Part shown: positions 1 to 64,000 of the stretch, one piece after another
Position numbering within the stretch: position 1 is the stretch's first letter
Layout of the letters: each line of letters starts with the position of its first letter
Origin: Utricularia gibba
Taxonomy: Eukaryota > Streptophyta > Magnoliopsida > Lamiales > Lentibulariaceae
Length of the DNA: 64,000 bases
Direction of reading: 5' to 3'
NCBI GenBank assembly: GCA_002189035.1
Contig: NEEC01000015.1
Span: 1,488,001 to 1,552,000, forward strand
Program-made: the position numbers and the translations under genes
Notes under the pieces: generated by a model
What the model was told of the DNA's origin: nothing
The model's input: only the letters and a program-made list of their open reading frames with translations
Database searches by the model: none

Positions 1-52
1 ACATGGATGGCGATTCATGGCAGCAATCCAGTAATTTAAGTACTGCTATGAA

Positions 53-913
53 GTGCCAAACAAAGGCAACATCTGTTTTCACCAAAACAAGGGTTCTTGT
101 CCTGAAAAGAAAGCAGCAACTTTTACAGGATACCGTTCAGGAGACTTAACCAATGCCTGTGGTATGGGAGCAGGAAGGCTGCTTATGCAATGCTTAACCC
201 TGAGTAGCCCTGTTTCCAAACTGGACTGCGATCAAGATGATGATCAGAGAAGTCAAATCTCCAGCTTGTCCATAGCCGATAGTGTCGAACCAACTCTTTC
301 CCAAAGCATCACCTTTGATCACCAGAGAAGATCTAAAACAAGTTCAGCTAATGGAGTGAACTGGGAACGTGCTGCACTTGATGCGTCCCCTAGCACTATT
401 GGAGGGTCTGCTTTATCCCTTCATTATGCAAATGTGATCATAGTAATCGAGAAGCTTCTCCGATATCCACATCTGATCGGGGAAGAAGCTAGACACGAGC
501 TATACCAGATGCTCCCAACCAGCCTTCGAAAGAAGCTGAAGAAAAATCTGAAGTCATACACAAAAGATTTAGCAATTTATGATGCCCCAGTTGCTCATGA
601 CTGGAGTGAGCGTCTTGAACATGTGCTCAAGTGGCTCAGCCCGCTTGCACACAACACGATCAGGTGGCAAAGTGAGCGAAACTTTGAGCAGCAGCAGATC
701 GTCAGCAGGACAAATGTACTTTTGCTTCAGACATTATACTTTGCTGACAGAGAAAAAACAGAAACAGCAATTTGTGAACTTCTTGTCGGATTGAACTACA
801 TCTGCAGATACGAGCAACAGCAAAATGCTTTGCTGGATTGCGCAAGCAGTTTTGACTTCGAAGACTGCACTGAGTGGCAGCCACAGTTCGCTGCTACTGC
901 TACATTTCATTAG
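53..913 (+). CDS. DUF668 (PSI-like) protein, 3' part
   Basis: This is the C-terminal part of a plant DUF3475/DUF668 protein, the PSK SIMULATOR-like family. Some members promote growth downstream of peptide hormones, but most are uncharacterised. The conserved block starts near position 410 with ALSLHYANVIIVIEK. It continues through the LYQMLP and WLSPLAHN motifs and the run RTNVLLLQTLYFADREKTE to LLVGLNYICRYE, typical of the longer DUF668 subclass. The N-terminal DUF3475 domain lies outside the window. The frame is open from about position 35, but an in-frame TAA sits at 32-34. A different frame is open from position 3 to 147, so the joint could be an intron end or a one-base shift. The first roughly 100 residues read here are therefore uncertain, while the DUF668 part is secure. 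Confidence 0.85.
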   Translation: MPNKGNICFHQNKGSCPEKKAATFTGYRSGDLTNACGMGAGRLLMQCLTLSSPVSKLDCDQDDDQRSQISSLSIADSVEPTLSQSITFDHQRRSKTSSANGVNWERAALDASPSTIGGSALSLHYANVIIVIEKLLRYPHLIGEEARHELYQMLPTSLRKKLKKNLKSYTKDLAIYDAPVAHDWSERLEHVLKWLSPLAHNTIRWQSERNFEQQQIVSRTNVLLLQTLYFADREKTETAICELLVGLNYICRYEQQQNALLDCASSFDFEDCTEWQPQFAATATFH

Positions 914-1298
914 TGATGCGTAGTTGAAGTATAGAGTGATTTTATGTTGACATTTGTAACCACTTGTCATATTTGTGATACTTCATCTGTTTCAAAGCAG
1001 ATCACTTGTTCTTTTTCTGAAAACAAGGGTGTATTCCATTCGAATGCCTATAAGATTCCAAATAGAAAAAATGTAAAATGGTAAAAGTTTTGTGTACAAG
1101 ATGAAGTGGGATGTATTTTAGAATTGAGTTGTGTTTTGAGAAATTTATCCATCATATTACATATGTTCCTCATCCAAAATTGGAAACCATGTGCCACAAA
1201 AATGACAGTTTTATTATAGCAAAATGAGGGCAGGTAAAGCTGCTTATTGACCTTCGTTTCACGACAACTGTGTAGTTGCCGTACGGTCGCTCTCTTCC

Positions 1299-1709
1299 TC
1301 ACTGACTATTTGTCCTAGTAATTTGCCATGGAGCGAACCGGAGGAGTTCCTTGGAATGCAGCCACGGCTTCACTACTACAACCGCGTTGAAGTTGTTGGC
1401 CTCTCCGCCGTGTGCGGTGGTGGCTCTGATCGTAAGATAATACTTCACTCCGGCAACGACTTGCGTCTCTGCTCTCACCACCTCCGTGAACACCAGCAAT
1501 TTGCTGCTGCTGCTGCGGCTTGCGTTGATCGTCCTCCGGTTGTATTCTCTGACGCAGAATCTCCCCAGTTCCTGTATCTCTTCATTGGATTCAACGTGCT
1601 TCACTTCCCTGCGGCCTCCCACTCTCCCTCCCGCAGAAACCGCCTCCTGCACGCACATCAGTAAAGTAAATCCCCATACGAGGACTAACAGGGCTCTGGC
1701 TTTCTCCAT
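1299..1709 (-). CDS. Phytocystatin (cysteine protease inhibitor)
   Basis: This is a single-exon, 136-residue secreted inhibitor of papain-like cysteine proteases. The start chosen is the ATG at 1709 (MEKARALL), because it opens a clean signal peptide ending near VSA. Upstream in-frame codons add an unlikely basic stretch. Family marks are the N-terminal Gly pair (AGGRVGG), the plant helix motif seen as LGRFCVREYN, the inhibitory loop QVVAG, and the Pro-Trp of the second loop (KPW). The protein ends soon after KPW, so it is the short one-domain type without the legumain-inhibiting extension. A TATA box sits about 100 bases upstream. Cystatins of this kind usually act in seed protein turnover and defence; that role is inferred from the family. 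Confidence 0.93.
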   Translation of the reverse strand: MEKARALLVLVWGFTLLMCVQEAVSAGGRVGGRREVKHVESNEEIQELGRFCVREYNRRTINASRSSSSKLLVFTEVVRAETQVVAGVKYYLTIRATTAHGGEANNFNAVVVVKPWLHSKELLRFAPWQITRTNSQ

Positions 1710-1809
1710 TGCAACCTTCTCTTCTTCCCCCTTTTGATGCCTTTCTTCCACAGAAAACCTTGTAATTGTCGCAGTCACGAGGATGAGGATGAGAATGAGA
1801 ATGAGGCGG

Positions 1810-1816
1810 ATTTATA
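1810..1816 (-). promoter_or_regulatory. TATA box of the cystatin gene
   Basis: TATAAAT on the minus strand, about 100 bases upstream of the cystatin ATG. The position fits a core promoter with a leader of roughly 70 bases. Confidence 0.6.
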
Positions 1817-2746
1817 CGCATGATTGAGCAGGTGGCAGAGCACAGAAGAGGAGGTGGCAACTTCAAGGCGCCGCGTCTCTTGATAGGATTTCTCTGGTGA
1901 ATGTGTTGTGTTGGTGAATCCGGACAAAATGTGTCGATATTACCAAAAGGATTTCAATTGGGAATTGAGCAGTTCATTTTTGGAACGTGACACATTATCT
2001 TCTATCAATTATCAGCTGCCAACAATCTCTTTATCCTCATACTTTTTACAACTCGTGCTGTGTGAGTGTCTGCGTCTGTGTTTTGCTTTTTTTTTTTAGT
2101 GAGTTAAGTAGCTAAATGAAAAAAGAAAGAGATGGGGAAGCGATTAGACCCACATACTGTGTGTGCTCACAGAATAGAATACAAATGCGATTGCACAATA
2201 CATATGGACCTCCACCTGTTAGCCGGTTTTTTCCCAGAGGAGCTCGCTTCCACTCCAGCTCCCCCATCTGTAACCCATTTTAAAAGCTTTTACAAGGGAA
2301 TTCAATGGATGGGTTTCCCCCATCTCACTCAAAACAGATAAAGTTGTCATCTTTAAGTGATTTCTACCAACAAAAAGAAAACTTTTATAACGCACAGTAA
2401 AAGATAGAACGAGGTTCTTGACTTGAATGTTTCTAGTTAATTGTACCAAGGGAATTGAAGTTTTTTTTTTTTTTCTTGAATACGATGTACAAATTGTAAC
2501 GTAGGGAATTAAATATGATTGAAAATGAAGTAGAGAATCCCTTTATTTCTTTGGAGGGCTCCCCCTCCTCATACTTCGTGGAAATTAAGGTTGGAAGAAG
2601 CCTGAAAAAGATGGATGGTGGGGAAGGGAAGGTGACGCTTTCAATGTCGTTGTACTCATTTCCTGATCCAATGGCCAGGATTTCTCTCTTCATCCACTGC
2701 TCATAAACCTCAAGCTCTCATCCTTTTAACCACCATCCCACACAAA
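1817..2746. other. Intergenic region, cystatin to RALF
   Basis: About 0.9 kb between two divergently transcribed genes, so both promoters lie here. It contains short T tracts (2088-2097 and 2461-2474) and only short open frames without recognisable domains. No other gene is seen. Confidence 0.6.
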
Positions 2747-3052
2747 ATGAATCATAAGACCATTTTCCATCTTCTCATTCTATCCTTCTACTTTCTTCAG
2801 ATCTTGAGAGGGGTCTCCGATTTGGAGGTTTACTCGGGCAGATCCGTGGAGTTAGATGCGCCCCTCGAATCCGGGAGCGGCAGAAGAAGGTTCCTGGTGC
2901 AGAAGAAATACATCAGTTACGACACTTTGACACGGGACTCGGTGCCCTGTGATCGCCCTGGTGCTTCTTATTACAATTGCAGGGGTCGTGGCGTAGCAAA
3001 TTTCTACAACAGAGGTTGCCAGATTATTACCAGATGCGTCCGGGGAGACTGA
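2747..3052 (+). CDS. RALF-like signalling peptide precursor
   Basis: This is a 101-residue prepropeptide of the rapid alkalinization factor family. RALF peptides are secreted and bind CrRLK1L receptor kinases (FERONIA type) with LLG co-receptors, raising apoplastic pH and restraining growth. Visible features are a hydrophobic signal peptide (about residues 1-24), a dibasic S1P-type cleavage site RRFL at 47-50, the receptor-binding motif YISY at 55-58, and four cysteines at 68, 78, 91 and 97 forming the two conserved disulfides. The C-terminus shows the family pattern with YNRGC and ITRC. There is no intron, as is usual. The layout (RR site plus YISY) matches the ubiquitous RALF23/33-like clade rather than the short divergent clade. 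Confidence 0.96.
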   Translation: MNHKTIFHLLILSFYFLQILRGVSDLEVYSGRSVELDAPLESGSGRRRFLVQKKYISYDTLTRDSVPCDRPGASYYNCRGRGVANFYNRGCQIITRCVRGD

Positions 3053-3930
3053 TGAGGCTGGTAATTCGCGGTAAACTTCCAGGGCATCATCCTTATTAAC
3101 TTAAGTGGAATCATATGTCATCACTATGCTGTGTACCCATCTTATCTACCAAAGCATCATCTACTTCTTACTCTTCTTCCTCTTTCATTACTCTCATCAC
3201 GTTCTGTGCTTTCCTCTGGTTCACTCAACTTTTCTGTACTCCCTCCCAACACTTAGCCATCTTAAAAGCACAGCATCGTGTTTGTGTTTCCAGAACTGAG
3301 GGATACTCGAGTATTCTGACTGATAAAAAAAAACTCTTCCACTTTCGATTTTAACTTCTGTTGTGTGCATCTGATCTGCTTTCTTTTTCAACAGAACGAA
3401 TTCCTCCCTTGAAACGAAGTATATTTCTCTAGTTGGTTTTCCTAGTTTTTCGAGCAGACTGGGGCCTGTATGAATGAAGGTTTGGACAACGTAGATGAAC
3501 TGTCTTGTTAGGGACTTCCATACTGAACTTGTGGGGGTTTCATTTCGATATACATCGGACCACTTATTTAATACAATACATAGACAGATCAGAATTCATT
3601 GTCTGTTGTCCAAACGTGATAGCTTGATTGCTAGCAACTGGAGAAAAGTGGGTGGCAGCCGATTTAATTCCGAGTGAAACGTACCTCGATTCGTTATCCA
3701 TGTTGATTCAGAACATACTCAGGATTGGCATCTCGTAAGAAACAACATATTCGCTAGTTTGAATCGATGAAGGCGTTAGATTATACAGATCAAACACGAG
3801 CAATAGCTATGATATTCGAAATATGAAAGTATACAAGATCATCATCTGCGGTATGCAAGGCATGCTTCAACATAGTAGATAAGCATCACTAGTAGAACCA
3901 AGGGAAATAAATACTGGATAACACATAGAA
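3053..3930. other. Intergenic region, RALF to ASR
   Basis: 3' flanks of two convergent genes. Short open frames at 3105-3354 and 3495-3677 show no recognisable domain and are read as UTR or spacer. Confidence 0.6.
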
Positions 3931-4511
3931 TTAGACGTGATGGTGCTTCTTGTGGTGGTGCTTCTTGTGCTTATTTTTCTCATGATGCTCATGCCAAGCA
4001 TAGCCTCCAGCCGCCACGGCAGCCGCAGCCGCAATCTCTGCTTCTGTCTTGTGTCGTCGGGCGTGCTCGGGATCTGTTTTCACCTTGTGCTTCTCATACT
4101 GCAACAACAGTAATAACATCAAGGCGTCACTTCTACATCCCAATTCCATATACCACCTCATGGCACACACAGAAACCTCATAACCTCATGGAGTTGGCAT
4201 TTGGCCACCTCAAGAACCACCCCAATTCGAGGCGTGAGGCAAAAGCTCATATTCTATATTGAAATTTAGGGTTTTATGGATCCGGAGGACTGCATGCAAA
4301 GTGGTAAACAAACTTCTATCGATCTACTCATGCAACGTACCAGGGCGAAGGCACCAGCGGCAGCCGCTGCGATCTCAGCGAGATGCTCGTTGCGACTGTG
4401 TTGTTTCATTTCCTGCTGCCAGTTCTGGTTCTGGAAGTAGCTGCTGTTTTGGTCATGCTGCTGCTGTTGGTGGGAGTGAAGCTTTCTGTGATGATGATGA
4501 TTCCAAGACAT
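3931..4511 (-). CDS. ASR (ABA/WDS) stress-ripening protein
   Basis: This is an abscisic-acid-, stress- and ripening-induced protein with the ABA/WDS domain, 112 residues from two exons (4341-4511 and 3931-4098; intron 4099-4340, GT-AG, phase 0). ASR proteins are small, very hydrophilic, zinc-binding nuclear or cytosolic proteins that act as chaperones and transcription co-regulators under drought. The sequence shows the N-terminal His cluster (SWNHHHH), a Gln-rich linker, then [20 protein letters not shown] spanning the splice joint, [31 protein letters not shown], and a Lys/His tail. Joining the exons restores the family sequence without a gap. Most members lie near 100-150 residues, so this one is at the short end. 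ASR genes are absent from Arabidopsis but common in other seed plants. Confidence 0.95.
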
Positions 4512-4581
4512 TTCAAAGCAGCGCAGGTGTCTGTAGTGCTGTGTTGTGTATCTGCAGCGAAGAGGGCGAGCAGTGCATACA

Positions 4582-4588
4582 ATATATA
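4582..4588 (-). promoter_or_regulatory. TATA box of the ASR gene
   Basis: TATATAT on the minus strand, 70 bases upstream of the ASR start codon. Confidence 0.55.
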
Positions 4589-5983
4589 GAGAAAACGCGA
4601 CATGGAAACTGGAAAGCAGCTTCTTCCCTTTTCACAGAAGTCAAAGAGTTTGGTTAGACAAATGCAATGGCTACTTCCCGAGATGTACAACGGCTACGCG
4701 TCTGCTTACGAGTTAAGTCACGACTCTAAATGAAAACCCTATTTGTTGCTAGAAGCGTAACGACAAAATATCATAGCTAAGTGATTCGAAATTTTAAAAC
4801 GTAAAAATAATCAAATGAAGACTATCATTTATTTATCTTAAATTTAAAATAATTTTAATTTTCAAATTTATTTTTTAACTTAATGAAATTAGAGATAATT
4901 ATGTGTAATAATTTAATACATGATTTTGATTCAAGTTTGAAAAATAAAATTTGAAGAATAAAAAATAGCGTCTAATATAAAAAAATTTGTATTATTTTAT
5001 TTATTTTTTAATACTTCATATTTTGAAGCTGTGTTGATTTACCGATGATTGAAACCGATTAACCATTTTTTAACAAGTTTTCAATTAATCGGACAAATTT
5101 CCAGTTCTATGAGATATGGTATCTAAATGACATCATCATTGCATTCCATTTTATTTAAAGTTATCACCTTTTTTTTGATTGGTCAAATCTGATTTTAATT
5201 GATCAAAACCGGATTTTGAACCGGTCTCATACCGATTTGATTTATAATACCGGTTTGAAAACATAGTTTTGAAGCATTTTGAAAGGAAACCAACATGAAG
5301 ATAGATTTAGAAGCTTCTTAACATTACATAAAAAATGTACTTTTTATAATGAAAAAGAATTCAAGTCAATTGACTAATACACTTTGAAGATGTTTGATTG
5401 GTGGAATTAAATAAATTAACAACAGGTTTAACTTAATAGATAGATGTTTAGTTTCAACAAAGCTAGAAGTTCTTACACTTACCTAATCCTACTAACCATA
5501 CCTAATTATTTAATTAAAATCAAACAAAATTATTAAAGCCAAAACCTTTTTAAAATCATATAAAAAACCACAAGCTACCAAACAGAGGCTTCTTTATTTT
5601 ACAAGGGATTAGATGCAATAAAAATAGACCTTGGTTCAATGATGCAGGCAGGTTCACTTTAAAGCTTGAAAAGTCAAAGAACAGGTCTCTTGGGTTCATT
5701 GGTTTTTAATTTGATGAGATAAAATAAACATACATGCCTTTCAAAGAACTTGCATCCAGAAAACAGCGCCTTACAGATGGACAGAGCTCATCAAAGTCAG
5801 AAGAAAAAAAAAAAAGAAATTTAGTTGACAATAACCATGTGTTGCTATGCTTACAGGCAGTTAGTTGTTCACGGACGCATCAATACAAGCTAAGAAGGTC
5901 ACCTTTGGGGGCAGCAAAGTCTGCACGATGTTATTTGTTGTTAGCGTCATAAGAAGGGGGACTTTGCATTAGTTTTAAAGGGG
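4589..5983. other. AT-rich intergenic region
   Basis: About 1.4 kb containing the ASR promoter and, at the right end, the 3' UTR of the next minus-strand gene. 4760-5600 is strongly AT-rich. A short open frame at 5734-5952 has no recognisable domain. I see no gene here. Confidence 0.6.
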
Positions 5984-8799
5984 TCAAATGCGTACTGGGA
6001 TTCTGCAGTGAGCATCAAGATCGTACTTCAGTTGTCTGAGACGCTCTTTTGCTCGATTTTCTGTTTCCGCTGCTCTCTCACATGCTTGGCTTATGTCAAC
6101 CTGCCAAACAAATCAGGGAATCATGTTCTGTTTATTTATCTAAAATGAATGCAGTAGATTATAGACCGAGAGTAAAAGATGCATGGTTAAGAATCACTTG
6201 TAGCTCAAGTAGTGTACTCACAGGACTTCGTTGTTCAGGACATGAGCTTCTCTCCAACAAAAGGCGAAGGCTTGCTAACTCTTTTATCAACTCCAGTGTG
6301 ATCTCTTCTGCATCAAACATTTGGTTCTGCGAGAACTCGAAGTTCTTCTCAGCATGAAGTCGAAAAGATGAGCAACTCAGACAACTGCACAGCCCTCTGC
6401 ACCCGAGTTTGTTTCGCTTCAGTATGCCCTTCGATGGGGCACTGCTGGTCTGCAAAGGCAATATATTATGTGGATTTTCAAATGATGGTCCAGTCATCTG
6501 AAAACCAATGTCCATGTCTGAACAAGTTTTTCTCTTCCCTGAACCAACTGCGTTCTTGAAATCCTGTTTCTGATCTAAAAGAACTTCGAGCTTTCCAGGA
6601 CTATCTGGATGAATGGGCGTTTCAGGAACATGTAATGCTACGGCAAGCGCTTCACCATTCGATTGCACGCTCATGCTTTGTGAAGATGACTGTGGTACTT
6701 GAACAACGGTATTTGGTGGACGCTGTTCACGGCAGGATTCCTGTTGTTTGAATGAACTTTGGTCATTATCAGCAGCTCCTGGTGAAGAATTTGTATCTGC
6801 TACTAAATTCTTCTCTGAAAGCGTGATCTGTTTCACACTCGAGTCACCTAAAGAGAAAGGTTGACATCAGCAAACAACTCACATATCATGTCATGTAACT
6901 TTGTTAACAAAGCAAAATTTACTTTCAGGATAAAGGACGAACCACGAATATTCTTGGAAATATCCATCAGATAAGGAAGAAGCTTCCTGTAGCTAACTGA
7001 TCTTTGGTTGTTGAAAAGCCGCCGCCGAGAGCAAGGAGCAAGTATCTACGCAGATGCAGTGAGTCAAATCCAGTACAAGAATATCTACTAACCAGGAAAA
7101 AATTACACAAAGCTATTCAATGAACAAATCCAATGTTGCAGTCAGGCAACACCATGAAGGTAAAAAATTCAGTAAGTTGTACCCGTTTTTTCAAAGAAGA
7201 CTCAGGTTTAGAAGGTGAACTGCGTTTAAGGACATCATGAACTGGGCAGCTACTGCTGTTTGGATTATCAGCAGGAATAGTAGACATGCATTCAAATTCT
7301 GTTCTCTTGAACATTTCAGGATCCGGAGGAGTCATCTGTCTATACTCTTCTCTTTCTGAAGCCATAAATCTTTTAGAATCAACTTGGTGAATCTCATGTC
7401 TTACCTTTTGAGGTGACACAGTTTCTACTATCTGATTCAGTTCATTCTCCATGGTTAAACGCGGACGCTTGGGGTCATCCTGAATTTCAGACTTGGGTTT
7501 TGAATCGCCTGCATTACATTTATTTTGTATGCATTCAGTGCTGATCCAAAGTATTAAAAATTCATAACTAGAAGAACTTTAACGGAGGAGAACTGACCGA
7601 GGGCATCACTCAGAATTCCCACGACATAAGGAAGCATTCTTCTGTAGCTGAATGAAGTGGAATATGAAAAAACCTTCATCTTTCCATTAGCAAGAGCCTG
7701 AACCGAATACTGGTATTAAGTTAAATACAGAAATAAGGATACAAATGAGGGACACACTTGTTAAAGTCTGACAGCTTCACTTATTCACTGAAAGAAAACT
7801 GGAAATGAAAATACCCTTTTAGTATTGGAAGCAGATTGTAAAATTGCTTTATCGTTTGAATTCAGACTATTTTTTGCGTCAGTATCAACTTGTCCTGCAT
7901 CAGCAAGCGCTGCTAAAGTTTCAGGTTTTTGAATGTTGTCAACCCGCTCCTGCTCAACCACCATCTCCGGCGAGCAGGAAGATCCTTTGTATTTTTCTAG
8001 ACAAAGCGACACCTGGGACTTCTCTAACCTTCCATCGCCTTCTTCAGTGCATTCCTCAGACAATGATGTTATAGATCCAGTACCATTGGGCTTGTCAACT
8101 TGCTCAACCATAGTCTTGGGGAATAGCAGGATCCCTCATCCTTCTGTGGATCAACTAAGTTCAACCGCGTCTGAGCCTCCTGGTGCTCTTGTTCTGCCAG
8201 ACTCTCTTCGGAAGCTGCTTCAAAAGTTTCAGATTCTTTGACATTGCCGGCTAGATCAACCATAATCCCGGGGAACAAGAAGACCCTTCGTCTTTTTCTG
8301 GAAAATTTGCGTCCAAAAGCAATTGGGCCTCTTCATTTTTCTGGATCTCTTCGTGTTGAACCCTATCACAGACAGTCGCTACAATTCCAGATCTTTCAAA
8401 ACTCTCAGCCTGCTGGGCCTCCTGGTTCACTTCTTTCTCCGATCTGTCTTCGGAAGCTGGTGCGATGGTTACAGATTCTTCGAGATCGCCAACCCTAATC
8501 TCCCCAGAAAAAGAAGAAGGGTCACCTGTCGCTGGACCAATTGAGCTACAAAACATCTGAGCCTTCACAATCTCCGATTTCTCTCCTTCTTCAACAGCAA
8601 GTAAATTTTGCATAGGAGAAAAAACCCTTCTAGACCGGATATCTCTGACACGCAGATTATATCCCGAAGTAGGAGCAGACATTCTATGAACGATTTGGGG
8701 ACGCCCAAATCCAGATCGGTTGAGGTGCAAGGTGTTGCTGCGGGTCAAAGGTCCGCAATTCGAAGGTGAAGGCTTCCTGCCGCCCTTCAGCTTCGCCAT
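5984..8799 (-). CDS. Plant-specific GILKRN/CRGLC-motif protein
   Basis: This is an uncharacterised protein conserved among land plants. The diagnostic block near the C-terminus reads GILKRN, then CRGLCSCLSCSSFRLHAEK and FEFSQNQMFDAEE, followed by a short helix-rich tail (VDISQACERAAETENRAK). Exons by homology and phase are 7815-8799, 7598-7697, 7183-7508, 6943-7045, 6222-6847 and 5984-6100. Exons 2 and 4 both carry SYR..LLPY/SYR..MLPY motifs and share splice phases (0 in, 1 out), as do exons 3 and 5, which suggests an internal exon-pair duplication. Exon 1 holds acidic repeats and changes frame twice, near 8267-8273 and 8116-8121. One added base at each site restores a 752-residue frame. Alternatively a phase-compatible intron (7997-8525) would bypass both and give 575 residues. 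Function is unknown. Confidence 0.8.
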
Positions 8800-9098
8800 G
8801 GAAATGGATGCGCAAGTCTACCGAACAGATCCCGAGCTTGAATGATGCAGGGTTTTGGCGCCATGTTATGGAGGGAAAATCAGCGTCTACGCTCTTTATG
8901 GCGGGAAATCAGGAGAGATAAGGGTTAAAAGCGTCATTCAAAATATTCCGTCTAAAAAATTAATATTTTTAAAAGATGAAAAAAATTAAAAATAAATTTC
9001 ATGAAAATTTTAATAATTTTATTATAAAGCGATTCAAAATTTAAAATAATTCAATCAAGAAATGTTAATTATTAAGCCCTAAATCCACGAAATGAAAA

Positions 9099-10971
9099 TT
9101 ATTCTCCAATGAGAACAAGTGTATGATCAAAACCTGCTACCGCTTGCAGGGTCTCACAGCCCTCCGGACCGTCGATCTCAACCATCACCGGTTCAAGTTC
9201 GTCCATGGAGCCACCAGATCCAAGACGGCCATCGCGACCGCACCCCCAGCTCCAAACCCTTTTCTCCGCCGTGGCTGCTAACGAATGCGCACGCCCTCCT
9301 GCTATCATCGTTACCTTTTCACCATCCATGCTATCGCTCTGAATTACACCAGGAACATCTTCTTTACCTCGTCTACCTAGCTGCCCGTTCGCGTTCCATC
9401 CCCAAGACAGAAGGCTGTTGTTTTCCTCACATATTGCCAGTGAATGCCCCAGCCCACATGCTATTTTCGTAACCCGGAGGCCTGTTTCCACCGGATGCAG
9501 CCCCATATCCTTCTTGGCTCTCCCTAGCTGCCCATACACATCACTTCCCCCGCTCAGAAGAGTTCCATCTCCTAAAATAATGAGCATGCTTTTCACAAGG
9601 GTGGTAAAGGGAGGGGTGAATCTAACATGCACTTTGAAGCACAATAGGATTCTAAAATTTGTAGATCATTACCGAATGAACCTGAAGAAAATGCTTTTGA
9701 ATGAAAGGAAGCTACTCACGGAGTAATACCAATGAGTGATCAAGCCCACAAGCAATATCGATAACTTGTGTATTGTCGACTTCTTCAACTAATGTCGGCT
9801 CCCAGATGATCGGCATAGCTTTTTCCTTCTCCACAGCTTCTAAAACCAAATCATTGGCTATTGCAGATGTATTTCGGGGTGCTTTGATTTTATCAGCTAC
9901 AGAATCCAGAGGAGATACCTCAAAGGGTCTGCCAATCTTCCCTAATCTACCATCAGCATAATAACCCCAGCCAAAGAGTTTTCCAGCATCAGTCAATGCA
10001 AGTGCATGCCCCCAACCAAATGACACCTGCAATACCATAGAGAAAAGGGCACAACCAAACTTAATAGAACATGTTGAAAAATGCTTTCAACCCTGTAACT
10101 TAGTGTTGTTATGAAAGAAAACATTTGTGCCTTCTTGCTGATTTATTTACTGTTGATTCTAACTAGAGCATCAATCAAAGGCCACCTTAAGGATAACTTC
10201 TCCAACCAGTGCTTCCACTCTAGCTGGCATGACAGATTCGCAAATATCCTGCCCAAGTCCTAGTTGCCCACGTTTAGATCTTCCCCATGCCCACAAGGAA
10301 CCATCTTCTACAATGACAGCAGATATTACACCAGACGCAAATGCAGACGCAACTCGTAGTTGATCTAATCCTTCTACTCTCTGTGGTGTGCTCCACATAT
10401 CTCTATAGAATGTTTAGAAATTCTTTAAACTCAAAGTTCCAAAGCACGAGAACATAAGAGACAGAAAAAAATACATCAATGCTTCCCAACTCCTACAACG
10501 ATAAAGATACTTTCAGCACACCAATGACAAGAAACCCACATGTGTATGACATGATTATTCATCAAAAATTGTCGGGCATATGATTTATTTTTCCTCATCT
10601 AAATTCGGACCCGAAAACTTTACGCACTCAACAGACCCAACGTAAAATTAATAGAGAAACCTAGGTGAACGGAGCCCGCGAGATAGCTGAAACTCAGAAT
10701 TGCGACCCCATGCCCAGAGTTCGCCGGAAGAAGTGACGGCCAGTGAATGGTAGTGGCCAGCAGCGACGCTGCTGACGTCGGAGGGGAGACCGGCGACAGG
10801 GATGGGCTCATAGGCTTGGACCCCCGGCGAAAGACCCAACGCGCCATGTGTGCCATCGCCGCAACTCATCACCGTCGAGAACGAACGCCAGGAAAAACTC
10901 CTTAACCCCACCGATTGCCATCGATTTGCAGCCTTCCGAACAAGAAATGGAACTTCTCCCATCCCACTCAT
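9099..10971 (-). CDS. RCC1-repeat (RUG/UVR8-like) protein
   Basis: This is a predicted 435-residue seven-bladed RCC1 beta-propeller from four exons (10661-10971, 10186-10402, 9720-10026 and 9099-9571), all GT-AG with matching phases. RCC1 blades are visible as repeated G.G..GQLG or G..GRLG and GHS.A motifs: YHSLAVTSSGELWAWGR, RGQLGLG, SFGWGHALALTDAGKLFGWG, ACGLDHSLVL, YGQLGRAKKD, GLGHSLAIC, GRAHSLAAT and GFDHTLVL. The N-terminus (about 35 residues, rich in Arg, Ser and aromatic residues, few acidic ones) looks like a mitochondrial presequence. That makes the RUG-type proteins, including mitochondrial RUG3, better candidates than nuclear RCC1 or UVR8. The exact orthologue is not settled. It lies head to head with the SANT/DUF3755 gene. 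Confidence 0.88.
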
Positions 10972-11746
10972 TTCGGTTTACCCATCTCCCATCTTCCTTT
11001 TTTCTGGGTAGGTGCCCACAACCCACACGTACGCATGGCCCAACCAGTTGCCCTGCCCTAGTACTCCTCCAGTCTGGATTTACAGCGAGGTCAAATGGAG
11101 ACGAAGCCCAAGTACACTCCTCTCTAACCGTCATTAACTGTCGCATTAGTTCATAATAAAAGTGAATTACTAATAAAAACTCTTAATAATGATAATTATT
11201 AATTATTTAAATAATTAAAGTAAATTACTATACATTTTTAATATAAATTATCTATTAAAATATTCTTAAAAAGAAAATTTGCACAAAATTAAACCCTTAA
11301 CAAATCTAGTGGAATAAATTGAAAATTTTTTGAAATAAAAATGTTTGATATTTCCGATTAACAATGACATAAACCATAAAAATTAAAAATAATAAATATT
11401 AACACCGAAATAAAAAGCTCGTCCATTTAGCAGCCACCGCACCACTCACCACTACCACCACCATCTTTTTTGCTTTCTTACGTGCGTTTCAGATTCCTCT
11501 TCTCTTTGCGTTGCTTTGCTTTGCTTTGTTTGGCTTTGCTTTTTTTTTATATATATATTTATTTGCGTCTTTTCTTCATTCACCTTCTTCCCCACTTCTA
11601 CTTTGGAATTTCCATCTCTTACAAATACTCCTTCTTCTCATGCTAAGGTTAATCTCAAACTGAGAGGGCCTTCAGTTTTTCTTTTTCTTTGAAACCCCTT
11701 TTTTACTCACGGAAAAAAGGCTTCTTCTTTGCATGTTTGGCTTCTG
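10972..11746. promoter_or_regulatory. Shared intergenic promoter region
   Basis: 775 bases between the start codons of two divergent genes (RCC1-like on minus, DUF3755 on plus). The middle is AT-rich. The plus side has a TATA stretch at 11549-11560 and a CT-rich leader (about 11560-11740). No open frame of note. Confidence 0.55.
11549..11560 (+). promoter_or_regulatory. TATA stretch for the DUF3755 gene
   Basis: ATATATATATTT following a T-rich run, about 190 bases upstream of the ATG and followed by a pyrimidine-rich leader typical of plant 5' UTRs. Confidence 0.45.
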
Positions 11747-13559
11747 ATGGCGAGTTCAGGTGGGAATTTCATGGATGTTACTAGCAACAGCAGTAGTAAT
11801 AGTACTGGTGGTAGTAGTAATCCCTTGCATGGGGAGTGGGGTGTGCCGACTTTCCAGCACCAGCAGACTATTTCCATGAATTGGACACCTGAAGAACAGA
11901 CCAAATTGGAGGAGGGTATGGTGAAGTGAGTCACTGATTCTTCTTTCTCTAAATATCTTGATGTTATTTGTTGGCCCATTTTCAACGTCGATCGCTATCG
12001 TCGCCTAGTTTTCACCAATATCTGACAATTTCATGAAAGAAAACATTATGTTTATAGAGTAGAATCAAATTGGGGAAGAACAAACTTCTTGTTTCCTGGC
12101 TCATGGCGAGTGTGTGTTTTGAGTTCTAGGTTTTTTAGTGCGAAATGTGTTTCAGGAAGAGGGCTATTTTGTTCTGAAGCCTGAATCTTAAAAAGTCAGA
12201 AGCAAATCATTCTGCTTTAGAACAAAGTCAAAAGCATTCGATTCTGGCCCACGATATTTTGTTCACAAAACCTCTATCGACACGTAGCAAAATGTTGGCC
12301 GTGCACTTTGCACTCCTAGTTGCATTTTCCTTTGAAAAGGCTCAGGCAACTTGACTCAGACAAAAGATCTTCCAAGTGCCAGCGACCTCGTCCTGTTTCA
12401 TTTCAGACTTCAGTTGCATCTTTTTATAAAGATCGCACTCAGCCTGTTGAATTTTTTTAATGGGGTTGCTACAGTACACAATTCAAGGATGTCATGCACT
12501 TTCATCTCTTCCATGTTACACTTCCCATCATGGTTGAATTTTTTTAGTTGTTATTCACTGTGGGTTGTTCAGCGGTTTCATCTGTGCCGCAGGTATGCTT
12601 CTGAGTCGAACATTATTCGATATGCGAAGATTGCGGTCGACCTGCAGAATAAGAGTGTTCGTGATGTAGCATTGAGGTTCAAATGGATGGCTGTGAGTGT
12701 TCATCCAAATGTATCTCATATGGCCCTTCATCTTCTACACATGTTAAAGCTTATTCATTTCAACATTCTGCAGAGGAAGGAGAATAGCAAGAGAAGAAAA
12801 GAAGACCTTTACACAAGGAGAGGTAAAGACAAGAAGGTAACTGCTATTTATTCCAATTCAGAACCTTTCCCTGCCCGTGCTTGCTTTCTGGTTTACACTG
12901 TAATCGAATGGTGTTTATGTCTTTTGTAAAGGAAAAATTCGTCTATCCTCCAGAACAAACCTGCCACTTGGCTGTGCAGCAGCAGGCAGCTTCATCCTTC
13001 CCTCCTGACTGGATTTCTGGTTGCAATGGTGATGCCATATCCTTCAATGGTTTGTTCCACTCTATCTCGTTTGGTTTGCCTGCTGCATTAGTAAGCAAAA
13101 CCAAATGAACAACAGTTGGTTATTTCGCATCACAGACATGGTTGGTTCAACTCAGCGTCTTCTTCATCAGAATAGTTGGGCCCTCGAGCAGATATCTGCA
13201 AACCTCGCCGTTCATCAGGTACCATCGTTTGATCTGTGGCCCTTCTTCTCCTTCAACCAGCAACTGGTTTTAGTTTCAGAAAACGTAACAGCCATAGCCA
13301 TACATATGTACATTTCAGACAAGCGACAACATTGGACTCCTGAGCCAAGTTCGGGACAACATCCTCATAATACTGAGCAAGTACGATCGTTTCTTCTTGT
13401 TTTTTTCGATTGACAGAGAAACATAGAATGCGATAGCTTGGTGCATGCAGTTTAAAGGAGATGGGGCGGAGCTTGCGACAGATGCCTCCCCTCCCGAAGC
13501 TGAACGAAGAGCTGGCGAGGACGATCCTCCCGCTGCCGCTGCCGCTTCCCATACAATGA
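11747..13559 (+). CDS. SANT/Myb-like DUF3755 protein
   Basis: This is a 237-residue plant-specific nuclear protein, probably a DNA- or chromatin-associated SANT factor of unknown role. Exons are 11747-11925, 12593-12692, 12774-12836, 12932-13049, 13136-13218, 13319-13380 and 13451-13559; all junctions keep frame. A Ser/Asn-rich N-terminus is followed by the SANT-like part (WTPEEQTKLEEGMVKYASES, RYAKIAVDLQNKSVRDVALR, FKWMARKENSKRRKEDLY). After a variable middle comes the DUF3755 block: GSTQRLLHQNSWALEQISAN, then DNIGLL, RDNILIILSNLKEM and MPPLPKLNEELARTILP. The tail is a short Leu-Pro repeat. The pattern matches the family around Arabidopsis At3g07565. A large open frame at 12351-12929 is an artefact that runs through two introns. 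Confidence 0.9.
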
Positions 13560-14755
13560 ACACACACCAGATGAAGGGATGGCTGGCTGGTAGGGAGGCG
13601 TTCTTCTTATTGTAGTATTAATAGCATTGGTTATTGGCATAGCAGAAAGTAAAGTAAAGCAAAGCAGGAGGATGCCTGGAGATAGATGATAATCAGGTGT
13701 TGGCTAATGGAATTTGTTTCAATCATCACAAACACCGTAGGGCTTCCATTTCTGAAAAACAAGCAACAAACTATAAACATAGGCTTTATGTGATTTCATG
13801 GGCGAATAAGATCGATTTGGAATGAAATTCGAAATGATATATTATAAATAATATTACGAAAAATAAGGAGCCTTATAATTTTTTGTACTTAAAATTTTCG
13901 TGTGTTTCAATTTCATGTTTCATACGTTTTTATTTGAGTTTTGATTTTTTTAAAAAATCAAAATAATTAACATATTATTTTGATTATTTGTATGTAAGTG
14001 TAAAATTTCCAATTAATATATATTAATTTAGTACTTTTTCTGGTAAATATTAGAATAATGGAGTGCAAGAAATATTAATAATTTAGTTGATATAATTTTA
14101 TTTATTAAACTAAAAATTACAATTTTTTTTATAAAAGGCATTTGTATCCGGAAAATATTTTATTTAAATCATATGTTTTTGTAAAAAATATTTATAGATT
14201 AGGTTGTTTATTGGTTACATATCATTTTTTATACTGTTAATAAATTATGTTTTTTTAATTTATTTAATATAATTTATACTACATTTTATAGTATCATTTT
14301 TTGCTTCTAAAGAAATACCTTCGATTTAGTTATTAAATATACAAATGATTTTTACTTCGTTTATTAAAATTGTTTCTCGAAAAATGATTTTCAAGAAATG
14401 GACTCAAATAAGACCTTCGATTTGCAAATTATCGTAATTTTCTGTTAATGTAAAAACGGGAAAATTACGTTAACATTTTTACTGTTTAGCTAAATGACAT
14501 AATAAGATGTAATGGTTAAATATTAACATGGAAGTGAATACAGAGACTCATTTGACTAGAGACGGAAAAAGAATGGTCTAAAATCGGATCATTTACTGAC
14601 GTTCTCGAGTCGTGGCGGGAATTGCATTGCAGTTCTCCAGTACGAGCGCCCATATCGGGATGCAGTTGAAAGAAGGCAGCAGCCAGTACAGTAGAGTCGT
14701 GCAGTAAGCCCCTGCCTGTGTCCACGGCACTCTGCAATCGGAAGCAGCCATAGCC
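13560..14755. other. AT-rich intergenic region upstream of MSH1
   Basis: About 1.2 kb. It begins with the 3' UTR of the DUF3755 gene. 13800-14500 is very AT-rich spacer, and the last 250 bases are more GC-rich and should hold the MSH1 promoter and leader. Minus-strand open frames at 14516-14918 mirror MSH1 exon 1 and its leader and are not taken as genes. Confidence 0.6.
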
Positions 14756-17700
14756 ATGCAGTGGGTAGCTGTTCGAAACGTCGCCGTTTTGGTACCTCGT
14801 TGCCGCCCCTTCGCTTTCTTTCTTCACCGCCCCCTCCGCCGCTGTTTCGACCCCTCGTGGTGTCGCCCTCTGTAAGTATTTCTTCACTCCTTGGCTTTCT
14901 CATCCCGGATGTCTTCATTCTCTTTAAATGAACTCTCGTGTTCTTGAACTTCTGTTTTTTTTTTTTTTATTTTTTTATCTACTGTTATCTCGCCCCCGTG
15001 GCCGTGCCCTTTGTTTTATTTTTTTGCTACCATGGACAGAAGTTTCTATAATTAGTGGAGATTCATTCTTACTAAGGGTACACTTTGACTAGTGAAGTTA
15101 AGGATCTTGGTACTGATGGATTCGTTGTAAAATGTTTTCTTCTCACGCCATTCACAGCATGTGAGAATGGCAGCAACTATTTTAGGTAGAAAGAACCCTG
15201 TGCATCGTAATCATCGATGATGCAAGATATATCAATTCTTTTCTGAAGCTAAATTCTCAAAAATAACAATTTTCAGGTTGTGCAAATTTTAGATTCCACT
15301 CCCTAATGCAGTGTGGGTCTAGTAAAACTTAAAACAGTCAACGAATGGTCTTGGTGCTGGCATTAGTTTTTAAGAAATCACGTTTTTATGGTTTTGGATG
15401 CTTTTTATGATGAAGCGTGATAAGTAAACTTAAATAATCAGTGAATATGTTTGGTTTCTAGCACTAGGTGTTAAGAACTCGCGTTTTGACGGCTTTGCGC
15501 GCTTTTTACGATGAAACTCGATAAGTTCTTTTATGTATAGAACAACAAGAACTACCAAAGTGAATTCCCGTATGACTAATTTAACTTCATTTTTTCCATG
15601 TAATACTCTTCAGTTCGATATTGTCCTAGCATGTCCATCATAATATTCAACCTATGGTTTGATGTAAATGGTGAAGTTGTATGCTTCTGTATTTCACAAT
15701 GCCCCTACCTTCTTAGTCGGTATTTTTTTTTTTAGGGTCAAATTGTTATTTTGATCAATACGTATTGATCATTGTGGTTTCATCTAACATGATTAGGCTG
15801 CTCGAGCACATTTTTACAACTCAGGAGAGAAAGTTGCATGTTAAAGCCGCAAGGAAGTGCAGGGAGTTGAAAACTGACACACAAGAGAAAGATAATGGTC
15901 ATATTATGTGGTGGAAGGAGGTTGGGGACACGGCTGCTTTGGCAGTTGCTCTCAGAAATAGACAGCTGAAATTTTGAATTACGGTCATCTTTTGCAATGA
16001 TTTATGACTTTCAAGGAAGTCTAATTGAGCTCTATTTCTTGTTTCAGAAGTTGCGCATGTGCAGAAAGCCTTCTTCTGTTGCGCTTGTTAACCGTTTATC
16101 TTTTACTAATTTGCTTGGTTTGGATACTACACTAAAAAGTGGAAGGTGAATTTATCATGCATGTCCTCCACTGGTTTTTGGATCATATGTGTGGGTTATG
16201 CCTATTGGTGCTTGAAAGATATGGAATCTGAAATCATTTCCACCTGTAGATCTTGTTATGCCTGACACTGGTTCAGTTTCACCCCACCTTTACCTTATCA
16301 CATTCGTTTTCAAGGCCTGATGTCTCATGAAAACGTGCTTTTGACATCTTATACCTACTGAGTTATCTGTTCATCTTCGATTGAAATTGCTATTATAAAT
16401 TTATTGTTTGTCTGATTGTAGATCGCCAGCTTGAAAACCATAATGTCTTTGTATTCATTTTGAATGCAGATACGGATTATCATAGTTGAATGCATCACGT
16501 TTTTCAACTATTTTTTTTATAACTATGTTGTTTCATGACGAACCCTCATCTTATGCTTATACTCCTTGATTTCAGCCTAAAAGAAGGAAACCTCAACTCA
16601 GAAATGATGCAGTTCAAGCGAGAGTTTCCGCGTGAAGTTTTGCTCTGTAGGGTAAGTGAAGAGGGCCTCCTGTCCTTGTTGACTATGTTCGTGTGCTCTA
16701 TACCTGCATTTAATGTTGCAATGAACTAGAATTCAACAGTGTAAAAACCTGGATTTCATGCACTGCCTTGTGTCTTGTGCTGCCAATTGTTTACCCATGC
16801 AGAATCTCATTCTCAAAAGTGCTCTTGCATTCTCTTGCATTTTGTTATCTTACAAGGTCGGAGACTTTTATGAGGCAATTGGGTTTGATGCTTGCATTCT
16901 TGTGGAATATGCTGGGCTGAATCCTTTTGGTGGATTACGTTCAGAAAGCATCCCGAAGGCCGGTTGCCCTGTTGTGGTACTTATTTCTGTGAATGCTTAA
17001 TGATGATTTTTCTTTTTCTCAGAATAATCACTATGCTTAAGTGCACTACTTTTCCATTTTTTGTAAGTGTAAAAAAGCTTGAATGCCTAAACTGCTGCAT
17101 CATCTTCATATCCAGTGAGATTTTATGTGAAGATGAGTCTAGGGAAGATTAGGGGCTCCTTGATAATTATGCTTTATTGAACTGGATCTTTTTAAAGAAC
17201 TAACAATAAAATTTCACATTCCACTTTTTGCAGAATTTGCGTCAGACATTGGATGACTTGACACGTAATGGTTTTTCTGTTGTGAGTACTTGGAATTTAA
17301 ATCTGGTTGTGTCCTTCAAAATGTATATATTGTATTGCTACTGAACTACTAGAAACTTTGGATGTTGATACAGTTACTAGATTTCCTTATGGTAAATGAA
17401 ACTCATTTACTTTTCTAATTTTCAGTGCATTGTTGAGGAAGTTCAAGGTCCAACTCAAGCTCGTGGGCGGAAAAAACGCTTTATTTCTGGGTAACTGTAA
17501 ATTTTCCTAAGCAGTTTACTATGTGTGTTTTGTAAAAATGGTTATTTCAACATCTTGTCTAATTTTTAAGCTTTCATGGCCTCATCTATTACTGTTTTGG
17601 AATCTGTATGAGCTCAAGATTCGTGTGTTTTTTAAGCTTATTTATTGTCGTACACATTGCAAACACTTGGTTCATAGTCTATGAATTTATGGTTCTGTTA

Positions 17701-20700
17701 CTGCCACTTAGAAATATATCTTTCTCAGTGGGTTAAGGAGTTTTTCATCGTTAGAAGTTAGCATTCTACTAACTTGTAATTTTAAATTGGAACAACATTC
17801 TTTCAAGTGAATTGAGAATGTGAAGACCTGCTTTGATGTTGTTCGTGGTCTTTGTGCAATTTCCCCCTTGACAGTGTCATTTTATTGCCATCTTTTATGA
17901 TATGTTTGAGCATTTTTAGTAATCATTGCCAGAATTCACCATATGTTGGAGTGTGTATATTCGTTTGCCCCTGACTTGGCATATATTTTCAGGCATGCTC
18001 ATCCCGGTAGTCCTTATGTATATGGGCTTGTTGCTGATGACCGTGACTTAGATTTTCCCGATCCAATGCCAGTAGTTGGTACTGAAATGAAAATCTTCTT
18101 TCACGCACTTCCTTGGAAATTGTGAATTATTCATGCACCGTGGATCTTTTGATTAATAAAAATGAGCCATTTCTTGTTGCTATGCTTTTGAATTAAGTAG
18201 TCTACCATGGTTCTTGACGTACATTAAACATTTTTTTGGTTCAAAGGTATATCACGCTCTGCTAAAGGATATTGCATGGTCTCGGTGCTGGAAACAATGA
18301 AAACATATTCTGTAGAGGATGGCCTGACAGAGGAAGCACTGGTTACCAAGTTGCGGACTTGTAGATGCCATCTTTTGTTCCTCCACGGATCAGTGAGGCA
18401 CAATGCATCAGGTCTGCCACACAAATAGTTTTTCTTTATTTTTTTTTTTTTTAAAACAAGATGGTAAAGCGCTTCAAATTTTCATTACTGCATTTTTTTT
18501 TATTTCAGTGGGAAAGCTTTGCATATAATTAATTATTCATCCAGTGAGCAAAGGTCGTACATGACTAATGATAAGGATGCTGGCCTGGTTTTGGGAAAAA
18601 GTAATAGTAATGGAAACGAGAAATACGTATATACATGATGTGTTTCTAAATTTTGCTCTAGTTTCCTGTTTTCGATTGATTGACTGACCAGTCAAGGGAA
18701 GTTAAACTTGATTGGCTGTTCAGTAGCTCATTTTACCATTATATTTATGAATTATCAACCCAAAAAGGATGTTTTTTTCTGATCTGAAACTGGTAGCACT
18801 TTTCTTCACTTTTGTTGTTTAGGGGTAACTCTTTTTTTAGTGCTTTTAAATTTGCAATACTCTCTGCAACAAACTTGAACCTACAAGTTTTTTACAATTT
18901 TGTTTTACCAATTTAAATTTAGGAAGGAAAGGGTTAAAAAACACTTTTTCGTATGTATAATGCCTAGGATTCTATGCAGGAACTTGTCGTTGGGGAGAAT
19001 ATGGTGAAGGAGGGCTTCTGTGGGGAGAATGTACTGCTAGACAGCATGAATGGTTTGATGGTGATCCAGTAAACGAGCTTTTGTCCAAGGTCACATAGAA
19101 ATCCTTGCTTGAATGTTGAGCCTATCATGTTATCTTTTCTGTTATTATTTAATTTATAATATTCATTTTTAAATAACAAGGTAAAAGATCTCTATGGTCT
19201 CGAAGATGATACCATGTTTAGGAATGTTACTGTTGGCACTGACAATCGGCCCAGCCCTTTACATCTCGGAACAGCCTCACAGATAGGTGATTTTAGAACT
19301 TGATCCTCACATGCTGACACATTTTTCTCTTTGAGAAAAATCTGCATACATGCATTTTTGTACTGGAGTCCAACCACAGAAAAAGTTCCAATTTTTCAAG
19401 GACTGCTCATCGCCTTCATATTTTGCCAAGTCCTAATCACAGTGCAGTGACTGACGTTGAGATAACAGCCATATAATCCACATTGTTTGTCCTTTTCATG
19501 ATATTACAATAGAAAAAAGCCTTTTGTTCTCTTTTTGGTTGTCCATAAAAAAACGCTGGCTATATCATCTTTCGATCTTTAAATACTGAATGCATTTATA
19601 CTGCTTGCTATCAGGTGCTCTCCCAACTGAGGGTATCCCTTGCTTACTAAATGTGCTACTTCCATCTGATTGTACTGGCCTTCCTGTTATGTAAGTGAAA
19701 GTTTATGATGCACATTGTAGAGTTTTGCGTTGTGAAGTGTCTCGCCTGGTATGCCAGTGCCTATCCTTTCTGCTGTTTACTTATTGTGATCCTACGTTTG
19801 CATCAATGTTACTGCCAAAGGTATATCCGAGATCTCCTTTTGAATCCTCCACAATATGAAATTGCATCAGCTATTCAAGGTTAGCAGTGATGAATGTGCA
19901 AAACCTGTCTTCTTTTTTCTTCCTGAGAAATTGCAATATCTGTCGTCGGTGTATATGTTATTAATTTTAAGATGCATGTGTACTTTCACCGCTTTCAACT
20001 TACCTAAGTTAGTTATGAATGAAATAGAGAAATTATTATTTTAGGAACATACTTTTTTCTCCTGAGGATGTACCAGTTAAAACAAATTTTTAGTCGGGGA
20101 GCATCTTCAAAAACTTGTTAAAGAGTTGGAAAGAAATTTTGTTTCAGCTTACCAAATTTGCTTCAGTTTTCACTCTTTGGACATGCACGTGTTTTCATGT
20201 ACTGTTTGTTTCTAGGATATCTGCTTGGCCTCACTGATGTTTCTATTCTTGTTTTCAGAAGCCTGCAAACTTTTGAGTAACGTTAAATGCTCCATTCCTG
20301 AGCTAATCTGTATCCCCCAGCGAAGGTTGGATGCTACTTATTGCACGTACATGAACTGCCATGCTATAATAATGGAAAATTTTTGGCACTCTTTTCATGG
20401 CTAAAATTTTCAACCTCATAAGAGTTTAAGTAATTATTTGACGTTTGATGCAAATACTCAACTGGAAAGTTGTCCCTTTCTATTTTACGAATTTCAACTT
20501 CACAAGATCGATAGCACAGGCTCTTTATTTTCTATCGGATTTTGATTGTCTGCTATTGGTTTTGGCCAATCATTTGTCTTAGAAATTCTTTTCGCTCCTG
20601 TAGCTTGTGAAGTTGCTTGAGTCAAAGGAGACCAATCACGTTGAGTTTTGCAAAATAAAAAAAATCCTTGATGATATATTTCAAATGTACAAAAATGTTG

Positions 20701-23328
20701 AGCTTACAGAAATTCTAAAGTTATTAATGGATCCCGCTTGGGTGGCCACTGGATTAAGAGTTGAACTGGAAACATTAGTAAGTACCTCACTATTTTCATC
20801 ATCTTGTCAATCGATGTTTTTTGCAACTTACCTGATGAGTAAGTACTATCTTTTAGGTGACTGAATGTGAAGCAATTTCATGTCGAATTGCTGATGTGAT
20901 TGCTTTGGATGGTGAGAAGGAGCAGAACATATCATCATTTCCCATAATCCCAAAAGAGTTTTTCGAGGACATGGAATCATCCTGGAAAGGTCGTGTAAAG
21001 AGGATACATTTAGAAGAAGAATTTGCTGAAGCAGATGCTGTGGCAAAGACCTTATTTGTAGCTGTGAGTACTCTTTTCTATGCCAGACATGGCATAGTTA
21101 TTTCACGTGTGAGACTTGTAGAAAATACGCTTTGTACATGTATGTCTAAGGTAGTTGTCTTATTTTTTCTAGATACAAGAAGACTTCGGCCCCATTATTT
21201 CAAGAATTAGAGCATCAACTGCTCCCCTTGGAGGGCCAAAGGGTGAGATAATCTACGCTCGTGAACATAAAGCTGTATGGTTCAGGGGGAAACGCTTCAC
21301 GCCAAATATATGGGCTGGCACACCTGGAGAAGAGCAGATCAAACAACTTATGCCTGCGAAGGATTCTAAGGGTAAAAGAGTGGGTGAAGAATGGTTCACA
21401 ACAGAGAAAGTAGACGAAGCATTAGTGAGGTACCGTTGATTTGCGTGAGAGTTGATTCTGATATATTTTAAGTGCTGTCTCTGGAATTACTTTAATGTGT
21501 GCCTTTTCTAGGTATCATGAAGCTCAGGAAAAGGCGAAAGAAAAAGTATTGGAACTTTTGCGGGGATTGTCCAAGGAGCTGCAAACAAGTATCAATATTC
21601 TAGTGTATGCATCTGTGCTGCTTGTTATTATCAAGGCATTGCTTAGTCATGTGAGGTCAGCCATATTAATCTTCCTTTTTTCGCAATAAAATTCAATGTT
21701 ATGAGCATCTTGCATCTTGCCTACTCTCTGAAATATGTTTCGTACCAGTGAAGGAAGGAGGAGGAAATGGGTTTTCCCTACTCTTGTCCAGCATCACAAG
21801 TCTGAGGTATCTTTTTCTATATTTTTGACTAGTGGTTCTTTCATATATATTCAACCGAAAAACTTTGCTCTAAGTGATTTGCTATGTTTCGAATATGGTA
21901 ATTTTTTCGTCCACTTTGTGCCAAACCACTCTTTTGAAATCTGGCAGCTTGGAGCACTGAGATTGAAGATCGTTGGCTTATCCCATATTGGTTTGATGCA
22001 GCACAAGGCAGTGCTGTGCCAAACACTGTCGACATGGAGTCACTGTTTCTCTTGACAGGACCGAATGGAGGGGGGAAATCAAGTCTGCTCAGGTCGCTAT
22101 GTGCAGCCGCATTGCTGGGAATATGTGGGCTAATGGTCCCTGCAGAATCAGCTTATATTCCTCATTTTGACGCCATTATGCTGCACATGAAATCTTATGA
22201 CAGTCCTGCTGATGGAAAGAGCTCTTTTCAGGTATGATTTCCATGCTCCCAGGGAAAACCCCCTCAACATCACTTTTGAAAATTTCATATTTCTGTTTTC
22301 GTGGTCTTCTTAGATTGAGATGTCCGAGATTCGTTCTATTATTAAAAAAGCCACTTCAAGAAGCCTCGTTATGGTTGATGAGATATGCCGTGGTACTGAA
22401 ACAGCGAAGGGAACATGCATTGCTGGCAGTCTAATTGAAACTCTTGATGCAACTCGTTGTTTGGGAATCATATCAACTCACCTGCATGGGATCTTTGACT
22501 TACCGCTGAGAACAAGAAATGTTGTCTTTAAAGCGATGGGAGCAGAATGTGTAGGGAACAAAATCATGCCAACATGGAAACTGATGGACGGCATCTGCAA
22601 GGAGAGCCTTGCATTTGAAACCGCCAAGAGAGAAGGGGTTCCTGATGAGCTAATTGAAAGAGCCCAGGATTTGTATCATTCAGTTTATTTAAAGGATTCC
22701 TCGATGCAGCGTGTCCCAGAACTGATCCAATCCACTTCTTCAAGCGTTGTTGGTAAGCAAAGTTGTCATCAGGAAGATGTACCAGTGCTCCCTTCACAAT
22801 CAGTGGATTTCCACCAAGAAGTTGAAAATGCTGTCATTAGCATATGCCAGAAAAGATTGAGTGAAGTATACAAGTTGAATGAGATGGAGACGCATTCACT
22901 GGTAAAATGTGTTCACGTTGGTGCCAGAGAACAACCACCTCCATCAACCGTCGGCAATTCAAGCGTCTACATCATGCTTAGACCAGACAGAAAGGTGTAC
23001 GTTGGACAGGTACATGGAAGTCCTCTTTTGAGCTCGTTAAGGCTTCTGCTTCTCTTCTCTGTTTTGTATTTTTTTTGGTATAATGGTTGTTGGTTTTCAG
23101 TCAGATGATCTTCATACTCGAGTGCGTGCCCATCGTGCAAAGGAAGGGCTGCAGAATGCACAATTCTTGTACTTGGTGGTTCCAGGAAAGAGCATAGCTT
23201 GTGAATTGGAAACCCTTCTCATCAATCAGCTTCCAGATCGAGGTTTTCGCCTTATGAACACTGCTGATGGAATGCATCGCAACTTTGGAACTGGTCACTT
23301 TCTTGAAGCCCAGATTCTGCTGAGGTGA
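14756..23328 (+). CDS. MSH1: MSH1, organellar MutS homologue with GIY-YIG
   Basis: MSH1 is a MutS homologue targeted to mitochondria and plastids; it suppresses recombination between short repeats and repairs organelle DNA. I trace 22 exons, as in Arabidopsis: 14756-14871, 15797-15920, 16048-16145, 16576-16651, 16857-16976, 17234-17281, 17426-17490, 17993-18078, 18247-18411, 18980-19089, 19181-19286, 19615-19690, 19821-19879, 20259-20325, 20604-20777, 20857-21063, 21173-21429, 21512-21655, 21749-21806, 21948-22231, 22314-23009 and 23101-23328. The Arg-rich N-terminus is a transit peptide. Mismatch-recognition DFYEAIG lies near residue 142, Walker A TGPNGGGKSS near 757, and Walker B LVMVDE near 832. 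The GIY-YIG domain (VYIMLRPDRKVYVGQ, then HTRVRAHRAKEGLQ) is C-terminal. The conserved frame breaks by one base in exon 14 (C run 20314-20318) and exon 20 (21982-21984). With both restored the protein is 1121 residues, the expected length. Confidence 0.97.
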
Positions 23329-23575
23329 TAGCAAATGCTTCCATGTTTGAAATGGCGTTTTTTTGGCAGAGTTGAGCTTTGTTGAGCATCAACTTGCATG
23401 TATACGTACCATGTAGCCCCAGCAGTGACCTTCGGAAATGTAAATCAGCATTCCTGACCACTGCACCAGAGATGGTTGTGGCAACTCACGCATCTGATTA
23501 CCATGAAATGTAAATGCACTCGGCAACTTCAAGAGTTGCGAATTTTTGTTCTCGAGAGTTCTTTTATCCACACTT

Positions 23576-23657
23576 GTGGTCGTGCCGGAGTGGTTATCGG
23601 GCATGACTAGAAATCATGTGGGCTCTGCCCGCGCAGGTTCGAATCCTGCCGACCACG
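23576..23657 (+). tRNA. tRNA-Ser (anticodon AGA)
   Basis: An 82-base gene. The acceptor stem GTGGTCG pairs with CGACCAC, with discriminator G at 23657. The anticodon stem CATGA/TCATG encloses the loop CTAGAAA with anticodon AGA at 23609-23611. The long variable arm typical of class II serine tRNAs is present (GTGGGCTCTGCCCGC), and the T arm reads CAGGTTCGAATCCTG. CCA is not encoded, as expected for a nuclear tRNA. It lies about 250 bases downstream of the MSH1 stop on the same strand. Confidence 0.97.
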
Positions 23658-23665
23658 TGTTTTGA

Positions 23666-23673
23666 TTTTTTTT
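23666..23673 (+). terminator. Pol III terminator of tRNA-Ser
   Basis: A run of eight T, nine bases after the tRNA 3' end; a standard RNA polymerase III stop. Confidence 0.8.
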
Positions 23674-24416
23674 CTGGTTTGTGGAATATGCTGCCCATTG
23701 CAGCAACGGAGAGGCGATGATACATAGTTTCAAATCCAAAAAGATTTCTTGTGTTATTCCACACTTTCTCCCTTTTATTTTTAAAAAGAGACACTATTTT
23801 GTGTTAGAGTGAGATGCATTATGAACTTGCGTGTGTCACATTTTTCGGAAAATCCTTACAATGGGGTAAGAAAACGATGATGATCGGGCATTACATAAGA
23901 GTGATCGATCATGAATGATTAGAAACTAAAGTATAATCTTGAAATAAACAACCCAAAAAAATACCAACCCATGAAGCTATCAAGCACCATGCGTGATACA
24001 TGCAAGAAATTGCAAAAAGGGGATACGAAACTCAAAAACCCATCGTCATCAATACATAATATGCGTGAAAGAAGGTTGTTGGATTTTTTGAATGCATGGA
24101 ATTTGAAACAATATATATTCATGGTCTACATCTTTACTGGAAAATTTGTGTAATCATTGCACATTATTGCATCATGCAGAGATATATGTCTTGTCTTATG
24201 TATTCCATGCTCTACTACAACTCAGAGAGAGATCCGCTGGGTAATAGCGTTTTTGTGATAAATACCATTACCACATGGAAGGATAAACATGAGTCGCAAG
24301 GTTTTGATAAACTTCACGGCCGACCTATATATACACACCATCATGCACGTACAGATATATGTATTATATATCGAATATATGACGTAGCTAATGATAAGCT
24401 TGTAGGTGTTTCACAA
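23674..24416. other. Intergenic region, tRNA to MGSLM gene
   Basis: About 0.74 kb of AT-rich spacer with the promoter of the next gene at its right end (TATATATA at 24326-24333). The open frame at 24096-24461 runs into exon 1 of that gene but starts too far upstream to be the real product. Confidence 0.6.
24326..24333 (+). promoter_or_regulatory. TATA box of the MGSLM/WDSP gene
   Basis: TATATATA about 84 bases upstream of the ATG at 24417. Confidence 0.5.
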
Positions 24417-25038
24417 ATGGGTTCTCTGATGTCCGGATGGGACTCTCCTGGACGCGGTTAGTGAATCATCTCTTCCAGCTTCTTCATGTCAGCTCTTCAT
24501 TTTAGTTGACAGTTGTATATGGCCTGTGCAGAAAAGTTCTTGAGGAGCAAGTCCTTGACGAGGGAGGAAATAGCAGCATTCTGGAAATCAAAGAAGCTCA
24601 AAGAAGAAGATGAAGAAGAGCATTTGGTAGGTTTTTCTTCTCTTCTGCTTTTCCAAAGCTTCCAATTCGGATCTTGATGATTGTGACTCAAGAGTCATGT
24701 TTATGAACAGAGTGTAGTGGTAATGCATGGCGATGAAGAGGATGAAAGAAGCGGGAGTCAGCAGCCTCTGGAAGAAGATATACCTCCGAAACATGGATGG
24801 TATGCTTTTCTTTTTTGTGGGATTTTGACAAGTTGCTAATGGGAACAAGCTTCCATTGTGCGGCTTCCTTTGATGTAATTGTAATGCTGCTGACTGGGGA
24901 GGGATTGATTTTCTGTGCTGGTTATTCAGGTGGCTATGCAGTAACTGGGCGTTTCTAAACCAGCCGCCAGTGCTGGAACAGGAAATCCAGAAAAGGAGGA
25001 AGCATGCTGCTGCCTCACAGCTTCACGTGGCCTACTAG
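24417..25038 (+). CDS. Small plant-specific MGSLM..WDSP protein
   Basis: This is a 110-residue protein of unknown function, found across land plants. Exons are 24417-24456, 24532-24626, 24711-24799 and 24930-25038; all junctions keep frame. The family marks are the N-terminal MGSLMSGWDSP, a basic segment with SLTREEIAAFWKSKK, an acidic linker, then HGWWLCSNWAFLNQPPV and a C-terminal SQLHVAY. The same order is seen in the Arabidopsis family around At1g27290. It has no signal peptide or membrane segment and is charged and probably cytosolic or nuclear. It lies between tRNA-Ser and the convergent ING1 gene. Confidence 0.88.
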
Positions 25039-25727
25039 TGGTCGATGAATCAGTCCGTTTTGTGTTGTAAATTTTGTAGATAGGTGAGAGTTACACGAGT
25101 TTTAGTACGTGGCCTAAAGTAATCACATGGCTTCATGGTGTGAGTGTGTTCCTCTTCTTTTAGTGTTTTTTCTCCCAAACATAACATTCACTGCCATTAC
25201 ATATCTTCTGTACCTAACCCTGGTTAATGTTTCAGTAGAATATTGGGTCTGCATAACATAACACTCATTGGGATAGTATATCTTCTCTACTAAACCTGGC
25301 TAGTGTTTCTGTAGAAGTTTGGGCCTGCATAACTCTGTCTCCTTACAAACAACAACATGAATGACAAGGGTAGCCCACTTATCCGCAGAAGATAACTAAC
25401 AATCCCATATTGCAGCGTTCAGTTTCTTTCGGAATGTTGACCGTGAGAGCAAACACTAACTTGTATGTGGATATGTGGGGGAGTGGGCGTTCACCCAATC
25501 GTTGTCCAAGAACATTTTGTTGTTGTGGTAAGTTGGCAGCACAGCATTGACCTACAATGCACCAATAACATTTTCAACATTGAAAATCAACTTTAGTTAA
25601 TTCTAAAATGCACATGATGGAATTCTACCTTTCTTTTCCTACGAGAAAGACACTATCTTCACTACCAATCCCTTGCAGCGGAAGTTGTAATTTGGAAATA
25701 CATGGGGTTAGGATCAAGATGATGAGT
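25039..25727. other. Intergenic region between convergent genes
   Basis: About 0.7 kb holding the 3' UTRs of the MGSLM gene (+) and ING1 (-). A short imperfect repeat is visible: ACCCTGGTTAATGTTTCAGT near 25216 and ACCTGGCTAGTGTTTCTGT near 25294, each followed by related sequence. No gene is seen. Confidence 0.55.
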
Positions 25728-27331
25728 CTAGGTTTGTCTGCTTTTCCTTCTCCTCTGTGTCCCAATGCAGTCTGTACAGTACCATTTCCCTTTCGGCGGT
25801 TCTTTAAGACCAACGCAGCCATAGTGGAACCATTCTATCTTGCACTGCCAGAAATATCATGGTGTTTTAAGCCTGAGGCAAAACATCGAACAAGATAATG
25901 AAACAGACCAAAGGATCCTCGCTTACATCAGGATTGTCACATGCAACCATTTCTCCATAGCTCACTTGGTTGCAGAAACAATAAGTTGGTTCATTTGGAT
26001 CAACGGGTAGATCTAATTCCATGGGAGTTGTACTGGAAGATGGTGTTGCAACGGCAGTAGCTGCAGCAGGGGTGGCAGCACCAGAAGCAGTTGCTGTTGC
26101 TAAGCGCGTCCTGAAAGGAAGATATTGTTGGCTCAATTAAAATGACATTGCTGATGAAAATATTAACTGGAAAGTAATCCAAAAGGCGTTGCTTAATACA
26201 GTGGAGCAAAAAGGATTACTTCTTGCGCCCTCTGTTGCTGCCCGTCTCAGCAGACCTTCCATCTTTGATATTTTTATTAGGGACTGAAGAAAATCCAACT
26301 GCGCCTACAGTGTCTCTTTCTGACGAGTTAGACACCAGAAACAAGTAAGATATTCATTACTGAGGAAGTTAGCAATTGCTATGGAGAGAAGGGAAAATAA
26401 GACTCGAGTATCCAAATGAATACCATGACGCTGCTCTTCATCGAATTTTTTAAGGAACTGATCGAGCTGCTGAATGTGAGTATCCACCTGTTTAGACGAA
26501 AAATTTCCAATTAAACAAAGAAATGATTGACGTACACTGCAAAACAAATATATGCAGGCTCCCAGACGACTAAAAGATTGTGCATGATAAAATCCATCAT
26601 ATATAAATCCAAGAATATCACGATTTTTACCATATCATAAGCCTGCATAGCCAATGCCACTTTCTCATCAGCAATTCTGATTGCATGTTTTTGCTCATCT
26701 AGAGCTTCACGGGAGAACTTAAAAAGAGAAGAATCTGGTAAAATGTTACCCGACTTGATATCCCGCTTCATATCATCAATCTCCTGCTCACAGCGGAGTT
26801 CATTCTGCCGCTGTATTTCTGTACACATAACATGGCAAATGCTACAGAATAATGCAAATAACGTATTAAAAAAACACCTTAGCTTCCTACTCAGAAAAAA
26901 AAAAGGGGCTAATTGATTACCCAGTTCACAAACTGTTTCTTTTAGTCCATACCTTGCAAGCTTTTATCCATATCCCGAAGCAGGGTATATTTCCTCCTCA
27001 GTATGTTTGGCAACGCTTCAAGGTCTGATTAAATGAAGCAAAAATATTAATCAACACAACCAGACTAACCAAAAAGGATAAGAAAATGACCAGAAATATC
27101 AAAGATCGAGTAAACAACAAGATTCAAATGCTGGTCTGGACGCAATAACAAAAACGTAAAATCTAATCAACATGGATCTGACTTGCATCACTAATCACAA
27201 CCTGGGCATCAGTAAGGAAACTTGACGTTCAAGATGAACCATGAATCAGAGACGATTAGCGTATCGACGCAAAAAAATGAAAATAAGATGAATTTGTAAT
27301 TACTAGCATGGAATTCCTCGCTGATAGGCAT
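25728..27331 (-). CDS. ING1: ING1-type PHD-finger protein
   Basis: This is a 250-residue INhibitor of Growth protein. Plant ING proteins read H3K4me2/3 through a C-terminal PHD finger and associate with histone acetyltransferase complexes. Exons are 27304-27331, 26953-27024, 26631-26818, 26424-26487, 26220-26319, 25927-26110 and 25728-25844, all GT-AG and in phase. The N-terminal ING domain reads [20 protein letters not shown], then [26 protein letters not shown] and [20 protein letters not shown]. The PHD finger is split across the last two exons: [18 protein letters not shown] joins [13 protein letters not shown] and KGKWYCTDC, giving the complete C4HC3 set. The sequence tracks Arabidopsis ING1 (At3g24010) rather than ING2, most clearly at [20 protein letters not shown] basic tail (RRRKSR) may act as an NLS. 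Confidence 0.95.
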
Positions 27332-27781
27332 CGCGCGGGAGGATTGCTCGCCAATAGGGGATTCAACTCGACAAGATTACGCTAGCCCTAGCGCCGGACA
27401 CAAGGTCGGTCACTCCACCCTCCAGATGAAAGGGTTGGAAAATGGCTTTTTCTATTATTTTTTTTAAAAAAATTTTGCCTCCTCGTTTAGCTTTCGTTGT
27501 ACGAGGTTTTTGAAATGATTTTGATTACATTTTTTATAATATTTCATTATTTTTATTTTCTTTGAAAAACGTTTTTATTAAAAAATTTTATTCAATAGAT
27601 ATTATTGATTTCATATAATAATAATTAATGAGAAATAAAACTACAAATCACTTCTTTATTATTAAATTAAATTAATTTTAAAATATTGATAATTTATACT
27701 TTGCAAGTGGAGGCTACTTTTTGCATGTGCCTGAGAGTTTATACAACACAGGGCAAGAGTGTTGAAGAAAGAGCCTTGAAT
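27332..27781. other. Intergenic region, ING1 to acyl-activating enzyme
   Basis: The ING1 promoter and leader lie to the left, followed by about 230 bases of very AT-rich spacer (27450-27690) and the 3' UTR of the acyl-activating enzyme gene. Confidence 0.55.
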
Positions 27782-30700
27782 CTACTTGTACATGTCTTGG
27801 ATCTGGTTTCTGTACAGAGACATCACTTTCTCCCTCTTGATTTTCATTGTTGGAGTCATCAAACCATTTTCTATCTGCACTCAGAACGAAACTGAACCAG
27901 TCACAAAAACCAAAAGGATACATAGAATTTCGACATAGCCCTGACTATGCATACCGTGAATGGATCATCAACAACAAGGATGGGTCCAACTTGAAACGAG
28001 CAGTCAGATGTCCTGCGTTATAGAAAACACCAGCCAGGTTCAAATGAGATTTCAGAGGCAGCACTCGGCTGAACCCTCAGACTTAGAACACATGTTGATA
28101 GAAACGTTCTCCATTCAAAACACAGAAGAGGACAGAGAGTAGGGAAAGGAAGCATTCAATGAATGACAAATACAGGGAATATTAGTAGCTTTGAAAGAGA
28201 AGCAGTAGAATGTTGAATCACAAAAAAAAAAAAAAAAAAAAAAACCATTTACTGAAGTTTAATTTGTAGCTGTCAGACTGAAAGTGCAATGGTTTAAAAA
28301 TTGGCATTGACTAAGTAGTTCAAGCAATGGTCATGCTGGACCATTAGGACGGACCAAGAGAAAGTAAGAGGCTGTCTTACCATTTCTTTAACTCTTCGTG
28401 CAGCAGGTTCACCTGTTTCTGGTTACTAAGTTCTGAGAAATCGTGTTCCAAAATACCCAACCTTTTAGCTTCCGAAATGACTTCTTCCTTGTTTGGGACA
28501 ATTACAGCTCCAAGCCGTCGTTGATCCTACGTAATTATAATCAAAGCTTAGTATACAGTGAGGCGGCTCACACAAAAATGAGTATAAGTTGATTGTCACC
28601 TGTCCAACAACCATGATCTGTTGAATCAGGTTACTTTTCATTGCTGCTGCTTCAATATTTGATGGCTCAACATTTTCACCTGAAGAATAACAAGGAGATA
28701 CAAAAATTAACCATACAATGAAACGATCTCGATCATGTTTTTGATGAGACATGTATCTAGCATTCTCACATTAGGCAGGGAGCTTTTTTTTTGGAATCAG
28801 TAGTGTATTACAGCTACTGATTGCAACTACTAAAAACAAGACTTGAGGGATTTCACAGCTCATTAGCACTAGAATCATTAAACAATTAATGAATTTTATA
28901 AACAGGGATTCATCTGCACTTCTGAGAAACAAATCAAATTTTTGTCTTTGCGAGGTAAAAGTGAGACTTTCAAAGATGGAAACTAAAAGTTTATTTTCTA
29001 TGTTCTATCCAATTACGGTTTCATCTGGAAGATAATGACTAGTAATTCACAAAAGATGATACAATTAAAAGAAAAAAAGAAGGATTTGAATTTACCAGTG
29101 GAAAGAACAATTGTTTCCTTTGCACGTCCTTCTAGGACAATAACTCCTCCAGCTTCACGACTTCTTCCTCTAGAATGGTAAGGGCAAACCCAACCTATAT
29201 CCCCTGTATTTAGCCAGCCATCATCATCTATTGCTTGTGTTGTTGCCAAAGGATTCTAGTCATGTTAAAAAGTTGGCTTGAGTCTCACATGCTAAAGACG
29301 AAGCTTGGAAATGATGCGAAATACTTAAACTACAAACTGATTTACGGGGGAAAAAACATCAGTAAGCGTCCTACACTGCTTATAAGCTAGATTACAATTC
29401 GGATTACTATTCTCATTTTTGTATAAGAAAATGGTCATTATCAGTAATATAATTTACTCTAAAGGTTATCTAGTAATCTTATAGGCTTGGTTAGGAATAA
29501 GTACATTGTTAGCGAAAAGTACTATGTACGTAGCAAACATGCTCTTACTGTTCACCGTAATCTACAGTATATTGTCTTCTAATATCAACTCGCAAAACAG
29601 AAAGCATAGAAAATAATTTACAATTATTTGTGCTTGAAAACTGATTCATATAAAATCCCAGAGAGTTGGTGCCATAAAATCTAACTGCTTACTTAATACC
29701 TACTGATCCGTATGTTAGAGGCAGTAAGCCCTTATCGCATTCCCTTTTTATAACTCTAACTACGTTATAAAAACACAAGCTATGAGACTACCTTGTAATA
29801 ACCCTTCATCACTTGTGGACCTCGTACTTTCACGATGCCGCTGGATCCATTGGGAAGAATCACACCTGTCTCAACATCCACGATCTTTATCTCTGTGTGA
29901 CAAATAGGATGCCCGATGGAACCCAGAACCTTTATAATTATCACAAGTAAATATTTACAAGGCATGGCATATAAACGCTTATAAGAAGGTACTTGATGAG
30001 TTCATGCGTACATAAGATAAGAAGTATCATTTTTTCAGAAGGAAGGTAGCAGTAAAAAAATGTAAACCAGAAGTTTGAGTGGAAAACTTTGGCCACAATC
30101 ACTGCCAAATAACCTATTCATAAGCTTCATAGTATCTACATAAGAGTCTTTTGTGCTGAAAAGAGAATGAGGATATCTAATAACTGGATATAGATTCTCT
30201 CATGGGTTAAAAGCGCAGTAAAAGTGAAACAATGCATCCCCCCCAGTTGAGAGGAGGAAGCACAACAGGACACAGAAAACAAATTAACAACAGAAAAGGT
30301 TCCTTACGTTACAATCTAGTCGTCGAGCTGCAATGACAGGAGATGACTCTGTTAAACCATAGCCATTTTGCACATTCACTTCGATTGCCTGTTCAAACAT
30401 ATCTCTATACTGATTATGACAACTTCGTATCCTGATAATTGAAATGTTTTATTGATGAGATGAACCTCAAAGAACTTATCCACATGTAAAGGCAAGCTAC
30501 CACCCCCACTTATTCCAGCCTACAAAAAAGCCCAAATCATATCTGTATCAGATAGCTTGTCTCCACGTGCTAAAATCCATTTGAAAATGAGCATCTTGTG
30601 TGAATGAAAAGTAAATAGAAAAAAGACCTTGGAAATGCCAACTGAAGAATGAATTTTACTGTACACTATTTTCTTTGCCAACAGATGAAATGGCCATAAA

Positions 30701-33700
30701 AGAACTGCAATTATTCTGGACCACAACCATTCAATCCCCGCAGAGAGAATGGAAGGCTCCTCAAGATCTCTCGTGAGGCATTTTCCCTTGAGACAAGAAA
30801 AACGGCTTAATAAAGCATGGAATGGAAAAATGGCTTAATATATGTCCAAGGTTCAATATTGAAAAAATTTCAGAGAATGAGAAATGGCAATAAGAACAAA
30901 ATAAATTCAAATTAGAAACCATGTTCAGGGTGATTTCTATAGTACTCATAATGTTTCTAAATGAGTGAAATTCCGATTTACCAACTTCCGGCATTAAAAT
31001 TAGACAATACATCTTCTCCTGACATGTACTGCTCATAAAGTTCAATTTGCATACAGATCTGTACACTAGCTTGAGATAAAGCACAATGCCATCCTTAACT
31101 TCGTGAGATAGTTAAAAAAAATCAAGAATGAATCATTAAGTGCTGCCCATTTAACTGAATAATTACTTCAGACTAATTTCTTTCCATCCTTTTCAAATTT
31201 ACAAAAAGGAACATTGGAACTGCTCATTTAAAATCACAGGATACTTCATGAAGCTGATTTCTAAGCTGGGAAAAAATGAGCATATTGTACTATAAAGTGG
31301 CATCATCAACATAACGTAATCCCTTCAATCATTTCCAATTCAGTTGGAGATTTATGTATCATGTCGGCCTGTTTTCCTACTTCCCGAGTTTAAAGCAAGT
31401 AAAATCACTGGCATGCTATCTTACTGAAAATATTGACTATTTGGCACCCTATTCTCTAAAAAAAAAAAGATAAACAAAATCAGCATGTTGTTTAGACATG
31501 AAAATTTCTCCATTTCAGACTACTGGAAAAAAATTACATTCATCCAATAAAAAACATAAAAAATAAAATTTGAAAGGTCATGAATTTAACCTCATATGTT
31601 CGTTTAGCATCCATGTACGCATAACTGATCTTCAAGCACAACAGAGCAATATTCCTACGAATAGCCGAACTTTTGGAAATCTGCTTCATAACCCCCCTGC
31701 AGTACTGTGGTCAGCACTACCAAAGAAAAAAAAAAGAGCAAACAACGTGTTTAAACAGCACAAAGAACAGAAAATTTCTCGATGCTTATTTTAACAATTA
31801 GGTGTGAGCGAAACACATTACATAGAAATGCATTGGAAATCGTTAACTAACTTCAAGAAACAAAATTTAGATTCTTTTTACCGACACTTTTATGCTGAAC
31901 ATCAATTCACCAATGCAAATAGTTTGACACGTACCCTTAAATAATGAGCTGTTAGCATACTCAACCACATGCAAGGCACACTCATCAATTCAAAGAGAAA
32001 ATTTTCCACATTCACCTAGATAAAAAAAATGCACCAAAGAAATTTGCATTCATATGTAATAAAAATACTACATGATACCAGCCATACAGTTTTCTACATT
32101 TTTTTTTCCCAAAAGGCTTCCAAATATTCTTCCATGCAACAAGTGCAATGTCATTTATAGGAATAAGAGAAGAAGTGAATGTGTTTGACAACTTCAACAA
32201 AAATTTTTACCTGTAAAGTGTCTCGTAAACTAGAGGAACCGAGACAATATAGTGAGGTTGATAATTACGCAAATCTTCCTGCAATACACATGCACTACAT
32301 GATACATTATATCTATGAAATACATCAATAACATAAAAATTTAAGAGCATATTCCTCTTGGAATGAATCAAGTGCATCAATTGAAGGGAGTTCATGCCTT
32401 AAGCTTCTTTACTGAAGAATATACATGCTCAATGCCACATGTAAATGTAAAATATTCAGCAGCTCGCTCATATGCATGCCAGGGTGGTAGCATGCTTAAA
32501 AATCTATCCCCAGGAACAGCAGGAAGAACATCACCAAATTTACAACCTAAAATAAATTGAGCACGATTAGAAGCAATAAAAAAGGAATAGTAATTAACAG
32601 GCATTACGTAACTCAGCATCATGAAATAAACAACTAATGCTCATGCAAAAACTAAAAATTCTATTGTATATATATCATGGACAGAAAAGAATAACATGAA
32701 GTTGCATTTTTTTGGTGACATGAAATTATGGAGTATTACAGAGACTTGAGCTCAAAGTCATCAAATTTCATAGTTGGTCCAATGGCAACAATATATTTTG
32801 AAACTTCAGAAACATCGCATGAAGTAGTCAGCACTTCTGTCAAATAGGAGAATTTATACCTTCATGCTACTGATTTAGCAAATAAAATAACAATAATTTG
32901 CATTGCCTTTTTGGAAGAACTTTTCAGGGCAAAATATAACAACCCGTGCTGCATAGGATTTTATGGAAAGCAAAACAAAGATGGCGAAAGTAGTATTACT
33001 AGCAAAAGGATATTTACATAGTTAGATTGTACAAACACGTGGGGGAGCTCCACAGGCACTACACACCAATTGTATATCACAAAAACTGGGATCTGCTTCT
33101 TTTTATATCCAGTGTTACATGTAACTACCTCTAAATGTAAGAAAATGTAAATCATCTGCTAAAGTTGGCACATGGCTTGTTAGCTCAGAGAGAAATTGTT
33201 TTTTCACACAATGGATGCAGTACAATATAATATGTGTCGCTGACTCTTAGTAATATGTTCATGATCAACTTATGCAAATTTTCATGCTTACCTCCAAACA
33301 CAACAATTCTTTAATGGAAAGTTCAAAGTGCCTAAGTGCATCAATAGCTACTATACTGAACACTCCCTCAGAAAATTACTCCATTAACTGGGCATTTCAT
33401 TGATTTTATCAACAATTTTCTATCATTTTGACTGCGTAGTCAATGCAAGTTAAGAAGTGTAGAAATATTAAAATATATGAAAAGAGCACCCTAATGCACA
33501 CAATTAAATGCACACTTCATTCAAATCGAGGGCAAAATAAAAAGGAAAGGATCATATTATTAGAAGACACACAATTGACAATCAGTTCGCAGCTTAGTGC
33601 TACTCATGTTATTTGATCCAATATGATGGAAGTACTTATCATGAAACTTGAATCTGACCTGATGTAGCAAATTCCTATGGGTAAGCATGACACCTTTGGG

Positions 33701-36700
33701 ATTTCCAGTGGTGCCACTGGTATAAACCATCGTACAAACATCATCTGGCTGTAGAGTTTCGTGAATCTGCCTTTCTCCTCCCAGGGAAGAAACAAAACAT
33801 TCAATAAACGAAACATTAACAAATCAAAAGTTGAAATCAGTAACCAACACTTTATGGCATACACACAGAAAGCGAGTATTTTAAAGTTCAGTCGCATTCT
33901 TCATGGAATGGATCAGATAACACATCAAAAAACCACTAAAAAAAATAAAAGCGTACTGGCAACTTGAGGATTACCTAAAGCAGCACGACTTTTGACACCC
34001 AAATCAATAATATCATTGTAACTGTATACAGGAATATTTGCAACACTTGGAATCTTCCCCCATAGAAAAACAATGAACCTAATGCTGGCTTCAGACAGAA
34101 ATTCCTGTGAAATCTGCTGGTAAAATTGGGAATCATCCAACACCATGGCAATACTGCAGTGAAATTTTCAAATCACATTATCACCAATAAATGAAAAGGA
34201 AAGATAATTTTCTCTTTTAAAAAAAATTACGTGTTAAAACCGTTTGTTATGCCTGATGTTATTCTTCTAACATGGTTTACAAATTTTGAGAAATGAGATA
34301 TTTACTAAAGTCGACCAACAGTGCAGATGAAAACTATTAAACTAATGTGAAAATGTGTCAAAGCAGAACTTATATCACTCAAAGGTGAAAAATTTTCAGA
34401 AAATGTAACTTTTAAACAATATTTTGGGAAACATGCAAGAGTTTGCATTCAAATGTATCTAAATGAAGACTTCGAATGTAATCCAATTTCTGATATCATA
34501 TCACACCTTGCTTGTATAATCTAATAATGCATCTAGAGAAATCATATCCTGGGTCGTCAATTTAAGAAAAACTAAAAAATGAAAGGATTTTAAAACACTC
34601 GGAAGAAAATATGTAGTCTTATAGGTTGGAGAGTTTACAATAATTAATTGAACACTGTCCAGCATAAATTCAGAATGTTGTCGCATTAACTAGTTTCATT
34701 CGCATGCCATAACATGGTTGTGAACATCACAAGTTTTCATTAAGAATAATTTCCATATTTTGAACTCAATTATAATGAAACTGTGAAAAAATCAATTCAA
34801 TTCATTCTTCCATAACAGATTGAAGATATCATGCTCTACAACCGTGAGGTGCATACTTGCTATGTTCAACTTAATTCCACCATTCATGAGGCCTCCAGAT
34901 TAGCAAATTGTATTACTATATGAATGAACCTCAACATTGCATTTTTTACAGAAATTGCAGGTTTTGAAAAGAGTTACATGATTGGAGAGACACAAATAAC
35001 CTTTCAGAATGGTTGTAAATCTGCAGAAGCTCTTGACTGGATGACCTAGTGCCTCTTACAACGTTTATTGCTCCAGAAGCCATAATCCCTGAGGATAACA
35101 CGTGTTCCCAGAAGATTGTAAGACGAGATATAAAATTTAGTAGAGAAAATAAATGTTTTAAAAGAAAATAATAAAAATAATATTAAATTCAAGTAACACC
35201 GGCTTATTAATTATCAGGTGAGCATTATACATAATAGGATATGTGAATAATAATGGAAAAAATATTAGCTTTTTATTGCACAGATTCAGAGTCATCAATT
35301 CTAGAAACAATCATCTGATAGGCATTGATCGGAAAATGCAAGCATAGAAAAGACTACACATTCAGGAGAAAACATAAAGATTGTGTCACGTTATTGCTGA
35401 AGTTGAAGTGAATTTTGCATTAGTTTGTTGACTACCATTGGACTGAAAACATGTGGTCACTGACTCTAGATGCGGCTTCAAGACCAGAGAGTACCATAAG
35501 CATACTAGATGTTGTCAACATGTATACTAGCACATGGCCTTAGCCTTTCTCCAAAAATCATACAACAATAAAGAAATGATTCAAATTATCTTGCAGCTTA
35601 CCCACATAGGCAACTCTTACTTGGATTTGCAAATTCTAGATTCAAAGAAAAAAAAACATGGTAAATCACAAGTCTCTTCTGCTACGCATGCTTTCCATAC
35701 TCATTGCAAGTTCTTGTCGAAGTTACCAGAAAAATTATTATTAGTGATGTGTTACTTTTGTTACATGTATGTAATACAACAACCAGACGTTACTATGTGA
35801 ATGGCTAGGCTGGGGTGAACTAAGGTATGCTCACAGTGAAAATACAAATGATTGATGCATTGCAACTAAAAGGGGTTCATGAAAAGATTACGTGAACCAA
35901 ACTTAAAGACCCATGCTTTTCATCATACCTTGGTCAGAGATGAGCCATCGACAAGAATTATCAGCAAACAGAGCAATCTTTTCACCGGGTTTTAAACCAA
36001 CCACTCTCAGGCCTTCACAAAAATTCAAAATATCTTGCTCGAGCTGGACCCAGTAAAATCCTCGGGTTAAAAACCCCAGTGAAAACACACCAAATTGAAA
36101 AAAAAAATGAAAAGCTACGTAAGACCAAGGGATCTCCGAAGCCAAAATAGAAGTTTAAGATTTGACTAAGATTTAAAAAAGGAAAATGAAATTTGACTTA
36201 ATCGAAAATTTAGATAGTGGAAAACAACTTTATTGAAGGCAACATCTCCTAAGGTAACCTCTTAACATCTCAGAAAATAAACCTTTTAAGAGACTAGTCC
36301 ATAAGAACAAGAAAATAAACCTCCTCAACATAAATCTTGTCACATCCGGCTAAAATGATGGTATACTACAAGAAATTATCAGTAATTATGCTGCAGTCAT
36401 GTAACAACTCAAAAGAGGTTAAAACACATAAAATCTTGTAGGTGATTCTCTCTGTTTTTGAAAAATATCTTTTGTTGTTGTGAATTCAAAATAATAAAAA
36501 ATACTCCCCTAACAATTTTAGAGGCATAAGTCATATCCTCCCATTGCATACAGCATTAACCGTTTCCTACTCACATGATAATAAAACACACTACTGATAT
36601 ACTCCCTTAATAGCAACTACCAATTTCATATCTTAAAATTTCTGAATTTTTCATGAGTTGAAGAGAATTATCACTCCTACAAGAATATCCATTTAACTTT

Positions 36701-37638
36701 TCTTTTTATACTTTCCCTTGAACGCATTCGTGTTCCCCCCCCCCCCCCCCCCCAATTTAGAATTTGTACTTCATTTTTTCTGAATGCTAGATCAAGACTG
36801 TTATTGTGAATACCAAGAAATCGGAAAATTGACCTGCTTGTAGGAAATATTTGTTGGGGGATTGTGATAAGGATCCACCAAAGCAATGAGATCACCAAAT
36901 TTTTCTGCAGATGTTCTCCAGATCTCAGGTATTGTTTTCCATTCTTCAGAAGAAAAGGCCTTTTTTGTTGATACTGGATCACTTTCTACTGATGGTGAAA
37001 ACTTTGTTTTCTGCACGACTTTGATCTTAAAAATCATCATGTTGAAATAAAGCGGTTATGACGCAGAATGCAATGTTAGTACTTAATGATAATAATAAAT
37101 TAGTAAGCATCACAACGATGAAATAAACATCATTGATAGATATTTGTTATACCATGTGAAATATCTTGTTGTCCAAAAACATAAGATTTGATCTAAAGCC
37201 AGAAAACACGTTTCCATTTCATATAGCTCAAGTTTAAAATCTCTTTTTCAACAATCAGGCGGTCAACTTGCTTTCAAAACATCATGCTTCATCAACGTCC
37301 TCTGTCCTCGGATCACACAAATGTGTTTCTTTTAAATGCATCAGACGTCTTTCTAGCGATGTACAACTGCCGGTGGTATCCTTTTCCGCATGTTAGTAAT
37401 ATCGACAATGAGACCCCCCCCCCCCCCCCCCCAAAAAAAATGAAAACTGATAAAAAAATACCAAGCAAGAAAATGCAATTAGGGAAACAAAGGCTACCGA
37501 TGCGGCGCAGAAGACTCGAAAATCTGGAGTTGAGTACAGCGTATTAGCGCCACACTTCTTGTAAAAGCCTGAGGAGCCGATAAATTCATGCGTCAAAACG
37601 ATCCCACGATGGCAGCCGGAAACTGGTGCCGCGAACAT
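27782..37638 (-). CDS. Plastid acyl-activating enzyme (AAE15/16-like)
   Basis: This is an ATP-dependent long-chain acyl-activating enzyme; the plastid AAE15/AAE16 pair includes acyl-ACP synthetases that reload free fatty acids. Eighteen exons run from 37498-37638 (transit peptide) through 36834-37025, 35929-36043, 35001-35088, 33975-34153, 33659-33777, 32398-32546, 32211-32278, 31591-31696, 30628-30786, 30466-30519, 30308-30388, 29792-29929, 29096-29255, 28600-28679, 28381-28526 and 27955-28012 to 27782-27874. Motifs are the P-loop [12 protein letters not shown] near residue 257, [31 protein letters not shown], and the late catalytic lysine region [12 protein letters not shown]. The start is the ATG at 37638. 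The conserved frame needs one extra base in exon 7 (GG at 32534-32535); the protein is then 708 residues. Intron 7 begins with GC. Confidence 0.93.
28222..28244. repeat. A23 homopolymer in an intron
   Basis: Twenty-three A on the plus strand inside an intron (28013-28380) of the acyl-activating enzyme gene; the transcript carries it as a U tract. Confidence 0.95.
36735..36753. repeat. C19 homopolymer, intron 2
   Basis: Nineteen consecutive C on the plus strand inside intron 2 of the acyl-activating enzyme gene; the pre-mRNA carries G19. Length in an assembly is not reliable for such a run. Confidence 0.95.
37414..37432. repeat. C19A8 homopolymer tract, intron 1
   Basis: Nineteen consecutive C followed by eight A, inside intron 1 of the same gene and of the same apparent length as the tract at 36735. 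Confidence 0.95.
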
Positions 37639-37975
37639 GCTCGAAGAAGAAAAGAAAACTTCGATCCAAAGCGCTTCGTGTTGCGAGGGCGATGATCCTG
37701 AGGATAGCTTCAATTTCTACTTCAGCGGCATTCAAAACACACCAAACGACAAAAAACATTAAATATTAAATAATTTAAAATAAATAAATAAAAATAAGAG
37801 GCTGGTGTTCCAATTTTAGTTGAGAATGATGCAGAATTTTATCCTCCACAATAAATAAGAAACTTAGTTTTATAATAATTATATATTATTTTAATTCTCA
37901 TTTTTCAACGTCAATGAATGTACAATATGGTAATTTCACAATTGAAGAGAATATGGATCAGCAGTAGCAGCATAG
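37639..37975. other. Intergenic region upstream of acyl-activating enzyme
   Basis: Divergent promoter space between the minus-strand enzyme gene and the unidentified plus-strand region. AT-rich at 37750-37960. No recognisable gene. Confidence 0.5.
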
Positions 37976-38590
37976 TTGCACACGACTCAGCAACCAGAAG
38001 CAAAGTCGCACACGAAATTAGTTTGCAACGCTAGTTTCGGCTCCTCTTTCGTCTCCTTTTCTTCGTTTCCGACTCTCGGGTCGGACCCGGCTGCAGTCCT
38101 AACGATGCTTGAATCAATGGTGAAGTGCATGCCGGAGTTGGACTATGAAAATTGTACGCTCAAAGCTAGTTTCTTTATCTTCAAATGTGCAAAGGGGCAT
38201 CCAGAAGTTGTCTGTCTGCCCGCTCTCTCAGCAGTGCGCTATCGGCTCCGCTGCCTCGCCCCAGGACCAGATTTTCTTCCACCAATTAGGCTGCTGTTGA
38301 CCCGCCCCCAGATTTCCTAAAAACGTGCATCTTTGCTTCCTCCAGTCCTGGTTGTTACCAGAACTCGTTGCCAAGATGTTTCAGACACGTGCGGTATACT
38401 TTCTGATGAGCAAGCAATTACTCTTTATGGTCCCATGAACGCATCAGCAACCATGTTGATGCTGACTCAAGTTCAGGGTTTGCTAAAACCCCTTGTTGAG
38501 AGTATCACAACAGGTGCAAATGCGGATAAACTCCACATTAAAAATGAACTGCTACTTGAGCGGTTTGTGGCTGATCGCTTAACCAGTTAA
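37976..38590 (+). pseudogene. Unidentified ORF region, possible gene remnant
   Basis: Two open segments in the same frame (to 38320 and from 38333), separated by a single TAA at 38318-38320, look protein-like. The first contains LESMVKCMPELDYENCTLKA and a Cys/Lys run; the second contains ILSDEQAITLYG, MLTQVQGLLKPLVES and IKNELLLERFVADRL and ends in TAA. The helical, Leu-rich second part would suit an ARM/HEAT-type or scaffold protein, but I do not recognise the family. It may be a decayed gene copy, a gene with a short intron over the stop, or another frame-shifted locus like its neighbours. A pyrimidine-rich stretch ending CCTCCAG at about 38345 could be a splice acceptor. Treat the product as unknown. 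Confidence 0.35.
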
Positions 38591-38997
38591 TCGCACGATT
38601 AGGCAACGCATGGGATGTTACCTACCTTAAACTAAAGCCTAAACTATAACTTAAACACAGACAGAGGACGAATAGGTTCATGCAATATAGTATTATTTTG
38701 TCAATGACTGTTAAAGCCGGTGGAAAAAGCAAGTGTTAGAGGGTTCCGTCCACTCAACTCCAAGAGGAAAGTTAGCACTCGGGCTACTTATCTTCCGTCT
38801 GAACTTGGTCATTTTAAGAGTGACATAACTAATTCATTTATTTATCTTATCAACTGGTATTTCCTGGTTCGTGGGCGCTTTCGATTTTGATCATTAGAAG
38901 AAGAAGAAAATGGGAATCGAGCTTCCAAGTGCACTACCTAAACAATTCCATTGCATAGAAAATGAATGAGAATGTGATCATAGACAGATGTGGGTTT
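38591..38997. other. Intergenic region
   Basis: About 0.4 kb between the unidentified plus-strand region and the small secreted-protein gene. Nothing recognisable. Confidence 0.5.
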
Positions 38998-39291
38998 TCA
39001 ATGCATCAATCCGGGCGTCTGGGGTTGAGGCGGAGGTGCAGCACCTTGAAGAAGCAGGAACCCCCCGCACGCCACCGGGATGAACGTACACGGAGACTCG
39101 GATGACGGTGGCACCGGCGCTCGGAAAGATTCCATCGTTGCATTTATATCACCTGCTGGTGGTGGTGCTGCTGCTATGGTTCTCGCACCCTCAGCTTCTA
39201 TGCAGCAACTAGAAATCCACACCAGGATGCATAACACGGCGATGCATGTGTAGCTACGGTGCCACGGCGGGAACGATGATGGCGATGCCAT
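38998..39291 (-). CDS. Small secreted protein, uncharacterised
   Basis: This is a 97-residue protein whose start is set at the ATG at 39291 (MASPSSFPPW). Upstream in-frame codons lie beyond the TATA box at 39335-39342 and cannot be translated from that promoter. Residues about 14-32 form a hydrophobic signal-peptide core (CIAVLCILVWISSCC) with a likely cut after EAEG. The mature part is short and Pro/Ala-rich, with APPPAGD, an acidic-Ser stretch, the motif SPCTFIPVACGG, and a Pro-Gln tail. The two mature cysteines could form one disulfide. The size, secretion signal and conserved-looking C-terminal motif suggest a signalling-peptide precursor or cell-wall protein. I cannot place it in CLE, IDA, RGF, PIP or other named families. 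Confidence 0.6.
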   Translation of the reverse strand: MASPSSFPPWHRSYTCIAVLCILVWISSCCIEAEGARTIAAAPPPAGDINATMESFRAPVPPSSESPCTFIPVACGGFLLLQGAAPPPQPQTPGLMH

Positions 39292-39334
39292 CCTTTTGTT
39301 TGAACTCAGGGAAGTTTGGTGGAGGGAGGTGGAG

Positions 39335-39342
39335 TATTTATA
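39335..39342 (-). promoter_or_regulatory. TATA box of the small secreted protein gene
   Basis: TATAAATA on the minus strand, 44 bases upstream of the chosen ATG, which supports that start. Confidence 0.6.
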
Positions 39343-39841
39343 GGCTAACCTTGTAAAATCAAAAATTCGGAAAATAATATATATATTAAATCCCATTCTA
39401 AAATCGTGTTATTATTTCAACAATTTAACTTATTATTCGAATATTTCTTATTTTTTACACAATAAAATAGAAAGTGGGTTTTATGATCGATTTAATATCA
39501 TTGAACTAACTAAAAAAGATTAAAAATGTTCTGTAAAATGTTTGGATAATATTTTTATTTCTATTTTTATCAAAAATAATTATATACAAAATATTTCTTA
39601 TTTCTATTTTTGTTTTTGATAAATTTTTAAATATAATTAAAAATAAATCAAAATTAGAAATAAAGAAATATCTAATTTTAATTTCTTTTTTTATTTTTAT
39701 CATTAAATTCCGGAAAATAATTTTATTTCAATAATTTTCCTATTCATCATTTATGTTTCTATTCTTCAATATATCTACAATGTGATGCAACAAGCCAACA
39801 CTGCAGCAAACAAATAAATAGTTTGACAAAGAGAAGATCGA
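39343..39841. other. AT-rich intergenic region
   Basis: Very AT-rich spacer. Minus-strand open frames here are Ile/Lys/Phe/Asn-rich reads of AT sequence, not genes. The right end is the XRCC4 3' UTR. Confidence 0.6.
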
Positions 39842-41384
39842 TCATCTTCTTTTTCTACCACGAGGCTTGCGCGTGGAGCAACCCTTGAGGTCTTGCCTCT
39901 TGCCTCTCCTGAATCTTGCTCGCTGCCTTCATCAATGGTTTCAGTTCTCTCCGTGGAAGCACTCTCATTGTCTGTGGATTGAGGAGCAGCTTCTTCTTCT
40001 TTAGACAGGCGGTCTCGAAGCTCTCTGAGTTTTTCTTTTTTGCTGCTCAGAACTTGAACAAACTGACAGCAACAAAAAGATTGTTAGCTAATGGATCATG
40101 AATAAGGTACCGAAAAGAAAGCAAGCAAGGGAAAAGCATTTCTTGCCTTCCCATAAGTTTCTGTTTCGAACTCTGAACGTTCGCGGCAGAGTCTTTCACT
40201 TTGTGCTAGACATTTTTCTGTTTCTTCTTCCAGTTTTTCAAATTCTTGTTTTCTCCAGAGAACTTCCTCCTGATCAATCCAAGAAACAACTCAATAGGCA
40301 TACCAGAGTACATAATACTATGTCAACTAAAGAAATAAAAAACAGCCCAACTCAGCTATATCTATCATGATTGTAGCAAAGTGCAAATTTTTTTAAAAAA
40401 TGCTGATAGATTCACCATTATTTTTCACTTAATTCAACTAACAGCGAAAGGAGCTCGCTACCACATCAAAAGAAGATTGAAGCCAGCTCATAATATCCAT
40501 CATAGTTCACTATCTGCTGAGGTGAGTCTACGAAATCAACTCAAATCTTAGAGAAAAATAGGTAAGACTTATATCTGAAACGCCTTACACTCAGTTTTAT
40601 GTTGGAATCCATGAGAAAGTCTAAGATCTCTACTGTGGTTTCCTTGCTACTGAAAGAAGGTTGAAGCTTCCATCGCCATTCAAGCTTAACGCCTCCTTTC
40701 TCAAATGTCCAAGATAACTACTTCAAAAAAATGCAAAAGTAGCAGTTGTTTAAGGTTATCTCTATTTATCATCATTGAAACTCAGAGGAAGTATCACTAG
40801 TCCCAAATGTTGGAGCAGCTATTTGGAACTACTTTTTCATGATATGTGTTGTATAACAGCATGAGAGTTGATAAAACCAAAGCCCATGGATTAAAACAAC
40901 TTTCAAAACTCGGAATGGCCAGAAAACAAGCACCTTCCTTTGAGGAGCATCAAATATTCAAAACAACTAAGCGTGCAGCAAAACAAGCAATAAAGGAAGA
41001 TATTTGTACGAGCAAACCCGTTTGCATCCATTTCCAGCATCAGAAAAGCTGTAAACGGACCCCGGCTGCTGAAACCCAGGTATCTCTCGGAAAATTCGAT
41101 GTAATCAGATACCGTTAGGTCCCAGTTTGATGCCCTCTCTCTAACTTCCTCCTCAGTTGCTTCAACACAAAACAAAAAAGAGTGATTTACTTGAAGCACG
41201 TTCCCACAATTATGAGGTAGTTTGTGCATAGTCTCGTACCATTGCAAGTCCACGCATGGAGGCCATCAGTAACGGCAAGGTCGAAGCGGGCCGGAAAACA
41301 GGTCCCCTTGACGAACACAGGTGCCTGCCCGCCGCCGGCAGTGGGTGCTTCCAATTTCAAGCACGTGTGTTTCGCCATGGCCAT
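39842..41384 (-). CDS. XRCC4: XRCC4, NHEJ ligase partner
   Basis: XRCC4 is the scaffold that binds and stabilises DNA ligase IV in non-homologous end joining. Exons are 41240-41384, 41018-41159, 40589-40717, 40147-40269 and 39842-40062. The head domain reads CLKLEAP, PVFVKGTCFPARFDLAVTDG, ATEEEVRERAS, SWTFEKGGVKLEWRWKLQPS and VEILDFLMDSNIKLS. The coiled coil reads EEVLWRKQEFEKLEEETEKC, ETETYGKFVQVLSSKKEKLR. Two ATGs six bases apart are possible (41384 and 41378). Exon 2 loses the conserved frame by one base near 41072-41077. A second single-base shift in exon 5 (about 39860-39900) would give a basic NLS-like end, KPRGRKRR, and 253 residues in all. Without it the frame runs on to a stop at 39775. 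Intron 4 starts with GC. Arabidopsis XRCC4 is of similar length. Confidence 0.9.
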
Positions 41385-43081
41385 CTCAGGTGCGACTACT
41401 AGGTCAACGATGACAACGACAAGAATTAGGAAAGATGACGGAAACCAGAGCTGCCAATGTCTGTAGAATTGGGCTGCATTTTCTTGTTTCATTTTTGGAC
41501 TTATCGAATATGGGCCCCGTACACTGTGCAGACCAGCCCACTCCTTTTCGTTCAAAATGATATATATATATATATATAAATTATTTTATCACACATTTTT
41601 GCGTTGGTATATATTGAATTTTCATGTTTTTCATAAATTTTTAATTTTTGGAAAACTTACCTTTCCGATATTTTTAGAATGTTTTTGAATTGGGCCTATT
41701 TTTAGGAAGCTCTTCTTCTTATTTTTTTACTAGTATATATTTTTATGTTTTTTTAATATAAAATATGATCCATTAAAAATTTTAAATTTTCAAATATTGC
41801 TATATTTATGAATATATATATATATATATATCCAAAATAGACATAAAGTAGATCATTTTAATACACTTATCAATAATAATGACAATGTGTTGGGAATTGG
41901 TATGTTTCATTACCTTTTATAAAATTTATAAATATTTTAATAATAAAGAATATAATTGAAATAAAATGTCTAATCAAATCATTGATTAAATTTGGAAACC
42001 TGAAGTCGAACAAATTCACTGTAAATGCAAATAAATAGAGTCCATATAAAAAGAAGCTAATTTCCTGCACAATATTTGCAACTAAACGCATTTTGAAATC
42101 TTGAATCTGATTTGGTTGTTATCTCTTCTTCTTCATCATCGCCTTCATTTTTCATGATAAAAAAAACTTCAATCTTGCTGATAAAAACATTATGAAGAAA
42201 TTGGGTGTGTTTCAGAATGAACTTTCGCAAAGCAAGGTAGAACGGTTATATTTCATTACATGCAACTGCCCTTTTGTCCAACCCACGTTTTCCATATTTC
42301 TACTTGATACCATTTATCTATCATGCATTTCGAAAACTCCATGGATTCACCACATTGGGATTCTCAATAGTGTTGGCGGTTGCATAAAGTATGTGTTTTT
42401 GGATGGTAAGGGATCTCTGGAAAGTTGATTCCGTGATGGGGTGGCTTCAATTTCATTTCATTTGTAGTGAAAAGCTTTGGATCCTCCGATTTCATTGACA
42501 AGTCCCCTTTTTAAATGATGTAATTGAATACCCATATCTTTTGTTGTCAGCCGAAGATTATATGTAGCGTAGCCCGAGTTTTGTCAGCTGAATATCATTT
42601 CGTAGCTTTATAGACCTGCTTTATGGCGTGATATCCAGCAGCTCATTTATGCTTTTTTTTGCTGCATGGGCATTTAATCTGATTAAGAGTGGCAAGAACC
42701 CGTATGATTTTTCAGGCTCTCTCGCCTTTTTATTTATCATCATGATGATGATCAAGTACCCTGCAATATTTTCTGCTCATAATGGCGCTGCTTTATGGCC
42801 CTGGGATTTGCATTTCTTTAAAACAGTAGACTTTTCCATTTTCTAGCATGTTCTTGGCTGCTTCTGGTCTTCTTGGACCTGTAGATTCTATTATGCACCC
42901 AAAAATGTTGATGCAAGATATTAAATATTACGGATGTTTTTCATCAATGAAGAAGGGGATCATTTAATGTGCCCTTCCACAACTGTAGATTCTTGGAGAT
43001 GTTGCTGTTCCCATTTTAGAGTATTTTCCCACTTTTCCTTCACCTTCTGTTGTTTTGGATTCTTTTTCAGTAAGGGAGACA
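41385..43081. other. Divergent intergenic region, XRCC4 to ARID-HMG gene
   Basis: About 1.7 kb, very AT-rich between 41560 and 42120, with two dinucleotide tracts. The right part is probably the leader of the ARID-HMG gene with a 5' UTR intron ending at a pyrimidine-rich acceptor (TTTTTCAG, 43063-43070) just before its ATG. No other gene. Confidence 0.55.
41561..41578. repeat. (TA)9 microsatellite
   Basis: Nine uninterrupted TA units. A similar AT tract of about 20 bases lies at 41812-41831. Confidence 0.9.
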
Positions 43082-44754
43082 ATGGTTGAGCGAGGAGTGC
43101 CGGATAATGGAAGCAAGGGACTGCATACTGTTGCTGAGGTTCCCCACTCACATTTCTCCAGCTACCATCCATATCCACTTCCTATGGCTGAGTATCATGA
43201 TATCGTTGGATCTCGTGATCTTTTCATGGATACTTTGAGGAAACACCATGCTTTTATGGGAACCAAGTTCATGTAACAGCTCTCTCTGTTCTTCATGCTC
43301 TTAATCCCAGTCTTCCCATATCTTCCAGCTTCATGTTACCTTGACAGTTTTGGTTGTTTTGATTCAGGATCCCAGTTGTTGGAGGACGAGACTTGGACCT
43401 GCATCGCCTCTTCGTAGATGTTACATCCCGTGGTGGCATTGAAAAGGTTACTTGCCTGCTACTTTTCTGCCAATCTTCCATGGAGGCTTCCTGTAAACTG
43501 GTTTGCTTTTGTTCTGATCATTTCTCCACAGGTTATGAAGGAGAAGAAGTGGAAGGAAGTAACTGCTGGCTTCAACTTCCCATCATCTGCAACAAATGCT
43601 TCTTTCATACTTCGCAAGTACTACGTTTCGCTGCTTTACCACTACGAGCAAATCCATTTCTTCAAAGCAAAATGCTGGGTTCCATGGCCTTCTGGTTAGT
43701 CCTTCAGACAGGAAGTTTTTATTTGGGTTCACTGTATCGTCTTCCCGGCAATGTATTGTTTTATGATCTTCTCAATGCAGATGCGCAGCAGCAAACTCAT
43801 GTGCACGCTGTGTTACCACCAAGATTTCATTCGCCGGGAGTTGCTGACAGCAGTGCAGGAGCATCCCAAACTGAAGGTTCTCTTCTCAGCTTTTCCGATC
43901 TTGTGAAGCGAATTCATTTTACAAGGCAAGCTTGTCACTTTTTTTTTGCAGTGTCATTCGGATCAGTGGGTGCTCCTGTGGTTGGTGTGATAGACGGGAA
44001 ATTCGATAGCGGATACCTTGTAACGGTGAAGTTCGGAGCGGAAGAGCTGAAGGGTGTTCTCTACCAAGTGCCTCCAGGTTCAGAGACCGATCATCCCGTT
44101 TGGTCGGAGTCAGGCCAGTTGATGAAACGTCGTCGGAGGCGTCGGAAAAAGTCGGAAATCAAGAAGAGGGATCCATCTCATCCCAAGCCTAACAGAAGTG
44201 GCTACAACTTCTTCTTTGCGGAGCAGCATGCCAAGCTCAAGCCTCAGTACCACGGCAGAGACAGAGAAATTAGTAGGATCATCGGCGAGTCATGGAACAA
44301 ACTCCAAGAATCCGATCGAACAGTAAGCCACAATCAATACATTACAACCAGACATCCAAAAGCTTTGTAATTGGCTCATTGCTGTGGACAGGTGTACAAG
44401 GAGCAAGCTCTCAAAGACAAGGAAAGATACATGACAGAGATGGAGGTGTACCGGGAGAAGCTGAGAATTGGTCAGCTTGTAATGAGTGGCAGCGCAGCCC
44501 GGATTCCCGAATCCACCATGTTGCACAATGCAGTAGAAGGTGAGATGATATTTGACCATGAAATGGTCATTGCACAAGTAGCTGCAGACGCAGATGGCAC
44601 ACTCAGGAGTGTGAATGTTGAGATGATGACCGAGGAAGAGGAGGAAGACGAGAAAACAGCCGGGATGACATGCGTGGATCATCATGAAGCGAATCAGCAA
44701 CAGGAACCAGAGAATGCTGCCGAGTATTTGGAACCACCAAGATCTCGGTCCTGA
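43082..44754 (+). CDS. ARID-HMG protein (HMGB9/15-like)
   Basis: This is a 420-residue plant protein with an N-terminal ARID DNA-binding domain and a C-terminal HMG box, an architecture limited to plants (HMGB9, 10, 11 and 15). It binds AT-rich DNA and acts in the nucleus, for example in pollen-tube gene control. Exons are 43082-43272, 43368-43446, 43532-43694, 43781-43876, 43952-44322 and 44392-44754, all in phase. ARID: FMDTLRKHHAFMGTKFMIPV, LDLHRLFVDVTSRGGIEKV, WKEVTAGFNFPSSATNASF, LRKYY. A conserved middle reads VGVIDGKFDSGYLVTVKFG. A basic run (MKRRRRRRKKSEIKKRDPSH) leads into the HMG box: PKPNRSGYNFFFAEQHAKLK, REISRIIGESWNKL, KDKERYMTEMEVYREKL. An acidic stretch (TEEEEEDEK) lies near the end. 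It is closer to HMGB15 than to HMGB9. Confidence 0.95.
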
Positions 44755-45748
44755 ATCGTCCTTCCAAATCCATGACTTGCTTCAAAGCTTGAAATCTTTC
44801 AGTGGCTTGCTTCAAAGCCCTCTGGATAAGTTCTTTTTGTCTGCTTCAGCATGGACTTGACAACCCAGAAATCACCATCGGTATTTAGTGACATGAATGC
44901 ATATAACACAATGGGTTCCATCCCAAAATGAACAAAGAGGAATTTTCAAAATAATAAAATATTTTAGAAATAGAATATATAACGTATCCTGGAGGACTCA
45001 ATTCGGAACAAGAACGAAGCCCCATGTCGAATTGAAAAGGAGCGCGCGTCGTAGCTGGTGTCGCTGCGATTTCTGTAGAAAATCGGAGCTTTGTATGGCG
45101 ATTCACGTTATTTTTCAGGTACGACGGAGAATTCCTGGGTTTCACATGCTGTACTGTTTGTGAGTTGCACTCTGATATTTTGAGCCCGATTTTTAAGAAA
45201 TATTGTTTATGTATTATTCTTGTAATGTGAATTGTTGCCAGTGTGAAGATATTCCTAAGCCTTGTTGGGGGGTTTTTTCTCAAAACGTTCATTTTGTTCT
45301 GGAATTTGTAATGATATAATCACTGGCCTGTATTCTTTACCAGTTTCTTGAGTGATTTGACCATTTTGAATCTCGCCATAGGGTTCTAAGACGGCTTTAG
45401 TGTTGAGGTTACTATTTGGAAAATTCAGATGGCTGCATAATCATAACCGTTTGCATTATTGTTGGTGTATAATATAACTTTTTTTTCACTATAGCGAATT
45501 TTATTTTGCGCATCTGGTGTTGAGTAGGTCCAAGCTGCCTTTTGTTTGATGATTATGTTCAATATTCGTATTTATGGTTTATTTTTATTTAGAGTTTTCA
45601 TTTGGCAGCTTGCTTATACCGAGTGTCAATTTTTTTCTAATGCGATTGAAGTTTTGTCATGATCCGATACATAAATAATGCTGCCTAATTTCTTGATCCT
45701 GTGAACTCCTCTTTGCCAGTGTGCAGATTTTCGATAATCAGTAGAGAG
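44755..45748. other. Spacer and 5' leader of the GnT-V C-domain gene
   Basis: The 3' UTR of the ARID-HMG gene is followed by a GC-richer stretch at 44990-45119 that ends in a donor-like CAG/GTACG and looks like a non-coding first exon. The acceptor before the coding ATG would be the CAG at about 45724-45726, leaving a 5' UTR intron of about 0.6 kb. Inferred from sequence only. Confidence 0.4.
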
Positions 45749-48700
45749 ATGGATGTCTTGGGCTTTGAATCTGCATGGCAGAAAGTCCTGCGTTTGATTT
45801 TCATTGACACCCACCTCGGTGCATTTCATATAGTTCTCCTACTTTCCTTTCATCAAGTATATGGCATCAGGCACGCTAAATCTAATTCTCTGGTGTTTAG
45901 TGATTCTTGCCCATCTTTCTTTTTTGCTTGTCTTTTGTTTTCCTGTGAGATGTTTTATTTGGGATCATTAACCCGACACATGTTTGAGTGGATACAGGAT
46001 GGATCCAGTCATTCAGTTGAAGCACACATGCAGAGCCACGGTTCAGGGAGGTTCTTTCTTACTGATGACAATGGTGCGCCATTTTCTAGCATTTTCATTT
46101 AATGTCTTCTTTAATCGTTTGGTATATGGGATCAGTGCCCTGATGTGCTGGTGAGTGTGCGTTAGACATTACTGATTACATGAACCAAAATGATTAATAG
46201 GCAGGCGAATTGCATTCTTTCAACATGTTTCTGTTCGGAAGACTCCATCTGGAAAGAGAAAAGATATCAGACACGGGATACATCTATCCTGGAATATACA
46301 CCTGTAGTTGATTTATACGATAACATTGACATGCCTTTAGAGATATAGATTATATAAAGTAGTACTGGGGATACTTATGGGACTCGTTAGTAATTTTTTC
46401 GTCTTTTTTCTAATGAGTCGTTATTTCAGGGCGTGTGTGCAATTCATTCAGAGTTGATGCTTTGACTCGTTGTTGCCCTGAGAAGGGAGAGCGTTTTTCT
46501 TGTCAGTGAGTCCTCTTTCTGGAAAACACGGTCCTGATTATAGTCTTTAGGCTCTGCCACTGTTTGAACTATATGATTTGATGCGGAAATAGTGATTTCA
46601 ACTTCTTCAAAACTGTATATGCGCTTCAAATGAAAATTTTCATGTAAAAGTAGCGACCACTGATTAATTATTTTGGTTCTGTATTATATCCCTTCTTCCC
46701 TGATTTTTATTTTATTATCATCACTTCAAAGGTGTGTTGTGAATCTTTTCTTTTTTATTTGTTCTAATATCAGTGATGTTATTTCAAGGGAATTGGATAA
46801 ATTTTTACCTTTGCTATTAGGATATCAGAACTTGGCATCCTATAATCATTGATAATTATCCTTACGCCCCTTTCATTTGTTTTGATGTTAATATGGCAGA
46901 GGATGCAATCTCAGTTCTTCTTGTTGCAACTCATATGAGTTCTGTGTTTCATGCTGCTTGAATCCAGCTATGGTAACTTTTGTCTTTCATCCCCTTACTT
47001 TGGTGAATAGTCCATCAAGTTTGTCATAGTCCTTTTTTACCATGCAGACGAGTGAGAAATTGGCATTAAGAACAAACATGGCAAAGCATGCAACTTCTGG
47101 TGATGCTTTATTCAGTAGATAATATTTTAGCTTAGACAAGATGCTTTCTATGCCTCTTATGATGTGAAAAATTACTTCGTTTTTTAGAAAATATTTTAGT
47201 TGCATATTCCTACCAAACACTCCAGGAAAGACCTGGTGTTTCTCTATATGAATCTCACCTGTTTTTTCATGAAATTATGATTCTGAATATCTGTATACAT
47301 GTTATCTGTATTGTCAATATCATTGATTGCAGTAATAAAATTATGTATACAACCAATTAGAATTTTATCGTGAAGGCTTTCTTGTTTCTTGCTTACAGGA
47401 ACATACAAAACCCTTTTTGATTTTTGTGCTGGGAGGTGTCTTCACAATTCGGAGAGTGTGGTAATTATTTAGACTTGTTTATTCTTATGTGGGGTGTGAC
47501 TATTTGTCATACCAACATGTATGAGATGGCATCCCATACGGCATAAAAATTATGAACTATGATTAAGTGTGAGGTTTTGCTTTGCATTGCCATTTCTCTA
47601 TTATGCTTTACTCAAATAATATCATTGCACATCCTCTTTGATCTTTCAGGTGCATGAAAATGCTTATGTGAGTGAATATCATCATTGTTTCTCCATGCCG
47701 TCCAATTTTTCAGGTGAATGTTAAACTTAATTTTGGGCGTGGATGGATTATTGAAAATCAATAGTCTGGATTGTTTTTTATAAGGCAAATGAAAGAGCTC
47801 ACCGGGGTGATATCCCACAAAACCGGTGCATGTTATTGGCATTCTATGTTAAAATTTAGAAAGCCTCATGCACTGGCTCTCTCTTTGAATAATAGAAACA
47901 GTTTTCTGCTTTGTTGTGATGTTGCCCCCTGCTTTTTAACTGGGTTGGGCTTAGGAATGTGAGCAACGCAAGGTTGTATTTGTAAGAATTGAGCAGTTTA
48001 TTTATCTGTTGTACAATAGCTATTATTTGAAGGTGGCAGGTGCAGAATGGTCGAAATTTGGTATTACATGTTAGAAACTTCATATTAGGTACTCAGGAAT
48101 GAAGAAGTTAACATGGTTTCTTTTAAGTAACAGCGAGTTCTAGTTCCAGCACGCACCTAGATGCAAAATTGGCTGGGATCAGTATCATCGTCGGAAGGTA
48201 TAGCAAATGTTGTCATAAATTTGTAAATGATACCAATCCTAAACCTGGATCATCTTTTTTTTTTTTTTTCACGTAGGCAAGGTGACTCATGTAGCACAGT
48301 GTGCAAGGCCAACGGACAGTCTTGCGTTCCCAACAAACTTGCTCTACTTAATCGCTGTGAAGTGTAAGCTCAAAAATTTCCTTGATTACATAATTGCTTC
48401 TGGTCTTGGTCACACTTCATGTGATGATGCTCATATTCAGAAACGGAGGAGCAGCGTAGTTGCCTCTGTTTTTCTTTTTTTACCATCGACGTCACAACCT
48501 TAATCCATCAGAAAATAGTATTAGTCCATTGCTTACAATATGCATCTTGTATTTGAAATGGGCAGTATCCAGAAACATATGAGCTGCAAAGGAGGGTGCT
48601 GGTCAAGCATGGGACGTGACCAGCCAGCTGAAGTTGTTGAGAATGCTCCTGGACATCTGGTATGATATAATTATGCTTGTGTTACATTTTTAAGTTTGCG

Positions 48701-48834
48701 CATTCTTTCAATTTTGAAACTGAAAGCGGGCTGCTTCACAGAAACCCGGAGCATGTGTGTTCACCAACGCAGAGTCCAGTCTTTCCTGTGATGGTTGGCA
48801 TGCCCATACAAAGAGGCTCTGTCCATGCGCGTAA
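45749..48834 (+). CDS. GnT-V C-terminal-domain-like Cys-rich protein
   Basis: This is a 294-residue protein from eleven exons: 45749-45892, 45998-46073, 46430-46505, 46900-46972, 47048-47099, 47399-47460, 47650-47713, 48134-48197, 48277-48363, 48566-48659 and 48742-48834. All phases fit and no frameshift is needed. An N-terminal signal anchor (LIFIDTHLGAFHIVLLLSFH) precedes a Cys-rich lumenal part with RCCPEKGERFSC, CCNSYEFCVSCCLNP, FDFCAGRC, GDSCSTVCKANGQSCVPNKL, KHMSCKGGC and LSCDGWHAHTKRLCPCA. The SCSTVC..G..CVPN and LSCDG....RLCPC blocks match the C-terminal module of animal MGAT5 (GnT-V, family GT18), but no glycosyltransferase domain precedes them. The plant family is therefore a standalone version, probably in the secretory pathway. 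Its function is unknown. Confidence 0.85.
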
Positions 48835-50440
48835 ACCCGAGATGGATGATTTGCTGTGAGGTTGTGTGGTAGGCGTTCTGTTCTGAGTTACGAAAGTTGT
48901 TTCCAATTAGTTAATATTCAGCCAGCGTGAAAGCACTCATTTTTGCAGCGTGAAACAGAATCGCAGGTTCCTTCCACGAACCCGGTAAATTGAAATTCAT
49001 ATTTGTATGAATTAAAACGTCTTTGAAATAAGCCCGTTGATATGGTTTTATTTGATATATACCGTAAGAAATAATCATAATGTAAAACTGTGGTGCAATC
49101 CCTTTACTTGCTTTTCTTGCTCTCACTGAAACACTGACGACAAGTCTAAGGCTGCACACACGCAATGCTGCTGCAAGACTTGTTGTACTGGAGCTGAGCT
49201 TGTAGCTCCACGCCAACACCTCATTGCTTCATAACAACGGGATCACAGCTAGTAAGCAATCAAGCAATCTAAGGAGAACAAGATGGGAGTAGTTCCCTTC
49301 ATGGTTTTTATTCAAAAAGTAGCTTCTTTCTGCCAGTAGGAGAAGTGCTCCTCTTCCTCTGCTGCAGACCGGTTCTACTTTTCCCCTGGCTGCTGTTCTC
49401 TGGTTTTCCCGCTTGCTTCATACCTCCAAAACATGCAGCCTTCGGGAAGGTCCTACCATTTGTTCCAGGGTTTGAACACAGAGGGCTTCGTCCCCGGATT
49501 CCATCATTATCTGACCAAGTAAGTTACCACTATTACACTACGAAAGACCTGCTTCTAAACAAGACAATACTACTCCAATGCTGTGCTGCTGGCTTACATG
49601 GACTTGATAAGACTGCACGAGGACGGGGAGCTGAATGAGGAGCTCTGGGGTTGCTAATCTTCCCCCTACAGCTGTTACATTGCTCTTAAGTTCTTCTGTG
49701 AGTGAAGGAAAAATTACCATTCATCAGCAGAACTGTAAACGCAATGCTGAGGGAAAGATAGTGAGTCGAACCATTGCTTGTAAGAATGCTGGGAGGTGGT
49801 GTTTTGGGGACAGCAACTCTCACCACGGATTCATCTGCGAGTTAGAACCTTTTATTAGCTTTCCCATCAAGAACATGCTTTGGAAACTTGTGAGAACTCA
49901 TGATTCCACCTTGAATTATTTTCACTCTAATGGATACCAAATGCATATAAATCAATGTCTATCAATGCATGTTTCACTTGGAAGGACATATCCTCCGATT
50001 CTTCTACTTCTCACTCTCAAAGCTAAAGTATGAATAGACATCACAGGATGAGAAGTGCTACACATCAACAAGCTACATTCTGAACCATCACATTCACTGA
50101 AAAGGGTTTGAACCACAAGCAAGACAGAAACTAGAAAGCAGTGTTTTGGGAGAAAAAATAATGCATTTGCAAGTTCTAATCCTCAGAGCAACAGTATGCA
50201 TCAAAATTCTTGATCCTACACAATGGAGAAAAAAGCAGTAAATGCAGCCTAAGTCCATTCCCTGTAGCTCTCCAGCACCACAAAGGGATGAAAGCTTCAG
50301 AATCTCTTTAACTCATTCTACGTTAAAAATGTCATGAAAAATCAATTTCAGTCATCGCCCCTGATCTACAGAACTTAAGAAAGCAGCTCACCGCGGACTC
50401 AAACGTGAAGCAACCGTAGAAACCAATAAAAATCACAGCT
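48835..50440. other. Intergenic region without recognised gene
   Basis: 1.6 kb containing the 3' UTR of the gene to the left. Open frames at 49345-49638 (+) and 49635-50033 (+) show no domain and no homologue I recognise. A donor-like AA/GTAAGT follows 49519, so a non-coding transcript is possible but unsupported. Confidence 0.5.
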
Positions 50441-50742
50441 TTAAACAGAGGTAAAAGAACCTGTGGACGAGGAATTATTGAGAGACAACCAATCGAATGC
50501 CTTCAGAGACTGCAGAGAAGTCTTCTCGTAATCATATTGCCCAACTTCTTCTTCCACCTCGACTCTAACCCTCACTTTTGGGTACACTTTTTAAACAAAA
50601 AAAAAGTAAAAAACAGAGATGACGACAACCCATCAGAGCAAGATAGAAAAATGAAATCTCAGGTTCACGTTTCCATTTCTAGAGCAAGAGGAACCAAAGC
50701 TTACTGTTTGCTCGGCGATGAAGTCCAGGACAAAAACAGCAT
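50441..50742 (-). CDS. Candidate 53-residue spliced small protein
   Basis: The ATG at 50742 opens exon 1 (50705-50742), which ends at a consensus donor (GTAAGC). An acceptor TTAG precedes exon 2 (50441-50564), and the phases match exactly (two bases plus one). The product begins MLFLSWTSSPSKQ, then an acidic stretch VEVEEEVGQYDYEK, then TSLQSLKAFDWLSL and a Ser/Asn/Thr-rich end before TAA. The alternative frame across exon 1 does not join to a longer product. I do not recognise the family. The tight exon structure and amphipathic middle suggest a real small protein or the 5' end of a longer gene, but no homologue supports it here. Confidence 0.35.
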
Positions 50743-51197
50743 ATTGAGAGATCCGAGAGAATTTTTGTAGGGAGACGGCCGTTTCAAAAGTTGAATCGCC
50801 TTTTTTTTGGAAGTTTGAACTTTGAATTGTCGCTCTCTTCGTCAGCATAAGCATTTTTGTTTGTCGCGGTGGCAAATATTATTATAAATAAAATATTGAT
50901 TGGAATTTCCACTCAAAATAAATATTGGAATTTTCTTTTCTAATTCCCAATTTTAGAATTGCAATTTGTTGGTTTTTTTTTTCATTAAACCTATTATTTG
51001 ATCGAATTCAATTTAAATTTATAATTCTTTAATTTGAATCTAATAATTTTTATAAAAAAAATTAAAAAGAATTATAAAAATAGTAAACAAGGATTTCTAT
51101 TTTTAAATATTTTATAGTAAATATAATATTTTAAATAATTCAAATTTATGGACCATCAGAGTACCACCATCAACACACAAAGTACCATGACACCCGT
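50743..51197. other. AT-rich intergenic region
   Basis: Spacer between two minus-strand genes; 50880-51140 is almost pure A/T. Nothing recognisable. Confidence 0.55.
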
Positions 51198-51722
51198 TCA
51201 TGCCACATATGATGAAGTAGAAGAACGTTGCTGTTCATCATTCAGAAAGGTATTGGCAACTGCCATAAAGATCCCGAGGATATCCAGCGCCTGCAGCGCC
51301 GCCGCCTTCACCTTCTCCGGCACCTGATTCCCGAAGCTGCGGGTGCAGTCATTGATATCCAGCATGGCCTCCCACCCCTTCGTCAGCAGGAAGTTAACCG
51401 CCGTCGCGTCGCGGGGAGGCAGCCAAGCACTGCATTGCTTCAGGTCACCAATGGCCTCGGCGCCAAGCGACACGTATGCATCCACGGGCTCGCCCTGTCC
51501 GATCGACTTCACCGTCGTGATGACCCCGTCGGACGCCGCGATCGCCTTCTGAAGCACGATCTCGCCCAGAGTCGTGAGGTCGGCTCCCTTCGACCGCGCC
51601 TCTGATCTGAGTACGCCGCTGCAGGAGGAGGGGTTCGAAGTTTTGCTGCATACGACGTCGATCAAGTCGGCCCGAGCCGTCGTCAGAAAAGCCAACGTCA
51701 GGATGATGAGGATGGAAGCCAT
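51198..51722 (-). CDS. PMEI-domain (invertase/pectin methylesterase inhibitor) protein
   Basis: This is a 174-residue secreted four-helix-bundle inhibitor that controls pectin methylesterase or acid invertase in the cell wall or vacuole. It is intronless. A signal peptide (about residues 1-18, ending TTARA) precedes DLIDVVCSKTSNPSSCSGVL, the conserved N-terminal hairpin with the first disulfide pair. Later cysteines in LKQCSAW and INDCTRSF give the second pair. The pattern of small helices (VDAYVSLGAEAIGDLKQC, VKAAALQALDILGIFMAVAN) fits the family, whose members are usually 150-200 residues. Exact target class (PMEI or invertase inhibitor) cannot be told from sequence. A TATA box sits about 45 bases upstream. 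The coding region is notably GC-rich against its AT-rich flanks. Confidence 0.9.
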   Translation of the reverse strand: MASILIILTLAFLTTARADLIDVVCSKTSNPSSCSGVLRSEARSKGADLTTLGEIVLQKAIAASDGVITTVKSIGQGEPVDAYVSLGAEAIGDLKQCSAWLPPRDATAVNFLLTKGWEAMLDINDCTRSFGNQVPEKVKAAALQALDILGIFMAVANTFLNDEQQRSSTSSYVA

Positions 51723-51766
51723 GAGTGCAGTGCAGTTGCAGGTCTTGTGTGAGGGAAAACCCTAGA

Positions 51767-51773
51767 ATATATA
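51767..51773 (-). promoter_or_regulatory. TATA box of the PMEI gene
   Basis: TATATAT on the minus strand, 45 bases upstream of the ATG. Confidence 0.55.
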
Positions 51774-52659
51774 GAAGTTTTTTTTTCTTTTGGAAACCGA
51801 ATGTAATTACAAATTCTGCTTTGAAGATTATGGGAATTAATCTAAGGAAAAGGAAGGTCAGAACAAATTCTGAATTAAAATTCGTAATTATGACGTCAAC
51901 ATTAATTTTTGAAATGTAATTCAAAAATAGATTCTGAAAACAAAATCAATTTTAGGTATGAATTGAAATTCAATTCTCTTATTTTCCATACTCTAAAATT
52001 AAATTTACAAAATTAGAAAACATGAAAGCAATAATCTTTAACACAGATTATAACTACTTCAGACAAGTTTAGGATGTAATAACACTCATAGATTTAATGT
52101 GTGCTCTCCTCTTGAAACACTAGAAACAATAAAAAGTGTTCAAGTGTCTAAACACTCATTTGTTGACAATAATTTTGAAAAACTATTTTTGTTATTAATT
52201 ATTACAAATATTTATACTAAATATATTTATCAAATATAATATTTAAATATATGCATGTTGTTTCCAATTGATTAGATGGAAGATAATATGTGAATTTATT
52301 TTTATTTGAAATAAAAAAAATTCTTTAGGGTTATTTTTATTATTTATTACAGATTTCAATAGATTACTTTTTTTTATTCGTACATAATTTAAATAACCAA
52401 TCAAACGTATAAACAATATTTAGTTTACTATCAAAATCCTCATTATCAATCTAACAAAATACATACGTAAAATATATGTATCAAATAAATTTATGACATA
52501 TGTGTTTTCTAAATATAAATAATTTAAATACATTATTAATTAAAGAATATGGAGTCAAAATCAAAGTTCAAGCTTTCTTTGTGGTGCTCTGGAATGAGAA
52601 ATGAGAAGTGAAAAGAGAAGACTTGGTATCTATACATTCAGGTGATGAGTGTCTCTGTG
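51774..52659. other. AT-rich intergenic region
   Basis: PMEI promoter and about 0.6 kb of AT-rich spacer, then the 3' UTR of the NDH subunit gene. No gene seen. Confidence 0.55.
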
Positions 52660-53699
52660 TCACCTATTCATTATATCATCCTTCTTGACAGTGAAATCCC
52701 ATAAATCCCCATATTTCTCATTGAACTCCCAAATATCCATGGTGTTGTAATCAGCTATTAACTTGTCGCGGGCTCCTCTCTCCATGGTGTATATCTCAGG
52801 CTCGAAGTTGTGGGGTTCGCTGGGCTTCGTCATTTCGATGCCGATGAAAGTCACAGTGAACACTGCTGCCCCGATGTACAGATACTCTCCCTGCAGATAA
52901 AGATTGTTAGATGCGTTTGTGGGCGAATCATCAATCAGTCTTGGACTGGTTTGCAGTACCGGAACGTTGAAGTACAGCCCAGAAGCAATTGCGGGGAGGA
53001 AAAGCCATGAGATGAGACCTGAATCAGAGCAGGTTCTCATGATGGAGTTACATGTCCAATCTTGAATAGAAACATCATGAAAAAAGTTACAGTTTATCGC
53101 TCAATCCTCAGAGAAAATGGTACCTTGGAATCCTGTGGGAGGACCCATGGCTGCATAATCTTCAGCGATTGCACCCCAGAAGGATCCTGAGATGACAGAA
53201 CAAGGGACATTCTGGGATGGCAGTATAAGCAACTAAACTAAAAATAAAGGCCAATATAATCGATTCTGGAATGAACCCAGAACTCAGGGGCTAAGAGAAG
53301 AGGAGCAGATACCCCTTTCATCACTTTCGAAGTAGGTGTGGTGCCCATCATACTTGCCATACTCGAACTCATCCTACAGTTAAAAGAGAAGAGGGGCTTC
53401 AGTTAATATGCAGCAGGGAAGAAAGGAGTTCGAAATGAAATTACTTCATCGATCCCATTTGTTGCCCATTGATCCTTGAAATCTTCGTTGAGATCCGGCT
53501 CAATTTCTGAGAGCGCAGATTTCAAGCTTGCAGATTTTTTTCGGAGATGATTCGTCTCTATTTTCTGGTACATCTGACATGGGCTCCTACTGGATAACCC
53601 CCTTTTCCTGAAGGCGCTCTCTTGGAGCTTCTTGTGTGAAAAAAGATCGCTCTTTGAAGCAGTAGCCACAGGAAACGAGGGGCTCAACACGGCCGCCAT
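52660..53699 (-). CDS. Probable PnsB5/NDH18, chloroplast NDH subunit
   Basis: This is a 222-residue plastid protein from five exons (53445-53699, 53313-53373, 53124-53186, 52960-53018 and 52660-52890), all in phase. The first 50-60 residues are a Ser/Lys/Arg-rich transit peptide. The mature part has DEFEYGKYDGHHTYFESDE, SFWGAIAEDYAAMGPPTGFQ, a membrane segment LISWLFLPAIASGLYF, a second hydrophobic segment EYLYIGAAVFTVTFIGIEM, then KPSEPHNFEPEIYTMERGAR and DYNTMDIWEFNEKYGDLWDF. I match this to the single-gene family of PnsB5 (NDH18), a subunit of subcomplex B of the chloroplast NADH dehydrogenase-like complex in cyclic electron flow. The match is from memory of the family, so the name is likely but not proven. 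A plastid membrane protein of photosynthesis is firm. Confidence 0.75.
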
Positions 53700-54096
53700 T
53701 TTTCGGAATTCAAGTATACTCAGAGGGCAGAGTGAACACCCTTCACCTGCATCTTATCCATCGGTTTCAAAAAGAGAGGAATCCATGACTACACATGGCG
53801 GCGAGTTGATTTCCTCCAATCCCAACCGTTTCAGATAATAAAAAAAACTTCTTTGTCACCAACACCACACAAGTGGCTTGCGCCATTTTCACCACTGCAC
53901 TGCCAAATAACTAAGAAAACCAAACTTGTTTAATTTTCTCTACGGTGGGTCATCTCAACTCAACCTTGAAGTGAGGGGAAAACCAAGCAGCAATAGTATT
54001 ACTTGACCAGAAATTGCGGTCATAAAAAAGCAGTACCGAATGTAACAACATTGGAGAGGGCGTGTGTAGGAGATATACATATCATTCAGAAGCCAC
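53700..54096. other. Intergenic region
   Basis: Promoter of the NDH subunit gene and 3' UTR of the XBAT-like gene. Nothing else. Confidence 0.55.
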
Positions 54097-57000
54097 CTAA
54101 ACAGTGTAAATCCGCATGACTTGATCGATCTTGGAGCGGCAAACAGGGCACCCCCAGTTCTTGGCCTTGATCTCATTCAAACAAGACATGCATCCTGCCA
54201 AATGCCCACAAGGCACACAAGCACCCTCCACTGGCGCATCAAGGCAGATGGAGCAATTTGAAGGCGTGGACGAAGGAGCACCCTCTTCCTTCTTTTCACT
54301 AAGCATTTCCTTGTCATCGAGGAGGCTGCTAAGATCGATCGATGGATAATGAATCCGGCTATCGTGTTCCAAACCGGGGGGAGCTGAAGGCATTGGAAAT
54401 GTGGAGGTGGATGAAGGGCCAGCTTTAGATTCAGCTTGTTCAACGTCCCCATTACTGCGGTGATCATATCCATCAACGGAGGAGCTATCGGTAGAGTGTG
54501 AACTTGTAGCGGAGGAGGGACTGGGGGGCCCCTCGTTTATCCCAAGAACAATTGACGAAGCGCTTTGATTTTCGTGCTGTGCAACTGCAGCAGGAGCATC
54601 AAGGGCCTGTTGATGCTGAAAAGGAAATGCGGGATGAACCACCACCTGCCTCGTCAATTTTTTTTCGCAATGATTAGAGCTGGTTTATTGAAATGAATGC
54701 ATACGGAAAAATGTAGTAGCATCAAGTATGCAGGAAAACACGGAATTGCTGCAACCTGAGGAATTCCTTTGCAAGCGTTGCAGAATCTTCTTAGTTGTTC
54801 CTTCTCTGTTTCATTCAAGGGTCCAAGTTTAATCCTAATATCTGCGCCAACAACATTTATACGGTTCAAAAAAGTCAGCACCATACTCTGTGCCATCAAG
54901 CATGCAAATTAGACAGCCTATAAAAATACTATGCGGATCGCATGACCAGAGTGGAAACTGTACGTACTTCTTGCCTCCTGAGAGCGCCTAAGAGCTCGTC
55001 TTCTCCTCCAACGTCTAGGCACTGCAAAAATTAAAAACCAATTAACTTCTTAACACGAAAACTTTATAAGAAAATATATAAATAATCATGCCCCATTACT
55101 CCTTGATATATCAGATATGGTAGCCACGGGATCTGGCTGGTTAAAATTTGGTTCCTCTAGATTTGACTTCCACAGTGGGACAATTGTACGTGGCTCGGAC
55201 TCCTGAAAAAAGTGTAATACAAATAGCTTAAACCATTTTGCAAATAACAACTCGGAGAGGTGACAAGCAGTGTGTGCATAATCCTAATGCATGCGAAATA
55301 AATAAATAAATAAATAAGATATACAGCGTGCACTACAATAGGATATTTAAGCAGGAGATACAAGAGCAACTAAAATGGTTAGCTGGGAAGACAACACGAG
55401 ATTAAAGAAACTGAAAAATTAGTTTCAAGTCACCTGTGCACCATTATATATTGCAAGCTCTAGCTTCAAAGGTTTTTGAAGATTCCGTGAGCCACAGGGT
55501 AGAATGACCACCCAACTGTGATTACAAGAACTTTATCATTCGTATTTTTACCAAGTCACAACAATATAAAGGTAAATCAAAGTCTTGATCATTGATAAAA
55601 GCAGCCGTCTTCTTACCTTTTAATTAATAAATCAAAATACTTTTAAACAGGGTGACGGCCGCATGGAGGAAGCAAGTAAGGATATTTTCATTTTTTTTTT
55701 AAAAAAAATACAATCATATCAGGATGCAATCATCACGGCACGGTAGCAACATGCCCACGAAACTCACACTTTTCTAGAAAGCAATTGAGGAGCCAGAAGA
55801 TTCAGGAAGCCCAGTCCATAAAACTCCAGCAGCCAACCAGAAAATAAGCACAAACGGTCCTGTGCATATCACAAAAGAACACCAATTTAAGCTAATGCGC
55901 ATGAAGAATATATTCAGCAGAGCAGTACCTCAATTGCACGAACAACATAATTATAACCACCGGCCCTAGCAACATCGAGGGGTGTTTGGTAATCATCATT
56001 CATCACTAATGCATTAGCTGAAATTCAATAAAGAAAATGAATAACACGAGATGAGCATTGTATTTTTTACAGCAAGAATGCAATGACCTCCGTGTGAAAG
56101 AAGTAAGTTAACTGTCCCATAAAGGCCACATCTAGCAGCATGATGCAGAGGAGTTCCAGCTTGCCGTCCTGGAATTAAACTTAACCTATGAATTACAAGT
56201 ATGACGCAACAACTATCTTTTTCAGCTTATAAGTCTGAAATGTATTAATGCCACCAGAAACGGAAAAATAATGAGAGAAAGCCTAATGAACTCAAACTAC
56301 TCTTAAGATATGTAGCATGAAAAATCTGTTCATAGTTACAGAAAACTGTCCACATTACAACCCAAGAATGATTCTTTTCCAACACGATGATTTTATGAAA
56401 TCTCATTTTTTAACATCAGCCCTAAGCAAGGAATGCAATTCACCAACAAGAATCATGTCCTTGTGGATAAACTTACCTGGACGATAAGCATTAACATTGG
56501 CACCCAAGTCTATCAATGTCTCTGCTACATTATACAGCTCAGGTTTCATGCAAGCAGCAATGAGAGGAGTTTTTGATTCACGGTCCATCCACTGCAAGAT
56601 AAAACATAATGAGTGCCTTTTGATCATCAGATGCTGACTAATTTAATTTTCTTGTATTTTACTCCTACATGGATCCTATAAAGGGAAGGTATCATGAAGC
56701 TAACCACTCCTCCATGCTCTCAATGAAAAGTGCAAGACAGTTGTTTATTCCAGTTATATAATGAATATATTTGAGTTAGTCCTTTTTCCCCTGATCTTAA
56801 TCAACAGTCAGTGACAACACCCATGATGCTGTCCATGTTTGCTTGTGATCTATTGTCAAATAAAAACAGGAGCTTGGAAAAAAGGAGCAAGGATATTCCC
56901 CTAGAGAACACTTAGGAATCATATCATGATTACCAAAATAAAAACGCAGATTTCATTCACAGTCTCAGCCATCTCAATCTGAAAATCTAAGGAAAGAAGC

Positions 57001-57193
57001 AATATTACACCTCCGTCCCAAAAACACACGGGCAGGGAAGCATCAAAGCTCATCCAGAAGGCGTATAAGAAAGAATCTAAATTGTGTTCACCTCAAGACC
57101 AGCTCCTTCGCTCCGGAGAGCTTTGACCGCTTCAACGTTCCCCAAATTGACTTGATCATACAGCTGCTGATCCTTCGATTGCTGCAGCCCCAT
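54097..57193 (-). CDS. XBAT34/35-like ankyrin-RING E3 ligase
   Basis: This is a 450-residue ubiquitin ligase from ten exons: 57092-57193, 56477-56591, 56088-56168, 55929-56017, 55768-55859, 55434-55515, 55100-55202, 54968-55021, 54756-54841 and 54097-54645, all in phase. The start is the ATG at 57193 (MGLQQSKDQQLYDQV); an N-terminal Gly with Ser nearby could allow myristoylation, as proposed for XBAT relatives. Ankyrin repeats follow: TPLIAACMKPELYNVAETLI, NVNAYRPGRQAGTPLHHAA, LLLSHGANALVMNDDYQTPL. A conserved middle reads LFSGWLLEFYG, RKVWVVILPCGSRN. The C-terminal RING (C3HC4) reads CSICLDAPVEGACVPCGHLA, GCMSCLNEIKAKNWGCPVC, SKIDQVMRIYTV. XBAT35 acts in ethylene and immune signalling and cell death; the substrate here is unknown. 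Confidence 0.93.
55297..55316. repeat. (AAAT)5 microsatellite
   Basis: Five tetranucleotide units inside an intron of the XBAT-like gene. Confidence 0.85.
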
Positions 57194-58387
57194 CCTCAGA
57201 CTAACGACGGATACTCCGAACCTCCGGAAAGAAAGCGAACAAGAAAAAACCACACAGATCCGATAACTGGAACTCGATAAGCAAGAGTATCCAGTGAAGA
57301 AGAGATATGAGAGAAACGCTTCTAGTAAGTCATTTTCCGCAAGTCCCAGGAGCTTTCCCTTGAAAATTGAAATGCTACGCGTTTTCCAAACCAACCAACC
57401 AACTATTCTCGTTTCACCAAAATACCCCCAATACGTATTTCAATTTCCAAAATAACCCTATTTTGAAATGCCTCACATATTAATTACCAGTACGAACGAA
57501 AGAGGCAGCCCCCGGAACCCTAACAGCTGACTCCATGCATCGTATCGTTTCATCTTCAAATAATGAGTTCAATTACGTATTTTAAATTAAATCGAAAAAT
57601 GGGATTAACTCATTTTAAAAAATAATTTTAATTTAAAAAAATTATGAAATGCGATTTAATTCATCTAAGATTAAATCGGAAAATCAGTCCGTATAAAAAT
57701 GTTAATTTTGATCAAAAGCTACTCCTGTTCTGTTCTGACAATAACTATTAGCTACATAACTAATTGACTCTTGAATCTGATTGGTGATCATTTGATTTCG
57801 CATTTAAATAAATTTTTTAAATTAGAAAAAAAAACTGCAAATTACTTGTATAAATGATTTGTAATTTCAACGGTTAAAATCGTAATTAAATCGTACAATT
57901 TTTTCTAAAAATTTTTTTTAAAAAAATATTTTATATAAAAATATTGAATTATTATGAACCGTAAGTAAATCACGATTAAATCTTAATTTATTTTATCCTA
58001 TTGTAAAACGATTTGAAATATGATATTTGAATCAAATAATAGTTTATGTCTTCACTAGTAGTTTCAAAAAAATGTTTCAAAAATAATCTCATTGTCAAAG
58101 TCATTTTGTTTCAAAAGAGAATAAATTTAAAAATATTCATTATTCTTAAGAAACTAAATAACAGTAACTTATATTACTTATATTTTATTAAAAACACTTA
58201 TTGAAAAATATTTTTAAAAAATATAATCAAAATGGAACTGTTGGACTATGGAGACTAGTATATGCACTCACTGTAAAGCTCAGAAACATTGAGACTTTAA
58301 AAATGAAATTCTGTGTCATGAATGAGGTCCTAATTTACTTACATGTCAAAATTTGGGTTGAGCTCCTCATCATCAAGCTGCAGCCCA
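57194..58387. other. AT-rich intergenic region
   Basis: 1.2 kb with the XBAT-like promoter and leader (57194-57420), then strongly AT-rich spacer and the 3' UTR of the PPR gene. No gene is seen. Confidence 0.6.
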
Positions 58388-60661
58388 TCACCAGAAGTCC
58401 CTGCAAGAGCAACAACCCTTTCTGCAGTGATGAAATCTAGTTCGATCTCTTATGATGATTTCCCTGTCAAGCACCTCAGATGCCAATTTCATGAACTTGT
58501 GGCAGTCTTCACATATTCTAAGGTTCTTGATTATACGTATGGGGCTGCTTGCTTCCTTGTGTATGAGCCCATAGCAAAGAGCTAGCTTCTCGCTGTGCCA
58601 AAGAACAACCTCTCGCTTTTCATCTTCATCCAAATCTACCAACACACCACGGGTATCTGGAGTGTATCCTACCTGTTTCAGCCTGTCAACTAATTCATAT
58701 AGCTTGGCATAAACCTCATCTGTGTGCTCATGGTTCTTGTCTGCTGTTAGGAATTCATGTATCACACCGTGTATTTCAACTCTGCTGCATCCTCGTTCTT
58801 TTGAGATTCCCTTCTCCTTCATGAACTGCCGCAAGCTACCAACGTTTTCCCAACATCTGTCTTTTGCGTACATATTTGATAGGAAAACATGAGCTCCATC
58901 ATGGTCAGGATCTAACTTGAGAACTTGTTTTGCAGCAAAGTCTCCCAGTTCGAAGTCACCATGAATCCGGCAGGCAGCCATGAGGGATCCCCAGATGATA
59001 ATATTTGGGGCCATTGGCATAGTCTCTACAACCTCTAGTGCACGACGCAGATGATTAGCTCGACCATAGAGGTCCACCAAGCATCCATAATGTTCCAATC
59101 TTGGTTTAATTCCGTAGTCATGTACCATTGATTCAAATGCCTTCTGTCCTTCATCCACTAAACCCGCATGACTGCAAGCATTGAGAACAGAAACGAAAGT
59201 AACCCAGTTCGGATCCACATTTCGGAGTTTCATCTGGTTGAAATGCTTTAGAGCATTTTCAGCATCTCCATGAACAGCAAAAGCATTAATCATGGAGGTC
59301 CAAGATATTACATTCCTCTTGCGCATTTCTGTAAAGACTTGTTTTGCATCCTGAAGACTACCACACTTGGCATACATATCAATGAGAGCATTGCGTACCG
59401 GCAAAGCTTTTCCAAATTCTTCTCCATCCACAGTTGCATGGATTTTTCTAGCATGATCAAGTGCACCAAGATGCGCGCATGCTGAGATGACACTTAACAT
59501 GGTCACTTGGTCGGGCTTGCATCCGGATTTCAGCATGTCGTCAAATAGCTTGAGAGCATCTTGAGGCTTATCGCTCTCTGCATAACCAGCAATCATTGCA
59601 CTCCAGCAGACCAAATCTCTGTCAACAATGCCATCAAAAATTGATCTAGCAGCCTGGATATTCCCATGTTTTGAATGGCCTGTTATCATCGCAGTTGATG
59701 CCACAACATTCTTGGGATTCAGGGTGCAATACATGGTTTCAGCCACATCCATGGAACCAGAGGCCGCGTACATGTTTAAAAGAGCTGTTTGTGTCTGCGA
59801 ATCAAGCACCATACGATTCTGAGTGATGAATTCATGCACTACTCTTCCTGCAGCCAAATTTTTAAAGCGAGCACAAGAAGAAAGAATAGTAGTGAGAACT
59901 CTCTCATCCGGTTCTATGCCGAATTTCTTCATCTCTTGCAGAAGGACTAAAGCATCATCAAAAAGCTGGCTTTGGCAATATCTGTTTGAAAATACGTCTT
60001 AAGAAATCAAAGAGAGATGAAAAAAACTCAATCTACTCAGACTAGAAGCATACCCGTCAATAACAATATTCCAAGCAACAATGTCTCTATGAGACATTTT
60101 ATCAAACAAGAGACGCGCATCAGTGATCAGACCACAGGCAGCGTACATGCCCACCAACGCAGTCTCCACATAAGGATCAGAATCATACCCAAGTTTCGCT
60201 ACAAGTGCATGAATCATCCTCCCTTCACTTAAAGCCGTGGACTTCGATGCCGCCTTGAGCAGTGGCGGGAAGCAGAATCTGTCCATAGGAAAAGATTTGC
60301 TTATCATAGTTTGAAAAAACAAGAGCGCATTCAGGGGATTGCTTGAGCGTGAGAGGTGCTTGATGATTTTGTTGGACAATTGACACGTAGGTGAAGAATT
60401 GGAGGGGATAGAGGAAAGCAGTGAGAGAGCGTACGACGGGAAGGAGAGGGACGAGAGTAGGAGATGAAATAGGTGGTGGTGGTGGTGGTGTCCACCGTGG
60501 GTGGGATTTCTGAGGATTTGGGCATGAATTTGCTTCAAGTGAGAAACTGAAGTGGCAGCGGAAATGAGGCTCGCGAAGTTTGTCTGGGTGTACGGTACGG
60601 CGATGGTGGCGCTTGTCGCCGGCGGCAAAGTGCCGTAGAGCAGCGGCTGGAGCACAGCCAT
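58388..60661 (-). CDS. PLS-type DYW pentatricopeptide repeat protein
   Basis: This is a 733-residue organelle RNA-editing factor candidate from two exons (60054-60661 and 58388-59981; intron phase 2). The start is the ATG at 60661 (MAVLQPLLYG). The N-terminus includes a His run (H6). PPR motifs follow in PLS order, with repeated VSWTSMI/AWNIVI, NALIDMYAKCG, AMIAGYAES and PDQVTMLSVISACAH. The E domain is seen at ALEVVETMPMAPNIIIWGSL and HGDFELGDFAAKQVL, then the DYW deaminase: GYTPDTRGVLVDLDEDEKRE, HSEKLALCYGLI with the catalytic H.E, ICEDCHKFMKLASEV with the zinc CxxCH, and RTRFHHCRKGCCSCRDFW. The last three residues are DFW rather than DYW. Such proteins direct C-to-U editing in plastids or mitochondria. 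The family is closest in layout to At4g14820-type genes; the target site is unknown. Confidence 0.93.
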
Positions 60662-61364
60662 CAAATCGTGAAGTTGAGGTTGGAAGTTGGGGACTATATA
60701 CCTTCCACTACCATGTCCCAAAATCAATTCGATTTAATCAAATATCCATTTTTTATTATTTTCTATTTAAAGAAAAAGAAAAAAAATTGAAAATACTTTT
60801 CAATAATGAGCTCAAGGGACCGTGTGTAAGGCTTTCAGCAAGGTGTACAACTCAACCTCATGTGTCAAATTTGGAATGTATCAAAAAAGTGATCAACATA
60901 TTTTGAATATGTAATAAAATTGATTATCCTATATGTAAAAAATTGATCTTAATACTTGAAAAATAAAAATAAGATGATTAATTTTCTAAATCCGTCAAAT
61001 TTGCACCATAAAACAATTAGGGACAAAATCAATGATTTTTGTGCTGCTTTTCTTCGATTGATGCTGAAAAAAAATCATAAATGTGGGGTATTACAATCAC
61101 GATTCAGATGATTGACCCTGGTCTACTTACACACCGCAATCCAAAGAACAGAATGAATTTTCACAAAAGAAGATCCAAAATTCAAACCTAATATATAACC
61201 TGGCATGAAACAAGGCTACCTTGTCATTCATGAGGCTTTTTTGGAAAATAACCCAGAACAAGCATATTGGCATATGCTAAATCAGAAGACCAATGCAGCT
61301 GCTAGTAGCCACCACTGGAGATGAAAAGAGAAACCACAGCCACCATTGGGAAAGTGGTGAGGGC
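60662..61364. other. Intergenic region
   Basis: 0.7 kb with the PPR promoter on the left and the 3' UTR of the ATG27-like gene on the right. An A-rich stretch at 60770-60787. Nothing else recognisable. Confidence 0.55.
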
Positions 61365-63941
61365 TCAGAAATTAACTGGAGAATAGGAGCTCCGGTGACT
61401 GTATGAGGGGCCTCTGAATCTCCTCATTGTGGACAAAAAGAAACTCTGCAAGGGTACCACAACATGAAAACAAAGTATTGGTCATGTAATACTCCCAAAC
61501 AGTTTGTTTTTTTGGTTGTTTAGTTGATCCTGCAATTCATGCATTATGGGAGTAATACTGGTTATATAAACAGTTCATGCTCTTGATTGCAAGCTTCGTG
61601 AGGCAAAAAGCTTGAATAATATTGTAAAAGCTGCTCATGAAAAAATGGGGAATAAAAGCTTGCACATTTTGAGGAAGTTCCCTACCTGTGTTCTATGTGG
61701 TAAGCTTGTCCAAAACCCCAAGTTTGGAATGACCTGCAAGCAAAATGGAGAATGGAAAAATTTACTACCGATAACCTGATTTTGATTACCTAAAATTTTT
61801 AAAAATGAGATTTCGAGCATTAAAAGAAACATAGGCTTTCACCATAAAATGTGGAATTTGTCTCGAAATTAGAAGTCAAACAAACCTTTAAAAGTCACAC
61901 ATAACTAACCTATAGTTGAACATAATAAATGAAGCACACAATAAAGCTCACAGGCATTGAAGTTGATCCTGATTTTTCTTATATCTAAAAGTGTATTGTA
62001 AAAAACAGCTCAAGTTTCAAGGAAAACAGATATTTGACTCACATCTATCCCACGAATATGAAGAACAAAGTGCCGAAAAGCTGCACCAGCTAGAAAGTAA
62101 GCTCCGAAGATGCATAAGATGCTAGAATAAAGAATTCAAGCATATTAACCATATGATATTCTATCAAAAAAAATTTCAAAACGATCAGCACGGAATCAAA
62201 TTGCCTACATGACCATTATAGTACCAAACCATCCTATTCCATTTTCATTAGATGATACAATCTTCGCACAGCCTAATGGATGTTTCAAGTCTGTACTCTG
62301 TGACGTGAAACCAGCAGTAATCAGTGAAAACATAAAAACATGAAACAAGATAAAAGGTTCAAAAATACAAAGAGAAAGGCCAGTAAAAGGACACCCCACG
62401 AACATTAAAATACTTACATACTCACATGCTCCATGAAGTTGCAATGTCTGGGGGCCCTGCAAGAATTCAAGCATCAGCTAACTTGTTTAATAAGCAGTCA
62501 AACAAGTTGAGAGAGAGATACAGAATTTCATACATGCCATACAATCTCATACCTGAACTTTATGAGAATCACAAACGATCGACACAGATAGAGAACAGTT
62601 GCCCCTAGTTCCAACATTGATCATTTTAAGAATGACTCCTGTGTCAGGCGTCTTTTCATCTGATAAAAATATTATCCATGAAAAACTGGAAGCATAAATC
62701 ATGCGCATTTGTCAAAAGTGAATTGAAAACTCACCACGAGGACTGATGGTTGTACTTGATGGCTTACCAAGGGTTGTACAAACTGGGTAGCCTGTATGAA
62801 AATGCATCAACAACTTCAAGAACTTATATATGAAAAGCAAGCATTTATTCCATTCATTACATGGAGTGGGTAACCAAATAAAGAAAGCCTCCAGAATCAA
62901 AGTTGAACCTTAAGACACAAGCAACCAATAGAAAGACGAGATACATATAAAAATATATTTACCTTCTATTCGATTAGAAACAAGTGCACCGCAGCCCATG
63001 CCACAGTGTAAGCCACCACAGTCCTTCAGATAATAAAACGCCTTAGCGGGTTATACTAAAAGTTCAACCATGGAGAACAATAAATTTATACATAGAGAAG
63101 ATAAACAAATTCAAACTCTAGAAAGTGACAACTAGATTGGAACATAAGATAGTTTTCATCAGTAAACGACAAGCAATGTCCAGCAAAGTAACATCAATAA
63201 CACCCTACGAATAAATATTACGGTATATCATTAAAGTGAGAGACAGCACTAGGAAGAACATAGAGGCCATTTACTAATGAAATAAAACTGAAGTGACTCT
63301 TAATCTGTGAAACATAAATTTTGACAGAAAAGAAGGTTAACAGTAACTTTTCACTCGTAATGCGAAGACATAAGGGGCAAGAACCAAAAAAGGTGATCAT
63401 ATTCCGACGGAAGAAGAACTCACCTCACAATTAGCACATACTGGAGCATCATGATTAAATACCATTGAGCCACAAAGCTGTTTCGCATCACTAGAGAAAA
63501 TTACAAGACAAAAATACCGACGATCGAAAACAATAGTGACCACTATAAAACAAAAACAATATAAAGAGGAACCGTAAAACCAACCTGAAACCAAAGCGTA
63601 GACCCATTTGCAGTCACTTTGTAAAACCTAAATTCCAGGTTATCAAAACAAATTGTGAAGAGCAATGCTTTAACATGTGCAAATGACCCAGAGAAGAGAA
63701 TGGTATTTGCAGAAAATGGGTGGCAATTCATATGATTGAGAAATTACCCATCTTCACTAAGGATCCCATGTGGAAACATGGGCCGTGCACCAGCCAAGGC
63801 ATAGTGATACAGCTTGTTCTTTTCTTTCACCTTCAATTCACATAGCGAAGGAACCACGTCCGCCCAGCCTCCCCGGAGAATCGTCAGCACGAGAAGTAAA
63901 ACAAGAAACCGTCCGCTGATAAATACTCCATCAACTCCCAT
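61365..63941 (-). CDS. ATG27-like MRH-type membrane protein
   Basis: This is a 283-residue type I membrane protein of the Atg27 family, whose yeast member cycles through Golgi, endosome and vacuole and supports Atg9 traffic in autophagy. The plant role is inferred. Eleven exons: 63748-63941, 63585-63627, 63424-63477, 62963-63023, 62735-62791, 62553-62659, 62418-62456, 62209-62297, 62043-62121, 61686-61733 and 61365-61445, all in phase. A signal peptide (FLVLLLVLTILRGGWA) leads a lumenal Cys-rich domain: SLCELKV, LCGSMVFNHDAPVCANCE, DCGGLHCGMGCGALVSNR, GNCSLSVSIVCD, GACEY and HPLGCA. One transmembrane segment follows (GWFGTIMVMILCIFGAYFLA). The cytosolic tail ends with SYSPVNF, which contains a Tyr-based YSPV sorting-like motif. 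The 59 bases right of the ATG are its 5' leader or promoter. Confidence 0.9.
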
Positions 63942-64000
63942 TTCTTCCCAACCAAATAATGAGGGGAAGAAGCTGAAGCAGATAATCCCTTCAAATCAGG

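Follow-up and report, generated by a model that had tools for sequence, protein, structure and literature searches.

The seven one-base gaps that interrupt four conserved genes in a 64,000 nt stretch of the Utricularia gibba genome (the window, G000:C412:1488001-1552000) are almost certainly errors left behind in the consensus of a long-read assembly, and not mutations. The gaps are read as consensus mistakes because the same losses recur across the genome (100.09 Mb in 516 contigs) and because one stretch of DNA, assembled twice, differs from itself only in this way. Each of the seven sites was translated in three frames. At all seven, a conserved peptide breaks off at the site and resumes immediately one frame back, which corresponds to one missing base; all seven are losses, with no gains. 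The proposal of the preliminary description that a single added base restores each conserved frame therefore holds at every site. Its proposal that every site lies in or next to a short G/C run holds at six of the seven, where a run of at least 3 nt falls inside the interval in which the base must be missing (P about 8e-5; the limits of each interval were chosen by eye), and is weak at the seventh, in the acyl-activating enzyme gene, where the run is only GG.

The first gene with frame breaks, 'GILKRN' (6159-8817, minus strand), consists of open segments with an internal peptide repeat. In particular, its open segments at 8251-8817, about 8116-8270 and about 7860-8116 lie in three successive frames, while the piece at 6159-6866 has no Pfam match. 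The repeat has three units (KDEGSSCSP..MV, KDEGSCYSP..MVEQ and KYKGSSCSPEMVVEQ) and shifts to a new frame at each of two sites: a one-base loss at CCCCGGGG (8267-8273, minus strand), where the frame of unit 1 restarts one base short, and a one-base loss at CCCC (GGGG on the plus strand; 8116-8121, minus strand), where that of unit 2 does the same. Both are assigned as losses because the units at 8267 and 8116 drop frame at the same place, in the context TTCCCC, while the third unit stays in frame.

The MSH1-like gene (17910-23325, plus strand) has two frame breaks and carries MutS domain V, with Pfam MutS_V matches at 21938-22234 and 22314-23105. The first break is a one-base loss at CCCCC (20314-20318, plus strand), where the protein reads ...ELICIP and then PAK before the adjoining AAG|GT donor, and the next exon starts with ..GTAG|CTT GTG AAG (LVKLLES) in phase 0. 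Because the acceptor exon is in phase 0, the frame printed at 20314 cannot be spliced in phase; the AAG|GT donor and the GTAG|CTT GTG acceptor agree only with one base missing upstream, which places the loss at 20314. The second is a one-base loss at CCC (21982-21984, plus strand), where ...KIVGLS is followed in a new frame by PYWFDAAQG, leading into MutS domain V just downstream. The placement of both sites is taken to follow from the splice phase, the MutS_V match and the Arabidopsis protein; when solved structures were searched for a plant MSH1 that could be aligned over them, only bacterial MutS and MSH2/3/6 relatives were returned. A genome search found no close second copy of MSH1, the other matches being only 26-45% identical, and a literature search found no paper connecting U. 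gibba with MSH1.

The acyl-activating enzyme gene (AMP-binding; 29783-33900, minus strand) has one frame break, a one-base loss near GG (32534-32535, minus strand) in the weakest run context of the seven; the missing base is not pinned to a clear run. Its exons NLLHQ|GT (CATCAG|GT) and TTTTAG|GTTGTAAATTTGG (TTTTAG|GTTGTA) meet in phase 0, and the conserved frame restarts one base short. Reading across the break extends the PF00501 match from 62.9 bits (155-194) as printed to 89.2 bits (155-237).

The XRCC4 gene (39845-41585, minus strand) is the sole PF06632 locus and the sole DNA copy found by genome searches, and has two frame breaks. At a one-base loss at GGGTTT (CCC on the plus strand; 41072-41077, minus strand), ...ERYLG is followed by FQQPGSVYSFSDA; the PF06632 match ends at profile position 64 as printed (58.8 bits, 2-64) and reaches position 100 of 102 when read across (85.6 bits, 2-100). 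The second, a probable one-base loss at the C-terminus, had been placed with less certainty at about 39860-39900. The frame change there, from GEARGKTS to STRKPRGRKRR-stop, is clear, and the site can be narrowed to GGG (CCC on the plus strand; 39882-39884, minus strand) or close by, although the exact base is not fixed.

The same signature occurs far outside the window. A set of 64 PPR loci, with about 101 kb of coding sequence, was obtained by a Pfam search and picked independently of the finding. PPR genes are mostly intronless and repeat every 105 nt, so that a lost base becomes visible as a 104 nt spacing. The 64 loci contain eight frame breaks (two each in L012 and L063, and one each in L015, L046, L061 and L070), all of them single-base losses, and in five the motif spacing is exactly 104 instead of 105 nt. 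Their contexts are GGG, GGG, unclear, GGGGG, CCCC, GGG, GGGTTT and GGAAGG; six of the eight contain GGG/CCC or longer, and the PPR set alone gives a P of about 4e-4. These eight correspond to a frame-breaking loss in roughly every 13 kb of coding sequence, with a 95% interval of about 6-29 kb. A one-base gain in L039 (about 4160-4380) was excluded, since a T-run gain together with a stop was taken to mark a real pseudogene piece. The region concerned (4100-4400 in minus-strand coordinates) is a degenerate PPR fragment that lies beside an intact PPR gene and looks like such a piece.

Could ordinary introns or mis-set exon borders account for the frame changes? Apparent breaks in three PPR loci (L047, L062 and L067) did turn out to be introns and were left out of the count, as did the interruption in the window's own PPR gene. 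At the sites of the finding, however, conserved peptides abut and leave no space for an intron, a PPR spacing of 104 nt is one short of the repeat, and the exon phases of MSH1 and the acyl-activating enzyme mismatch the printed frame, making this explanation scarcely credible. The preliminary description also held that the neighbouring genes are free of breaks, which is borne out in the two that were looked at: the exons of the RCC1-like gene are open, and the PPR gene is interrupted by an intron. The latter gene (58388-60733, minus strand) has a short intron of about 75 bp (GG|GTATGC...AAACAG|A) and no frame break there; an intron is itself unusual in a PPR gene.

Further, an HSP70 search revealed three genes with abutting matches offset by a single missing base (C304 about 2236270, C496 about 433400 and C451 about 3343890), and a UGT search revealed two with abutting one-base losses (C4 about 1171890 and C255 about 2205900). 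All five were confirmed by reading the DNA, in the contexts AGG/GTT, CCC, GGG, GGGGG and GG. Together, the PPR, HSP70 and UGT genes add 13 breaks on many contigs, of which 13 are single-base losses and none are gains, mostly at G/C runs. No clear abutting breaks were found among the 92 of 269 P450 candidates that were scored, which is not strong counter-evidence. A codon-usage scan for frame breaks had low power, recovering four of the eight in PPR genes but missing all those in the window; an apparent gain that it indicated in L032, with a weak 84 nt segment following the main open frame of the gene, was not counted. Overall, the pooled events (7 in the window and 13 elsewhere) are 20 losses out of 20, and 15 of the 20 have a G/C run of at least 3 nt compared to 3.1 expected (P about 4e-9).

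The strongest evidence for a consensus error is a disagreement of the assembly with itself. The P450 search revealed a 5 kb stretch of a small contig, C376:17700-22700 (L078), that the assembly contains a second time at C413:5401556-5406556 (L079). Across 4,999 aligned bases there are no substitutions and two internal differences, TGGGGC to TGGGC and TCCCT to TCCT from C376 to C413, with C413 shorter both times. One 181-residue open frame on the minus strand of C376 spans both places and is broken at both in C413. Between alleles or paralogues, substitutions would be expected too. The directional, context-linked consensus error put forward in the preliminary description is thus supported twice, by a signature that recurs in unrelated genes and by two contigs that differ through such losses alone. 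Redundant small contigs like C376 can be used to gauge consensus error from within the assembly.

A second redundant pair covers a tandem HSP70 cluster, C241:13300-18600 (L072) and C304:2235460-2240760 (L073). The two share an identical stretch of about 2.1 kb and then diverge, and may represent paralogy or a mis-join. One HSP70 one-base loss is common to both contigs and lies within the identical stretch. This shared loss fits a recurrent context error, but also a real mutation. Separately, the sizes of contigs C1, C2 and C505 (8500000, 6192500 and 3452500) are round numbers, all divisible by 2,500, and may be a trace of trimming or of consensus windows in the assembly pipeline.

If the breaks were real frameshift mutations, the four genes would be decaying pseudogenes, perhaps forming a local loss-of-function cluster. 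The frames are indeed broken in the printed sequence, and two contigs share one of the HSP70 losses. Moreover, MSH1 acts in organelle genome surveillance and XRCC4 in end joining, and as both are DNA-repair genes without a close second copy, their joint loss would make a story. Neutral gene decay, however, gives gains, nonsense changes and longer indels besides single-base losses, and the 20 breaks include neither gains nor in-frame nonsense changes; the exons read of the window's broken genes likewise contain no gains, no in-frame nonsense changes and no longer indels, and thus lack the build-up of stops, insertions and deletions that marks a pseudogene. The same signature is also found in otherwise intact PPR, HSP70 and UGT genes, and C376 and C413 differ by such losses in the absence of any substitution. 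These observations make real mutation at the four genes very improbable. A mixed case, in which some breaks are real, above all those in MSH1 and XRCC4, so that a compact genome lost two DNA-repair genes within about 20 kb, is a little less probable again.

Another way to keep the printed sequence is programmed -1 ribosomal frameshifting, in which the ribosome would re-read one base. Such frameshifting needs a slippery heptamer X XXY YYZ, and an in-frame heptamer is present at 3 of 14 tested sites (C CCG GGA, A AAT TTG and G GGT TTC). The other 11 have none, and among windows centred on GGG/CCC, 8.5% contain the heptamer by chance. Further, similar breaks are found across many unrelated genes, and at such sites two contigs differ from each other, leaving this explanation with hardly any probability.

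Under a consensus error, the consensus step would have made short G or C runs one base too short. The chemistry and software behind it would probably be PacBio continuous long reads, assembled by HGAP and polished by Quiver, with too little short-read correction. In that case MSH1, XRCC4, the acyl-activating enzyme gene and 'GILKRN' would most likely be intact; in particular, MSH1 and XRCC4 look broken and are probably intact in reality. The U. gibba assembly was built from PacBio reads with HGAP/Quiver at 88x and has a contig N50 of 3.4 Mb (PMC5793159). In Quiver-polished assemblies elsewhere, leftover out-of-frame homopolymer indels have been suggested to be PacBio error (PMC6950926), and indels have been suggested to be the chief type of long-read error to disrupt genes (PMC8445201).

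Losses are more numerous in the window than expected from the PPR rate, with 7 compared to about 1.2-2 for a roughly estimated coding span of 15-25 kb (P about 2e-4 to 4e-3, uncorrected for the choice of window). A low local read depth would explain this excess.

The feature is almost certainly an artefact of the assembly, and its use is to caution against inferring gene loss. If the PPR rate holds, annotation of this assembly would split or truncate thousands of genes. U. gibba is known for its reduced genome, and MSH1, XRCC4 and other genes could be falsely reported as lost on the basis of these sequences; claims of gene loss from this assembly need to be checked against the reads.

The breaks resemble the frameshifts of pseudogenes in that a one-base change disrupts a conserved frame, and differ from them in the lack of gains and nonsense changes, in a G/C context that extends genome-wide, and in the disagreement between two assembled copies of one stretch of DNA. 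They are closer to the residual homopolymer indels of PacBio HGAP/Quiver assemblies, where single-base indels in short runs break otherwise intact genes (PMC6950926, PMC8445201). Unlike those indels, the ones counted here are only losses and fall mostly in G or C runs, some of them just 3 nt long, and, unlike known long-read residual indels, their rate in the window is several times the average in PPR genes.
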